NCBI GenBank assembly: GCA_031213475.1
Contig: JARUPZ010000004.1
Span: 1,002,501 to 1,066,500, forward strand
Origin: Nereocystis luetkeana
Lineage: Eukaryota; Sar; Phaeophyceae; Laminariales; Laminariaceae
Direction: 5' to 3'
Length of the DNA: 64,000 nucleotides
Below the pieces are notes generated by a model. That model ran no database searches. It was not told the origin of the DNA and saw nothing but the letters and a program-made list of their open reading frames with translations. Below, one piece after another: positions 1 to 64,000 of the stretch. The translations under genes were made by a program, and so were the position numbers. Every line of letters begins with the position of its first letter. Within the stretch, counting starts at the first letter, position 1.

Positions 1-710
1 TTCATGCATCCTTCATAATAAACAAAAACCCCATGTTTCGTTTTCCGTTTGACAACTGACTCTGTCTCTCACGGGGGACGGACATAGTCGTACATTCTCG
101 AAGAGGCTCATCCAGATCTGAGGGATTTTCCTGTGTCCACGCGTGGAGGAGGGCGGTGGTCCGTCTCCCTCCGTAGGACGGCAGACATTCATCAGGTCAA
201 GCGTGGTTCACGGAGGATCCTCGTTCCCAACAGCAAGCAGGAGATTTTTTCGGTGAGCCCGCGCTTTGCTTTCCGGTATTCTTGCTACACAAGGTTCGAA
301 GCCTGTGTTGCTGTCCCCGAAGGGCCAGACGATATGCATGCATTCCAAATTATCCACCAGGAGTGTCTCGGCGGTAGCTCACGGTGCAACCGCTGTGCGC
401 GGGGAGAGTGTAGATACGGTGTACGGTCTGTTGCTCGGTGCGTGCGTGCGAAAAATCAGGCTTTTCACTCTTCACTTACTTTGCAGTGCCGACCGACCCT
501 CACCGCGATGCGGTTTGCGGCTTTGATCTTTTTCGAAAGCGTTTTACAGGTAAAACCTACATTGATTGCTACCGGTACCTGGTGGGTAGCAATTTTGGGC
601 CATCAAAAGTCAAAAGCAAGTACCTCGTACCAGGTACACACTACCGCCGTACGTCTCGCGGGTCGAGGTGACTCGACCCGCATGAAACCTGTGTCTCACG
701 GGTCAATCGG

Positions 711-840
711 AAGGTGGCGGGTCGGATCGGGTCGGGTCAGGAGGTTTTGAAATCTCGCGGGTCGGGTCGGGTCGGGTCGGGCCAGGAGATTTTCAAATCT
801 CACGGGTCGGGTCAGGTCAGGAGGTTTTGATATCTCGCGG
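711..840. repeat. GGGTC-type short tandem repeat
   Basis: Imperfect runs of the pentamer GGGTC alternate with a block containing AGGAGGTTTTGA or AGGAGATTTTCA and then TCTCGCGGGTC. The block of roughly 50 bp repeats about three times just upstream of the foldback element. The same array is in copy B at about 58130-58255. Confidence 0.8.
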
Positions 841-1283
841 GTTCTGGCATCTTTTCACACCCTGTTCAGCTACGATAGCGGTCAGCTGTCTCGCAGAGAG
901 CTACTACTGCTGTTTGGAGAAGCTACGCAGCTAGCTGTTTGCAGACAGCTACTCTTCCTAGAAGCTGCGCAGCTAGCTGTCTACAGACAGTTATTGTTTC
1001 ACAAGGCTGCGCAGCTAGCTGCAGGCAGACGGCTATAGTTTTGAGAAGCTGAGCTGTCTACACACAGCTATCGTTTTGAGAAGCTACGCAGCTACCTAGA
1101 CGCAGGTAGCTTCGTACAGACAACTATTTTTTTGAAGGACTGCTGTGCAGCTAGCTGCCTAGAGACAGCTACTGTTTCAAAAGCCTGCTCCCTGAAGACA
1201 GCTACCTCGTATTGTTTTAGAAAGCTGCGCAGCTAGCTGCCTACAGACAGCTATTGCTTTCAGAAGCTACCAGGGTACGCAGC

Positions 1284-1316
1284 TATTAATAGCTGCGTAC
1301 AAGCAGCTACCTGGTA
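1284..1316. repeat. TA micro-insertions in a foldback unit
   Basis: In this tandem unit the usual GCAGCTAGCTGC reads GCAGCTATTAATAGCTGC, with TTAATA added at the TA. Slightly downstream, CAGCTATTG reads CAGCTACCTGGTATTG, with CCTGGTA added at the TA. Neighbouring units lack both additions, so the array shows filled and empty sites side by side. Confidence 0.8.
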
Positions 1317-1426
1317 TTGTTTTAAAGGGCTGCGCAGCTAGCTGCCTACAGACAGCTATTGCTTCAAAAGGCTGCGCAGCTAGCTGTCTGCAGGCAGCTA
1401 CAGGCCCAACTCAGCTATTGTCAGCT

Positions 1427-1432
1427 ACTACA

Positions 1433-1512
<80 letters not shown>
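1427..1512. repeat. (TAC)n microsatellite
   Basis: About 28 TAC triplets lie in the left foldback arm. The same tract in copy B (58917-58973) is shorter, and the mirrored position in the right arm has only a few TAG units, so it expanded after the arms formed. The leucine or threonine runs read from it are not coding evidence. Confidence 0.95.
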
Positions 1513-2270
1513 AGACAGCTGTTATAGTTGTAGTTTTGAGAAGCTGCGCAAGAGGGTGCGTGAACATAACGTGTACTTGTAGCATCGTCTTCCGTTGTTT
1601 TTAGCGTAGGATGAAGCTCATTTTCATCTATCCAAGATCGAATGCATACATACGTTGGATACAAATTCACCGGGGGGGAGGCAGGACAAGGCAACCGAGA
1701 AACGCACTGACATGATCTGCGACAAACAAAACGAGTGCTTGACGGGTGCGGATACGATTGATTGACTGATCGAACCAAACCAGAGTTACTACTACCGATT
1801 CAAATAGGAGTTTCCACGCGAGTGTGCCAGGATATTTTGAACAGATCATAGCTGCTGTTTCAGAATCAGCTACAGCTACCACATCCACACTACACGCACA
1901 CCACACCTCGCGGCAGCTAACACGCTTGGGCCACACAAAATATCCCGGCACACCCGCGTGGAAACTCCTGTATGAATCGGTAGTAGTAACTCTGGTTTGG
2001 TGTGATCTGTCAATCAATCGTATCCGCGCCCGTCAAGCACTCGTTTTGTTTGTCGCAGATCGTATCAGTGCTTTTATCGGTTGCCTTGTCCTGCCTCCCC
2101 CCGATGAATTTGTATCCAACGTATGTGTGCATTTGATCTTGGATAGATGGAAATGAGCTTTATCCTACACAAAAAACAACGGAAAACGATGCTACAAGCA
2201 CACGTTAAAGATGTTCACGCACCCTCTTGCGCAGCTTCTCAAAACTACAACTATAACAGCTGTCTGTAGG

Positions 2271-2278
2271 TATTAATA
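2271..2278. repeat. TATTAATA micro-insertion present in copy A
   Basis: Copy A reads GGTATTAATAGTAG where copy B (TA at 60087-60088) reads GGTAGTAG. The difference is a clean gain of TTAATA at a single TA dinucleotide. Confidence 0.85.
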
Positions 2279-4136
2279 GTAGTAGCTGACAATAGCTGAG
2301 TTTGGCATTTAGCTGCCTGCAGGCAGCTAGCTGCGCAGCCTTTTGAAACACTAGCTGTCTGTAGGCAGCTAGCCGCGCAGCTCTTTAAAATATAGCTGTT
2401 TGTACGCAGCTAGCTGCGTAGCTTCTCAAAACAATAGCAGTCTGTAGGCAGCTAGCTGCGCAGTTTTTCAAAACAATAGCTGTCTTCAGACAGCAGGCTT
2501 TTGAAACAACAGCTGTCTCTAGGCAGCTAGCTGCACAGCCCTTCAAAACAATAGTTAGTTGTCTGTAGGCAGCTAGCTGCTCAGCTTCTCACAACAATAA
2601 TAGCTGTCTGCCTGCAGCTAGCTGCGCAGCCTTTTGAAACAATAACTGTCTGTAGACAGCTAGCTGGACGCCATCGGCCGTAAAAATTGCCACGTCAGCC
2701 AGCACAATTGCCTCGACGGAAGCTGCTTTAGCTGCCCCAGACGCTGTGGACCTAATGTCTCCAACTCTAGGAGGACAAAGCACCGCCCGCCCGACTACAG
2801 ATAGAGCCGTATCCGGACTTGATTGAGTTACCGTGCGCGTGGTGTGCCATTTGGAGGCTCCAGTGGGGAGTACGGTGCGTGTAAAAAGTGCCTCAAAAGC
2901 CCTTTTCCGGGGCTGATGTAAACCATACCCCGATATCTACTGCTACAGAATAAGATGATGTTGATCGCTGATCATTTGTTTTTGTGAGCAACGCAACACA
3001 AGTGCCTCGGTGGGCTCCACCGGCACCCCTCTGGCCCCTTGGATCTCCCACTTGAACAACGTTTTTTCTATTATTTGCCGGCGAGGCGTTTTCTTGTTCA
3101 TTTTTTTTAACAGCCTTCTGCGTACCTGGTTTTCTCTCTTTTCATCGTGTTCGTTTTTCGGTGGTTTTCGTATTTTTTCCCTATTTCCTTTATCTACTTG
3201 CCCGTTTTTAATCAGTGTTCGATTTTCCGTCCGATGTTATCTTCGTTTTTCTTTTCGATTTTTTTATTGGCCCTTTTTTTTAGTGCCCACGATTTTCGTA
3301 TTACGCGTAAATTGTCGCACCTGCTTCTTCCGCTCGAATCACAAGAGAGCACCCAGCTCCGATCATAGCATGTCGTGGTTGAGCATCTACCACAGGCACA
3401 GCACAGCGCAATCAACTCTGCACAAAGCATTAACGTGTACTTCGAAGTATGCCAGGTACGTTTTTTACCGTAAACGTGCCGATCAGAGCCCGACGACAAT
3501 CGATCGTGCACCCAAAATCATGGGCGTCTGTCCGCTTCGCAATGTTTTTTGTTTCGGCGGGCATCTTGTAAGTATCGCCGTCCCCCCTTCCCGGGCCTTG
3601 TATATACGTATATAGCCCACATCATATGTGCACCCCTGAGCAGCAGTGCGATTGGATCGCCTGGCTACCTACCTCGTGCATACCTGGCTTCTATCTATAT
3701 ACTAGTATTGTCGTAAATATTTGCTGGCCTAAACCTTCCTCCAAACCACCGGCAGCTGCTGCTGTGTAACCCCGTGTTTTTTTTTCATGACGTTGTTCAG
3801 AGTGTATCTTCCGTGTGCCTCGCACGACTACAGGGATGTTATACGTATACCATGATATTAATATTAATAGTAAGAGTTCTATCCGATGGATCTCGAAGGA
3901 CCAGTTACCCCTCGTGTCAATGATATCCCCGTCCGTTCTTGCTGCAAGTAGCATAGGGCATACCGTAATAGGCCGATATAGTTTAACGTACTGCGATGTG
4001 GTACGGCTCTCACAATGAAGGTATGCTCGGAAATGTGCAGAGTAGCCCTCATTTCATATACCCGGCACCTGGTATGGGGTTAATCAATTTGGCTCTCGGA
4101 GAGACTCCTCGGTGACCACCTCGTTCGGGCATGACG

Positions 4137-4143
4137 TATAATA
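4137..4143. repeat. TATAATA micro-insertion present in copy A
   Basis: Copy A reads ACGTATAATAGCTC where copy B, near 61950, reads ACGTAGCTC. Five bases are added at one TA, giving TA-TAA-TA. A similar case lies at about 3609, where TA becomes TATATA in copy A, though dinucleotide slippage could explain that one. Confidence 0.75.
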
Positions 4144-4169
4144 GCTCATGCGTGAGGAAGTATAATGCT

Positions 4170-4342
4170 CTTTTTTTTTGCTCATCCCATTTATTATCTT
4201 CGCCCATCTTCTTCTCTCTCTCCTTCCAACTCGTAACTCAGATCCGGGGTCACATAGCAGGCTCGTCTCCCCCCTTCCCGCTACGGTACGTGCCTTCATT
4301 TTTATCGCGAGAAGATTTCAGCCTTTTCTTCCCTCGTCGACT
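4170..4342 (-). mobile_element. SINE fragment (3' module), copy A
   Basis: On the minus strand this reads from GAGTCGACGAGGGAAG through a body with GTACCGTAGCGGGAAG and TGTGACCCCGGATC to GGGATGAG and a short A tail (a T run on plus). It lacks the tRNA-like head seen in the copies at 41175-41511 and 59207-59555. The break falls at nearly the same base as in the copy at 55043-55233, so a separate headless family is possible. Short open frames through it are SINE sequence, not genes. Confidence 0.8.
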
Positions 4343-4811
4343 CTACGGAGTTACAGTGAATCGAAAATCGGACCATTGACGCCGAAATGACTCTTTGACA
4401 AGTCACATTGGGTCTACATAGGGCAACCAACAACTCGATTAGATTCAGATATTCATGTCGAGCGCTGCAATCCGGGGAGATTGGTTGAAATAGGTATCCC
4501 AAGGTATGCCCTGAGCATCAGTGGCGGGTACGCCGTTCGGCCCAGAGAATACTCGTACCGTGTCCTATTAATAAGAGTAAGTATGAACCCATATACTTTG
4601 AGCATCGGTTTTCTCCACCCGCACCGAAAATCTAACGAGTCGCAGGTCCCAGATATAAACGTTGCTCTGATGCCCATCAACTACAAGAAGAGATACCCAA
4701 CGCTTGCTCACTCGCCGAAGAGCACACAACCGAGCGAAAATTATCCCCGACTTACAGCTGGCTACCTGGCCCAAGGTGGCCCGGTGAGCCTAAAATCGCG
4801 CAAAAATACCA

Positions 4812-4980
4812 CGAGGCACGATTCTTCGATACATGGAGGAGGACCAAGCCCCAAGAACTGCAGTGACGGTCCGATGACACTGAGTTATGTGGTCTGAGGA
4901 ACGATTTTTCGATACACGGAGGAGGACCAAGCCCCGAGAACGTCAGTGACGGTCCGACGACACTGAGTCATGCGGTCGTG
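4812..4980. repeat. Tandem pair of about 82-bp units
   Basis: Two adjacent units share TTCGATACA, GGAGGAGGACCAAGCCCC and CAGTGACGGTCCGA with a handful of substitutions. The pair recurs at about 62624-62792 in copy B. Confidence 0.8.
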
Positions 4981-6192
4981 TAGATCCCTTTAGAGGCTGC
5001 GATCGTGCCGTGCCCGCAGATATCTGGTTGTGCCTTATATCGGGAGGCTATAGGACCGTGTTGGTTTTGCTTCGGTTTAATAAAAAGCTAAAAAAGCGCG
5101 TCGGCTATGAGTTCAACCGATCGGCAGATTTGTGGCAGAATATGTTATTGTTCCCTATATACATATATACATACACCACGAGAAAGCCGTTCCTAGGCGT
5201 ATCTACCGAAACACGAACGGTTTCGAATTTTCAAAAAAACGATAATCTCCCTTTTTTATCGCAAAACGTCTGAATTGCCCCCTGAACACCTCGTTGTCCA
5301 TCGCTGTTACCGGCAGTTGTACGAGGGATACCATTATTATTATTATACAAGCCTTTTGAGTATGTAGACTCGCACACTGAAAGTTCCAGTAGTACCACGT
5401 ACACTACAACGCAAACGAGCCCACGTGTTTTCGTTCAGTTGAGACCCACCATACACGCCTTGAATTCAGAGTATTCACTCAAAAGCTACGAAATTGACAG
5501 TTTTTAGACTCGTGCTTAGAATATTGGAACATACTCGAAGCAGTTTATGATACCGTGCCTGGTACGAAACTTCGCGTGTATTATCTGGTTGGATCGCAGG
5601 TTGGATCTATCTCTCTAAACGAGCATGTACAATTGTACAATAATGTACATACAACATCCATCAAACTGTTGTCATCGGTCGCACCTATTGACGCCGAGAT
5701 CCTCCGAGGCACGTCAGTAGTAAGTAAGTGTCTCCGTATTCAAACCGCGCAAATATATTAAAAGCCAGTGTACTATTACTACATACTTGCCGTACGTACC
5801 ATCGCACACTGGCAACACTGGCAGTGACGTCATTCCAGTGGAAACGCTCGCTCGTGATTTCCTTCGGTTGAGCTGATGTACTGTAACAGGTACCAGGTAC
5901 ACATTACAAGTAGGATTTGCTCAAAGAAAGGCTAAATGACAGAGAAACGAGGAATGTGTACGATACATGTGTACGTATACATCAGGGATATTATTAATAG
6001 TACCGCAGATTTAAGTGAGGACGTGCCGTTAACACCGCAAAAACGCCAAAAAATGTGGAAACCGCTCGCTAGAACCGCTGCCAAAAATCCGTTCGAGGTG
6101 GTAAACCAGGGGACGGATCGCTATCATCCCTTGTTGGGCAAGACCACTCACTTTGCACCCCTGTTTGCTCTATCACCTATCACCCGTCCAAA

Positions 6193-8247
6193 AGTATTAT
6201 TAATAGTGAGCTTCAATTCAAACGTACACTGATTGCACAGTAGTCATGGCATGATGATGATGGCAGGCAGTCCAAGTATACAGAGTACCAGATATTATTA
6301 ATAGTACGGAACGCTATAATATTGATAGAATTCCAAAAATATACGAGGGGTTTCCACTATGCATGGAGACGTTTGCCCCCAGGGGCCAGCACAAAAATCT
6401 CGAAACCGCGAAATAGATCCAACCGGCATGCGATTTTGATAACCGCTGACAACCTGCATCTCACGGCTGACCTCTCTACCCTATCTCCCCTTCCGGAGCA
6501 TGCCGGCCTCCCATACGAAACCTTGGAGCCCATATTATCATGTTTGCTGTGTACCGTTCTTCGCCTACGCGGCAGTACGCTTGAATCGCCTTGCTACATA
6601 TCAGGTACATACCTGGTACATATCTACTGTATATGTGTTACTTTTTGCTGGCCCTAAACCTGCTTCCAAACCGCCGGCAGATGCGCAACCCTGCATTCTG
6701 TGCATGGCGTCTGTTGCATTCTGTGCATGGCGTCTGTTGCGCGGGCCTGGCAACGATATAGGCATAGTATATGTTAATAGTAATCTATTGATAGGTACCG
6801 GTGAAGACAGCTTTTCAATCTGTCGGTGGTCGTTTTTTTTTTATATGTTCTGTATCCCCGGGGTAAAAGCGCCTCAACATGCAGTGGAAGCCCTTGTAAA
6901 ACGTTCACGCTACAGCAGCACAGCAGTAGGCACTATCATAGGCAGCACACCCCAGCATCACAGCATGGCCGCACAGGGGACCTCCTGTGGTAGCCTGGGG
7001 TCTGGTGAGCTAGAAACCATCTCACATCACACGTCTCATCACTTGATCAACACCACGCTGACTTGTTAGTCCGTGCTAAAAACGCATGTTTGCTTCTCGT
7101 TGTGCACGTATTTACCGATTTAAAAACGGAAAAGGTTATCTCCAGATTCCGAGAGGTTGTTTGAGTTTGGTTGTACCAGTAAGCGATATCTCGATCATGC
7201 CGAACCTGACTTCTATGAGCGTGGCATAAAATATTCAAATATTCGATTTGAAGAAAACACTAGAAATATGATTCGCCGATCCGTCAAAAGTTATCATTGC
7301 CACGCGCTTCAGCTTGGTCGATTGGTAAGGCTATAACATGTTTGTCGTGCTATGATCAAAACTGCGCAAGTAATGAGCTTGCAGCTATCCTCCTCAGTCC
7401 CGCCGACATCTAGCTCGCCGCGAGTGCAATGAGCACATTTGAACTCTACTAGTAACAAGCTTGGCGAAAAGTCAGTCTACCGCACAGCACAAGTTGCAGA
7501 TGCCCACGAGTTTCGTGGTATACTGCTGCTGCAATCGAGTAGGCCTGCTGAATACCCACTTTTAGCTCGATTTCGCCCGATTTTCGCCCATTTTTTATTT
7601 TTGCGGTTTCTCCGCGCATCCCCGGATGCCCCCTTCAGTTTTTTTAAACGTTTTCGTATAAATCCGAGTAAACATGTAACATATTTTGAGCTGAAACCCA
7701 GCATAGAACACTGCCCCGAAAATACGGTGGCGGGGGTCATACCTGTAGAGAATAGGAGGCGTACATATTGTGTCTCGTGTCTCGTATCTTCCCCGCTGAG
7801 CCTTGGGCCGCTTTTTCGCGATGCCGTCCGTCTTGATACTTTCGTGTTTTCTGCTTCGTTTGTTTACGGCTCATGCTTGTACAGGAAGTATACAGTATAA
7901 CTACAGTACCAGGCATCAGCTTGAAACATACCCGGATGATACCACGGAATGGGATGCCAAACGTGCTTCATGCAAGATATGGAAACTTCGATATTTCGAT
8001 GTTATCAATACTTGACTTTCGATGCGATACCCAGCACGATTATGGGCAGCGATATGATATCACGAGACCCAAGCTAAGCAACTCCTATATCCCACTATAT
8101 CGGGGAACGTAAGGGCAGCCCGGGTTGTCATTTTTGATTCCCAAATGGCAGCTGGTCGCCCCCCCGCCCCTGGTGCGTATATACTGATTTTTCGTACGTC
8201 AATACCTTGGTACATGTTTTTCTCTGCTCGTCCCTTGCGTCTGGCAG
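6193..8247. other. Noncoding stretch before gene A
   Basis: No frame here has convincing codon structure or a recognisable domain. It holds TATTAATA at about 6200 and 6297, TACCTGGTA at 6610, two perfect 23-bp tandem units at 6693-6738 and TACAGTA pairs near 7888-7905. Upstream exons of gene A may lie here, but I could not identify them. Confidence 0.5.
6693..6738. repeat. Perfect 23-bp tandem duplication
   Basis: The unit begins GCATTCTGTGCATGGCG and occurs twice back to back without mismatch. Confidence 0.9.
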
Positions 8248-8619
8248 GCACCGGAGAACGACCAGCCTATGGAAGCGCCGACACCGCCACCCGTGGGGCT
8301 ACCGATGGACCTGCCTGTGGACGAAGCACCGACAAACCCGACTGTTGAGCTACCGACGGACCAGCCTGTGGCAGCGCCGACTGCGCAACCGGTAGACCCA
8401 TCGATGGAGCCTCCAGAGGTGGCAGCGACCGAACAGACAGCGGTACCGGCGGAGCCTAGAGCAGTGGCACCATCGACGCCACCCGTGGACGTGCTGTCGA
8501 AACCGCCGGCAGCAGTACCCATCGAACCGTTTGCAGCGGCATCTGCTGAACCTCCGGCGGCGGCGGCGGCGGCTGCTGCGGCTGCGGCGGCGGCGGCGCC
8601 TGCGGCTCCATTAGCGGAG
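8248..8619 (+). CDS. Gene A, Pro/Ala/Val-rich exon
   Basis: A 372-nt exon, phase 0 at both ends, follows the acceptor GTCTGGCAG and ends before the donor GAG|GTGCGT. It encodes 124 residues of low-complexity sequence: degenerate repeats of the type PVDxPxxxP and PTxxPV with regular acidic residues, then a run of about 14 alanines from a GCG/GCT tract, ending APLAE. No catalytic domain is visible. It is probably a disordered linker or wall-type extension. Because of the repetitive GC-rich codons the other strand is open too, so the strand call rests on the splice sites and on the phase match to the exon at 11331. No initiating ATG can be placed and upstream exons are expected. Unrecognised protein. 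Confidence 0.5.
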
Positions 8620-9139
8620 GTGCGTGGGCAAAGCTACACCTGTATGAGTGGGGATTTGAAGTATAGAATATCAGGTACATGACACGGACGACTCACGCAA
8701 GATCTAAAGATGAACGAACTGGTACTCTTCCGTTTTGAACTCTGAAACAAAGGCACTAATCTTGGAAACTGATCCGGTAATGAGTCTGGCGGACAGGATC
8801 AAATAGCCGCATCCGTCGATCCAGCGTGAGAGCAACCGGAATTAATCCGATTAAACATGTGCATTTCTACAACGAGATGTGTTTTATTCGTGTTTTTTTT
8901 TTTTGCATGCTCATATGTGTTTACCAGGTATCACATTGTACGAGTATTCGCATGAATGGGTACAGGCTACATACACAGGAAGCACGACATATACACTGCA
9001 CGCACACGTTACACGCAGGGAGGGAGGAAAAGGGATTGGCTGAGAGTGATGATGTTTGGTGTCTCTAGATTGTGTTACCAACTTTCGAGTTACTTACGAA
9101 ACTACGTATTCTTCGCAATTTAGTAAACTAGTAGTAATA

Positions 9140-9260
9140 ATAATATGATAAGATACCTTGGAGAACGGATACGAGTATTATTCGTACACTATTAATATTT
9201 GTACGTTGCAAAACCAGCGGACTAAAAACAACCGTTAAGTAACATAGTACGATCACTCTC
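9140..9260 (-). repeat. Dispersed repeat, minus-strand copy
   Basis: Read on minus, the stretch with TATGTTACTTAACGGTTG, TAGTCCGCTGGTTTTGC and a TATTAATA resembles 33230-33310 on plus. In one frame the two copies share TVxxSPxVLxxTxINS, but neither sits in a longer coding frame. Confidence 0.5.
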
Positions 9261-10324
9261 ACCCACACCCACCAACTAACCCACTCACCCCTCGCTAAAA
9301 TATCCAGAAAGACAAAACCGGAGAATGGGGGATGTGAACCCATGCTGCTGACCCCCAGAGTCCGGATGGGGACTGCTCTATTATTACGTACCGATGACCC
9401 AAACTAAGGATTGTGATTGTTTGCTCGATCTTGGTACTTGTTGACATTTGGATTTGAATAACGAGTACCTGGTAGTTTTGCGCGTATCTACGTCGACTAT
9501 CGACTGTTGTCAGCTGTCGGATGCGACTTGGACCGAAGTGGGTCGATTAGTCAAACATTTCGGACGGAATTGGTCGATGCTCGAGCTTTGTAAGCTTAGG
9601 CTCTGCAAGTGTGGGAAGGTGTATCTGGTATTCGTTAGGGTACCTGTGTATTATGGAATTGTTGAATACCCGGGTAACCTAGACGCGGGTACATGATCTA
9701 CCAACGGGTGTATGTGAATTCATGTTTATTCTGCTGTATTACCTTCTCCCCAATACCATTCGACCCATCGGTAATATTACATGCCCTGGGATTGAGACAA
9801 TATACACGCTGAGTGTTCGGCCAGCTTGAGTATATCGCCAAACACCCACCATGCCCGTGTGTACCCGGGTAGATATCCTTGGATGCCCGGATTTTATGCG
9901 GGTAGATCCGGGTAGACCCTACCAACGGGTATCCATGACCCATATGACGGCCCCCACTATGTTACCTATCGTCTTGTTATATACGGTACCCAGTAGGACA
10001 TTGAACGAAAAGGAGGACACCCCCGTAAAAAAATAACTTGAAGAGGGACTTTGCTCTTCGTCGGCGGCGACGCCCATGCACTCCGTCGAATCGACTCGAA
10101 ATCAAAACCTATGGGGTTTGACGAACTCCCATGGCCCCTGCCTTCCCAACCATTCAGTTTGGGTGTGTGTTTTGTGAACGTGTTGTCGATGAACGAAAGT
10201 GGTCAAAAGCAGAGCGCGAGTATGTGCCCCTCTTTGACACGTTTACGCGAGGGCATATGATACCCCGTCCCCTCCGCCAGGTACTTGTAGTAAGTTTGGG
10301 AAGTCCCCTTTATGGTACGCAAGG

Positions 10325-10414
10325 CTGTACTTTTTTTGTCGAGATTTATGCGGCTCTCGAGATAGGTATCTGTACTTTTTTTGTCGAGATTTATGCGGTT
10401 CTCGAGATAGGTAT
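10325..10414. repeat. 45-bp tandem duplication
   Basis: Two adjacent units start CTGTACTTTTTTTGTCGAG and end CTCGAGATAGGTAT, with one C/T difference. It is a recent local duplication inside noncoding DNA. Confidence 0.95.
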
Positions 10415-11330
10415 TTAGGTGTGATCTCACACCATTGATTTTAATATTAATACTCGCAGGCGGAGAACTTGCACGTGAATTCAATATATACTGTTGTATG
10501 TATAGCAGGAGTTGTTGAAGATAGGAATGGCCTACATGTTGCCAAATGGGATCAGGGTACCAGGTGGGTCTCCGGCAACTCCTTCGGAGGGTTTTTTGTA
10601 TTTCTGCGCCACTAAGGGAGCAGGGTGCCTTATGGGAATTGACCCACTGCCGGGTCAAAGCACCAAATGGGAACCGGATGCCAGCTGGTAAACAATACGT
10701 GCAAACCCGAATAGCCTGGCACATACGCGCATGTTGTCCGCCGCTGCATACTACTGCTGTTCCTGGTACCTCGTTGTGGTCATGTATCGTTTAAAATACG
10801 TGCTCTATTGTTGTTGTTTTCATTCTAATAATAACCCATCGCCGAAATTCTAGTCCGTGGTCACAGGGCAGGCTCCAATAACTCTGGAGAGGAAGAATAC
10901 TTCACGAGAAAAAATACACAGACACGAAACAGTAGACGTAATAACTTACGCACATCGCACACCTCAAAGAAGAAAGCATGAAATCAGCGTACTCGTACTA
11001 TCAATACGTACGCACCAATATACAGCAGTAACGTATGCTAAGGTTGCCTCCGGGAAGTGTCTAGGGTAGTGTCGCAAGAGAGAAGTGTCTATTTTTCATG
11101 AACGAGTGACTATTTTAACATACCACAGGGTACTTTGTCCAGAACATGTGTTCCTATCCCTGTATGTGACAGAGAGACGCAGAGTGTGCGCGGTGAACGG
11201 CCTACCGCAGCCAGTGCTACATACCTTGCACCACACATTGCACGTACAGAGTACAAACTGACCAGGAATGCCTGTGTTTGGCGCCTGCCTTCTTCTGTTT
11301 GCGCTCCGCCCGCATGGTTGCCCACCGCAG

Positions 11331-11820
11331 GATCCACTCGATCAACTCTGTGGCGATCGACCTACTCCACGCTGTCCAATCGTCATAGAAAGCTTGGACC
11401 CGGCAGTTGAGATGAGGCGCGCAGAGCCTGAGCCTCCTAAAGGCATCCTCGCGGACGTAGCCCTGATGCGCCTGCACCAGGGAGTTGATTGGTGCGTGCG
11501 GGCCAAAGTAGCAGATAAAAAAGCAGCGTCTCTGAAAGCACAGGAGCTGTTTCTTGCAACGGGGAAAACAGTCCTCGGCATGGTCTGCAAAGAGCGGCTG
11601 GGGGGGGGTAACCCCTACGAAGCGGGCGGTGTTTACCGCGCCCCCCGTGTCGCTGGTGCTCTTGATGAGCTTTCCACGATCCAGAGGCATTTCCGCTCCA
11701 GTTTTGGGGCAGCTGCTTTAATTCTGGAGGCGATACTGCTCAACATGGTGCACGAGGCACAGGAGGAGGTATGGAGACTGCATCCCTCCCTGGACTTGAA
11801 CAACGAAGCGCTGAAATGGG
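11331..11820 (+). CDS. Gene A, internal exon
   Basis: A 490-nt exon between the acceptor CCCACCGCAG and the donor AAATGGG|GTGAGT; it starts in phase 0 and ends in phase 1. It encodes about 163 residues with balanced composition: an acidic/basic N-terminal stretch (MRRAEPEPPKG), then amphipathic helices including ADVALMRLHQGVDWCVRAK and ALILEAILLNMVHEAQEEVW. That looks like a folded helical domain. I do not recognise the family. An in-frame ATG at 11268 followed by a hydrophobic FGACLLLFAL offers an alternative start with a signal-like peptide, in which case 8248-8619 would be a separate gene. Confidence 0.6.
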
Positions 11821-11972
11821 GTGAGTTGTTTTTGTATCTGGTACGTGGCTAACGATGCCCGTACAGGGTAGACATATTCCTACGTACCGCAGTACAGCAG
11901 TAGATAGCGGGGATGTCTAAAACCCCGTGCTGGGGCCAGTACGTACGTACCGGTTTGGTCCCGAATGTTCAG

Positions 11973-12175
11973 CCTCCTCCCTGTACCCACCGGTTGATAA
12001 CGCAAGTATGCCCGGACGAAAACCGACCATCGCCTACCGTAGACGTGGCAGATTCCTAGTAAGAGACGTCCCACTTCCCACTCCATCAGAAGACCCTGCT
12101 GGGATTATTGGAGCGACATACTGGTACAATGGAGGCGGGCAATACCATACCGTTAAACCACACCCAACACCTTGA
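11973..12175 (+). CDS. Gene A, terminal exon
   Basis: After a 152-bp intron (11821-11972) whose acceptor reads GAATGTTCAG, a phase-1 exon begins and runs to the TGA ending at 12175. It encodes about 67 residues: YPPVDN, then the basic stretch RKPTIAYRRRGRFLVRD, then a Gly/Tyr-rich tail TYWYNGGGQYH. The phase fits the donor at 11821 exactly. A GTAAGA inside the exon could act as an alternative donor. Family not recognised. Confidence 0.5.
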
Positions 12176-12819
12176 TGTAGGTAGATGTTGTAAATGTCAT
12201 ACCCTCTGGTATAACTAAATGGAGTTTTTTTTTGTCCTTGAGGTTGGTTAGCTCTCAGTCGCTTGAAGATGATTTTGTACTATTAACAATAGTAGTTTTT
12301 GAACCGAGACCGACCTAACTTGGGATGAGGTCCACCTCTCCTTTCTTTGGTGCGCCGTTTGCTGGACGTGCCTCACCCGCACCTACTTGCCCCTCCCGAC
12401 CCTGCCAGGGGTGGGCGGCCTCGACCGACTCGCAGCGCGTCCCGGGGGCGAGAGGTATCGCCGTGTTATTATTCACAAAACAAAATGTTCTGATTTCAAG
12501 TGTCTACTCGTACATATATTGTAGAAAGGCATCAATCTGTGGCGCAGTCAGTCAGTACGCTATTAATAAATGCTCTGCAGGTTGAGTCAACGCACAGCCA
12601 GTGTTTGGACCTTCACCTGGCCCTTGCCCGGTTCGAATCCAGCAGAGGTCGTGTCTTTTTGTCGTTTTTGGGTGCTGTGAAAGGGATACTCATACTCGAT
12701 GGGGACATTGGGATCGCTTGTGTCGGCCTATTCGCGTACTTCGTGCCCAACTAAACTCTGTGTCATACTTATTGGTTCACGTATTGTGCGAAGTGGCATA
12801 AAGTCAGATGCCAACATTT

Positions 12820-13140
12820 TTTTTTGTTTTTGGTCCATTGACTCTGATTCCAGTTTTTTCTCTCTCTGCACTCGAACACGGATTAATGTATTGTACACCT
12901 TGGCAATAATGTCGCACTTATGGCCCCATTTGCCTACATCCTCGGTCATTACGGGTATGCGGCGAACTTTAGGTGTTGCTGGTTGATCGAATCTGATTCC
13001 AGTGCTTTCTTTCTCTTCAATCAGGTACGATTTTTTTTTAAACGTTCCCAACCCTTGGCAGTACTGTGTGTCGCATTTACGGCCGACTTGCCTACGTCCG
13101 TGGTCATTACGAGCATGCGCGGAGCCAGAGCGGGCGTCAA
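12820..13140. repeat. Diverged tandem duplication, period about 160 bp
   Basis: TGCCTACATCCTCGGTCATT near 12927 and TGCCTACGTCCGTGGTCATT near 13088 anchor two units, which also share CTGATTCCAG followed by a T/C-rich run. A minus-strand frame stays open across both (12728-13153) and looks basic and Lys/Glu-rich, so a decayed repeated protein motif is possible. I recognise no family. Confidence 0.7.
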
Positions 13141-14149
13141 CCCGCCGCGGCAAAGCCCCCCTTGTATTTGTTTGTTTATTTTTTATCTACAGACTACACT
13201 GCGGCATGGCATGGCCGGCATGGCGCGTGCACCCGTGTACACGAAATCCAAAAATTGTGTTTTGGCGCTGGCATTCTGCAATGATTTCATGATATTCGCA
13301 TGTACTCATGTACTATTAACTATTAATGGTGATACCGTACCTGTTAGACTCCATCAAACTGCAGTATGGGTATATGTATACGGTTGGAATCTTGTGTTCG
13401 CTCTGCTCGCGCGTACTCTGCCGGAAAACACTTAGGGTTTCCATTGAGTATGGAGGTGTTTCATTTTGGGAATAGGGGAGATTAAGTTCCAACCGCCGTT
13501 TTCCGTTTTCCGAGGAACCCTACCCGGCAAGTTCGGTACCGGAAATCACCGGCACCGGGTTACAGACATCCCCCTGGTGCCCCTTACTTGAGTTGGCCTG
13601 TGTCTCCTTCCGTCGCTGCAGCTGTACCTGCAGTAAGTAGCATGACACTTGCCTGACGCAGTACATAGGTGAAGTGCCGAGAGGTGCAAGGGGATCATTT
13701 TCGCCCTGGATGGGGTAGAGTTTCATCCCCTGTGTTGACGGCTTTCAAGATTTGCAGTTGCCGCTCGCGGGTGTCGTTGGCACTTTTTGGCCAGTTTTCG
13801 TTCGAACGGGTGCCGTTCGCACGACTTTTTAGCGGTGACACGCATTTCTGCCTCAGGTGCTGTTGTTCTTGGGGAATGCGTGCTGGCTGCGGCAGATATA
13901 TATATACGAGTAGTGTCCCGGAACTTCCCGAAAAAACTAAAAATTACTGCAGTACGATCCGTACAAGGGTCTATCAACAGGCACCGCCGCCTGTCGGGGG
14001 GTGGTATTCTATTAACTGGATTGCCCATCGGCACTGTCTGGATGTAAGCTGTCGAACACGCATACGTATATAGTTACAGCTAAATCTATAATTCGTATCA
14101 CAATATTCGAAAGAGTTAACTCTTTGTTTCTCCCTCTTGACTAAAAACA

Positions 14150-14475
14150 CTCACTATTAATATTCGCTATTAATATGAATACGCAGATTATAGATTTTTT
14201 TATTGGGGGGTGTTTCCACAATATATATACTGCACTCGTATCCTCCACCTATAATAATGTTGTGCAATGGCGTTTGTCGATGGCCATTGTTGCCTACTAC
14301 CGCCGACTTGTAAAACATTCACTATTAATATTAATACGTAGACTTTAGTTTTTCTTTTTATTGGGGGGTGTTTCCACAATATACTACACTCGTATCCTCC
14401 ACCTATAATAATGTTGTGCAATGGTGTCTATCGATGGCTATTGTTGCCTATTACCGCCGATTTGTGCAAGGTATC
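14150..14475. repeat. Tandem duplication, period about 165 bp
   Basis: Two units each begin with CACTATTAATAT, contain TTTTTATTGGGGGGTG, GTATCCTCCACCTATAATA and a CGATGG..ATTGTTGCCTA block, and end near CCGCCGA.TTGT. They differ by substitutions and by a short TA-containing indel near 14225/14385. Several TATTAATA sites cluster at the unit starts. Confidence 0.85.
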
Positions 14476-14664
14476 GTATCGTAGCAAGAGAGGATCAGAA
14501 TCAATCGAGCGGCAGGCGAAGAAAAATCAGACAGACGCTGGCGCTACGTACGTACAGATTCGATGCACCATTTTTCAGCCCGTTCTCCCCAAGAGCAGTA
14601 TTATTAGTATTGATATATTAATACTGTGCTGTAAGTCCACAACGTGTTTTCATAGATAGCTTGC

Positions 14665-14960
14665 ACATCTACTGCGGCCTGCAATGCCCATCGATGAACT
14701 CGGTTCACAACGGATTGTGGTGGGCAAACAGTGCTTATCGATGTACCAGGTATTGCTTACCTTACCCAATCTGTTGCGGCCGGCAAGGACCATCGACGGA
14801 CACGGTTTGCAATCTACGAAACTGTGGTGGACAATGTCTCTATCTATGGGCAGACAGAGTATCCCCAATATAATTGTCGCTTCCTATAGCGGTAGTTTCC
14901 ACATCTATCGCCACCGACATTATCTATCAATAGACATTTTCTACAGTCTATTGTGGCCGG
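14665..14960. repeat. Degenerate repeat units
   Basis: Three loosely related blocks share TGYGGCCKGCAA-like and CATCGAYG-like motifs at about 14672, 14770 and 14950. The middle junction contains TACCAGGTA (14744). They look related to the units just upstream but are strongly diverged. Confidence 0.4.
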
Positions 14961-17254
14961 CATCGAAATGTTTCTCTATTGTCTCATCGTCGAAGAGGTT
15001 ACTACTGTAATAGTGGTTTTGAGTCTAGTTTATCCAAAGTAGGTGAAGTGGTGTTTAACCTAGCTTGTCCCTGGTGCGTACAGGGTTCTGGCCGATTGCC
15101 CTATGACATCGATGGGTGAAGGCATCCGAGGCCCCCAGTAGCCTAACCTCGTGTAATATATTCTGGTACAGAAGTAGCTCCAGATTGTGTTCTCGAAAAA
15201 AAACAAGAACGAGTATTGCGACGGGCATGACCCATTCAGAACACCGCAGCCATGGCTTTGGCGGGAACTGCTTGAAGCTTGTGCTGGGTGTCTTTTATGA
15301 CTGTGGTTATGATACTCGTTAAATGCACACTACAGACCGGTCATATTGGGCGCGTCTACTCGTACGCCTCTTGTTGGTGTCGAGACGCTACCCACTGGCC
15401 TACTGCACCATTGTTTACCTCACGCGACGAAGCAGCCGCTGGGTCTGGGTACCTATGCTGCGCCTTATGATCAGCATCCCCTTTAGTCTTGGTCTTACAA
15501 AGCTATCAAGTTTGAATAATGTTAGTGAAAAGGGGCGGCCAGGTCAGTCACGGGGTCAACTCGCGGTGTCCTTGGAATACCTGGTACTTGTGCTATACTT
15601 GGATGTTTAAGCATCTTTGGTTTAATGTTATATATACCGTCCTCTTCCTAGTCTAACCCAGCGCGTACGTAGCCGGGACTGCTCCTCGTATCCGATGCTC
15701 ACGGCAATCGTCCTCCAAACCCCAAACTGTATGGTATTGCAGGGACCGAGCAGTTGGGTCCGGAGAGGGCAGGGCTGCCTAGGGAAGGGTGGGGCGACGA
15801 CCAGGTGAGCGTCTGACTATCTGACTATATACCGGGATTCGCACATTGTACTCGCGCTTCCAAGCAGTAGTAAAGTACGACACACGGAGCATTATATTCC
15901 AGGTATACACTTGGCTATACTGGTGTGCCTGTTATTTGATAGCAATCGATATCGACCGAGAAGCTATTAATACTGTAGTTCGATACTACTGCACACGGTA
16001 CCGATTGTTTAGAGATAGCTGGTACCTGGTAGGTATTAAGGCTCATGGCGCATAACCTACTAGGTATGGCGATTGGCGTGTGTACCAGCTCGTAGCTGGT
16101 GTGTACGCCTAGACTCGATTGCCGATGGCCGGCAATACACAGTCAAAATGTTCGAGGCAAACACGTAGTCACTGTCAGGTGACTTGTACGTGAAGCTTCA
16201 ACATAAAAGAGAAGAAGATGGTGTGGTGACCCCAAGCCACATTGTTGGTTGATTGCTCAGCTGGAAGCTGATGATGATGAGCAAAAGTAGAGCAAAAGTA
16301 GAGTGAGCTCAAAGGGGAGGGCGGTGCGCGTGTGCGCTCGCAGCTCGCAACAAAGGACGACCCTTGCACTTCGGTCAAACAAAAACAAAATGAGGGAATA
16401 CCCTCGTATTCCGTTCAAAATAAAACAACGAAGAGAACCCCCAGATTTACTGTAAAGAACAATATATCTTGGGGTACATATCCATGACCCCAGTGTAGCC
16501 TATGTTGTTTCTCCAACCAGAACTACAGTAAAACTATGCTACCGGTCTCGGAGGGATACTGAAGATATCCTTTCCATTATTTACCAATGATAGCACGTAC
16601 TAAATGTGCTGTCTACCGTAGATTATGTACGTACGTACCACAACAACAGTAGATCCATGACACTACTCGTCATTGGGACTTTATTCTGTGCGTTCGGGTG
16701 CACAGCAGTATATGTGTAAAAAGACAGCTGCTGCTATCCTACTATAACTCAGACTGGAAAACTGTCTGTTGTACATAGAATGCGTAAATGTATACCAGAT
16801 GACGTAAGTGTAATCGAGTAACGAATATGATGGTTACTGACAAGTATCATCTCTAATAGTAGGCAACAGGATCCCGTGGTCTGATTAATGTTCGGCATCA
16901 ACAGCAGTTTTTTACAGCAGCCTATTGACGTGGTGAATGTTCAGTACGTACAGCTTCATGGCGCATCGTAACAGCACTGTGTCTGCTTGTAGCTTTGATA
17001 CATAGCAGGTGTGATATGTCCCATGGGAAAACACCGGTGCGAGCAATCACCGACAGTTGACAACAGGACGTACTGCTTCTGCGGTTACTTTATCTAGGAG
17101 CGTTTGTTCGACATAGGTATTGTTTTGAGAACATTCCAGAGCTGGAAAATAGATTTCTGCACCATTTAGACCTCCTGCATAATTTCATGCTGTAGGGTAT
17201 ATTTAGCAGTATTCTGGACGTCGTAGGCTTCTAGAGCAGAGCAGTACTCTATTC

Positions 17255-17458
17255 CTAAACTTGGGAGACACCAAGGTGCAGCAGCCACGCTGATTTATCT
17301 GATCTACTTTGATATACTGCTGTGCTCTTGTCTTTGAGTACACGTACGGACATGGACTCAACAATTTCGTAGCTATCTTGCTTTTCTGGCCCGCAAGCGG
17401 CATCTTCAACGTTAAACCTCTTGTCCAGTTTCCCAACATCAGCCAGGTAGTGTAGCCA
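17255..17458 (-). pseudogene. Minus-strand coding remnant, unknown
   Basis: A 67-codon minus-strand frame from TGG to TAG encodes a peptide of ordinary soluble-protein composition, with VGKLDKRFNVEDAACG, then DSYEIVESMSVRVLKD, then SDKSAWLLHLGVSQV. Nothing nearby has comparable composition, it has no ATG at its start, and TAG and TAG follow closely. It is best read as a fragment of a gene or of a retroelement polyprotein. An internal exon of an undetected minus-strand gene is possible, but no good acceptor is seen at its 5' end. Confidence 0.4.
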
Positions 17459-18387
17459 CTACTAGCGCAAGCCTGCGCTATCTATTCCAACACAATATGT
17501 ACCACAATAGCGATACGTGCTGTAAACGATAAAAAGGGATATCTAACCGGTATTCGTACGTACGATTTCGATGGTCCACATCTACGTCGAATTTTCTGGT
17601 TCAGTACTTCGTCTCCTAAATATTAACAATGAATTCATTCACAGTGCAATACGCTATTCATAGCTCAAGCCATGAATGGATTATGCTCACCCACCCAAAC
17701 TCACACCACTCTAGATGCGAATGTAAGATCCGTTTGGACACTATTAATACTGTAATATGAATAGCAAACGTTCCTAAAATTTCCGTCCTAACCCTCATCA
17801 AAGTCACCGTAGGAAGCTACCTGCTCTGTACGTGGGAAGCTGTATCGTTTCATGCGATGCCACTGTGCGGCCCGAGCGAGGGGCAGCGAACCTTCTAACG
17901 AAAGAGCTCGGGTGTGGTCGCCCTTTCCTCGACATGTGCCGTGCTACGGTAGTTCGCTGCCGCTGCCTCGAGAAGTTGCCTAGGACCCCAACCCACCCAT
18001 AAGCACGAGCTGAACCCATGCTTCGGAGACGAAAAAGGAAAAACAGTTCCTGATAGCTTGAGATCTGAGCGGGAAAAAGTTTGCCGTGACTAACGTTTGG
18101 GGGGAAGGTTATGGCGACGCACGCCTACTTCGCTTCGGTACTATCCAATACAAGTACGAATCATATCATATCACGTCACATTCCATCACCATTAGTTATC
18201 CGCAGGGCCCGACTGGCTCGCATACTCAAAACGATCGAAGTACCAAAGTATCAAGGTACTTGGTATCGGTGATTGGCAGCGCACGTTGCCCGTTTCGGAT
18301 TACTGCTGTCAATAGTTTCCTTTACTTACATATGACTGAATATTTTGCCCCAAAACACTGTCCCTCAATTCACTCTCGCGGCCGCAG

Positions 18388-19048
18388 GCGGCGGGGGCGG
18401 AAACACGCGATGTCCCCCCTCCGTTGCCCCCTGGCTGGGAGGAGTACCACGCGACCGATGGCCGGCCATATTTCTTCAACCGCCCAACGGGCACTGTGCA
18501 GTGGGAGAGGCCTCCTCCTCCTCCGCTGCCCCACGGCTGGACAGAGTTCCAAGCGAAGGACGGCCGCGTGTGCTTCTTCAACCGTAAAATGAGCAAGGTC
18601 CAGTGGGAAAGACCAAACCCGGATGTTTGTGGTGTTAGTCGTGTTCATGGCGATGATGGTGATGATGGTGCCGGTGGTGGCGGTGGCGGTGTTGGTGCCG
18701 GTGTTGGTGGTGGTGATGGTGGTGGCGGTGGCGGTGGTGGTGGTGCTGGTGGCGGTGGTGATGATGGCGATGGTGATGGTGATGGTGTCGGTGGTGCAAA
18801 CCGCCGCCGTGACCCCTCCCATTCGTACCAGCACCCCGTCGACGAGGAGAAGATGCGCCAACCTAACTTCCAGGCGCGAGGACACCGCCTCATGTGCTGG
18901 ACGGATGTGGAGGAGTTTGTAGTGGGTCATGTTACCGCCCCTGGGCCCATGGCGGTGGGAGGACGCATCTTCATGTACCGGTCGGATGGGAAGGCGTACC
19001 TGTTCAGTCCTGTGACCCCCCTCGGGTGCGCAGTGTCCCCCGCACGTG
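18388..19048 (+). CDS. Gene B exon: tandem WW domains
   Basis: The exon runs from the acceptor GCGGCCGCAG to the donor CACGTG|GTAAGT, phase 0 in and phase 1 out. Two WW domains lie about 30 residues apart: the first starts LPPGWEEYHATDGRPYFFN and ends QWERP, the second starts LPHGWTEFQAKDGRVCFFN and ends QWERP. Each keeps both signature tryptophans, the Asn and the closing Pro. The Cys-Phe in place of Tyr-Phe in domain 2 changes one aromatic ligand-site residue. A PPPPPLP linker joins them. About 45 residues of Gly/Asp/Val repeats from a GGTGNT tract follow, then an unassigned segment with FMYRSDGKAYLFSPVTP. WW modules act as adaptors in signalling, splicing and ubiquitin ligases. No partner domain is seen here. 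Confidence 0.9.
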
Positions 19049-19146
19049 GTAAGTGGCGAACGGCCCAAACGTTAAAATGCGTGATAGGCGGTTGTCCTTT
19101 GCTCTTGGCCATACTTACGACCAGCCGCGGCGACAATGTTGGTCAG

Positions 19147-19331
19147 TGATCGTGTTACGCACATTGCGCTCCGCCTATCATGCACCTACACTTGTCACAA
19201 CCATCCGGTTTGACCTGGACATGGTCAGTGCGCTGGGAAATTTGCTGCGCGCCCTGGAGTTTGCTCACAATGTCGCCCGTCCCTCGCTGGCGGCCGTCCG
19301 ACGCGATTTTCCATTCAGGGTTGATTTCTAG
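19147..19331 (+). CDS. Possible alternative terminal exon of gene B
   Basis: After a 98-bp intron (19049-19146, GTAAGT to GTTGGTCAG) a phase-1 exon would continue the WW reading frame to a TAG at 19331. The peptide is gene-like, with TTIRFDLDMVSALGNLLRA and then EFAHNVARPSLAAVRRDF. This gives a shorter WW protein of about 280 residues. It competes with splicing from 19048 to 20543, which is equally phase-consistent. Both could exist as alternative transcripts with an early polyadenylated form. Confidence 0.45.
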
Positions 19332-20542
19332 AGACTTTTGTCGAGCTCGGGGATCGCTAAAGGTAGTTTTACGGCAACTGTTCTGCCATGGTGTTGTACT
19401 TTGTGACTGACCCTATTAATAGCCCATACTCCGAATGACTGTTTGAGTGACACTGGTCGGCGCGCGGTTTTGATCACCGCTATCCAACGAAAATGCGCTG
19501 ATCATAAATCATCAGGCCCCCAGTGCTACGCGTGAGGTTCATCCTCCCATCTCGGCAAGAAAATACCACAGGTACACTACCACGATTACGCCTGGCGCTG
19601 TCAGACCCACCTTCAGAGCTGAATATATATCCCGACTCGAGCGCCCTTGCCTTTTCCTCTTACTCTTGCATGAACGGCATCGGCCACGTTGGTAGGTATG
19701 GTGGAGGCAACGCTGGCGATGGAACCGCCAGGCTGTGGTACCTGGATGAGCGCGCTCGTCCTCCGGCCCTCTAGCTCGCTGGGGTCCGGCGGCGGGAGAC
19801 GCTCGAGTGTGACGACGAGGTTGACGATCGCTGTGCCGAGGTTGGCGCATTCTTTGGAGTTGCTAGCGGTTCAGGACTGGTGTGATGTGAGTGGAGTCCT
19901 CTTCTGACCCATGCGCATAATAGAATATCCTGTAGGGAGGGATTTTATGAGGTTGGCTTGATAAGGCAACATAGGTTTTGAGAAGACGGGTTTAGGTTGT
20001 GGCTCCTGGCGTGTTCGAGTTGCAAAAGCTTTCGCTTGCAAGCAAGATTCCAGCCGAAAAACATGCGCGTATCACATGCTTCCAAGTGTATCGGGAAGAT
20101 AACACGAGATGTGGGATCGAGATTTGCTCGATACCGTAGCCGCTGTTTATCCTCCCTTGACATATCGGTTCGCTCTAAGTAACGCCATGGAGTGCATGCA
20201 TGTTTACTTATACGGCCCCGCGAGTGCCTAGATTGATAACGTTTCGAGGGAACTTCGGGGTAAGCGAGGGACCGATGTCTGCAAGTCGAATGAAACGCTC
20301 CCAGGTACTGTGGTACCTGATATACACTATCAGGTGTACACTGGACAAGAAGGTTCCGTTGTAGGGGGCGTCACCAATGATAATGGAGTCGTCTTGTCTT
20401 CCCCACGACCGTCCCCTGTGTCCATCGGCCTTGCCCTTGCAAAAGTTGTCCGCTTTCGACCTGGGCAGAGTTCAGATTTACCCGGCCTGCACAGGAGCAG
20501 GTGGTGCAGATGGCTCAGGTGCGCCCTGGACTTGTTTTGTAG

Positions 20543-21351
20543 GAGGCGAGGGCGGGGATTCTGGCGAGTGTAGGCCTTACCTCTTCGAATCGCCGAGGGC
20601 CGCAGGACCACACTATGAATCTGCGGCACCTATCTTCGCCTCTGACGATCCCGACACGGCGTCGGGAGTTGCACGCGTCCCAGCGGCAGTTGCAGCGAAG
20701 GATTCGACAGCTTCCTGTATCGCATCGATTGCGACTGTATCCTCCATGGAGAATGCTGTGAACGGAGAGGGCAGGGGGGAAGTTCTGTGGCCTCCGAGTC
20801 GTCCATCTTTCGGGATTGCAGCCTCGTCTGCAGATGTTCGTGACGCAGTGACCCGCATGCAGGCGTCGACGGTTGCACCCGTGCCCATCGGGGAAGTCAA
20901 TGGAGCGGAAGCGTCTGCCTCGCCTCTACCAGCAGCAGTGGGGCCTGGCCTGACTTCGCTAGGTGCTTCTGGTTTGCGAGGAGAAATAGCGACGTTCGGC
21001 GCAGGCGGTGGCGTTGGTGGTGTTGATGTTAAGAGCACGGCTGCCGCCCCGCTTATTGGCAAATCGACCGGACCAACCATTCGGAAGGGAGCGAGGTTCG
21101 TGATTGGGGGGCGTAGAGTATCGTCTGACGAGGCCGTCGTCTCCCACATGGCGGAGAAGCTTCGTCAGAAGCAAGACGTGTCTGACAGGTTGGCAGCGAT
21201 TGGCCCCAAAGAGATGGCGCAGGAGCGTTCGCTTCCCCTTTTCCAACAAAACGCTTTGGCCGACGTTCGCGCCGTTTCCAACGATTTGGAGGAGAAGGGA
21301 GAGGGAAACGGAGAGGGAGAAGGGGAGAGCGACGATGGCCGCGGCGCTCAG
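20543..21351 (+). CDS. Gene B exon 2, Ala/Ser/Gly-rich plus charged helix
   Basis: The best acceptor is the pyrimidine-rich CTTGTTTTGTAG, which gives phase 1 to match the WW exon. Acceptors at 20501, 20510 and 20519 share the phase. The donor is GCTCAG|GTAAGC. The first 150 residues are Ala/Ser/Pro-rich and probably disordered. Then come a basic patch (TIRKGARFVIGGRRVSSDE), a helical segment (SHMAEKLRQKQDVSDRLAA) and a Glu/Gly-rich tail. An ATG at 20377 in the same frame could start a separate gene if the WW exon is not joined. No known domain. Confidence 0.6.
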
Positions 21352-23592
21352 GTAAGCTTGGGTGTATGTATAGCAGTAGGAACGCCCTCGAGGGCCGTAT
21401 GGAGTGGTTCACGTGGTTCATCCTCGTTTTAATAGTGGTGTTACCGAGCCTCAAGTGATCAGCCGGTCACGGTTTTGTGCGGTTGTTCATGGCATGTGCC
21501 CCTCCTCACTATGTGTTGCCACGTACCAGGTATGTGTCTGGTTCCTGGTACCTAGTATCGATTGTGTACGAAATGTCACGTGCGGGTAGTAGCTGTGTCA
21601 CCCTTACTGAAACGTGAAAAACCGTCTGACATCTTCGCGTTCGACCGGCGAAACCGCTCTGGCTTCTGTGAGTGAGGTGATTATGAGATGAGGCGTGTGG
21701 GCCGTTACCGCAGAGTGAGGTTACGGTTACGTAGCTGTTTTTAAGGGTGCGTTGACGAGAGCATCGGGCAAACAGGTCGGGTGATGCGATTGCTTAGCCA
21801 GGAGAGAAAAGGCTGGAATGGTTTCGCTTGACGGTGATTGCGGGATCTGAGGGAAAGGTTTCGCTTGGATAAGTAGCAACCACATGCGTCACTGCAGCAG
21901 CAGCAGCTTCAACCAAGACTGCCTCTGTTTCTCGTTCGTTAGCACCACCGCACTGCCCTGCATGGTCAGTCGCCAGCCACAACACATTCCTGCCTTTGCT
22001 TCGACCATGGGGTGGTGATTCGTCAATTGTCTGTTCTCCCGCCATACCGAAGCTGTACCGTTCTCTATCTCTACGTAGTGCCAAATTACATACCAGTAGT
22101 ATTGTAGCGTAGCAGCGTAAACATTAACATTAGGAGTGATGAACAAGCACCGTTGCGGCAAGAGCCTACAAGCTGGTTCAATCAAGCATATATCACCCCA
22201 AATTCCGTACACCTACGCATCTAATACCCGCGCCGTTTTTTGGAGATGGAGCCTGAACGTTTTGGCATACCAGTGTTTCATGAGCCCCTGTCTACCTGCT
22301 ACATTTGTTTTTTTCCCTGCAAGATCTGTATTTCATGAACAATGGCCAGAAAGGGTACACACCCGGTCTGTTTCGAGGCAAAAACGGGTTCAGCCTGGAA
22401 CCAAATAACCCCCCCCCCGCGAGTCATGTGATTGGCAAAAAACACATCGTACCAGTCTTTGAGAGATCTTGGCGCAGGTACAGCCTATTATGCTTGGATT
22501 CCAACAGTTTTTTGTACTGCTTTTTGCTTAACTTGCCTTTAGTGCCTTGTGATCACTGCTGGCGGCCGCTCTTTCAGCATCCCTCAGTTTTCACTGTCAA
22601 GAACATTCCATTCTATTCAACAATTATGCCATGAGCACCTGGGCACGTATGATATGATACACGTCTACACATTCGTTCATACGAACGTGTGACCCACACC
22701 AGGTATCTATCAATAGTACGTCGTGTTACGTGTTTGTAGGACTTGCGCTGTAGACTACTGTTCTACTATCACTGCTGCATTTGGTTTTTGTATGAAACAG
22801 TTAGACGCTGAGACCAGGTAAGAAACACACGCTTGCCGCCAGAATGTTGCTTCTTTGCACCCCTCCCTCTCGTTTGGAACCCTGATATCCGCGGGACATG
22901 ATCCCACCCGGACCTGCACCCTCCCAACCGAACCTGGAAGCGTCGAAGTATAGAGTAAGCTGCCGGCAAGTAAGTGTACCTGTGGGTCTAAACCCTTTAG
23001 AACCAGGTATAGTATATGTTTTCGGCGAGTCAATCACGTGATGGCTCGTGACGGGTGTTTTTTACTTGATTCCAGTCTATACCCGTGTTTGACTCGAGAC
23101 GGACCAGGTGTGTCCGTTTTGGGTTATTGCCCTTTTCTAAAGGAGTTCATTAATTGGAATTGTTTTGTGCTGTCTGTCGATTGGCATGCCCGGATAATTA
23201 TTTTCGAATGCTGTCTACCAGTATTACAGTAGTAGGAGTTATCGGGGCAGTTGTTTTCGGGCGCTACTACTACGTGTAGCAGGAATTGCCGCAACAATTG
23301 AAATCAAATGCAGCTTGTTAATTGGAACCGTCCGGACAACTGCAATCGGATGCTTTCTATTCACTAGCGATCCGAGCAGTCCGGGCAAATTAATTCCGGA
23401 GGTTGCCCACGAATCATTTGGGTTCCCGTGAGGCGCACGTCTGAATATTTTCGTTGTCGACCTGTGTCCAGAAAGATTGTATTGAAGTATCCCCTATCCC
23501 CGCCCTGCCATACTACTTACAGTAGTATATACCTAACTGCGCCCTGTTTTTTGCCGTTTTTGTCCGATCTACCGCTGTTGTTCCTGGTGCAG
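21352..23592 (+). other. Gene B intron 2
   Basis: A 2.24-kb intron, GTAAGC to GTGCAG. On minus, about 21889-22100 contains a coding-like stretch ending LTNEKQRQSWLKLLLLQ that faintly recalls the end of a PH domain. It has no clear exon borders and I do not annotate it as a gene. TACCAGGTA is at 21524. Confidence 0.45.
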
Positions 23593-24155
23593 GCGCAGCG
23601 CGACGACACCGTCCGGAAGTCAGCCGCGAGGAACCCGGCAACCCGGGCGCGCACTGACAACTCGTCTCGATTCCTACGACGCTCCGGTTCCTCCTCGGCA
23701 CCCGGGCGTTCTCGCAGCGTGGGCCACTCCGGCGACAAGGCAATCGACCGTGCTGGACGCACCACAGCAAGCTGGGCCGGTGGCAATGACGGTGGCGCCG
23801 GAGGAGGGGCAGGAGGCCACCCGCGGGCGCAGTCTCTCCCCCCCGGCCAACGGATGCAACAGGCGCTAGACCGGGCGGACGGCGACAGCGGTGGTGTTGT
23901 TGTTGGTGTTGGTGGTGTTGGTGGTGGTGGTGGTGTTGGCGGTGGTGGTAATGGTGGTGTTAGTGGTGGTGATATTGGTGACGGTGGTGCTTGCGTCGGT
24001 GGTGGTCACGGAGGGGGTGACGGTGGTGCTGGCGGCGGTGATAGTGGCGATGGGGGCGCAGGCGGGCGCGAGCTGGGTAGTGGGAATGGACGTGGGCGTG
24101 GGCTTGTTGCCGAGGGTGGGAGGAGGGCTACCGTAACAAACGAGACTGCTGACAG
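23593..24155 (+). CDS. Gene B exon 3, Arg/Ser-rich then Gly-rich
   Basis: Acceptor CCTGGTGCAG, donor CTGACAG|GTGAGA, phase 0 in and 2 out. The N-terminal half is basic and Ser-rich (RKSAARNPATRARTDNSSR, then RSGSSSAPGRSRSVGHSGD), the kind of sequence that is phosphorylated or binds RNA. The second half is Gly/Val repeats from a GGTGNT tract like the one in the WW exon, then GRGRGLVAEGGRR. No folded domain is visible. Homologous low-complexity tracts in two exons suggest microsatellite growth inside the coding sequence. Confidence 0.6.
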
Positions 24156-24516
24156 GTGAGATATATACTGTAGTATGGAAACTCCCGATACATCGAAGTG
24201 TCGAACTTGCGGTATCTCGTAGTAAACGCATTTGTCCGTTCACCCCCAGGCATCCCCGTGTGTTTCTCTGCTGACTGAAAGCTTCGATCTACGTGGTGTA
24301 AATCGAACCAATACGTATACCGTAGGTATTATTTTGATGCCACGCAGGAGTTTTCTCGTGCACCTGGAGATTTGATTGATTACCTTACTACGGTAACCGC
24401 CCAACCAATCAGATAAACCGAGGCCACCGAACAACCGGTATACAAAGAAACAAGCAACCGATACACCAATCGATGCCTGGATCAAACAGTCACCTCCTGC
24501 CCCCTGCAATTATCAG

Positions 24517-24913
24517 GCAAACGCTGCAGGCTCCTCTCGCCAAGCAGAAGCTCGCCGCATCGGAGGAAATGCAAGCGGGGGTCACGCGCTCGACTACTAG
24601 GGCTTCCGCGAGCAAGCAAGCGTATTTTGCGACGCCGAGGTTGGTGGCGGCGGCGGCGGCGGCGGCCGCGGCGGCGGTGGCGGCGGCGGAGGCTCCAGCG
24701 GTGGATGAGGTAGAGCGTGGCCGCCCTTCTTCCGGTGCCTCTTCTTGTGGCAGCCCCGACCAGGTGCAGCTGCAGATACAGCAGGACTTGCAGCAGCAGC
24801 AGAAGCTTTGCCTCGACCTACTCGACCGCCTCCAGGGAAGTTTTTCTTCGGTGACGGAGATACGTGGGGTCAGGGATGCGCTGATTCCCCGGCTGCATCG
24901 CTGGAGGGAGTTG
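24517..24913 (+). CDS. Gene B exon 4, poly-Ala and Gln-rich coiled coil
   Basis: The acceptor TGCAATTATCAG was chosen because it alone of three nearby AGs restores phase 2. The donor is GAGTTG|GTGAGT. It encodes about 132 residues: a Lys/Glu helix, a poly-Ala tract of about 17 residues from GCG repeats, then QVQLQIQQDLQQQQKLCLDL followed by LDRLQGSF, a heptad-compatible Gln-rich coiled coil, and a helix ending LHRWREL. This looks like a dimerisation or scaffold segment. Confidence 0.65.
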
Positions 24914-25157
24914 GTGAGTGATATTTCCCATCACATATTATTTTTCAATAACTTGTGGATATGTGAGTGACAAATCCTTGCCTATCTGTGAGGCAGGGTG
25001 TGTCCTATACAATTTTCAGTATACACAATATTTTATCACGTCTCGTGCAAATGTTTCGCCGAAAATTAGTAGGTCCCGATTCATTTGGTGACATCGCGTT
25101 CTGTGCACTAACTGCCCCGACGCTGCCACAACCATCCCCCACTCCCGGACTCCGCAG

Positions 25158-25292
25158 CTGGTGATGGAGCAATACTACCCCAATCGCCACAAGGAAAGGG
25201 CTGTTGGGCCGATTTCGACGAAGAGCGTTGAGGACGGCCGTGGAAACAACGCTTTCGCCGGGCTGACGCGCCGAAAGGAGATGGTGGAGAGG
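25158..25292 (+). CDS. Gene B exon 5, short phase-0 exon
   Basis: A 45-codon exon, phase 0 at both ends, between the acceptor GACTCCGCAG and the donor GAGAGG|GTGAGT. The peptide LVMEQYYPNRHKERAVGPIS, followed by TKSVEDGRGNN and TRRKEMVER, is not low complexity and continues the helix of exon 4 smoothly. It could be skipped without changing the frame. Confidence 0.6.
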
Positions 25293-28200
25293 GTGAGTGC
25301 TCGGTTCTCTGCAGTTCTTATGCAGTTGTATCCGATTGAAGATCAGCTCGGAGTTTCTGGTGCTGTTTCTTACGGAAATTCGATGTGTTCCAGTTACGTT
25401 TGATTTTTCCAGACAACTATTATAGTGGTGTTTTCGACCCGAAACGCGGCCGAATGGATTGTGCGCTTCTCGGAATCAGCGCACCTACCCTCCCAGAGGT
25501 ATCCGATCAAAACTCCGCTTCTGCATCGAAGCGTTTCGAAATTCTTGAGGATTGTGGCATTTCCTGTAACTATCAACCAATTAACATTGGAAAGCACAAA
25601 CTATTCAAAATAGTGTCATTTCTCACTGGGAAGTAGGTGCCTTCGAATTAGATTTGATGTGTATTATTGGAAATGACGCTATACTGAAGAAGGCAAAGTG
25701 CTTCATTGGAAAAGTAGACTTTCGATCTGGGTACGTCTTGGACGGTAGGTGTACTGATTCCGAGAATCGCACGACCCTTCCGACCGCCTTTCGGGTCGAA
25801 AACATCAATACATGGCCGAAAAATCAAATCAAGCTGAAACAAAATCGAACTTCCGTAAGAAACAGCCTTACACACTGGGAAAAGAGCCTTTTCGGTCCCA
25901 AGTTTTTCGATCGAGCGATCCGATCCGCGCCTCGTGTCGAAAAAAACTATTTTCTGGGTCTGAAGGCCAGGTACCACTTTGTGTCTTTTTTTTTTCTCCT
26001 CTCAGCAAGAAAGTGACAAAGTATGAAGGTGGGGCACTGCTGTGCACTGGTATGGAGGCTTGTGTAGGTGAACGCCCTAAGTTCTCAAGATGGGAAAATC
26101 CACGACAGGGGGGTGTGTGCCTTGTGCCTTGGCCCTGTGGTATCATGCTGAGAAAATGGCAAGGGTACTACAGTAATAATATCAGTGTTGTTATTCTTAC
26201 TAAGATATTAATATTAATACTAGCTTTTTCGTAGTTTTTGCCGTACCCATTGATGCACAGCAGTCTGTTAATAGTCGTCGAATACAACTGTCATCTTGGA
26301 CCGGCAATTAAGTTGTCAAAAAGACAAAAGAATCCAAGCCACAGATTGGTACCATAACCAATGGCTCAAGACGTCAAATTTTTCCGTCGAAAAAAACCAA
26401 AACGAAACATAATCGTCGACAGCTTGGCAGGAGCTCGTAAGACACGTGTTCAATATGCAGGATCAATCTGCGAACATATGGTCTTGCCTTTATTCGACTT
26501 TTCCTGTTTTTGATACTTGGAAGTTAGTTGTGCGGCGAGTATCTCAGTCAAATTTGACTGTGTTTCGATTCTAATTTGAGTTTCATTTTTGGTAATATAT
26601 ACGCCTGGTATATTTTTTCGTTGATTTGTTGTCGATTTTATTCAGCATGACGTTAGCGTGGGGGGGACTATCTCGCTTGCCTTCGACTGTTTTTCAATTC
26701 TGACTCGAGGCACGGCTCGCCACAACTCTGGGGTCGGTGCTTTCGTGCAGGGACGAGTCTGGCGTGTATTGTCGTGTTATGATCCAAGTTTTGGCGCGCT
26801 GCATGCCACGTGCCATGTGTCACGCGTGCGTGTCTGTGGGTGTTGTTCATGTTCAACAGTTATTTTTACCCGTCGACATCCAGCACAACCAGTGTCCGTG
26901 CCGATTCTTCAATCCTATAATACAGAGACACGAGTTCTGTGGTCACACAATTACGCCACAGAGATACTACATTGTTATGCAGTAAGCAGAGTAGACAATG
27001 CAATGTCACGTCATCATCGTACTGAATACGACAGGCACAACATACACATTCTATGGAAGAGAGAGAACCCCTACGAAACAAAAGCACTCCCAGGGGTATT
27101 TTTTGGAAGTGATTTTTCGACGGTCGCTTTATCACCAGGCATACGTTGAGTACCACACCCCCTTCGGACGTGCGCCTGAAAACATATCAAACTTCAAAGT
27201 ATAACCATCACACCCGGTGGACACCGGTCACCAGCCTGAATCAGAGTTGGTTGTTTTTTCATTTTTCGTTTTGTACGGGTAACCGCTACGGGTACGGTAT
27301 CATGCGGTAGTTTGGTGGCCAATCACGAAATATGTCGTTACATAACAACGCGCACTGCTACGTACGGTACCGGTAGTTGGTAGTGGCTTTTTTTGTGTGG
27401 TGTGGGCTAGAAAAAATGGCTGAATATCGATATGCCGGCCAGTCAGCAGACACTTTATCTGCCTGTGAGTCAATGCATCTGAGGTGCAACCCTCGGCGGT
27501 TTCGTCCTCGAATGTGGTACCGGTATATACCGGTAACGTTTGTTCAAGATCGCAGAAAAGCGGGGTTTCGTGCTGTCATCCCCGGGTTTCCTTACCGATA
27601 TGAGCGTGGGCTTTTCTATCGCCGGCATTGGTTGGGAATGACAAAATAATGGCTTCAGACCTAAGACGCTCATGTGGTAGCACACCCCTTCTTAACACGC
27701 CCCCTTATTGGTACACCCCCTGTAACACCGTCTCTTGTTATCACACTCCCCGCAGGGTCCTGCTGTCTGCCGGGGTCTGTTGACACTCCATAGCTATCAA
27801 AGATACCGCGAAAGAAAATAAACCCGGCGGGCAGTTCTGGAGATGGCCAAAAGTATAAAACATACCATCAAACATATTGTATACACCTGGTATCATACTA
27901 CTTTCTTCCGAGTACATAGTTTATCCTCAAAACGTTTGTGATTCTGTTGAGCAATTCCGTCGTCGTTTTAATTCGTCTACAGCTGTATAGGGATCAACAA
28001 TATCTCTCTGTTGCGATCAGCCGGAGACTCACCCAGGGCCGCTTCCCCCGCGTTGATTCGCCGATGTTCAAAGCGGCACCTCGTCGCAGGGAGTAGTTGC
28101 TCCTGTAAAAGAAACACTATCAATACCAGTACGAAAGAAAACTGGTGCCGTTGTCGGTGGTGACGTCTCGCGCGCAACGAGCGGCCGGCGGGATGGTCTG

Positions 28201-29148
28201 TCTTTCTCTGGCCGCTTCCTACCTTCCCGTGTTGGTTGTCGGTGCGATCACGACGGAAGTGGTAGTGTTTCTCTTTCAGTATACAAACCCGGAGGCTTCT
28301 CCCTACCCCGGGGACACGTTTCTTACGTCCCCGTCTTTTGAATCCTGACTTACTGCTGTAATAGTTCCGTCGCGCTTTAATTCGTTCGTAATTTTGGGAT
28401 CAATGAAGTCTCTCTGGTGAGGCATGAAATCACGCCCATAGTCACGTCCTCTGCCTCTATCTCTATGCCTTGCTTCTTTGTCTTTTATTTTCTTTCTCGC
28501 GGGTTGCTTCTCCACCTATACATACCCAAACTTCTTTTAATACCTTGATCTCTCGTGAGTCCAGCTTCGATTGCCCTGTGGAACGGTGAGTAATAACGTG
28601 CACACTGCATCCTCCTCTGTGAACGCCGTTTCGCGAGAGCACTCCACCCCCACCGCGGCCACGGACGGTGCTACCTCTACGTATCTGCTTGTGACGGTTG
28701 CTGGCTCGCACCCCACGTACCCCAAAGAAACGTTCATGGTGTGCCGTCCATGCTGTGGTTTATGGCTCGTCGCCTCTCCTATCCGGAAGCAGCGCATCGT
28801 GTACCGCTTATCCTCCATATTCGGCGCCCGCAAATGTGTCTGGAGGTTGGCGGTAGTCGGCGCTGGCGTCAACGCTTGCTCCCGCTTCTCCTCGTCTTGT
28901 AGAACGCTCTCTCTACATAGATACTGCAGCTGTCTTGTCTGTCTGCTCATTTGCCTGTCTGCATGTCTATTAATAACTTCCTGTCTAATGGTTTGTCTGT
29001 CCTTTTGCATCTTCCTGTCTACGTTGTCTCCCTTTCTTTGTCTACTGTTCTGCCTTCTTCTCACTACCGTGTTTCCTCCTCCCCCCCCCCCCCCTCTTTC
29101 TCGCGTGCGTACTCACCACCGTAAACGTGTCGACCACTTACCACACAG
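25293..29148 (+). other. Gene B intron 5, long
   Basis: A 3.86-kb candidate intron holding a diverged inverted repeat (25362-25866), TATTAATA pairs near 26205, a TACAGCTGTA at about 27979, and a CTGTCTGT-rich run at 28930-29040 followed by a C homopolymer. An open plus frame at about 28571-28920 has mixed composition but no good splice borders. Further exons could hide here, because skipped exons would have to be phase-symmetric. Confidence 0.4.
25362..25866. mobile_element. Diverged long inverted repeat (MITE/foldback-like)
   Basis: The left arm (25362-25605) and right arm (25650-25866) are imperfect inverted complements. Both ends show GCTGTTTCTTACGGAA on their own strand, and both arms contain GTTTTCGACCCGAAA-like and GAATC-GCGCA/GTAC blocks in mirror order, with about 45 bp between. 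Translations of the two arms on opposite strands resemble each other only because of this symmetry. No transposase frame fits inside 500 bp, so it would be a nonautonomous element. Confidence 0.75.
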
Positions 29149-29515
29149 AGAGCGTCAGCTCCAGTCCGCGTGGTGACGCCGCCATTGCCGGGGGCGACAC
29201 CGACGAGCTCCTCTAGCAGGCGCGGTGGGATTTCCTCGTCCGACGAAGACGGGTCTCCCGCGTTCTCCGCCGCTGCCGACGGGGGGAGTGGCGCTGACGA
29301 TGGCCGTGGTGAACTTGCGGGCAGGTCTTCGGCAGTCACATTGCCGACGACCGCAGAGGCGATGACGATAGCGGCGCATAGTGGACGGGTCTCGAGACCA
29401 GTCTCAGGATTGGGACCGAAACCGTTCGTGCCAGAGCAGGACGGCCGAAATGAGACCCCCACGGGGGATACGGCGGGATTGTCTGGAGGCAGAGCAGCGA
29501 CGGGATTGTCTGGTG
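29149..29515 (+). CDS. Gene B exon 6, Ser/Gly-rich acidic
   Basis: Acceptor TTACCACACAG in phase 0, donor GGTG|GTGAGG in phase 1; a donor 3 bp earlier keeps the frame. The peptide is disordered and acidic: PLPGATPTSSSSRRGG, then ISSSDEDGS, a Pro-poor Gly/Ala region, and two closely spaced GLSGG repeats at the end. SSSDEDGS is a classic casein-kinase-2-type acidic serine cluster. No domain recognised. Confidence 0.55.
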
Positions 29516-29998
29516 GTGAGGATGAGGAGCAATCTGTACACCATCTCTAACACCATCACTATTTATAACGCTTATTTTTGCGCTCCAACCGTGTCAATGC
29601 CATGACGCTACTGCTGCTGGTACCTTTGGTACATAGCTCTCCGCGACTCTCTCACCGTTCCCCAGACGGACCCAGGGTCCTTCCAAAGCACTAACGGCAG
29701 TCGCCACCCGCTCCAGGGAGGCCAACATGAACTGGAGCTTTGGGTTGGGTGTAGATATTGTTGTTGTTGCTGTTGTGCCCGTGACGGATGCCTGTCAGTT
29801 GACGCCGAGACTAAAGATGGTAGTAAATCCGAAATGTCGTTGGGATTTTTGGAACTGCAAATGCCTACGCTCTGTGCTAACCCCGCCCCGTCCGATGTTG
29901 TAAAGCCTCTGGAACCCTCGCTTATTTCTTCGTCTGCCCCTCCCCCCACGACAACCCTTCGACCCGTCTCACCCCCAACTACGCTACCACCATCACAG
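29516..29998 (+). other. Gene B intron 6
   Basis: A 483-bp intron, GTGAGG to CCATCACAG, with a long pyrimidine-rich 3' region. It contains a short TTG/GTT run near 29757. Nothing coding is evident on plus. Confidence 0.5.
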
Positions 29999-30025
29999 TG
30001 CTAGACGAGTCAAGGCCGCAGCCAC

Positions 30026-30056
<31 letters not shown>

Positions 30057-31660
30057 ACAGCCGCAGCCACAGCCGCAGCAGCTAGTGCCGCGGCCGCCGC
30101 CATCGAGGGAGGTGCATCGCGGCGCCGTCCGAAGTGATGACGGCGGAGGTAGTGCTGGCGGTGTACCGGAGTCTGGGCCGGGCGTGGGGATGGTCGCGCA
30201 CTTGGGAAACGGCAAGGCATCGAGCGGTACCACCCCCGACGATATTGTCGACAGCGTTAGGTCTTCGGCGGCGAGACCCATATCAGACATGTTGGTTTCT
30301 GATGAGGTGGGTATGGCTACGGGGGGACCGGGTGGGTGGCTGTCGCAAGGTCGGCGGACGGTGAACGAGCTAGCCAACAAGGGAAGAGACGCTAGCAGGA
30401 GAAGCAGCGGCACGGGTAGCAGCAGAGGGAGCAGCTATTGCAGCGATTATGATGGCAATGGCAGCGGCGGCAGTGTCGGGGGTGATGGCAGCGGCACCGA
30501 CTTCGGCGACAGCGGCCGTAGTGGTGGCAGCATCGACACTGCCGCTGCGGAGGTTAAGGTTAGAGATGTTGAAGGTCAAGAGGACCGCGCAACGGCGATG
30601 GACGGGAACTTAGAGTCGGGCGACGCACGTAGCGGCAATGGTGAGAAGGACGACGGCGGTGGCAGCTCCGATAGCGTTTCCGCCGAAGAAGAGACAGCTG
30701 CGGGTGAGGAATCAGTACCTGTCAGAGCCTTGTCTGGCCAAGCACTGTCTGACGACGGAGCCTTGTCGTACGGCACACTGGCCGACGGGGCTTGGTCAGA
30801 CAAGAAAATCTTCTCCGACGACAAAATCTTGCCTGATGCAGTATTGTCCGACCAAGGGACGCTGCCGCCGATACCACCGCCGCTGCGGCTGACCGCCTCC
30901 GGGCCAGAGCACTTCCGGCGATCGCCCTTGGGGGTGAGGGAAACTTCCACCTCCGTGGAAGGTTGTGTCGGCCACGGGGTTGGTGGCGGTGGGGGCGGAG
31001 GTGGCGGTGGCGGTGGCCGCGGCATTGCAGGTGGCCGCCAAGACGAGGTAGCGGGCGAAGGAACCCTGTCTATCAGAACCTTGTCTGGCGAGACACTGTC
31101 TGACGGCGGAGCGTTGTCATGGAAAGTACTGTCCAACGGGTCTTGGTCAGACGCGATAGTCTTCTCCGACGAGCACGTTTTGCGTGGTGCAGTATTGTCC
31201 GACCAAGCGTCGCCGCCGCTGATACCACCGGCGCTGGCCACGGAGGTGGCGGAAGAATTGGGGGGAAACGGTGCCGGTGGGGGAGTGCGCGTGGATGGTG
31301 GGAGAGGGAGGGAAGGGAAGGAGGGATCGGCGGGGGCGAAGCAGTTGGAAGAAGACGAGCAAGCGGAGAGGCATCCCGAGCGACCCGCCATCACAGTGCC
31401 GATGCCCTTGGAGCTCTTGCCCCCGCCGCAGCTTAGGCCTGGTGCTCCGCTGCCGACGGTAGAGGCTACGGTGGCGACGGTGTTTTCCCCCGCCGCCGCT
31501 GCCACCGCTACCGCTACCGCTACCGCCCTTGGCGGTGTGACGCCGGAAAGCCAGGCTCCTGACGTTAACGGCTGTGTCAAGACCGGCGCCAACAGTTCGG
31601 AGAGCGACAGGGGGGATGAGGGATTCGACAACGAGGCAGATGGGATGATTATGATGAACG
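29999..31660 (+). CDS. Gene B exon 7, long disordered exon with internal repeats
   Basis: 1,662 nt, phase 1 in and out. It opens with alternating PQ residues (about 12 PQ pairs from a CAGCCG tract), then Gly/Ser-rich sequence. Two copies of an approximately 50-residue repeat follow, near 30721-30885 and 31072-31240. Each is built of xLSxxxLSDxGALS steps, then WSD, then FSD, and closes with LSD and PPLIPP or PPIPP. A poly-Gly tract (about 30985-31020) separates them. The tail carries PLELLPPPQLRPGAPLP, a possible WW or SH3 ligand. The donor is GAACG|GTGAGG; reading on instead reaches a TAA at 31737 after a stretch containing tandem TACCTGGTA units. Confidence 0.6.
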
Positions 31661-31720
31661 GTGAGGTTCCTGGGTTTCGACAGGCGTGGTACCGTCTCCT
31701 GAGGCGATACCAGCTACGCA

Positions 31721-31736
31721 TACCTGGTACCTGGTA
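31721..31736. repeat. Overlapping double TACCTGGTA
   Basis: Two TACCTGGTA units share their central TA, as TA-CCTGG-TA-CCTGG-TA. The same compound form occurs at 52589-52604. It would arise if a TA created by one event served as target for a second. Confidence 0.9.
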
Positions 31737-33229
31737 ATGTAGATGTCTGGTATGTGATTCCCCGCCCTCCGCCCTCCTTGTCCGTTTCCAAGGCATCATC
31801 AGTATTATTCTATTATTAATAATAGTTATCGTCTCGATCGTCTCCCTTGGAGGTGGAAATTAGTCATTACAGGGTCCCGAATTGTTGTATTGCGAATGTA
31901 TCGCCTCCTCAAAATTATCTTGGTAAAATGCGCCTACGTACGTACGTACGTACGTACGTACAGTAAGTACTGTAGTATGATTTCTCGTAATTGGGATATT
32001 CGTAGTTATACCTGTTTTAGCATGCCCCGCGGAAGACCGGACTCCATCGAGCGCCATCCGACCGCCCGCGGGCGCACGCCCGCGCCACGCTCCCCCCACA
32101 CATCGGCCCTCGGTGACCCCGGCGAGTAGGCGGCGTAGAGAGGCAGGCGCTCTCCCGGGGACGGATCGTGCGCTCCCCGAGAAGGCGCCGTATCCGCGGG
32201 AAAGGAGAGCTTTCCCAACATTTTTTTCGTTGACGTTTCATACCCGGGGTCGTCCCCGCACTATATTCAACATAAATTACCCACACTAAATTAAGAAACT
32301 CGTCCCCACACAAAACTAGAATACAAACAACCACGCTAAATCCAAGATAAAAATACCGAACTATTCTCAAGGTATCATGTTTTGAGAAATAACTGAAAGA
32401 AAGAAAAAACAAGGATTTTCCTTGCTCGAATCAAAATCGACTGAGCGAGATACTGTAGTCCCTACCACACTGATTTCAAGGTACAACTTCCCACATTAAC
32501 TTCAAGATTAAGAAATCGAAACAAAATCGAAACAAAAGGCAAACCATATTTTTCCCAAATTCCGAGTCATAATCGAAAGGCAGTCAGTCGGCTCTCTGCT
32601 GTTGCAAAGGGAGTTACGGGTTAAATTGACACTCGACACGTACTCTAAACGTGGCAGTATGGTGAGCTGAAGCTCTATTTTTACCAATCGGCCGGAGGAT
32701 TAAAAAAAAAACATACGGAGTAAAGAGTTAGCCAGACAGATCCTGTAGTCAAGTCACCCCCACCCTAACTTGGGGATACAAAATTTCTAATACACAGCAG
32801 CAGTGACGGGTCGCCGGCTTCCCGATATGGCGGCGGATAATAAAAAAAGTGCATCTCTCAGTACAACACAGCATACAGCAAAAGCAACCTAATGTATGTA
32901 CGTACTCACCTACCAGGTACGCTGCTGTACGTATTGCTGTACTGCTGTATGTTGTGGGTGGGTGGGCGGGCGGGTGGGCGTACGTAACTTCAGGAGTGGC
33001 AGGCTGGGTATAGGTGGGTAGGTGTGTGTCCTTGCTGTCTATACGTACGTACCTGGTACCCACCTATTATTGCAGAACGTATACTGTACAGCTAGCCGTA
33101 TGTGGTGGGTGTAGGTGGGAGGTGGGTGGGTGGGTGGTTGGATGGATACACGTATTTGTACGTGTATGTTGCGTGCAGAAGCGGTTCAGGCGTACCTGTC
33201 TGGGTGGCAGGGTCTATTTGGTTCGCCGT

Positions 33230-33310
33230 GTGTGTTGTTTGTTACCTTACGTTACAGTTATTTTGAGTCCTGCGGTGCTGCGCGGTACCACTATTAATAG
33301 TGAACAAATA
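33230..33310 (+). repeat. Dispersed repeat, plus-strand copy
   Basis: Matches the minus-strand copy at 9140-9260: TTACGTTACAGTTATTTTGAG, then TCCTGCGGTG, then CTATTAATAGTG. A third, weaker match begins near 37612 (ACGTTACGTTACACAGTTATT). Origin unknown. Confidence 0.45.
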
Positions 33311-34451
33311 TCTAATTACGCCACCGCCACTAAAACTGAACTATTGATGCGACATACCCTGGTACCTGATAGTATATAGCTCCAAATCAGGAAATTGGCC
33401 TGTTTTCTGACGAGGGATTGCTTCATTTTTTTCCCCCGTCGAATTTATGCACATTGGGCAAGATGTAGGACGACGCTCTGGAGAAGCGGGTGTATGAGGG
33501 TAACCCTAAGAGAGACCGACTCTGCGCTCGTTCCGAGAAATACGTGCCTGATTTCCTTGGTTTGTGGGCCAAACACGCACATAAACAACTTCAGAAAAGC
33601 CGAAATCGAACCGAATAGAATCTGATCCGCATAATAAACGACCTAAAAATGCAGCACCACCGAACTGACCGATTGTATGAATATCATGACGATTTTATTC
33701 AATCACAGATTGTGCCTGGTATATTAACACGGATATGTACGCAAACAACCAAACGCCCTAGAAATGGGCAGGTTTGTATGACAACATTTGGAGAAAACAA
33801 TCGCGGGGTGTTTTGAGACTTCTCCGAACCTTGCGACAGCAACCGAACGCGCGAGAAACAAATTCTACAATCTGGCGACTGAACTGTGGACCGTTGTCTT
33901 CGAATTCAAGAGGAACGCACTCACGGAACAGTAGGGCAGAATTACGCTCGTGTTTCGACAGACCCCTATCGTTCGAAGAGTGTTCTTACCTGCGTTAGCT
34001 GCGCCGCCGCCTGGTTGAGCTTTGCCTGCCAGAAGCCACGATTACAAACGTGACCGACAGCTCGCGTGGCCTCCAAACAATAGCAGTAAAGTGTGTACAC
34101 TGTATACAATCTCCTATTTTCCATACGGAGGCGCACGCCTGATGGTCTCGCGGGGGGGGGAGTAGTACTGCAGCCTCGATGGCGGGAGGGGCGGCGGCGT
34201 TCTCTTTGACGTTGCACTAGTACAGCGAACGGTCAACCTGGAAGGCATAATCACGTTTTGCTTCATGCTACCGGAAGCAGTGTGAGGTACACTTTTTTTT
34301 CAAGGTGAAACTATTTCTATTTATGATACCCGCCGCCCCCCCCGCCCCGCTCCCGTTTCGAAAAAATGTGTGAGGTCAATGACCGAATGGCTAAGGCAAG
34401 CAACAAATGAGTACGCCCCCCCCACCTCCCCCCCCTCGCTCTCCGGCGCAG

Positions 34452-34655
34452 AGATGAACTTTGTCATGGACGAGTGGATGAATCGTCAAATCAGAGACGC
34501 TCTAGCTCGTCTCGAGGAGTATCCGTATCCCCCGGAGCCGACGGCATACGACCAGGACGGAGCGGAGGGCCGAGGAGGCGAGTACAAGGACGGGATGCAG
34601 GGTGGAGGAATCGAGGAAGAGGACGATCCTATCGAGCGGGCGGCTATGCTCGAAG
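34452..34655 (+). CDS. Gene B exon 8, acidic helical
   Basis: The acceptor CTCCGGCGCAG gives phase 1 as required; the donor is CGAAG|GTGATA, phase 1. The peptide is EMNFVMDEWMNRQIRDALAR, then LEEYPYPPEPTAYDQDG, then a Gly/Glu-rich run ending IEEEDDPIERAAMLE. It has a clear amphipathic helix followed by PPEP, then an acidic tail. No family recognised. The reading continues in the next exon with a similar EMA/EMN start, which may reflect exon duplication. Confidence 0.65.
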
Positions 34656-34799
34656 GTGATACAATATTTTTCGCATTCGGGATTCCCCCGTGAGACAGTG
34701 CCTGTCGGTTTACTTACAGTAGATTGTCGCCAAGCCCCGCTTCTAGAGTTGGGTGGCGGACATGAACGGGCGATGCTGACGATATGTTCAATGGCGCAG

Positions 34800-34896
34800 C
34801 GTTCGGTGAGATGGCGGTGGGGGCTATGGGAGCGATGACCTCAAGTCTCGAGGAACTGCGTGCATATCCTGCCCAAAATTCCCTCCGCTCGTAGAG
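34800..34896 (+). CDS. Possible alternative terminal exon of gene B
   Basis: After the acceptor AATGGCGCAG a phase-1 frame reads AFGEMAVGAMGAMTSSLEEL and then RAYPAQNSLRS to a TAG at 34894-34896. It is phase-compatible with exon 8 and could terminate the protein, or, using a weak GTGCAT donor at 34860, act as a short extra exon before 35699. Evidence is splice consensus and phase only. Confidence 0.3.
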
Positions 34897-35698
34897 CGAG
34901 TGCAACCCCGCTCCCCTATAACGTTTCCTCTCTGCTATCGAAGCAGGGGCCGCCTACGCAAGCCATGTGAAGCGACATACCCTGGTATCGGGTGCTGTAC
35001 GGAAAAACACTCATTCGGAAAACATCTTGTCGATGTTATACAGTGGTCGTACAGTAGTTTTTTTTTCCTGTCTGGTATGTTTTTTTTTTTTTTTGTAATT
35101 TCCATACCAAACACCTGGTACAACGTAGTTTTTCACGGGCCTCGCCTATACTACTGTAAGAACGCCTTGCTGTGTTCACCAGCCAGGGCTTCACGTTCAC
35201 CACGCACGCGCAAGCTTTGTAAAAACTCAATCAAGGCCGTAGTGATTATCTGCAGCAGACGCATGCTATACAGTCGGAGTATATATGTAGTACCTACCTA
35301 CAGTAATGGCGTGAAAGTCTCGACGTGAGGTGTGCTACTGCTGTACCATACCTATACGAAGCTCACCCGAAAACCGCCTTTGAAAGTCATCGTATGCTAA
35401 TGCCTGGCATACGTACACAATCCCATGGTCCAGATATCTAACAAATGCTATTGTAAAGTACATTAAATTAACACCGGTTCGCAAGATATCGGGTAGTTTG
35501 AGAGAGTTGAAGATCTCCATCAGGTCAGAATGTTTGGACTCAGAAGTGTGACAGTACCCCTAGTTGTAACCCCTGTGTACCGTAAACATAGCGCGCCTCT
35601 CTTCTCTTGCGTTGCGAACCCGCCTATCCTACACGGTACCCTATGTGACGTTGCCCGAACGTGCGTTCCGCTTGGCGGCTTCTTCGTGTGTGGCACAG

Positions 35699-35961
35699 AG
35701 ATGGCGCTACTCTTCGGCGAGCTCGACCTACCCAATCAGCTACACTACAAGTTCTGGTTTGACCTGGTCCGGAAGGCTGTGGATGCGAACGCTGCGGAGG
35801 TCGAGCACCGAGAGGAGTTGAAGCGTCAAGAGGAGGCGTATTTCGAGCGAGAGATGGAGTTCTTCAAGCGCGTGGTGGCGGAGCACGAAGCCCGCGAACG
35901 GGCGGAGAGAGAGAGGCGTTGGGGGAGAGGAGGGTGGGGGGGGGGTTTGCCGTACCAGTAG
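35699..35961 (+). CDS. Gene B exon 9, terminal coiled coil
   Basis: The acceptor GTGTGGCACAG gives phase 1, and the frame runs to TAG at 35961. The peptide opens EMALLFGELDLPNQLHYKFW and FDLVRKAVDANA, then a long Arg/Glu-rich helix (EELKRQEEAYFEREMEFFKR, then EARERAERERRWGRGG), and ends GLPYQ. The charged heptads predict a coiled coil or single alpha-helix. This is the end of the gene B model; no stop-free extension follows. Confidence 0.65.
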
Positions 35962-36079
35962 GTAAATGAGAGACCGATGAGGGCGTGGTGCAAACGGTGC
36001 TCGCGGTGGCACCGGGCGCGGCTCGGGCAGCGGCGGTGGAGCTTGGATCGGCTCGCTGGACCTTTTTGCTTTCACTTTT

Positions 36080-36300
36080 TGGCAGATGACGATTCAGATC
36101 ACGATCTAGATGGCGATCTAGTTGACGGTCTAGGTCACGATGTAAATGACATTTTCGATCACGCGATCGACATGACGATTTTGATCACGCTCAAAATGAG
36201 GGTTTAGATACACGATCGAAATGACGATTCAGATCAACGATTGAACTTGAGATTTTTCATCACAATCTACAGTAGATTGTCTAGATCTTGTATCAATGCG
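36080..36300. repeat. Degenerate GATCACGATCTA-type array
   Basis: Blocks resembling GATCACGATC, GGCGATCTAG and AATGACGATT recur every 12-25 bp with substitutions, rich in GATC. It may be 3' flanking DNA of gene B. Confidence 0.65.
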
Positions 36301-38194
36301 TGCGGCTCGGGCACCGACAGCAGCGACTAAACCTGAATGGGCTCCTTTTTATATTGCGTGGTGCTGATGGATGGGACTCTGGTTTCGGGGGTAGGCGTAA
36401 TTAGGGTGAGGGAGGGAAGATGGGGGAGATGGGGGAGGAGGGGGGGGGGGAGGGTGTACTCATGTTCTGCATGACCATAATTCTATGAGCACGGACCCTC
36501 GCACCCCTACAACGGCAAGGCGGAGCACGTCGGGTTTTCACCTGCCTGGCAGACATTACTTGCACCAAGCGCGAAGTGCCGTGAGGTGTTCGGCAAGTCG
36601 AGTGAAGGGTGAGCTGCATCCTATGTGCTAAAAACAAAAACCGCGGGTGGAACGCAGTTTATTGCATATGGGTGACAGGGTCGAAGTCATTGGTAGTACG
36701 TAAGGAGCAAGGGGGGGGTGTACTCGATCTCATGCATGGCCAAGGGGGGGAGGGAGATATGGGGGAACGGGCAGAGGGTGGGAAAAGGAAGAGAGGGGAA
36801 GTGGTGTTGTGGCTGCGTCCGCGTTGACGAGTTGGGGGTGGAGGGGGGCGGCGTTTTTTTGTGTGTTTTGGAGAGGAAAGTTATGCGTCCTCGCCCGTCA
36901 CACTTTTGTTTTCGGAGAGGAGAGGAGAGGCGAGGGGAGGGGAGGGGAGGAACGGAAAGGAGATTGTTCTGGTCCATGATGTTTGTTCTGTTGGAGATGG
37001 AAGGTACAGTATAAGCCCACGCCACACCTTCCCATGGCCAGTCCGGGAAGAGCCCGGCGGCTGTCGTAGGCATCTCTCGCCGATCGTTTTCTGCATTTTA
37101 GAGTAGGAGAGTGAATGGATGGAAGGAATAAATATTTGTTTTTTCATTAAATCAGAGAGAAAGGGAATTTCGCGCCCGAATCGTTTAGCGTTTTTGGATT
37201 GGCTAGATGGCTCACCGTCATTTTTTTTTTCTGGATTGGATCGGATTGAACGGGGAACATGACTCCCCCCCTTTCTTTTTTAATTTTCTTGAGGGGGTGG
37301 TTGAATTGTTGGTTAATTGATTGATTGAGTTTGTTTTTGGTTGGTTTTTTATTGTATTGATTTGCTGGTTTGAGTGATGTTTTTTTTTGCCGCCGTGAGG
37401 GACTAGCCTGCCCTCCTGTGTTGTTTTTGGTGGATGATTACTGTAGTGTACGAAGGGTGCAGCACTACTTGTGCTGCCATTGATGTTTTAGGATGTATGG
37501 TAGCACTAGCTGTGTCGTCATCTAGATTTTAGGGTGCAGCACTATTAATAGACCTACGGTGGTCGACTAGTGCCATGCACGTTACGTTTCCTGTAGCATC
37601 TATCACTATTGTCACGTTACGTTACACAGTTATTGTTGTTAGTGGTATATACTCATATTAGTAGAAAATAGGTCGGTTTAATCACGTTATATTTTTCGTC
37701 CACCTGATCGGTAGTAGAAGGAGGATGGTGGACGTCGCGCGCCCAAAAAATGTTAGGGGGGGGGTTTCATGGGCGTCGCTTGACGTGGACGGTGTAAGCA
37801 AGGGGTCGATCGGGCGGCGTGCCCTCTAGCCTCTCGCCCGGGCCGGCGTGCGCTGTACGTGCGTTACACCGTACCAGGGTGGAGAGCATGTGTCGTGTTG
37901 GAGTGGGTGGGGGTGTCGGGGGGGGAGCGTGTCGGGTAGGGGCAGTCATCACTCAGTGTCATTCTTGGTCCAGGCTGGTGTGTGAAGCGTATCATACATG
38001 CGTTAACTACACCGTGCCGGGATGAAGCGTTGCCGTGTTTGGGGACCTTTGAAGCCCCCCACCCCTTTGTGATGCGATTGGTTTGAAGCTAGCTCTGCTT
38101 CTTTCATCATGCTGGAACCGTGCCACATGAGGGCATCGTATCATGCATACCCGGTACATGCACATAGTGCTCGGTGAAAATACAAAAGTCTTGG

Positions 38195-38700
38195 CTGGTG
38201 CGAGCAGCAGCCATACAACTGTAGTATATTCGACGCACCGTGCCGGACGAAAGTCCTGGCTGGTGTAAGCAGCAGTGCTACGTAGAGCTGCAGTATGTTC
38301 GTAGTGCCGCGCCGGACCAAAGTCCTGGCTGGTTTGCGCAGCAGTGCAGCTGCTGTTGTATGTGCGCTGCATCAACGTTTTAATGCGGCTTGTTGCGTTT
38401 AGTCTTGCCTGATGTAAGCAGCAGTGCTATAGCTATAGTATGTTCGCCGTACCGTGCCGGACCCAAGTCCTGGCTGGTTTGCGCGGAAGTTTATCTGCTA
38501 CCTGGTATTGTTGTATGTGCGCTGCGCCTGCGCCCACGTTTTAATGCGGTGTGTTGTGTTTAGTTGTGCCTGGTGTGAGCAGCAGTGCTATAGCTGTAGT
38601 GTGTTCGTAGTGCAGTGCCGGACCCAAGTCCTGGCTGGTGTGCGCAGCATTGCAACTGTCGTTGTATGTGCGCTGCACCGTACCGGGACCAAGCTTGTTG
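38195..38700. repeat. Diverged tandem array with GTCCTGGCTGGT
   Basis: Four or more units share CGTGCCGGACC, AAGTCCTGGCTGGT, AGCAGTGC and GTATGTTCG or TGTATGTGCGCTGC, alternating as two subtypes, with a higher-order period of about 150-170 bp. One unit (38499) has TACCTGGTA between CTGC and TTGTTGTATG, where its relatives have CTGC directly followed by TGTTGTATG or similar. Confidence 0.75.
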
Positions 38701-39698
38701 GGGGCTGGCCTTCAGCCTGTCCCCCTATCCCGCTCCTCACCCCCCCGTGCTCCGTGTTGCTGTTTCTTGTTGTACGGCGGGTTTGATAGTGTGGGATAAA
38801 AGCCCCCTGCTTCATGATAGTTTCGTTCGCGAATTAGAACACCCCGTGAACGTACGGTAGGAGGTCGCGTAGCTCGTTGTCGTGTGTCTTACTTCACGGT
38901 GGGCGTGGCGGAGAGCGTTCTGAAGCTTGTTTGTTGGTATTGTGTTTCTTTGTTGCATCTTATTCAATAGTTGCATTTTGTAGATGCTTGGCTCTCGTTG
39001 GGCCCTTACAGCCTTGCGGTGGGCTGCATTTTGTCGCATTTGATTGCACAGCTTGTTGCTTTTTGCTCTCGGGCTCTTCTTTGTTTTTGTTAGACGTTTC
39101 GTTGCAGTTTGTTTTTGTTTGTGTTCGTGGCAGTTTGTTGCATTTTGTTGTTTTTTCTTTTGTTTTCTTGTGTCTTGCTTCATGTTTTGGTCATTTTTGT
39201 GCTTGTTGTATTCCTTCTTGTGTGTATGCTATAATAGCGCGGTAGTAGTATCACTCAGGTCGAAAATGTAACGAACGTTTGGTAATTCATATCTACAGCA
39301 GTATACGCCAACGGTCTTTCCAACGGTCCTTCCGGTTCCCTCCAGAGTGGATTTTGTTTTCCTTGGGCTTACTTGTTTCTCTCGCTCTCTCTTTTTTTTC
39401 CTTTCGTGTTTTTTTTGCTCTTCTTCGTACTCTTGTCTTGTTTTTTCGCTTGTTTTGTTTGTTTCGGGTATATCATACGTGCAGAGACTATACCATGGGT
39501 GCGTTCCTGATACGTACTATTTGGTCGCAACCCTAGCCGGTCGCCCTGATGGTCTGGTGGTTTACCTCGAAATACCACCATTACTAGGGGTGGACTCGTG
39601 GGTTAAAATCTCTGTCTCGCGCTTTTTTCTGAAATGACGCCATGTGTCGAGGGCGCTTGTTTGTAGATAGCGTGGGTAGCACAGTTAATTCTACGGTA

Positions 39699-39895
39699 GT
39701 TGACGAGGGAAGAGAGTGCTGAACTCTTCTCGCGATAAGATTAGAAGGATAAGATTAGAAGGCGCGTACCGCAGTGGGGAGGGGGGAGAAGAGCCCACTA
39801 CTACTCTACGTGACCCCGGGTGTGAGTTACGACTGCGTAGGAGGCAGAGGGAACAGAAGGGCGATGATAATCAATGTCATGGAATGAAAAACATA
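39699..39895 (+). mobile_element. Degenerate SINE 3' module
   Basis: GTTGACGAGGGAAG, TCTTCTCGCGATAA, GAAGGCGCGTACCGCAG, GAGAAGAGCC and GTGACCCCGG follow in the same order as in the other SINE copies, with many changes. It has no tRNA-like head and no clear A tail. Confidence 0.65.
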
Positions 39896-40289
39896 CAAAA
39901 GTGGGGCGGGATGGTATGTATGTATACCGAACCCGGCTCGTTCTTAATATACGGTAGTACGAGTACCGTTTCCTTGAGTGCTGGTACTACTGCGGTGCGC
40001 GTACATGGCACTAGTTCGTGCGTGCTTGTTTCTTTCATCGAGGGGCTTTGTGTCTAGCCTGTTTTGTGATCACGGGCTAGATTCCAGCGCCACCCGGGGA
40101 GGAGAAGTTCATATCCCCGGATCTCGGTGCGGCATGAGACCCAGTGTTTCAGTGGTCGTGTCACCCATCCTCTCTACCCACGGGGCAAGGTGGGGCTAAA
40201 ACGATCTGGATCGCGATACCGTGCTGACATACACACAGCCAATGAATATCAGCATTCAGTGATCGGCCTCCTTTACTTCTAGTGTAGTT

Positions 40290-40985
40290 GTCTGGGCATT
40301 CCTGCTCGGCTCCGTCGCCTCGCCGTTTGGAAATGTGGGCCTGGATTTTGGGGAGCCGCATCTTTGACCCTTGTGCTAGTTCTTGGAAACGACTTTTCCC
40401 CGAATTTCCCATATGTTGGCATCGCGTGATGCGATACCACTTACAGTAATAATACCTGGTATACTAATTTGGAGCAGGCTTGAGGTGTACGTCGTACTGT
40501 CAATAAGGTACGGTGTGCCCTACTATACTTTTAGCATCAAAATAGCCACATTCCTAATTCTCTTCGTCCGAAACTCGACCCTCAAATGATAAAGTCCGAA
40601 ATTGATGAGTGCTTTCGCGTACTGTAGTTGTACAGTATGTATACACCAGATTCGGCTCATGAGAGTGGGCTAGTGTTATGGTACCAGGTATGTACTTTGC
40701 CTTGAAATAACTCATAATACCGATATTTACCCCAACTTTAGGTGAATGGAAACGTATTTGTATTATTTGGGCCGCATGTCTTCGACGAGAAAACAGGGGT
40801 TTTTAGGGCGAGGTTTAATCCGAGCCCCTTTGGTTTGGTCTCCTTCGTGACCGGACTGATTTGTGGAACGAAGCTGCTCTCCGTGTATCTCGAAGGTTCC
40901 AATACACTTCACGTTTCGTAACGAGAACCTGCTCAACAGGCAGACCTGTTAGGGGATGACTGCGTTTGTGTCCCAACCTGAGTCG
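40290..40985 (+). repeat. Candidate 5' LTR (diverged)
   Basis: Several blocks align in order with 47690-48115, including CCGCATCTT..GA, GTGGGCTAGTGTTAT, CAGGGTTTTT-like, AAGCTGCTCT and CAGGCAGACCTGT. It contains about 230 bp absent from the partner, between CCCATAT and CGGCTCATGAGAG, bearing TACAGTA, TACCTGGTA (40453) and TACTGTA. TACCAGGTA is at 40682. Confidence 0.65.
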
Positions 40986-41174
40986 CTTTGCATGAATCGT
41001 CGATGCGACAAATGTTGGACCAATCAGGTGCACGGGTGTTTGGCGCGTCATCTCGCTCATTCGGAGCCGTGAGCAAAGATGCAGAATGCCATGAAGCAGC
41101 AGAGATAGATGGGAAAACAAACCTATTTACCACTATTTATACCATCGATCGCTGAGAGCAAGTTTTTAGGAACA

Positions 41175-41511
41175 TTTTTTTTTTTTTTTCTCATCCCATT
41201 CAATATCTTCGCACATCTTCTTCTCTCTCTCCTTCCAACTCGTAACTCAGATCCGGGGTCACATAGCAGGCTCTTCTCCCCCCTTCCCGCTACGGTACGT
41301 GCCTTCATTTTTATCGCGAGAATATTTTATCATTTTCTTCCCTCGTCGACTCGCATCGAATTGTGCCTACCCACGCTGCAAGGCGCTCTCAACAATTGAA
41401 TCATTTTTTATTTTTGCAAATAAAGTCAAAGTCCGACCCACCTGGGGCTCGAACCCAGGACCCAAACAAGTAGAATTCGAGGTTAACCACTTGAACCACC
41501 GGGGCGACCGG
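41175..41511 (-). mobile_element. Full-length tRNA-derived SINE
   Basis: On minus: head with GGTGGTTCAAGTGGTTAACC (A box) and GGGTTCGAGCCC (B box), A-rich linker, GCGCCTTGCAGCGTGGGTA, shared 3' module, GGGATGAG and poly(A). It lies between the candidate 5' LTR and the protease remnant, so it landed inside the retrotransposon. About 90% like the copy at 59207 by eye. Confidence 0.88.
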
Positions 41512-42140
41512 TATTAGCTCACTCCAAAACCAGGTACAAAATGTCAGACATCCGCGAGATTTGCGTCGCCGGAAGAAAGCTAAAAAGAGCAAGTATACCA
41601 CTCGTACATGAGGTGGAATGTCCAAGACCCACAACATCGTTTCCTTCGATCTTCGATCTTGGCACAAATCATATATCTCCAAACGCAGAAGGTCCAAAAC
41701 CCACAATAAAACCACACAGCTGTCTCTCCAGGCCTCCCTGCTGTGAAAACGCGAAACCCATTCAAAACTGTTGTGCTACTGCCTTGAATGACAAGACCCC
41801 TCTCCGTGGCGTGGGAAACATATGCTCGGGAAAGCTCTTTCCACCGTTCGCGACACCCTCTGCTCAGGTGAGGCCGGGTTAGTACACGCCTCCTCTCATC
41901 AATTTTGCACTCCGACCACGACTGACAGAGTTCATGAGATTTCCTCAGTGCCGCCCCGCCCTTCGGCCGTAGCCTGCGCTTGCCCAGGTCCTTCCTTGGA
42001 GTTTTCGACCTATTTCTCTGACGCGCTGGCTGATCATAGTCCCGAGGATTAGCGCCCCTCGTTCTGGGGGGGGGTTGGCGAATCGCCCCCCCTGAAGACT
42101 TCGACGCGTGTACGCCTGAGCGCCCATTTGTTTCGAGAAA

Positions 42141-42353
42141 ATGAGCCTGTGTGCTCCCTCGCAGTTTTGGCCTGCCCCCTCAGTGAAGCAGCATGCAGTA
42201 CTGTTGGGACGTGACTGCTGGATGCGTTTTAATAGCCGCTCCTACCGCTTTTTGCCACCTCGGCCGTCTGACCAACGCGTTTTTGGCGAGCTCGAGTTGG
42301 TTCACCACGCCCCGACAGGCATCTCCGTGTATGCCATCGACCCCACCGCTTAG
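42141..42353 (+). pseudogene. Gypsy protease C-terminal remnant
   Basis: The peptide HAVLLGRDCWMRFNSRSYRF carries the (I/V)LGRDxxxF signature that closes retropepsin domains of Ty3/gypsy elements. The catalytic D(T/S)G triad is not visible upstream, which is frameshifted. It feeds into the pre-RT linker at 42432. Confidence 0.6.
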
Positions 42354-42431
42354 GGTGGAGGCTTCCATCTACGCTACGAGGGTGCGACAGGCGTCACCCT
42401 GTCCGACGGTCCTTGACTGCTCACTGTTAAC

Positions 42432-42956
42432 TTGGCTCGAAGCGATGGCTCCCCGGCGCTCACTCGACACTACTTGGTCGACATGATGCCCCAGTCCGAC
42501 CTGTCCCCGGTTGAGGAACACTTCGTCGCCTCCGGGCGACAGGTTCTTCCCCTCGTTGGAGTGGCGGCTCTCGAGTCGGGGGATACCCTCGGCGTCGCCC
42601 ACGCCCCGCTGCTGAGCGTTGCGCAGGACGTTTTGCAGCAGGACAACCGAGCCCCTAGCCCTCCCTCCGGACTATCTGAGGTGTCTCCGATGTCAGCATT
42701 TACAGCTCTCCCCGTCACAGCCCCGGCCTCGCCCTCGCCTGCACTGCTTGAGCGTTCAAGCCCAGAACAGCGCACCTCGTTCCTGCGCGTCTGGGCACGT
42801 TTGCCGTTGCATCTGCGGGAGGTGGCTTTTGGCCTTCACGGCACGGACTGGACCCCTGAGGCCTGCGAACAGCTGGGGGATGTTCTCTGCAAATTTCCTG
42901 ACGTTTTCCCGACGTCCAAGTCTGATTATGGTTCCTGCTCGTTGATGCCTTCGTGA
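42432..42956 (+). pseudogene. Gypsy protease-RT linker
   Basis: An open segment ending LGDVLCKFPDVFPTSKSDYG matches the conserved FxDVFxxxxxDxG stretch just before gypsy reverse transcriptase. A stop then occurs and the reading resumes in another frame at about 42953. Confidence 0.65.
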
Positions 42957-43333
42957 TTTCGGTCCCGGAAGGAAACGCTGCGGTCACGCCCAGGCCGCAT
43001 CGCATCAATCCCATCCTGGCCAAGGAAGTGGAGGCCACCTTGGACCAGTATCTGGCGGCAGGTCTGATCCAGCACTCGACCTGTCCGTGCTCGATCCCGC
43101 TGGTGGCCATCCCGAAGAAGTCTGTACGCGTTCGGGTCACCGTGAACTATACGAAACTCAACCGGATCAGCAACCTCAACCAGCTGCCCAATCCTTGCGT
43201 GGACCAAGTCCTCGACTCCCTGGGGAAGGGACGTTTTTTTTCTCTCTTCCATTTGGTCTCCTCGTTCCACCAGATTACCGCGCACAAGGACACCGTCCCT
43301 CTCACGGCGTTTTGCACTCCTACGGACCTCTAA
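42953..43333 (+). pseudogene. Gypsy reverse transcriptase, N-terminal part
   Basis: Contains HRINPILAKEVEATLDQYLA, GLIQHSTCPCSIPLVAIPKK and RVTVNYTKLNRISNLNQLPN, the standard fingers and palm motifs of gypsy RT. The motif after VNYTKLN, normally containing the first catalytic Asp, reads SLFHLVSSFHQI where DL..GYHQI is expected, so the first catalytic aspartate is lost. A frameshift follows at about 43330. Confidence 0.85.
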
Positions 43334-43388
43334 CGAGTGGCTCGTCATGCCCCAAGCCTGCAGTGCTTCGCCCGGCTAGTTTATCACA

Positions 43389-44279
43389 GTGATTAACGAA
43401 GCCTTCAAAGGTCTGGCACAGGTGGCAGCCTACCTAGATGATGTGATCGTCTTCGACTCTGATCCGACGGCCCACGTCAAGACGATAGGAGCCTTCTTCG
43501 AACGCCTGCGCAAACACAACCTCGCGTTCTCCCCCTCGAAGGCTCGCCTCGGCGCCACGGACGCTAATTTTCTGGGCCACTCCACTTCGCCCGCGGGTAT
43601 ACGCCCCAATGCGGAAAAAGGTTCGGCTTTGGTGAAAATGCACATGCTCAAGAGCCTCAAACAGGTCCATGCGCTGATGGGCGGCGTGGGATATTGTCGC
43701 AAATTCCTACCCGACCTGTTCAAACGGATCCGCCCTCTCACTGCCCGCCTCCGGAGTGGGGTTAAGTACGTCTTTACGCCGACCGTGGAAGTTATCGTTC
43801 GCCAGTTCCCCGCCGAGCTCGCTGCCCCGCCAATTTTGGTCTGTCCGGACTGGGATGCTGTAGCCGACGGCTCCCGCCCCTTCCACGTGTACTGTGACGC
43901 CTGCGTCGACGGTTTTGGTGCTGCGCTAAAACAAGAACAACCGGACGGCTCGGTACAGCCCATTGCTTATACCAGCCGCGCCACCCTCGATTCCGAGAGG
44001 CGCTGGACCCCGTTGGACCTGGAAGCTGGCAGTATTATCTGGGCCATCAAACGACTCCGAGGCCACCTATGGGGCATGAGGTTTCGTGTATTTTCGAACC
44101 ACAAAGCACTTGAGAGCATCGACAAGGTAGGGGACCACAACGCGCGAGTCCAGCGGTGGCTCGAGTTCCTCACCGCGTTCGACTACACCCTCGAGTGCCG
44201 CAAGGGCAGCGCCAACGGAAATGCTGATTTTCTCTTCCGCTTGCCGGAGCCCGCCACAGAAGAACCGCAGTGGGTCTAG
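43389..44279 (+). pseudogene. Gypsy RT C-terminal part and RNase H
   Basis: Begins just after the frameshift with YLDDVIVFD (the YxDD catalytic box), then NFLGHSTSPAGIRPN, the RT thumb GGVGYCRKFLPDLFKRIRPL, and RNase H with YCDACVDGFGAALKQ (catalytic Asp), SRATLDSERRWTPLDLEA (TLxxxExxYxxxExE region with Tyr to Trp) and VFSNHKALESI, where the TDHxAL Asp is Asn. Ends at TAG 44279. 296 residues, the longest intact pol segment. Confidence 0.92.
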
Positions 44280-45515
44280 CCGCCTCACCCCCGACAAGGA
44301 CGGCCGTATCTTCCACATCCGAGCCTGCGGGCTTCGCACTCGCTCTTCTCCAAACCCCGGTGTAGGTTTGGGGGGAATGGTGCCCCGCACCGAAAGTGCC
44401 GTCTTGGGTGGGCTACCTTCAACCTCTTCGAACTTTCACGATTTTCGCGCACACGGGCCACGTATGAGGATTGACGACCTCTCTGCTCTTTCGGGGAGAT
44501 TCGTCGCTGGTGTCTCTGCTTCCGTCGCCACCGTCGATCGCCATCTTAGCTTGAGGGTTTTTTCACCCATCGCCAACACCGCTTTTCGCTTCGGTTTTTG
44601 CCGTACCCTCCGGGGGCGACCAGGGCTCCGCAGAAGCCCCCGCCTCAGCGATGATTTCCGCCCAGCGCGCTCCTCCCCCGACGAACACTTTACAGGGAGA
44701 AGATTCCGCCGTGATCACTGCTTTGGCTGCGTCTGCCCCTTCAGGTCAGGGCTCTTCAGAAGTCCCCGCTGCAGCGACGATTGTCGCCCAGCGCGCTCCT
44801 CCCCTGACAAGCACTTTACAGGGAAAAGGTTCCGCTGTGATCAATGATCCGGCCGCCTCTGCCCCGGCGCCTCTGAATGTTCTGCCGTCTTCGGGCCGCA
44901 TCTCCACTCGGACGCGCCGACGAACAGCCACCGCCGCTGGCACCGCGCCGCATGCTGTTGATCATGGCTTCGGGTCTGGCGGGGCCCTTAGATCATCACC
45001 CCGGCGTGCTATCACCCCGCCGCGAGCGCCACGGCCGCGACCACCCGCACCCGTCTTTTTGGCCCCCGGCTCCTCCCGCTTCATCGGCCCCGACTGTACC
45101 CATCCCGTGCGACCGTGACCGCGCCGAGCCCATGGGAACTCCTCTTTTACGGCTTCCGCCGCCAACTGACGCACCGCCCGTCACCACGACCGACTTGGAC
45201 GCCCTCGGCGCAGCCGCCGAATTTCCGTTCGGTGATTCCGCAGGGCGCTATTCACACGCCGACTGGGCTCGGGAACAACAGGCCGAGCCCGCGTGCAACG
45301 CCTCCATGCGCTACATAGCTCTTGGCCGGCGAGACGTTTTGCCAGTCGAGTTTTTGTCGTGTTTCCCTTCGCACCAGCGCCCCCCCTTTTTCTGAGGTTC
45401 AGGAGCTGGCTACCAAAGGCCGCTTGCACACCACCGACGCGGGTATTGTTCTACTCGTCCGCCAGCCGTCTTCCCCCCTTGCGTCAGACACGGAACGCCC
45501 GGTGGGTCGTACGGC
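44280..45515 (+). pseudogene. Pol spacer with tandem duplication
   Basis: Between RNase H and integrase lie about 1.2 kb of Ala/Pro/Ser-rich sequence, uncommon in standard gypsy. Two units of about 129 bp (about 44630-44860) share GCCCAGCGCGCTCCTCCCC, ACTTTACAGGGA and TCCGC.GTGATCA. No domain is recognised. It may be an inserted or rapidly evolving linker. Confidence 0.55.
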
Positions 45516-46103
45516 ATGTTTATAGAACGACAAGCCTATTCGCAATTATGTGCCGCTGCTCATGCACCCCTGGGTCATGCAGGCGTGCCATTCCACGGTT
45601 TCCTGCGCCACCTAGGAACCGCGCTCACCCTACATATGCTCGAGCGTTTCTGCTGGTGGGTCGGTATGAGCATCTGCACCCGGTGGTGGCTACGCAGCTG
45701 CTTGAAGTGCAAAGCACGGAAAACGTCACGGCAGACGGTCCGGCGGCCCACCATCACAATGTCCTTGCTAGAAGGGCCCGGCATCACCGTCAGCATCGAC
45801 TATTTTGGCCCTCTCCCAGTGACGCCTCGGGAAAATACCTATATCTTGCTTTTCACTGATCGTTTCAGCCGCCGAGCCGACATGTACGCCGTCACAGCGG
45901 CAGAGTTCGCCGCTGAGGGCGCGGCTCACGTTCTCATCAACTGGTATATTCCCCTCTGGAGATGCCCGCGCAGCATCCTCTCGGACAGCGGCCTCTATTT
46001 CTGCTCCAAGCTTTCGCACGCCGTATATATCAGCTTCTCGGGGTTCGAACAATTGCCACCAGCTCCTACCACCCAAACGGCAACGGTGGGGTGGAACGTG
46101 TAA
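45516..46103 (+). pseudogene. Gypsy integrase: zinc finger and core, part 1
   Basis: HAPLGHAGVPFHGFLRH and SCLKCKARK give the HHCC zinc finger. The catalytic core has ITVSIDYFGPLPVTPRENTY (first Asp) and SILSDSGLYF (second Asp; SDxGxxF). A frameshift near 46000-46090 separates the third catalytic region. Confidence 0.85.
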
Positions 46104-46708
46104 ACCACTCGATGGCTCAGATGCTGGCAATGGTCGTCAACGAGCTCCACAACAACTGGGATGAACAGCTCCCTCACGTCGAATTTGCGTACAACAATTC
46201 GGTCAGCGCCGCCACGGGTTCGGCTCTCAACGAGGTACTTGTGGGTCGGTTGTCACGCCTCCCTCTCACGATTTTCGAGCGTGCTGGAGTAGCCGGCCAC
46301 CAGAGCTTGGCCCGCGACCACCTCGCCCACTGCGACGTGGCGACGGACCGCCAGCAGCGCGCGTACGATATCGTTCGCGCCCCTGCTCCTCAGCGGACAC
46401 CCCGAACGGATCTCCTCTCGGGGCAAAGCTACCGTATTTGGATCTTCCTTCCGATGTACCCGGCGCGGATGCTTGCCGGCGTGGATCAGTTCTACGCTTC
46501 AAGCCCTGTGCCAATCCCCACGACCGTGGTGACATGCCGAAGTATTTGCCTGCGAGGTAGACGCGATACGTGCTCAACAACTTCTCCAAGAAATCTCCCC
46601 CGTACTACGCCACCCAGGAGGTCGTTTCGACCCCTCTGCAACGACTCGAAGGGGAAAAGATTACCGGACTCCAATCGGTTCGAGGTCGAGGTGGCGTCAT
46701 CGCGGTGA
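46104..46708 (+). pseudogene. Gypsy integrase core, part 2
   Basis: Continues with NGNGGVERVNHSMAQMLAMV (catalytic Glu), HNNWDEQLPHVEFAYNNSVS and a GRLSRLPLTIF segment typical of the gypsy integrase end. The frame then degenerates after about 46430. Confidence 0.85.
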
Positions 46709-46747
46709 TGTGCGAGACGCACTGGACAGGACTATCCCGCCCAACCC

Positions 46748-47239
46748 TTGGAACGGGAAATGGACCTTCAGCTTTCTCGCCACGCAATTTTGCGCTACTG
46801 GGCCGGCATCCCGAACCAGCACCGCCAAACCAACCGCCTGTACCGCCGGATGAGAATCGGCGCGGCACAACGCGAGCTTTATCGAAGTAACGGCGAGCGG
46901 TTCCTGGCACCCGGCTATGACTGCGTCTCGCACGCCGACTGGCTTTGCCGATACTGCAACACCGTGCTTCCTAACGAGGCCCATTTTTGGTGCAAGGACG
47001 ACGACGATCTGTGGTGGCTCGGGAACGTCAGCGCGACTACGCCGACGGATGGAGTACATTTGGTTCCGTTTTTGGACGGTCCGGGACCCGTCAAGCTTCC
47101 TCTTTCTGCGGCGCGCTACACGACTTCGACGGAAGCTGGAAGAGGTTTTTGGTGCCTGCAAAATCACTTGGGTAGCGCGTTTGCACGGGGGGTCCAGCGT
47201 GACATAGAAAACAATCAAGGCGCCGGCGTGGATAGCTGA
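46748..47239 (+). pseudogene. C-terminal Tudor/SH3-like module of the gypsy element
   Basis: Open 163-residue segment containing CRYCNTVLPNEAHFWCKDDD, then LWWLGNVSATTPTDGVHLVP and FLDGPGPVKLPLSAARYTT. The WWLGxV...(V/L)xFLDxPGPVxxxL pattern resembles a small beta-barrel of the Tudor/chromo-like type. In chromoviruses a chromodomain in this position directs integration to marked chromatin. An equivalent role here is inference. Confidence 0.55.
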
Positions 47240-47689
47240 CTTTCGCTTTTCGGCTGCACTCGACATTCTTTTTTTTTCTTGACGTTTCCCTGGGCTTTAG
47301 GGGGTGTTTTTTTCTACTTCTTGGCGTTTTCCGAGTTTTCGGGTCGGGTTTTGTTCCACTAGGTGTGTTCCTGGTTTGTTTGTTTTTCTTGGGCTTGGTT
47401 TTGGGATGTTTTTTGCGTATTTTGTCCTGCCTACCACCCCCGCTCAGTATCGGGGTTGGTCTGGGTAATCGGGCCACTCATCTGTGGCACAGGACACGTT
47501 TCCAGAATTGAAGGCTGGGTTTTCGGTGGTTCTTGACATCTTCCGTGATATTTTTCTCCTCGTTTTTGATATTCACTTTTCGCTTTTCCATGCATCTCCC
47601 TCGCCTTCCCCCCCTGTCGCGGGTGACATGGCGATGATTTTCGTTGACAATTTCTTCCTGCCCCTTAAGGCTAGGTCCTCCTTTCATTT

Positions 47690-48115
47690 TTTTCAAGTAT
47701 TTTACCGGCTTCGTTGCCTTGTCGTTCAGAGGTGTGGGAGTGATTTTTGAGGATCCGCATCTTCGACTCATGTTCTAGTTCGTACAATCGGGGTTTCCAC
47801 GATTTTCCCATAATCTGCATATACGGCTAATCTGAGTGGGCTAGTGTTATAATACGGCTTTGTATGAGGTTGAAAGCCCGGTAGTTACCTGGGTTCAGGC
47901 ACTGGGAACGTCTTTGTAGTACTTGGAAGGCGCATCTTAGGTGGGAAACCAGGGTTTTTCCCAGAGACGCACGAAGTTGGTGTCAGTCTCCGCCGAGCAT
48001 GAAAGGAATAAAGCTGCTCTTCTTCCATCTCTAAGCAAACAACACTCATGAGTACCAGCGAGTGTCGACTCAATAGGCAGACCTGTCCAGGGATATAAAG
48101 TGTCCCGCCTGCTGA
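47690..48115 (+). repeat. Candidate 3' LTR (diverged)
   Basis: Aligns in order with 40290-40985 through GGATCCGCATCTTCGACTC, GTGGGCTAGTGTTAT, GGAATAAAGCTGCTCTTC and AATAGGCAGACCTGTCCAGG. AATAAA in the middle could be the element's poly(A) signal. Divergence is high. Confidence 0.65.
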
Positions 48116-48120
48116 TCTTG

Positions 48121-49735
48121 ATACCCACATAAATCACAGATATGGTCTGTGCTGCATGCATTCATTGCTGAAGGACATTGAAAAAGAGGATTCGAAGATC
48201 TCACGTATGCAGTTTATCCCTTTCTCTCGCCATTTGACGTCGACGGCAGAAACACAGATGACAGAAAACAGTGCACTTGCCGTGTTTAGGATCCACTGTC
48301 GAACGGTCGTGATCTCAACTCAGGCTCCCGATGGTCCATCGTCGGAAGGTCGAGAGCATACTAGGTGGGAAACAGAGATTTTAAACGTAAAGTACACACG
48401 GCAGAAAGTAAAGGCATCGCGTGAGCAAAAAAACAGAATACGGTGTTACCTTTGTAGCATGATTCAAGGTTGACATGCTCCTCGTCCTCGTTGTTTCTGA
48501 TTTTGTTCCAACCGTGATAGCTCGTCTCGGACGCTTTAAAAAAACGAATACTTATTTTTAGAATTATCAACAAGATATCGGCACACACTGCTGTATGCCA
48601 AAAATGTGGATCGGAGTACTTCGCCTGGCTCCGAGTATGCGCCCAACTTGTTTTTCTAGCGTCTATCGTCCTGCCGTAAATACAGCCGCTCAGTTCCATA
48701 TCACCACTTACCCCTCTTCCGTGTACGCCCCTTGGCAGGACGGTAGTTCTTTTTGCGATCATTGATTACACTAATAAATACTATTTGATACGTTAGTTTA
48801 ACAGCTGCACGTTATATATTTCGAACATTTGCGGGCATACACGGAGTAGTGGCGGGCATCAGCCCATCGCGACGAAGCCCCCCTTTGTACACATATGCCC
48901 CTGTTGGTATCGGAATCAATATGGATATCGGAATCGATATCGGTATCGGTATCGTTGTCGGTATCGGTACGCATATCGGCGTCCGTATCGGTGTGAGTAT
49001 CTGTATATCGGAATCGGGATGGATGACGGCATCGGTATCGGTATTATTGATATCGGTGTCGGCCAGGTGTGGTGTCAGCATCGGTAACGATGTTTGTTGT
49101 CGGTATGGGAATCGGTGTCCGAAACGATAACCGTGTCGGTATCAAAGTCGGTATCGATGGTGCCATCGGTATGGCTATAATATCGGTATCGGTATCGATG
49201 TCGACAGCGGTATCGGTATCGGTACCGGTATGGATGTCGGTCTCGGTGTGGTGTCAGTGGTGGTATTGGTGCTCGTTATTGGTACGTATCGGTAAAAAGT
49301 TTCGGCATGGGGATCGGACACTGGTATCGGTATCGATATCGGTATCGGTATCGATGTTGGTATCGATCTCGATCTTGATTTTAATATCGGCCTCTCCCGC
49401 TTCCGGTGCCCGAACCCCCCCCCCTCCTCCCCGGCCATCTTTGGGGGGTGCGGGGGGATCTCTTGGGGTCTTCCGCTTCCAGTATGCATTATGCACCCCC
49501 CTCACCCCACGTCGGCAAGATGGGTGCGATCCTAACAGACTCGCACCTTGACACCAGAATCAAGAGATGCCTCCTGATGAATACGATAGTACCAAAATGC
49601 TAGAATATGCAGGGGGAGTATGGGAAGGGAACGCGAAGTTCGTAAAAGAGTCGGAAACGGTACAGTGACAGCAGACAAAAACATATCAAGATGCTCAAGT
49701 ACGTCTATTTTTCCTGGAGAGTTCTTCACTTTCAG
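48121..49735. other. Gene-poor stretch with simple repeats
   Basis: No convincing gene. Contains an echo of the LTR block AGGTGGGAAAC near 48362, then the hexamer array at 48904-49395 and a C-rich tract near 49420. Confidence 0.6.
48904..49395. repeat. (ATCGGT)n-like minisatellite
   Basis: About 490 bp of the hexamer TATCGG/GGTATC in degenerate form, also with GATATC, GTCGGT and GAATCGG variants. All frames are open, giving Ile/Gly/Val/Ser-rich or Ile/Pro/Thr-rich translations. These are not evidence of genes. Confidence 0.95.
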
Positions 49736-49800
49736 TTCCTGAGTATTTTTTTGGAACAACACTACACATTGTCGGATGGCATGCACAATAATAATAGTAA
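49736..49800. repeat. Dispersed repeat shared with 55520-55592
   Basis: GAACAACACTACACATTGTC, followed by GGATGGCATGCACAATAATAAT, is almost identical to 55553-55592, and GTTCTTCACTTTC precedes both. Likely two pieces of one larger mobile element. Confidence 0.8.
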
Positions 49801-49896
49801 TACGGTATAAAGTAAGTGCAGAACTGGGAATGTACCCACCTAAGACACATAGAGCCACGAGGAGGTTGAAAGAACAACCAAAAAAAAGCAAGGAAC

Positions 49897-50151
49897 GTGC
49901 CAAAAAAGAGGTTGCCAACCATAGTTGATAGAGCTGTACGGGAGAAAGTAACAAAAGGGCGAGCTGGAATAAGGCACGACAGCGTAGTTAAGAAAGTATG
50001 GGAGGGTCTAGAAGGAAACCCAAACGACATTGTGTCCGCCGAGAAGTTTGGGAGGTTCAAGGCAAAAAGAGAAAGGGAAGATAGAAAGAAGGGAAAAGCT
50101 AGCGGTAGGAAACACGATCGGAGAAACACTTGGAGAAATACAGGGGAATAA
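49897..50151 (+). pseudogene. Coding-like remnant, possible LINE or retroelement
   Basis: Open 84-residue basic peptide with RAVREKVTKGRAGIRHDSVV, KKVWEGLEGNPNDIVSAEKF and GRFKAKREREDRKKGKASGR, ending at a stop. Balanced composition and lack of simple repeats suggest real coding origin. It sits downstream of the repeat at 49736 and upstream of the LINE knuckle at 51683. I do not recognise the domain. Confidence 0.4.
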
Positions 50152-50187
50152 GCGAAGGGATAGGAATGAAAGCGTATTTGCACTGCC

Positions 50188-50262
50188 GGCGTCCCCGGTG
50201 GCTTAGTAGGTGGTGAGGTTAATTTCGTGGGTTCAACTCAAGTCTCACCGAGCGTATACTCG
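50188..50262 (+). repeat. tRNA-like SINE head or pseudo-tRNA
   Basis: TGGCTTAGTAGG fits the A box and GGGTTCAACTC fits the B box at suitable spacing, but the T-arm and acceptor stems do not pair, so this is not a functional tRNA. Confidence 0.4.
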
Positions 50263-51682
50263 TAGGAATTGATTTAGGGCCCATCTTAACGGGGAACGCT
50301 ATATTATGTTATTGGGAAATAATTTTTGAATTTCAACGAATTCTAATTTGATTCCGAAAAAAAAAAACGTGTTTGTGTCCTATCGGGAAACGGCGTATTG
50401 TCAGACACAAACATAATTTGGAATAACCTGGAATAACGCACCGCGTCACACAACGCCCAGCCGACAAACAGCGACGAGCGTAGACGAGAGCGATGGTTTG
50501 CGTTGTCGCGCGCGCGTCGCCGCCGCCAGGCTCTTTTTTCTTTTCGGTGGGTCAGGATAGGAAGCTATCACTCTCAGGGTGTTTTGGGTGGGCGGAGGGA
50601 GCCCTCAAGCGCCACGTACGTGCGGAACAACAGCCGTGAGGCAGCTATCGAGGCCTCGAGCGTATCGTCTGTTTTTTTGCTCGTTTTCTCGGTTTTCGTG
50701 GTGGCTGGCCGATCGAGCAGGCCGAAAAGTTGAAAAATTGGGCGTGCGGCGGCCATGACTTTTCTTTGAGGCGCCACCCCCGGGTTAAGATATGCTATGG
50801 TATGTGGGCGTGGGCGCGGCTGTTGCTCCGGTCGCCTCTCTTTGAGGTTCGCGGTTTATCGCCTCGATCGTGGTCACCGAAGCAGCCAAGAATCCCCCCC
50901 GACTCCACCGGGGGTGTTGGCCCACCATGAACACGCTACATCAAGGCTGACCAACTCCCAACTTCCATATTTAAATAAAAAAAAATCACGCAAATAAAGC
51001 CCCAAAAGACTTTTCACTCAAGTTGAAATTATCAATTTGCCTTCAGAATGCCTGCTTGGTGGTCCACTCTCATGACAATCAGATGCAAATTAAATTAGAA
51101 TAAATCTATTAAATCAAATTGAAACAAAAAGTCCTCGATAAGATGGGCTCTTAGCGGAAAGCGCGAAAACGTGAGGTACCAACATTTATTTGATGAAAAC
51201 ACCAGTTCCCCCTGAGGCTGGCCCTCGCTGCTCTCGGGACCCGCGGCCATGCGCGTTGTGGTTGTCCGATGACTTTGTGGCGATTCGTGGACTACTGACT
51301 CGTACCTGGTGCGTGATGAAAGAATATGCATTGTGTTTCCTGTGAAAGTGTGATGAAGGGTTGACATTTGATTATTTTTTTTAATTCGGGGAAGACGAGA
51401 TCGACGAACAGCGGTATTGTTGAACCCTATGCGCGATGAAAAAAATGAAGGCGCGTACCGGGGTGGAGGAGGGACGACACCTGTGATCACGGCTTGCCCA
51501 GAAGAAGTCCGCTGAGGGTAAAAAGTTGTTACATGTTAAGGTGAAAGGTGAAAGTAAAAGTGACTATTCAAAAATATAAAATTGGACTTCGCGCGAGTTC
51601 GTGTAGGTGACCTGGACCTGCCAGAAAGAAGAAAGAGGTATACCAGTAGCCGGGAGGAGGAGGCAATAGGTGCACAGATCAG
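50263..51682. other. Stretch without a supported gene
   Basis: 1.4 kb. A 50-codon ATG frame near 50492 lacks support. A block near 51430-51490 (AAAATGAAGGCGCGTACCGG, then GGGACG..ACCTGTGATCACGG) resembles the minus strand of 54590-54665 and the core of the SINE 3' module. Confidence 0.5.
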
Positions 51683-51826
51683 ATGTGTCCGTGTGGCGAA
51701 GCAATAGAGAGTAGAACTCACAGAGTGGGAGAATGTGAAATGTACAAGGAGGAACGTGACGTGTTAGAAGAGGAAACGAGGGAGATAAACAAATGTGACA
51801 TGAAGGAGTTTTTGGCACACTATTAA
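51683..51826 (+). pseudogene. LINE C-terminal zinc-knuckle remnant
   Basis: A 47-residue frame reads MCPCGEAIESRTHRVGECEM and then YKEERDVLEEE. The CxCGEA...T.H.....C pattern followed by Y..ER matches the CCHC segment that ends many non-LTR retrotransposon ORF2 proteins. A TAA at 51824-51826 is followed by 25 more in-frame codons. Upstream, the reading is frameshifted and no RT is recognisable. Confidence 0.6.
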
Positions 51827-52858
51827 ATAGAGGGCAGCGAGAAAACGATCGCTATCCTAGGAGATAGATATATGGTGGGCGCAGGCGGCGAAACAGAAAG
51901 GGGGTAAGAATAGCAAAACAAAAATGTAACATATAGAAACAACGTAATGACCACCCCAATGTTGGGGGTGTCTCTATCAGGAGTAGGAACGGTGCTCAGT
52001 CTTGAAAGGGATGCGCGGTCAATGGTCAAATGACCAAGTCAAGCAGCAAACGACTACCTCCCCGCATGGGGGGTTAGTTTATTCGTAGCTATCTCATTTA
52101 GCCTTATAACTTCGAGAATGCATTTCCGCCCCCCTCGCCCCCCCCCCTGCGTATGCTGGATTGCTTTCGGCCTTCTCCAATTTCCGTTCTCCACGGGCCT
52201 ACGATGGCGTTCCGATGCGGGGAATCCATCCTCTCACCTCCATGTTTCTAGCAGGGAGCTTCGTACGGCTCGACCCCCGCTCTGATAATAGACCCTCCAC
52301 GTGGCACTCACACACCGAACTACTACCCCTGGAGCTCATAGCGCTGCAGTACACCACCCTCCCCGCCCCCCCCCATACATATAGGCTGGGGTGTCGTTCG
52401 TTGATGACGACGCTACACAACATGCCTCTCACTGCGTGACCTAGACAACCAGGGTATCCTTTTTTTGTTTTTTATTTTGGCGGTCACCACGGCTGGCGGT
52501 CTACAGTCAGTAGTTAGACTATATGTTACTGGGTGGAAAACCTTAGACCCGCAGAAGGGAAGTGGCCACATCACCCATTGATAGTGTGTACCTGGTACCT
52601 GGTATATGGCAAGGCACTGAGGGGGAATATACACAACAGCATACCCATTCATTGCTGTCCTTGGAAGCGGCCACACCACAAAAAAAAAAAATCAACTCGA
52701 AGCTGTCATCCATTGCAAGCCCGCCGCACAAGCGGTTCTTAGTAGGATGCAGGTCGCCGTTTATGCGACTCGCCGAACACCCCATGGCGGTTCGCGCTTG
52801 GTGCAAAAACATGTCTGCCGGGTCGGTGAAAACCGGACGTGCTCCGTACCCCCACTGC

Positions 52859-53035
52859 CATAATTTGCTATGCTATGATTTGCTATGCTATGATGTGCTA
52901 TGCTATAATTTGCTAGGCTATGCTAGGCTATGATATGCCATGCTATGCTATGTTATGCTTCGCTATGCACTGCTATGCTATAATTTGCTTTAATTTGCAA
53001 TAATATGATATGCTGTGCCATGCTATGGTATGGTT
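52859..53035. repeat. (GCTAT)n-like pentamer array
   Basis: TGCTATGCTATGATTTGCTA and variants (TGCTAGGCTATG, TATAATTTGCTT) continue for about 175 bp. It is degenerate towards the right end. Confidence 0.9.
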
Positions 53036-53452
53036 ATACGACTACGGCCGCGCATGGTAACGGGCACACACCCCCCCTCCCTCTAAGGGTGGATATGAGG
53101 GATGGACGTCTTCGTGTTTTGTTTCCCTCGGTTGTCTGGTTATTTCGGGGAATGGTTGTTGTCATACTTCAGTAGGTGGTACCATAGTATCAAAGTATCG
53201 TGATATTATAGCAGCCTTGCCATCCGACAATATGCAGCATGAGCTTCCACGTTGATCAATCAAAACATTCCTGAAAGAAGAACTCCAGGTCCCAAGCGGG
53301 GTCCCTTCGCTACGGCGTAAGGTCGACTGCCTCCCAGAAAGACAGGCGGGGTTATCTAATGCGGAACCCGGGTTCAGGAACAACGCCTCCGAGGGTGGTT
53401 GAGTTGCCTCGGGCAATCCGCCTCCCTTGGCTGGAGTAGGTTTGGATGTCAG

Positions 53453-53480
53453 GGTTAGGGTTCGGGTTAGGGTTAGAGCC
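53453..53480. repeat. Short interstitial telomere-like tract
   Basis: GGGTTAGGGTTCGGGTTAGG followed by GTTAG gives about four GGGTTA units with one variant. The TTAGGG unit is a common eukaryotic telomere repeat. At under 30 bp it could arise by repair or by chance. Confidence 0.6.
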
Positions 53481-53645
53481 AGGGGTTGGGTTGGGTCTCC
53501 GCCCGTACCTTGATTCCGACAGGAACCAAAATACCTGAACAGCCTACCAACCTAAAAATATTATTTCTCCCAGATTGTAATAGGACCTCCTTGGCTCAGT
53601 TCGAGACATACAGGTATGGGCCCACGAATGAGAAAGAGCCTACTA

Positions 53646-53753
53646 TTACGGGGGACCATAGTTAGTAGGACCTATCGTATACATAAAAACTTATATACTT
53701 GACCATTTTTACGAACAATATTCTGTCCTATTGACTATGATGGTCCCCCGTTA
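53646..53753. mobile_element. MITE, CGGGGG-end family, copy 1
   Basis: Inverted ends TTACGGGGGACCATAG and (reverse) TAACGGGGGACCATCATAG enclose about 108 bp with TAGGACC near both ends and ATTTTTAC in the centre. There is no coding capacity. Unlike copies 2, 3 and 5 it has no TACCAGGTA in its centre. Confidence 0.85.
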
Positions 53754-54817
53754 CAATATGAGCAAAAGGCTCATTTTTTGGAGAACGCTAAGAAAAACAG
53801 GTTGAGAGAAACGGAGCAGTGGTGAACTCTACACTACCAGGTATATCCTATATAATAGCCTTTCTTTGCTCAAGGTTGTTCGAAGATGGCGTCACAATTA
53901 AGAATCTCAGGCTAGCTCAGATTAGGTGCTTCTTGTTGGCAGCCCCATGTTGAAGTTGTAGACGCTTAGCAGCTCCGTGCTACCTGGTACATGACGCCAT
54001 GCTACTGGAGGGAAGGGCTCGGCACGTTCGGCCGTGAACGACGCCTGCAGGCATCAGGGAGGGGTTGTGGGAGCTCGTCACGGCGACATCATCCGCATCG
54101 GGGGCAGACATTGTGTATTTTTGTTGGTCTAATAATGTTATCAAGTGTTCAGGCCTGAGAGATAGCAACTTCCATGTTTGAAGTGGTTGGATTCTAGATA
54201 TATATATTATACCCATTTGTATGCGGATGTCTTGATAGAAAGGTTGTACAGGTGCGCTGCAAGATATCGGATGGCAAATAGAGTGCCAATTGAATTTGCA
54301 TGAAGAAACATTAGACATTTATTTGTTGTCATGTCGTTGGGCTCTTCCTCTTCCCCGCCCAAAGGACGAGCAAACAAGCAATCTCCTTAAACATATGAAC
54401 TTTTATACCGAGATTAGTTGCTACTTTCAGTTCGGCGAGAAGCTGCCCGCCCACACAGCAAGCACAGAAGAAAAGAAGAAGCGTTCTGGTCACATCCCGG
54501 TATACTTTTTTTTTTTGTCATCATTTATTTGTGACTTTCCTCTCCAGCTTTACGCGCTCGTTGGAGGCTTAAATAACCCTCAGCAATCTTTTGGGAAAAC
54601 CGTGGTCACAGGTGCCGTCCCTTTCCCTCCCCGGTACGCGAGTCTTCATTTTTGTCGCGCATATGATAGGTTTCAGCGTTCCTGCTGCTGGTCGATTACC
54701 ATGGAATCTTGCCACAGAAATGTAACAGCGTCTGTTCCAATCTTGCCATCCACATTCAAAAGAGAAGCAGACGCAGTAAGTAGTAATTTAATGCTATTAA
54801 TATTAACAAAACCACTA
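53754..54817. other. Stretch without a confident gene
   Basis: TACCAGGTA is at 53835 and TACCTGGTA at 53981. A minus-strand ATG frame at 54000-54112 (starting MSAPDADDVAVTSSHN) might be a first exon but has no verified donor. A block at 54590-54680 resembles the SINE 3' core on minus. Nothing else recognised. Confidence 0.45.
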
Positions 54818-54932
54818 TAGGGACCATAGTTAATAGGACCTATGGTATAGATACACACCTACCAGGTATCTATTATATTTAACCATTTTTACTGACAATA
54901 TTTGGTCGTATTAACTATGCCCCCCCCCGTAA
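54818..54932. mobile_element. MITE, CGGGGG-end family, copy 2
   Basis: GGACCATAGTTAATAGGACC on the left and GGTCGTATTAACTATGCCCC to CCGTAA on the right. The left tip is eroded. TACCAGGTA is at 54860 in the centre. Confidence 0.85.
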
Positions 54933-55042
54933 TAGCTACTCGGACGTAGAAACAGCGGCTCGCGTGTTTCAGCAATTATGCTACGTTAGTGTCAAAGGGA
55001 TGACACATACATGGGTGCTATTTCTGCAATAAGACGATAAGG

Positions 55043-55233
55043 GTCGATGCGAGTCGACGAGGGAAGGAAAGGCTGAAATCTTCTCGCGATAAAAATGAAG
55101 GCACGTACCGTAGCGGGAAGGGGGGGAGAAGAGCCTGCTATGTGACCCCGGATCTGAGTTACGAGTTGGAAGGAGAGAGAGAGGAAGATGTGTGAAGAAA
55201 ATAAATGGGATGAGCGAAAAAAAAAAAAAAAAA
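55043..55233 (+). mobile_element. SINE 3' module with poly(A), headless
   Basis: Runs from TCGATGCGAGTCGACGAGGG through GTACCGTAGCGGGAAGGG and TGTGACCCCGGATC to GGGATGAGCG and 17 A. It has no tRNA-like head. It starts within a few bases of where the fragment at 4170-4342 starts. Confidence 0.85.
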
Positions 55234-55293
55234 GGGTCGTATTACCAAACCCTTTTGAGCCTCAGTTGTTTAGTTGGGGATACTATTACACCA

Positions 55294-55404
55294 TTACGGG
55301 GGGCCATAGTTAATAGGACCTATGGTATCCATAAAACATACCAGGTATATATTTAATCATTTTTACCAACAATATTTGGTCCTATTAACTACGGTCCCCC
55401 GTAA
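55294..55404. mobile_element. MITE, CGGGGG-end family, copy 3
   Basis: TTACGGGGGGCCATAGTTAA on the left and TTAACTACGGTCCCCCGTAA on the right, about 111 bp. The central TACCAGGTA is at 55339. This is the best-preserved pair of inverted ends. Confidence 0.9.
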
Positions 55405-55592
55405 TTCTATTGACATTAATACTATTTATTAGCACTACTATTGATAGTCTTCCTGAGCGTCACATCGGTTGTGATTTATTTGTCGTAGGATACTGCCGCG
55501 CTTTTGGTCTGGAAAGTTCTTCACTTTCTGTTATTATAGTCGTTTATTAGAACAACACTACACATTGTCGGATGGCAAGCACAATAATAATA

Positions 55593-55640
55593 TTACGGGG
55601 GACCATAGTAAATAGGACCAAATATTGTTAGCACCACTAC
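55593..55640. mobile_element. MITE, CGGGGG-end family, half copy 4
   Basis: The left end TTACGGGGGACCATAGTAAA followed by TAGGACCAAATATTGTTAG is present, but the right end is missing. It sits directly after the dispersed repeat shared with 49736. Confidence 0.75.
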
Positions 55641-55651
55641 TATTAATAACA

Positions 55652-55861
55652 TTACGGGGGGGCATAGTAAATAGGACCGAATATTGTTAGTAAAAATATG
55701 TAAATATATACCAGGTAGTATTTTTTTGTGTATACCATAGGCCCTATTAACCCCTTTAGGACCGCAGTCCCATTTTGGGGACAAACTACTTGAAGTTTGA
55801 GTGGTTTGCCCCCAAAACGGGGCTCCGGTTCTAAAAGAGTTATAACTATGGCCCCCCGTAA
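55652..55861. mobile_element. MITE, CGGGGG-end family, copy 5 with nested insertion
   Basis: Left end TTACGGGGGGGCATAGTAAA, right end ATAACTATGGCCCCCCGTAA. Removing the nested 55751-55840 element leaves a normal-length MITE. The central TACCAGGTA is at 55709. ATA precedes and TA follows the ends, compatible with a TA target duplication. Confidence 0.85.
55751..55840. mobile_element. piggyBac-like MITE nested in a MITE
   Basis: About 90 bp directly after a TTAA. The left end is CCCCTTTAGGACCGCAGTCC; the right end read on minus is CTCTTTTAGAACCGGAGCCC. The inner arms CATTTTGGGG and CCCCAAAACG continue the inverted repeat. TTAA targeting with CCC(C)TTT ends is characteristic of piggyBac elements. 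The right flank reads TTATAA, so the TTAA duplicate is altered by two bases. The host sequence TTAA is intact in the sister MITEs. Confidence 0.75.
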
Positions 55862-55964
55862 TACTTGTTTGTATGCCCGTAATAGATAATCATTCAACAA
55901 TAGAACCGAACCAAAGAGACAAGTGGTCTTTTAGGGGCGCCCGCACAAGGGTTTCAATAAACGA

Positions 55965-56060
55965 AGCGTTCGAAGTGAGAGCTTTGTACCCGCGTCATCG
56001 ACGACGCCGAAATGCGAGGGTGTTTCGTACCTTCTGACAACTGAGCTGAGCTATAATACG
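55965..56060 (-). repeat. tRNA-like remnant
   Basis: On minus, TAGCTCAGCTCAGTTGTCAG resembles an A box with D-loop and GCGGGTACAAAGCTC weakly a B box. Spacing and stems are poor. Probably a SINE head of another family. Confidence 0.3.
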
Positions 56061-56179
56061 TGTAGGGAGGGGGGAAATGTGGATCGATTACCTATTAAAT
56101 GCGTGGAGGCGTGGTGACGGTAAGCGTTATTTTTACCAATCAATCCGCCGGAGGATATAAAAAAAATATTAAAAAAAAT

Positions 56180-56494
56180 GGCCAGGTTAACCTCGAATTC
56201 TACTTGTTTGAGTCCTGTGTTCGAGCCCCAGGTGGGTCGGACTTTGACTTTATTTGCAAAAATAAAAATAAAAAAGGATTCAATTGTTGAGAGCGCCTTG
56301 CAGCGTGGGTATAGGCACAATTCGATGCGAGTCGACGAGGGAAGAAAAGTCTGAAATCTTCTCGCGATAAAAATGAAGGCACGTACCGTAGCGGGAAGGG
56401 GGTAGAAGAGCCTGCTATGTGACCCCGGATCTGAGTTACGAGTTGGAAGGAGAGAGAGAAGAAGATGTGCGAAGATCATAAATGGGATGAGGAA

Positions 56495-56549
<55 letters not shown>

Positions 56550-56554
56550 AAAAA

Positions 56555-56649
<95 letters not shown>
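56180..56649 (+). mobile_element. tRNA-derived SINE with long (AAAT)n tail
   Basis: The head is truncated in the A box (CCAGGTTAACC retained). The B box is GTGTTCGAGCCCC. The linker and full 3' module follow to GGGATGAGG, then about 150 bp of AAAT repeats. The tail has grown as a microsatellite. The long Tyr/Leu/Phe/Ile frame on minus is this tail and not a gene. Confidence 0.9.
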
Positions 56650-56650
<1 letters not shown>

Positions 56651-56776
56651 ACTGCTACGACGAAACGACAAACGACGTCGATTGCACGATGTATCGATGG
56701 GAAGCTTCTGCTTTGTGGCTTGTGGGCTATGTTTGGGCGATGAAGGTACAAAACGGGATATTTTAACGTCATAGCC

Positions 56777-56911
56777 CATTGTTATTGCTGTTGCTGTTGT
56801 TGTTGTTGTTGTTGTTGTTGCTGTTGTTGTTGTTGTTGTTGCTGTTGTTGTTGTTGCTGTTGTTGTTGCCGTTGTTGTTGTTGTTGCTGTTGCTGTTGCT
56901 GTTGTTGTTAT
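56777..56911. repeat. (GTT)n microsatellite with GCT interruptions
   Basis: About 45 triplets, GTT with scattered GCT and one GCC, just beyond the SINE at 56180. The Thr/Ala run on minus is translation of this tract. Confidence 0.95.
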
Positions 56912-57417
56912 TGTTCTCACATTAACTCACAATACAATGCAGTCCGTGGTCGCAGGACAGGCTCCAACAATAACTAACTCTGGAGCGGAAGAAATTCCTC
57001 GGTAAAAACAAAACAAGCAAATCATGGTCCATCTTCTACACCTCAAACAAAAAATGAGGTCCGCGCACGTACGTACGTATCAGATACCTGGTAGGTGCGG
57101 TACGCTGTACAAGTCGCCACAGCTACCGAGAAGACCACATACATACCCAGAAGATTTTATAGCTTGTGGGCGCTGTGTGACACGTGTGACGTGTGACATG
57201 TGACATGGTTCGCGATGCAATCCTCAGATTTGCAATTGACACGCTATCAATGTATTTACTGGAGGGATATATGGGCAGGTCAACACCACAGCCGCTTGGC
57301 TGCTTATCGACCGACTTGGTGCCACCTGCACTCTGCATGCCTTGATGACCCCGTTTGTGAGGCGCAGAGGAGTTTCGGTTCTCGTCTCTCGTCGTCTCGT
57401 CGTCGAAAATAAACGGT
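56912..57417. other. Stretch before copy B
   Basis: About 500 bp, no supported gene. TACCTGGTA is at 57085. The block GTGGTCGCAGGACAGGCTCC near 56946 resembles GTGGTCACAGGGCAGGCTCC near 10857, followed in both by AATAACTCTGGAG-like sequence, so it is another dispersed repeat. Confidence 0.55.
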
Positions 57418-57970
57418 TTCATGCATCCTTCATAATAAACAAAAACCCCATGTTTCGTTTTCCGTTTGACAACTGACTCTGTCTCTCACGGGGGACGGAC
57501 ATAGTCGTACATTCTCGAAGAGGCTCATCCAGATCTGAGGGATTTTCCTGTGTCCACGCGTGGAGGAGGGCGGTGGTCCGTCTCCCTCCGAAGGACGGCA
57601 GACATTCATCAGGTCAAGCGTGGTTCACGGAGGATCCTCGTTCCCAACAGCAGGAGATTTTTTCGGTGAGCCCGCGCTTTGCTTTCCGGTATTCTTGCTA
57701 CACAAGGTTCGAAGCCTGTGTTGCTGTCCCCGAAGGGCCAGACGATATGCATGCATTCCAAATTATCCACCAGGAGTGTCTCGGCGGTAGCTCACGGTGC
57801 AACCGCTGTGCGCGGGGAGAGTGTAGATACGGTGTACGGTCTGTTGCTCGGTGCGTGCGTGCGAAAAATCAGGCTTTTCACTCTTCACTTACTTTGCAGT
57901 GCCGACCGACCCTCACTGCGGTGCGGTTTGCGGCTTTGATCTTTTTCGAAAGCGTTTTACAGGTAAAACC

Positions 57971-57979
57971 TACCAGGTA
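57971..57979. repeat. TACCAGGTA micro-insertion present in copy B
   Basis: Copy B reads AACCTACCAGGTACATTG where copy A (TA at 558-559) reads AACCTACATTG. Seven bases are gained at one TA. A separate 4-bp tandem difference lies just downstream. Confidence 0.85.
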
Positions 57980-58916
57980 CATTGCTACCGGTACCTGGTG
58001 GGTAGCAATTTTGGGCCATCAAAAGTCAAAAGCAAGTACCTCGTACCAGGTACACACTACCGCCGTACGTCTCGCGGGTCGAGGTGACTCGACCCGCATG
58101 AAACCTGTGTCTCACGGGTCAATCGGAAGGTGGCGGGTCGGATCGGGTCGGGTCAGGAGGTTTTGAAATCTCGCGGGTCGGGTCGGGTCGGGTCGGGCCA
58201 GGAGATTTTCAAATCTCACGGGTCGGGTCAGGTCAGGAGGTTTTGATATCTCGCGGGTTCTGGCATATTTTCACACCCTGTTCAGCTACGATAGCGGTCA
58301 GCTGTCTCGCAGAGAGCTACTACTGCTGTTTCGAGAAGCTACGCAGCTAGCTGTTTGCAGACAGCTACTCTTCCTAGAAGCTGCGCAGCTAGCTGTCTAC
58401 AGACAGTTATTGTTTCAAAAGGCTGCGCAGCTAGCTGCAGGCAGACGGCTATAGTTTTGAGAAGCTGCGCAGCTATTAATAGCTGCCTGCAGACAGCTAC
58501 CAGGTATTGTTTTAAAAGGCTGCGCAGCTATTAATAGCTGTCTACACACAGCTATCGTTTTGAGAAGCTACGCAGCTACCTAGACGCAGGTAGCTTCGTA
58601 CAGACAACTATTTTTTTGAAGGACTGTGCAGCTAGCTGCCTAGAGACAGCTACTGTTTCAAAAGCCTGCTCCCTGAAGACAGCTACCTCGTATTGTTTTA
58701 GAAAGCTGCGCAGCTAGCTGCCTACAGACAGCTATTGCTTTCAGAAGCTACCAGGGTACGCAGCTATTAATAGCTGCGTACAAGCAGCTACCTGGTATTG
58801 TTTTAAAGGGCTGCGCAGCTAGCTGCCTACAGACAGCTATTGCTTCAAAAGGCTGCGCAGCTAGCTGTCTGCAGGCAGCTACAGGCCCAACTCAGCTATT
58901 GTCAGCTACTACAACT

Positions 58917-58917
58917 A

Positions 58918-58973
<56 letters not shown>
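58917..58973. repeat. (TAC)n microsatellite, copy B
   Basis: The triplet run matches 1427-1512 but is about 30 bp shorter, which shows length instability between the two large repeat copies. Confidence 0.95.
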
Positions 58974-59206
58974 AGACAGCTGTTATAGTTGTAGTTTTGA
59001 GAAGCTGCGCAAGAGGGTGCGTGAACATCTACTTGTAGCATCGTCTTCCGTTGTTTTTAGTGTAGGATGAAGCTCATTTTTATCTATCCAAGATCGAATG
59101 CACACATACGTTGGATACAAATTCACCGGGGGGGAGGCAGGACAAGGCAACCGAGAAACGCACTGACATGATCTGCGACAAACAAAACGAGTGCTTGACG
59201 GGTGCG

Positions 59207-59555
59207 TTTTTTTTTTTTTTTTTTTTTTCCATCCCATTCATTATCTTCGCACATCTTCTTCTCTCTCTCCTTCCAACTCGTAACTCAGATCCGGGGTCAC
59301 ATAGCAGGCTCTTCTCCCCCCTTCCCGCTACGGTACGTGCCTTCATTTTTTTATCCCGAGAAGATTTCAGCCTTTTCTTCCCTCGTCGACTCGCATCGAA
59401 TTGTGCCTACCCACGCTGCAAGGCGCTCTCAACAATTGAATCCCTTTTTTTTTATTTTTGCAAATAAAGTCAAAGTCCGACCCTCCTAGGGCTCGAACCC
59501 AGGACTCAAACAAGTAGAATTCGAGGTTAACCACTTGAACCACCGGGGCGACCGG
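59207..59555 (-). mobile_element. Full-length tRNA-derived SINE, only in copy B
   Basis: Read on minus, the element starts with a tRNA-like head: an A-box-like GGTTCAAGTGGTTAACC and a B-box-like GGGTTCGAGCCC about 45 bp further on. It continues through an A-rich linker and the shared 3' module, and ends in GGGATG plus poly(A). A and B boxes are internal RNA polymerase III promoter elements. Copy A has none at the matching position (about 1748), giving an empty site. GCTTGA occurs on both sides, possibly the remains of a target duplication with a small deletion. Confidence 0.88.
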
Positions 59556-59686
59556 CTTGATACGATTGATTGACTGATCGAACCAAACCAGAGTTACTAC
59601 TTCCGATTCAAATAGGAGTTTCCACGCGAGTGTGCCAGGATATTTTGAACAGATCACAGCTCTGCTGTTTCAGAATCAGCTACAGC

Positions 59687-59694
59687 TATTAATA
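59687..59694. repeat. TATTAATA micro-insertion present in copy B
   Basis: Copy B reads CAGCTATTAATACCAC where copy A (TA at 1877-1878) reads CAGCTACCAC. TTAATA was gained at a TA in the foldback loop. Confidence 0.85.
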
Positions 59695-60203
59695 CCACAT
59701 CCACACTACACGCACACCACACCTCGCGGCAGCTAACACGCTTGGGCTACACAAAATATCCCGGCACACTCGCGTGGAAACTCCTGTATGAATCGGTAGT
59801 AGTAACTCTGGTTTGGTGTGATCTGTCAATCAATCGTATCCGCGTCCGTCAAGCACTCGTTTTGTTTGTCGCAGATCGTATCAGTGCTTTTATCGGTTGC
59901 CTTGTCCTGCCTCCGCCCGATGAATTTGTATCCAACGTATGTGTGCATTCGATCTTGGATAGATGGAAATGAGCTTTATCCTACACCAAAAACAACGGAA
60001 AACGATGCTACAAGCACACGTTAAAGATGTTCACGCACCCTCTTGCGCAGCTTCTCAAAACTTCAACTATAACAGCTGTCTGTAGGTAGTAGTAGCTGAC
60101 AATAGCTGAGTTTGGCATTTAGCTGCCTGCAGGCAGCTAGCTGCGCAGCCTTTTGAAACACTAGCTGTCTGTAGGCAGCGAGCTGCGCAGCCCTTTAAAA
60201 CAA

Positions 60204-60212
60204 TACCTGGTA
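60204..60212. repeat. TACCTGGTA micro-insertion present in copy B
   Basis: In this foldback unit AATA is followed by CCTGGTA. The matching unit in copy A, near 2390, and neighbouring units have a plain TA before the CTG motif. The flanks also carry small substitutions, so this pair is slightly less clean than the others. Confidence 0.7.
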
Positions 60213-61981
60213 ACTGTTTGTACGCAGCTAGCTGCGTAGCTTCTCAAAACCATAGCAGTCTGTAGGCAGCTAGCTGCGCAGTTTTTCAAAACAATAGCTG
60301 TCTTCAGACAGCAGGCTTTTGAAACAACAGCTGTCTCTAGGCAGCTAGCTGCACAGCCCTTTAAAACAATAGTTGTCTGTAGGCAGCTAGCTGCTCAGCT
60401 TCTCACAACAATAATAGCTGTCTGCCTGCAGCTAGCTGCGCACCCTTTTGAAACAATAACTGTCTGTAGACAGCTAGCTGGACGCCATCGGCCGTAAAAA
60501 TTGCCACGTCAGCCAGCACAATTGCCTCGACGGAAGCTGCTTTAGCTGCCCCAGACGCTGTGGACCTAATGTCTCCAACTCTAGGAGGACAAAGCACCGC
60601 CCGCCCGACAATAGATAGATCCGTATCCGGACTTGATTGAGTTACCGTGCGCGTGGTGTGCCATTTGGAGGCTCCAGTGGGGAGCACGGTGCGTGTAAAA
60701 AGTGCCTCAAAAGCCCTTTTCCGGGGCTGATGTAAACCATACCCCGATATCTACTCCTACAGAATAAGATGATGTTGATCGCTGATCATTTGTTTTTGTG
60801 AGCAACGCAACACAAGTGCCTCGGTGGGCTCCACCGGCACCCCTCTGGCCCCTTGGATCTCCCACTTGAACAACGTTTTTTCTATTATTTGCCGGCGAGG
60901 CGTTTTCTTGTTCATTTTTTTTTTTTACGGCCTTCTACGTACCTGGTTTTCTCTCTTTTAATCGTGTTCGTTTTTCGGTGGTTTTCGTATTTTTTCCCTA
61001 TTTCCTTTATCTACTTGCCCGTTTTTAATCAGTGTTCGATTTTCCGTCCGATGTTATCTTCGTTTTTCTTTTCGATTTTTTTATTGGCCCTTTTTTTTAG
61101 TGCCCACGATTTTCGTATTACGCGTAAATTGTCGCACCTGCTTCTTCCGCTCGAATCACAAGAGAGCACCCAGCTCCGATCATAGCATGTCGTGGTTGAG
61201 CATCTACCACAGGCACAGCACAGCGCAATCAACTCTGCACAAAGCATTAACGTGTACTTCGAAGTATGCCAGGTACGTTTTTTACCGTAAACGTGCCGAT
61301 CAGAGCCCGACGACAATCGATCGTGCACCCAAAATCATGGGCGTCTGTCCGCTTCGCAATGTTTTTTGTTTCGGCGGGCATCTTGTAAGTATCGCCGTCC
61401 CCCCTTCCCGGGCCTTGTATATACGTAGCCCAGATCATATGTGCACCCCTGAGCAGCAGTGCGATTGGATCGCCTGGCTACCTACCTCGTGCATACCTGG
61501 CTTCTATCTATATACTAGTATTGTCGTAAATATTTGCTGGCCTAAACCTTCCTCCAAACCACCGGCAGCTGCTGCTGCTGTGTAACCCCGTGTTTTTTTT
61601 TCATGACGTTGTTCAGAGTGTATCTTCCGTGTGCCTCGCACGACTACAGGGATGTTATACGTATACCATGATATTAATATTAATAGTAAGAGTTCTATCC
61701 GATGGATCTCGAAGGACGAGTTACCCCTCGTGTCAATGATATCCCCGTCCGTTCTTGCTGCAAGTAGCATAGGGCATACCGTAATGGGCCGATATAGTTT
61801 AACGTACTGCGATGTGGTACGGCTCTCACAATGAAGGTATGCTCGGAAATGTGCAGAGTAGCCCTCATTTCATATACCCGGCACCTGGTATGGGGTTAAT
61901 CAATTTGGCTCTCGGAGGGACTCCTCGGTGACCATCTCGTTCGGGCATGACGTAGCTCATGCGTGAGGAAGTATAATGCTC

Positions 61982-62155
61982 TTTTTTTTTTGCTCATCCC
62001 ATTTATTATCTTCGCCCATCTTCTTCTCTCTCTCCTTCCAACTCGTAGCTCAGATCCGGGGTCACATAGCAGGCTCGTCTCCCCCCTTCCCGCTACGGTA
62101 CGTGCCTTCATTTTTATCGCGAGAAGATTTCAGCCTTTTCTTCCCTCGTCGACTC
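61982..62155 (-). mobile_element. SINE fragment (3' module), copy B
   Basis: This is the duplicate of 4170-4342 at the matching place in the second large repeat, so the fragment was already there before duplication. Confidence 0.8.
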
Positions 62156-62623
62156 TACGGAGTTACAGTGAATCGAAAATCGGACCATTGACGCCGAAAT
62201 GACTCTTTGACAAGTCACATTGGGTCTACATAGGGCAACCAACAACTCGATTAGATTCAGATATTCATGTCGAGCGCTGCAATCCGGGGAGATTGGTTGA
62301 AATAGGTATCCCAAGGTATGCCCTGAGCATCAGTGGCGGGTACGCCGTTCGGCCCAGAGAATACTCGTACCGTGTCCTATTAATAAGAGTAAGTATGAAC
62401 CCATATACTTTGAGCATCGGTTTTCTCCACCCGCACCGAAAATCTAACGAGTCGCAGGTCCCAGATATAAACGTTGCTCTGATGCCCATCAACTACAAGA
62501 AGAGATACCCAACGCTTGCTCACTCGCCGAAGAGCACACAACCGAGCGAAAATTATCCCCGACTTACAGCTGGCTACCTGGCCCAAGGTGGCCCGGTGAG
62601 CCTAAAATCGCGCAAAAATACCA

Positions 62624-62792
62624 CGAGGCACGATTCTTCGATACATGGAGGAGGACCAAGCCCCAAGAACTGCAGTGACGGTCCGATGACACTGAGTTAT
62701 GTGGTCTGAGGAACGATTTTTCGATACACGGAGGAGGACCAAGCCCCGAGAACGTCAGTGACGGTCCGACGACACTGAGTCATGCGGTCGTG
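62624..62792. repeat. Tandem pair of about 82-bp units, copy B
   Basis: Counterpart of 4812-4980 within the second large repeat, with the same two-unit arrangement. Confidence 0.8.
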
Positions 62793-64000
62793 TAGATCCC
62801 TTTAGAGGCTGCGATCGTGCCGTGCCCGCAGATATCTGTTTGTGCCTTATATCGGGAGGCTATAGGACCGTGTTGGTTTTGCTTCGGTTTAATAAAAAGC
62901 TAAAAAAGCGCGTCGGCTATGAGTTCAACCGATCGGCAGATTTGTGGCAGAATATGTTATTGCTCCCTATATACATATATACATACACCACGAGAAAGCC
63001 GTTCCTAGGCGTATCTACCGAAACACGAACGGTTTCGAATTTTCAAAAAAACGATAATCTCCCTTTTACTCGCAAAACGTCTGAATTGCCCCCTGAACAC
63101 CTCGTTGTCCATCGCTGTTACCGGCAGTTGTACGAGGGATACCATTATTATTATTATACGAGCCTTTTGAGTATGTAGGCTCGCACACTGAAAGTTCCAG
63201 TAGTACCACGTACACTACAACGCAAACGAGCCCACGTGCTTTCGTTCAGTTGAGACCCACCATACACGCCTTGAATTCAGAGTATTCACTCAAAAGCTAC
63301 GAAATTGACAGTTTTTAGACTCGTGCTTAGAATATTGGAACATACTCGAAGCAGTTTATGATACCGTGCCTGGTACGAAAATTCACGTGTATTATCTGGT
63401 TGGATCGCAAGTTGGATCTATCTCTCTAAACGAGCACGTACAATTGTACAATAATGTACATACAACATCCATCAAACTGTTGTCATCGGTCGCACCTATT
63501 GACGCCGAGATCCTCCGAGGCACGTCAGTAGTAAGTAAGTGTCTCCGTATTCAAACCGCGCAAATATACTAAAAGCCAGTGTACTATTACTACGTACTTG
63601 CCGTACGTACCATCGCACACTGGCAACACTGGCAGTGACGTCATTCCAGTGGAAACGCTCGCTCGTGATTTCCTTCGGTTGAGCTGATGTACTGTAACAG
63701 GTAACAGGTACACATTACAAGTAGGATTTGCTCAAAGGCTAAATGACAGAGAAACAAGGAATGTGTACGATACATGTGTACGTATACATCAGGGATATTA
63801 TTAATAGTACCGCAGATTTAAGTGAGGACGTGCCGGTAACACCGCAAAAACGCCAAAAAATGTGGAAACCGCTCGCTAGAACCGCTGCCAAAAATCCGTT
63901 CGAGGTGGTAAACCAGGGGACGGATCGCTATCATCCCTCGTTGGGCAGACCACTCACTTTGCACCCCTGTTTGCTCTATCACCTATCACCCGTCCAAAAG

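Follow-up and report, generated by a model that had tools for sequence, protein, structure and literature searches.

TA-flanked micro-insertions in the genome of the brown alga Nereocystis luetkeana: probable excision footprints of TA-inserting DNA transposons

Paramecium IESs have TA boundaries, are removed during development and leave one TA. Reported footprint cores measure 0-3 and 0-4 bp for ZB and Passer. Footprints in which few terminal bases lie between two TAs are a described class (PMC4378557, PMC1925063). For Sleeping Beauty, a Tc1/mariner element, the excision footprints are TACAGTA/TACTGTA, left by an experimental transposon and numbering ~100-200 candidates per tumour (PMC4378557). 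For Triticeae Stowaway, a TA-duplicating MITE, the reported features are short terminal-fragment footprints inside TAs, five varied ones at one intron site, and re-insertion beside an older footprint (PMC1925063). Mariner-Tc1 elements of Ectocarpus, like Nereocystis a brown alga, comprise 17 families and almost 12,000 copies, mostly non-autonomous; the main text of that paper holds no word beginning with footprint, excision, mite or palindrom (PMC12477816).

The words studied here, TACCWGGTA and TATTAATA, share with Sleeping Beauty footprints a near-palindromic core of few, presumably terminal, bases between two TAs (PMC4378557), but their cores, CCWGG and TTAA, are longer, and each word occurs on the order of 10^5 times in a genome assembly. 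TACWGTA itself was only two- to threefold enriched. The Stowaway case is similar in its TA-duplicating MITE, its footprints and its re-insertion (PMC1925063), whereas here two uniform cores occur genome-wide and the MITE ends are TTACGGGGG. The 5-nt CCWGG core is also longer than the ZB and Passer footprints. TA boundaries are common to these words and to IESs; here, however, it is the short insert that the assembled genome retains, and this architecture argues against a Paramecium-type IES.

The window, the whole 64,000-nucleotide stretch analysed, contained 30 matches to TACCWGGTA, where 100 dinucleotide shuffles averaged 0.40, and 35 matches to TATTAATA, where shuffles gave 0.70. The first-pass annotation had counted about 30 and about 36 against about 0.5 and about 1 expected, and all 18 of its coordinates for TACCAGGTA/TACCTGGTA were exact. 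TACCAGGTA and TACCTGGTA are reverse complements and thus one word in two orientations, and some matches are mutual copies because 1-6200 recurs at 57418-64000 (628 equals 58044 and 1308 equals 58789, plus five TATTAATA pairs). The genome-wide count and the Markov comparison that the annotation had proposed both revealed the excess. TACCWGGTA occurred at 182,395 places in 465 Mb (1,744 for the reversed word) and TATTAATA, about half as common, at 93,112 (10,689 for the reversed word). The excess over the reversed controls was ~180,700 for CCWGG and ~82,400 for TTAA, together ~263,000 words or ~1 per 1.8 kb. Under an order-3 Markov model, the 237.4-kb discovery set (18 stretches of 10 kb and window positions 1-57400) held 104 CCWGG sites against 2.3 expected and 64 TTAA sites against ~4.5 expected. 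Seven later, held-out stretches (70 kb) gave 46 against 0.8 and 21 against 1.9, respectively. Chance and base composition were ruled out by the shuffles, Markov models, reversed-word controls and held-out stretches.

The TA borders were exact. Counted in 150-base bins, the CCAGG core had TA flanks in 92 bins, while the 15 other palindromic flanks reached at most 4 each (mean 1.5); for the TTAA core the counts were 54 and at most 6. Of 556 CCWGG, 104 sat between two TAs. TA topped all 16 flanks in enriched words, with 15 against 9 for AC, and several of the latter were shifted readings. That several classes share one design, as the annotation had proposed, held true, but not equally for all of its cores: CAGCAG/CTGCTG was strong (26 against 1.1 expected; held-out 10 against 0.4), CWG was weaker (98 against 32; held-out 22 against 9.8), and the mixed cores CAGCTG (n=3) and CTGCAG (n=0) were rare. 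Base frequencies around the sites showed a weak target preference only; the CCWGG class had a definite preference of its own, for other targets than the TTAA class.

Several further words were considered. CCG/CGG (held-out 10 against 8.8), CTCCGAG (0 in held-out, with a dense cluster in L022 in discovery) and CCAGGG (11 in discovery, 0 in held-out) were dropped as cores. The asymmetry of CCAGGG over CCTGGG (11 to 1) was likewise set aside as a hint to a parent's end, neither word being present in the held-out set. An argument from mismatch repair, based on the A/T centre of CCWGG and the CAGCAG/CTGCTG linkage, was abandoned because these pairs are reverse complements and orientation alone explains them. 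TACTCGTA was enriched although its core is not near-palindromic, and it lies outside the footprint scheme. One-mismatch neighbours of TATTAATA showed an excess equal to 1.45 of the perfect count, partly TATTGATA and TATTCATA, an excess which the footprint scheme does not predict. TACCWGGTACCWGGTA occurred in nine stretches of viral contigs, which, with no expectation computed, I read as chance. The MITE end described below was found in none of the other collections searched.

Related copies with and without a word were then compared. The window duplication, a natural experiment, has copies of 98.99% identity over 6137 aligned bases, with 62 substitutions. The relevant features are as follows.

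1-6200, plus strand: left copy of the near-identical direct duplication
57418-64000, plus strand: right copy of the same duplication
628-636, no strand: TACCAGGTA (CCWGG class), duplicated at 58044-58052
1308-1316, no strand: TACCTGGTA (CCWGG class), one of the 30 in the window; a shorter paralogue reads ACAACTATTTTTT, with 22/28 flanking bases equal
2271-2278, no strand: TATTAATA (TTAA class); the other duplication copy has plain TA (GTAGGTATTAATAGTAG vs GTAGGTAGTAG, 28/28 flanking bases identical)
4137-4143, no strand: TATAATA where the other copy has TA; the 3-nt core TAA is compatible with a TTA...TAA end
57971-57979, no strand: TACCAGGTA, missing in the left copy beside an extra 4-nt difference, hence not a clean event
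59687-59694, no strand: TATTAATA (TTAA class); the left duplication copy has plain TA (CAGCTATTAATACCAC vs CAGCTACCAC, 28/28 flanking bases identical)
60204-60212, no strand: TACCTGGTA, missing in the left duplication copy where adjacent bases differ too, hence not a clean event

Outside the duplication, TACCAGGTA at position 4987 of locus L020 was matched by TA in L037 (27/28 flanking bases equal). The clean empty sites carry a single TA. Because one copy has plain TA and a related copy TA-core-TA, at least these are true micro-insertions, as the first-pass annotation had called them. That the two duplication copies, 62 substitutions apart, show two clean TTAA differences suggests recent activity. 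The paralogue comparison yielded 405 indels of 3-14 nt; of the 44 that measured 7 nt, 12 were of TA type, nine of them CCWGG, and of the 40 that measured 6 nt, 8 were, four of them TTAA. To count as TA-type, an indel needed a TA at each border in the longer copy and at least 10/14 matching bases per side, whether or not the shorter copy has TA.

Comparison of sequences revealed a MITE, its TA duplication, a target preference common to it and TATTAATA, and one site in three states. The MITE is 105 bp long, has the termini TTACGGGGGACC...GGTCCCCCGTAA and duplicates a TA target. Stowaway TIRs begin CTCCCTCC; the TIR of this MITE (~27 bp) begins TTACGGGGGACC and so falls outside that definition. 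The TA duplication, the short TIRs and the many copies agree with a Tc1/mariner-type MITE. Among 29 complete copies (90-130 bp), 24 were exactly 105 bp and 27 had TA on both sides, in a sample which leans to intact copies because 20 were fetched as best-scoring hits. The length of one copy in L012, 119 bp, is that of the 105-bp element with two CCTGG units of 7 bp added. A single TA stands in most empty paralogues: a copy at position 828 of L003 had six, five with TA and one with TG, and the copies in L044 and L047 had one each, in L025. The window contains the following copies.

53646-53753, no strand: MITE copy of 108 bp; left end TA followed by TTACGGGGGACC, no TA at the degraded right end
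55294-55404, no strand: MITE copy of 111 bp with TACCAGGTA inside at 55339 and no TA at either end
55593-55861: cluster of further MITE ends (55593 plus, 55652 plus, 55861 minus)

The insertion sites of the MITE and the flanks of TATTAATA have the common preference TAC-TA-GTA. With the TATTAATA flank logo, the 23 TA-flanked MITE ends (from 33 pattern matches, the 10 without TA being dropped) scored +33 bits, and with the CCWGG logo -27. Genome-wide there were 1220 candidate hits, of which 40 were scored; 38 further ends from these, a few at one MITE-internal site and hence not independent, gave +59 and -37. None of 5000 random TA samples reached either TTAA logo score. The MITE-internal site TTTTTACTAACAATA was without insertion in 33 of 34 matched places (27 of the 33 keep TA) and carried TTAA units, as TTAATATTAATA, in the remaining one (L040), while in L053 and L055 a complete nested MITE occupies its TA; the one site thus occurs empty, with a nested MITE and with TTAA units. 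From sequence, the TTAA class fits an excision footprint of this MITE, its likely parent. The annotation's statement that no described feature class matches was therefore too strong.

We consider it probable that the micro-insertions are excision footprints of TA-inserting DNA transposons, TTAA from the MITE and CCWGG from other families. A transposon would insert at TA and duplicate it; later excision would leave few terminal element bases, and the cell would rejoin the ends to give TA-core-TA. TTAA would be the scar of the 105-bp MITE with ends TTACGGGGG...CCCCCGTAA, its 3-nt overhang TTA pairing via the last two bases, TA, after which fill-in would yield TTAA; TAA would be a rarer outcome. 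CCAGG/CCTGG would, by analogy, be scars of other TA-inserting families, as CAGCAG probably is of another. The ~82,400 TTAA words above control suggest, by rough extrapolation, that TTAA scars outnumber resident parent copies several-fold.

A parent of CCWGG was sought among the matches listed for up to 331 kb (earlier scan, 244 kb; intermediate scans, the 244-kb loci plus L001-L008 and L036), but no recognisable element ended in CCAGG or CCTGG, so that it is by analogy that we infer CCWGG to be a scar. An inverted repeat in L010 (6410-9154), bounded by TA, was rejected as the parent, since it runs on beyond the TA. The MITE hot site AAAAACCTACCWGGV had 145 forward and 144 reverse matches genome-wide (controls, 1 and 2). 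Among 100 matches listed, 83 read CCAGGG, 7 CCAGGC, 5 CCAGGA, 4 CCTGGG and 1 CCTGGA. No full parent came from five short fetches there, which showed other sequence or variants of the CCAGG word: in L063, L064 and L067 the MITE carries on with some bases altered, L065 passes into telomere-like TAACCC repeats, and L066, read from 8 bases beyond the match, is other sequence. CCAGGG there is probably an inherited MITE variant and not a parent. Profile searches with DDE_3 (PF13358; control found in 3/14 genomes) gave no matches; Transposase_1 (PF01359) gave none either but was uninformative, its control matching nowhere. A Pfam scan of 27 translated frames found no DNA transposase. One window frame, used in a protein search, had a single unnamed hit, and a conserved protein suggests a brown alga as the source.

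The failure to recognise a CCAGG-ended element in up to 331 kb or to match a transposase, together with the 5-nt core and the fact that the CCWGG word is ~2x as common as TATTAATA, speaks for a reading in which TTAA is still a scar and CCWGG a direct micro-insertion at TA by another process, such as abortive transposase integration or a transposase-derived host enzyme. We regard this as unlikely, because the CCWGG architecture equals that of the TTAA class, which has a likely parent, the CCWGG class has its own definite target preference, and parent elements may be rare or extinct. It is just as doubtful that an uncharacterised TA-specific enzyme writes a fixed 7-bp CCWGG unit, ~180,000 times, without a conventional transposon. 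CCWGG, the commonest putative scar class, behaves like TTAA with other targets.

That the words spread by replication slippage or as part of a single ordinary repeat family would agree with the occurrences inside MITE copies and the window duplication and with the tandem pairs, whose centres are equal in 15 and opposite in 4 (L004-L006 being one locus). The window has two tandems.

3856-3869, no strand: TATTAATATTAATA, two TTAA units with a common TA
31721-31736, no strand: TACCTGGTACCTGGTA, two CCWGG units with a common TA

However, tandems with opposite centres and with mixed classes also occur, only one TA stands at clean empty sites, flanking bases show only the weak preference, and CCWGG was present in 24/25 and TTAA in 22/25 sampled 10-kb stretches, which makes this account very improbable and bears out the annotation's view that the words do not belong to one repeat. 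The MITE directly adjoins TATTAATA in L048 and L059, which would explain tandem scars. Binding sites are commonly near-palindromic words, and selected binding sites or a mutational bias to palindromes might be proposed in place of insertion; this is scarcely credible in view of the exact TA borders and the filled and empty paralogues with identical or near-identical flanks.

Excision is usually invisible, since transposon surveys count the copies that stayed. As far as our literature searches reached, what is new is the number and uniformity of these putative footprints; none of the matches listed, in searches with most subscription journals outside their coverage, described such words in a brown alga. 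If the words are scars, counting them would amount to counting departures; sequence alone would then suffice to measure excision rates, target choice and end-joining, and brown algae would prove to have an overlooked source of small insertions. In this lineage, TA-transposon scars may rank with the main sources of small insertions and may provide a countable, genome-wide record of excision.

A genome-wide count of the kind proposed in the first-pass annotation placed both TA-flanked words, TACCWGGTA (the CCWGG class) and TATTAATA (the TTAA class), far above their reversed-word controls, and in samples both also exceeded Markov expectation; the coordinates and counts that it had given for the window were correct on re-count. 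Across 465,085,209 bp, TACCWGGTA occurred 182,395 times against 1,744 for the reversed word (about 105-fold), and TATTAATA 93,112 times against 10,689 (8.7-fold), the reversed word being a composition control with no exact expectation. The discovery set of 237.4 kb (18 stretches of 10 kb plus window 1-57400) held 104 CCWGG sites (2.3 expected, order-3 Markov) and 64 TTAA sites (about 4.5 expected), and seven later-fetched, held-out stretches (70 kb) held 46 against 0.8 and 21 against 1.9, respectively. Flank comparison showed that the TA border was specific to these two cores. The density of CCWGG was uneven (mean 5.0, variance 19 in 25 stretches of 10 kb), L036 having 22 sites and L010 none.

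The hot stretch L036 (G000:C11:3000001-3010000) also contained 7 TATTAATA and 8 TACTCGTA/TACGAGTA in its 10 kb. The latter pair was enriched about fivefold (56 against 9.9 in 237 kb, 15 against 3.2 in 70 kb); its core lacks a near-palindromic form. TATTGATA and TATTCATA, one base off TATTAATA, were enriched about threefold in the discovery set and less than twofold in the held-out set. A tandem array at L018:6700-8110 with TACCTTGCAG and TACCATAGGC imitates the TA-core-TA enrichment and was taken as local.

Comparison of paralogous copies indicates that both words are insertions. The window contains such a pair:

Bases 1-6200 of the window, duplicated in direct orientation at 57418-64000, about 57.4 kb further on.

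The copies differed by 62 substitutions in 6137 aligned bases (98.99% identity). TATTAATA stood against plain TA twice, once per direction (2271, 59687), and TATAATA against TA once (4137), while the CCWGG differences at 57971 and 60204 were not clean, having other changes alongside. Other indels also separate the two copies, among them tandem duplications of short stretches, differences in repeat arrays, and an insertion of 352 bp that is led by poly-T and is extra in the right copy (59207). Arrays of a foldback unit of about 42 bp, based on GCAGCTAGCTGC and CTGCGCAG, form long inverted repeats within 918-2666 and 58327-60480. Of 405 paralogue indels of 3-14 nt, 52 were bordered by TA on either side as read in the longer copy, TA in the shorter copy being no requirement; CCWGG accounted for 9 of the 44 indels of 7 nt and TTAA for 4 of the 40 of 6 nt, in blast-based counts that vary with alignment thresholds and include some indels twice, once per duplication copy (1308 and 58789). 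The cleanest CCWGG insertion was L020:4987 compared with L037.

The likely parent of the TTAA class is a 105-bp MITE family that starts with TTACGGGGGACCATAG and ends with its inverse. Among 29 complete copies (90-130 bp), 20 of them taken from the best-scoring genome matches, 24 were exactly 105 bp and 27 had TA on both sides. Copies without it were identified from the listed MITE ends:

Window 53646 and window 55294: MITE copies without TA on both sides.

The copy in L012 exceeds the 105-bp form by 14 bp because two CCTGG units lie inside it. Nine complete copies in the 331-kb set would extrapolate, very roughly, to 10^4 in the genome. Comparison with paralogues without the MITE showed that its insertion duplicates TA: the element at L003:828 had six empty counterparts in L002, L003, L038 and L040 (TA kept in five, TG in one), and those in L044 and L047 had one each, in L025. 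The MITE-internal position TTTTTACTAACAATA was matched in 34 places and carried no insertion in 33, with TA kept in 27 of these; the site in L040 reads TTAATATTAATA, and L053 and L055 carry a whole second MITE at the TA of this position. Judged from these alignments, one site thus appears in the empty, filled and scarred states that a footprint model requires, a scar being the terminal bases left between two TAs after excision.

Target preference was shared as well. Positions -3 to -1 before TA favored T, A and C at MITE ends (0.52, 0.74, 0.65) and at TATTAATA (0.53, 0.57, 0.54), against 0.29, 0.28 and 0.20 at all TA. With MITE ends that lacked TA excluded (10 of 33 pattern matches; 2 of 40 ends in the further set), the TATTAATA flank logo was favored by a likelihood ratio of 33 bits at 23 ends and by 59 bits at 38 further ends, scores reached by 0 of 5000 random TA samples, and the CCWGG logo was disfavored (-27 and -37 bits).

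TA-specific insertion, TA duplication and scars at MITE-used sites were shown for the MITE by comparison. Staggered cuts would leave the overhang TTA on each side; two such overhangs could pair via TA and, after fill-in, yield TTAA, and full overlap with one mismatch would yield TAA or TTA, as in one case (4137). A scar may serve again as an insertion site: the MITE adjoins TATTAATA in L048 and L059, and the units that stand in tandem (7 TTAA doubles; 19 CCWGG pairs, overlapping loci included) are consistent with this. Slippage may contribute to them, since equal centers outnumber opposite ones (15 against 4). The excess of one-mismatch neighbors, 1.45 of the perfect count for TTAA, is inflated because other words such as TAATAATA contribute. 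We consider it very probable that the TTAA words are excision footprints.

The CCWGG class has exact TA borders and insertions shown in paralogues. It prefers different targets from the TTAA class, with A or G favored at -1, A at -6 and either A or T at -7, which makes a different enzyme likely. The excess of one-mismatch neighbors here was 0.61 of the perfect count, and we take this to mean that the class is still arising or arose fairly recently. Among the elements listed in up to 331 kb at the thresholds used, none with CCAGG or CCTGG ends was recognized. No transposase was identified for either class by a PF13358 search, by 27 translated frames against Pfam, or by a PF01359 search, whose control was silent. 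For this class a footprint origin is moderately probable, and for both classes as a whole it is probable.

Other sequences were also recorded. Window 43380-46103 holds LTR-retrotransposon-like remains, in which matches to reverse transcriptase, RNase H and the integrase zinc-binding domain were accompanied by a weak one to the integrase core, below its cut-off. Members of another foldback family, whose core is AACCGCAGTCCCGTTTTGGGGAC and whose ends are near TTAACCC, lie at L021:2486-2580, L039:7763-7857 and window 55748. L065 (G000:C1:21794861-21794915, contig-internal) runs from a MITE-like half through CCAGGCATA into telomere-like TAACCC repeats. A stretch of L011 encodes an NMD3 OB fold. 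Its matches with a named organism include one to Hapterophycus canaliculatus at 73% identity and one to Scytosiphon promiscuus at 83%, the latter covering 42% of the query, which points to a brown alga as the source.

Comparable footprints are described in the literature: Sleeping Beauty leaves TACAGTA or TACTGTA (PMC4378557), ZB 0-3 bp, with a superfamily figure of 2-4 bp (PMC7913693), and Passer 0-4 bp (PMC9976928). Stowaway footprints retain 1-4 bp of the ends at re-usable sites (PMC1925063), and, according to an abstract, the usual trace of mariner elements and Stowaway-like MITEs is a small duplication together with short end sequences (PMC4561436). In the main text of a survey reporting 17 Mariner-Tc1 families in Ectocarpus, the word footprint is absent (PMC12477816). 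Since the footprints of Sleeping Beauty, ZB, Passer and Stowaway are on record, this kind of feature is already known; what stands out in N. luetkeana is the number and uniformity of the words.
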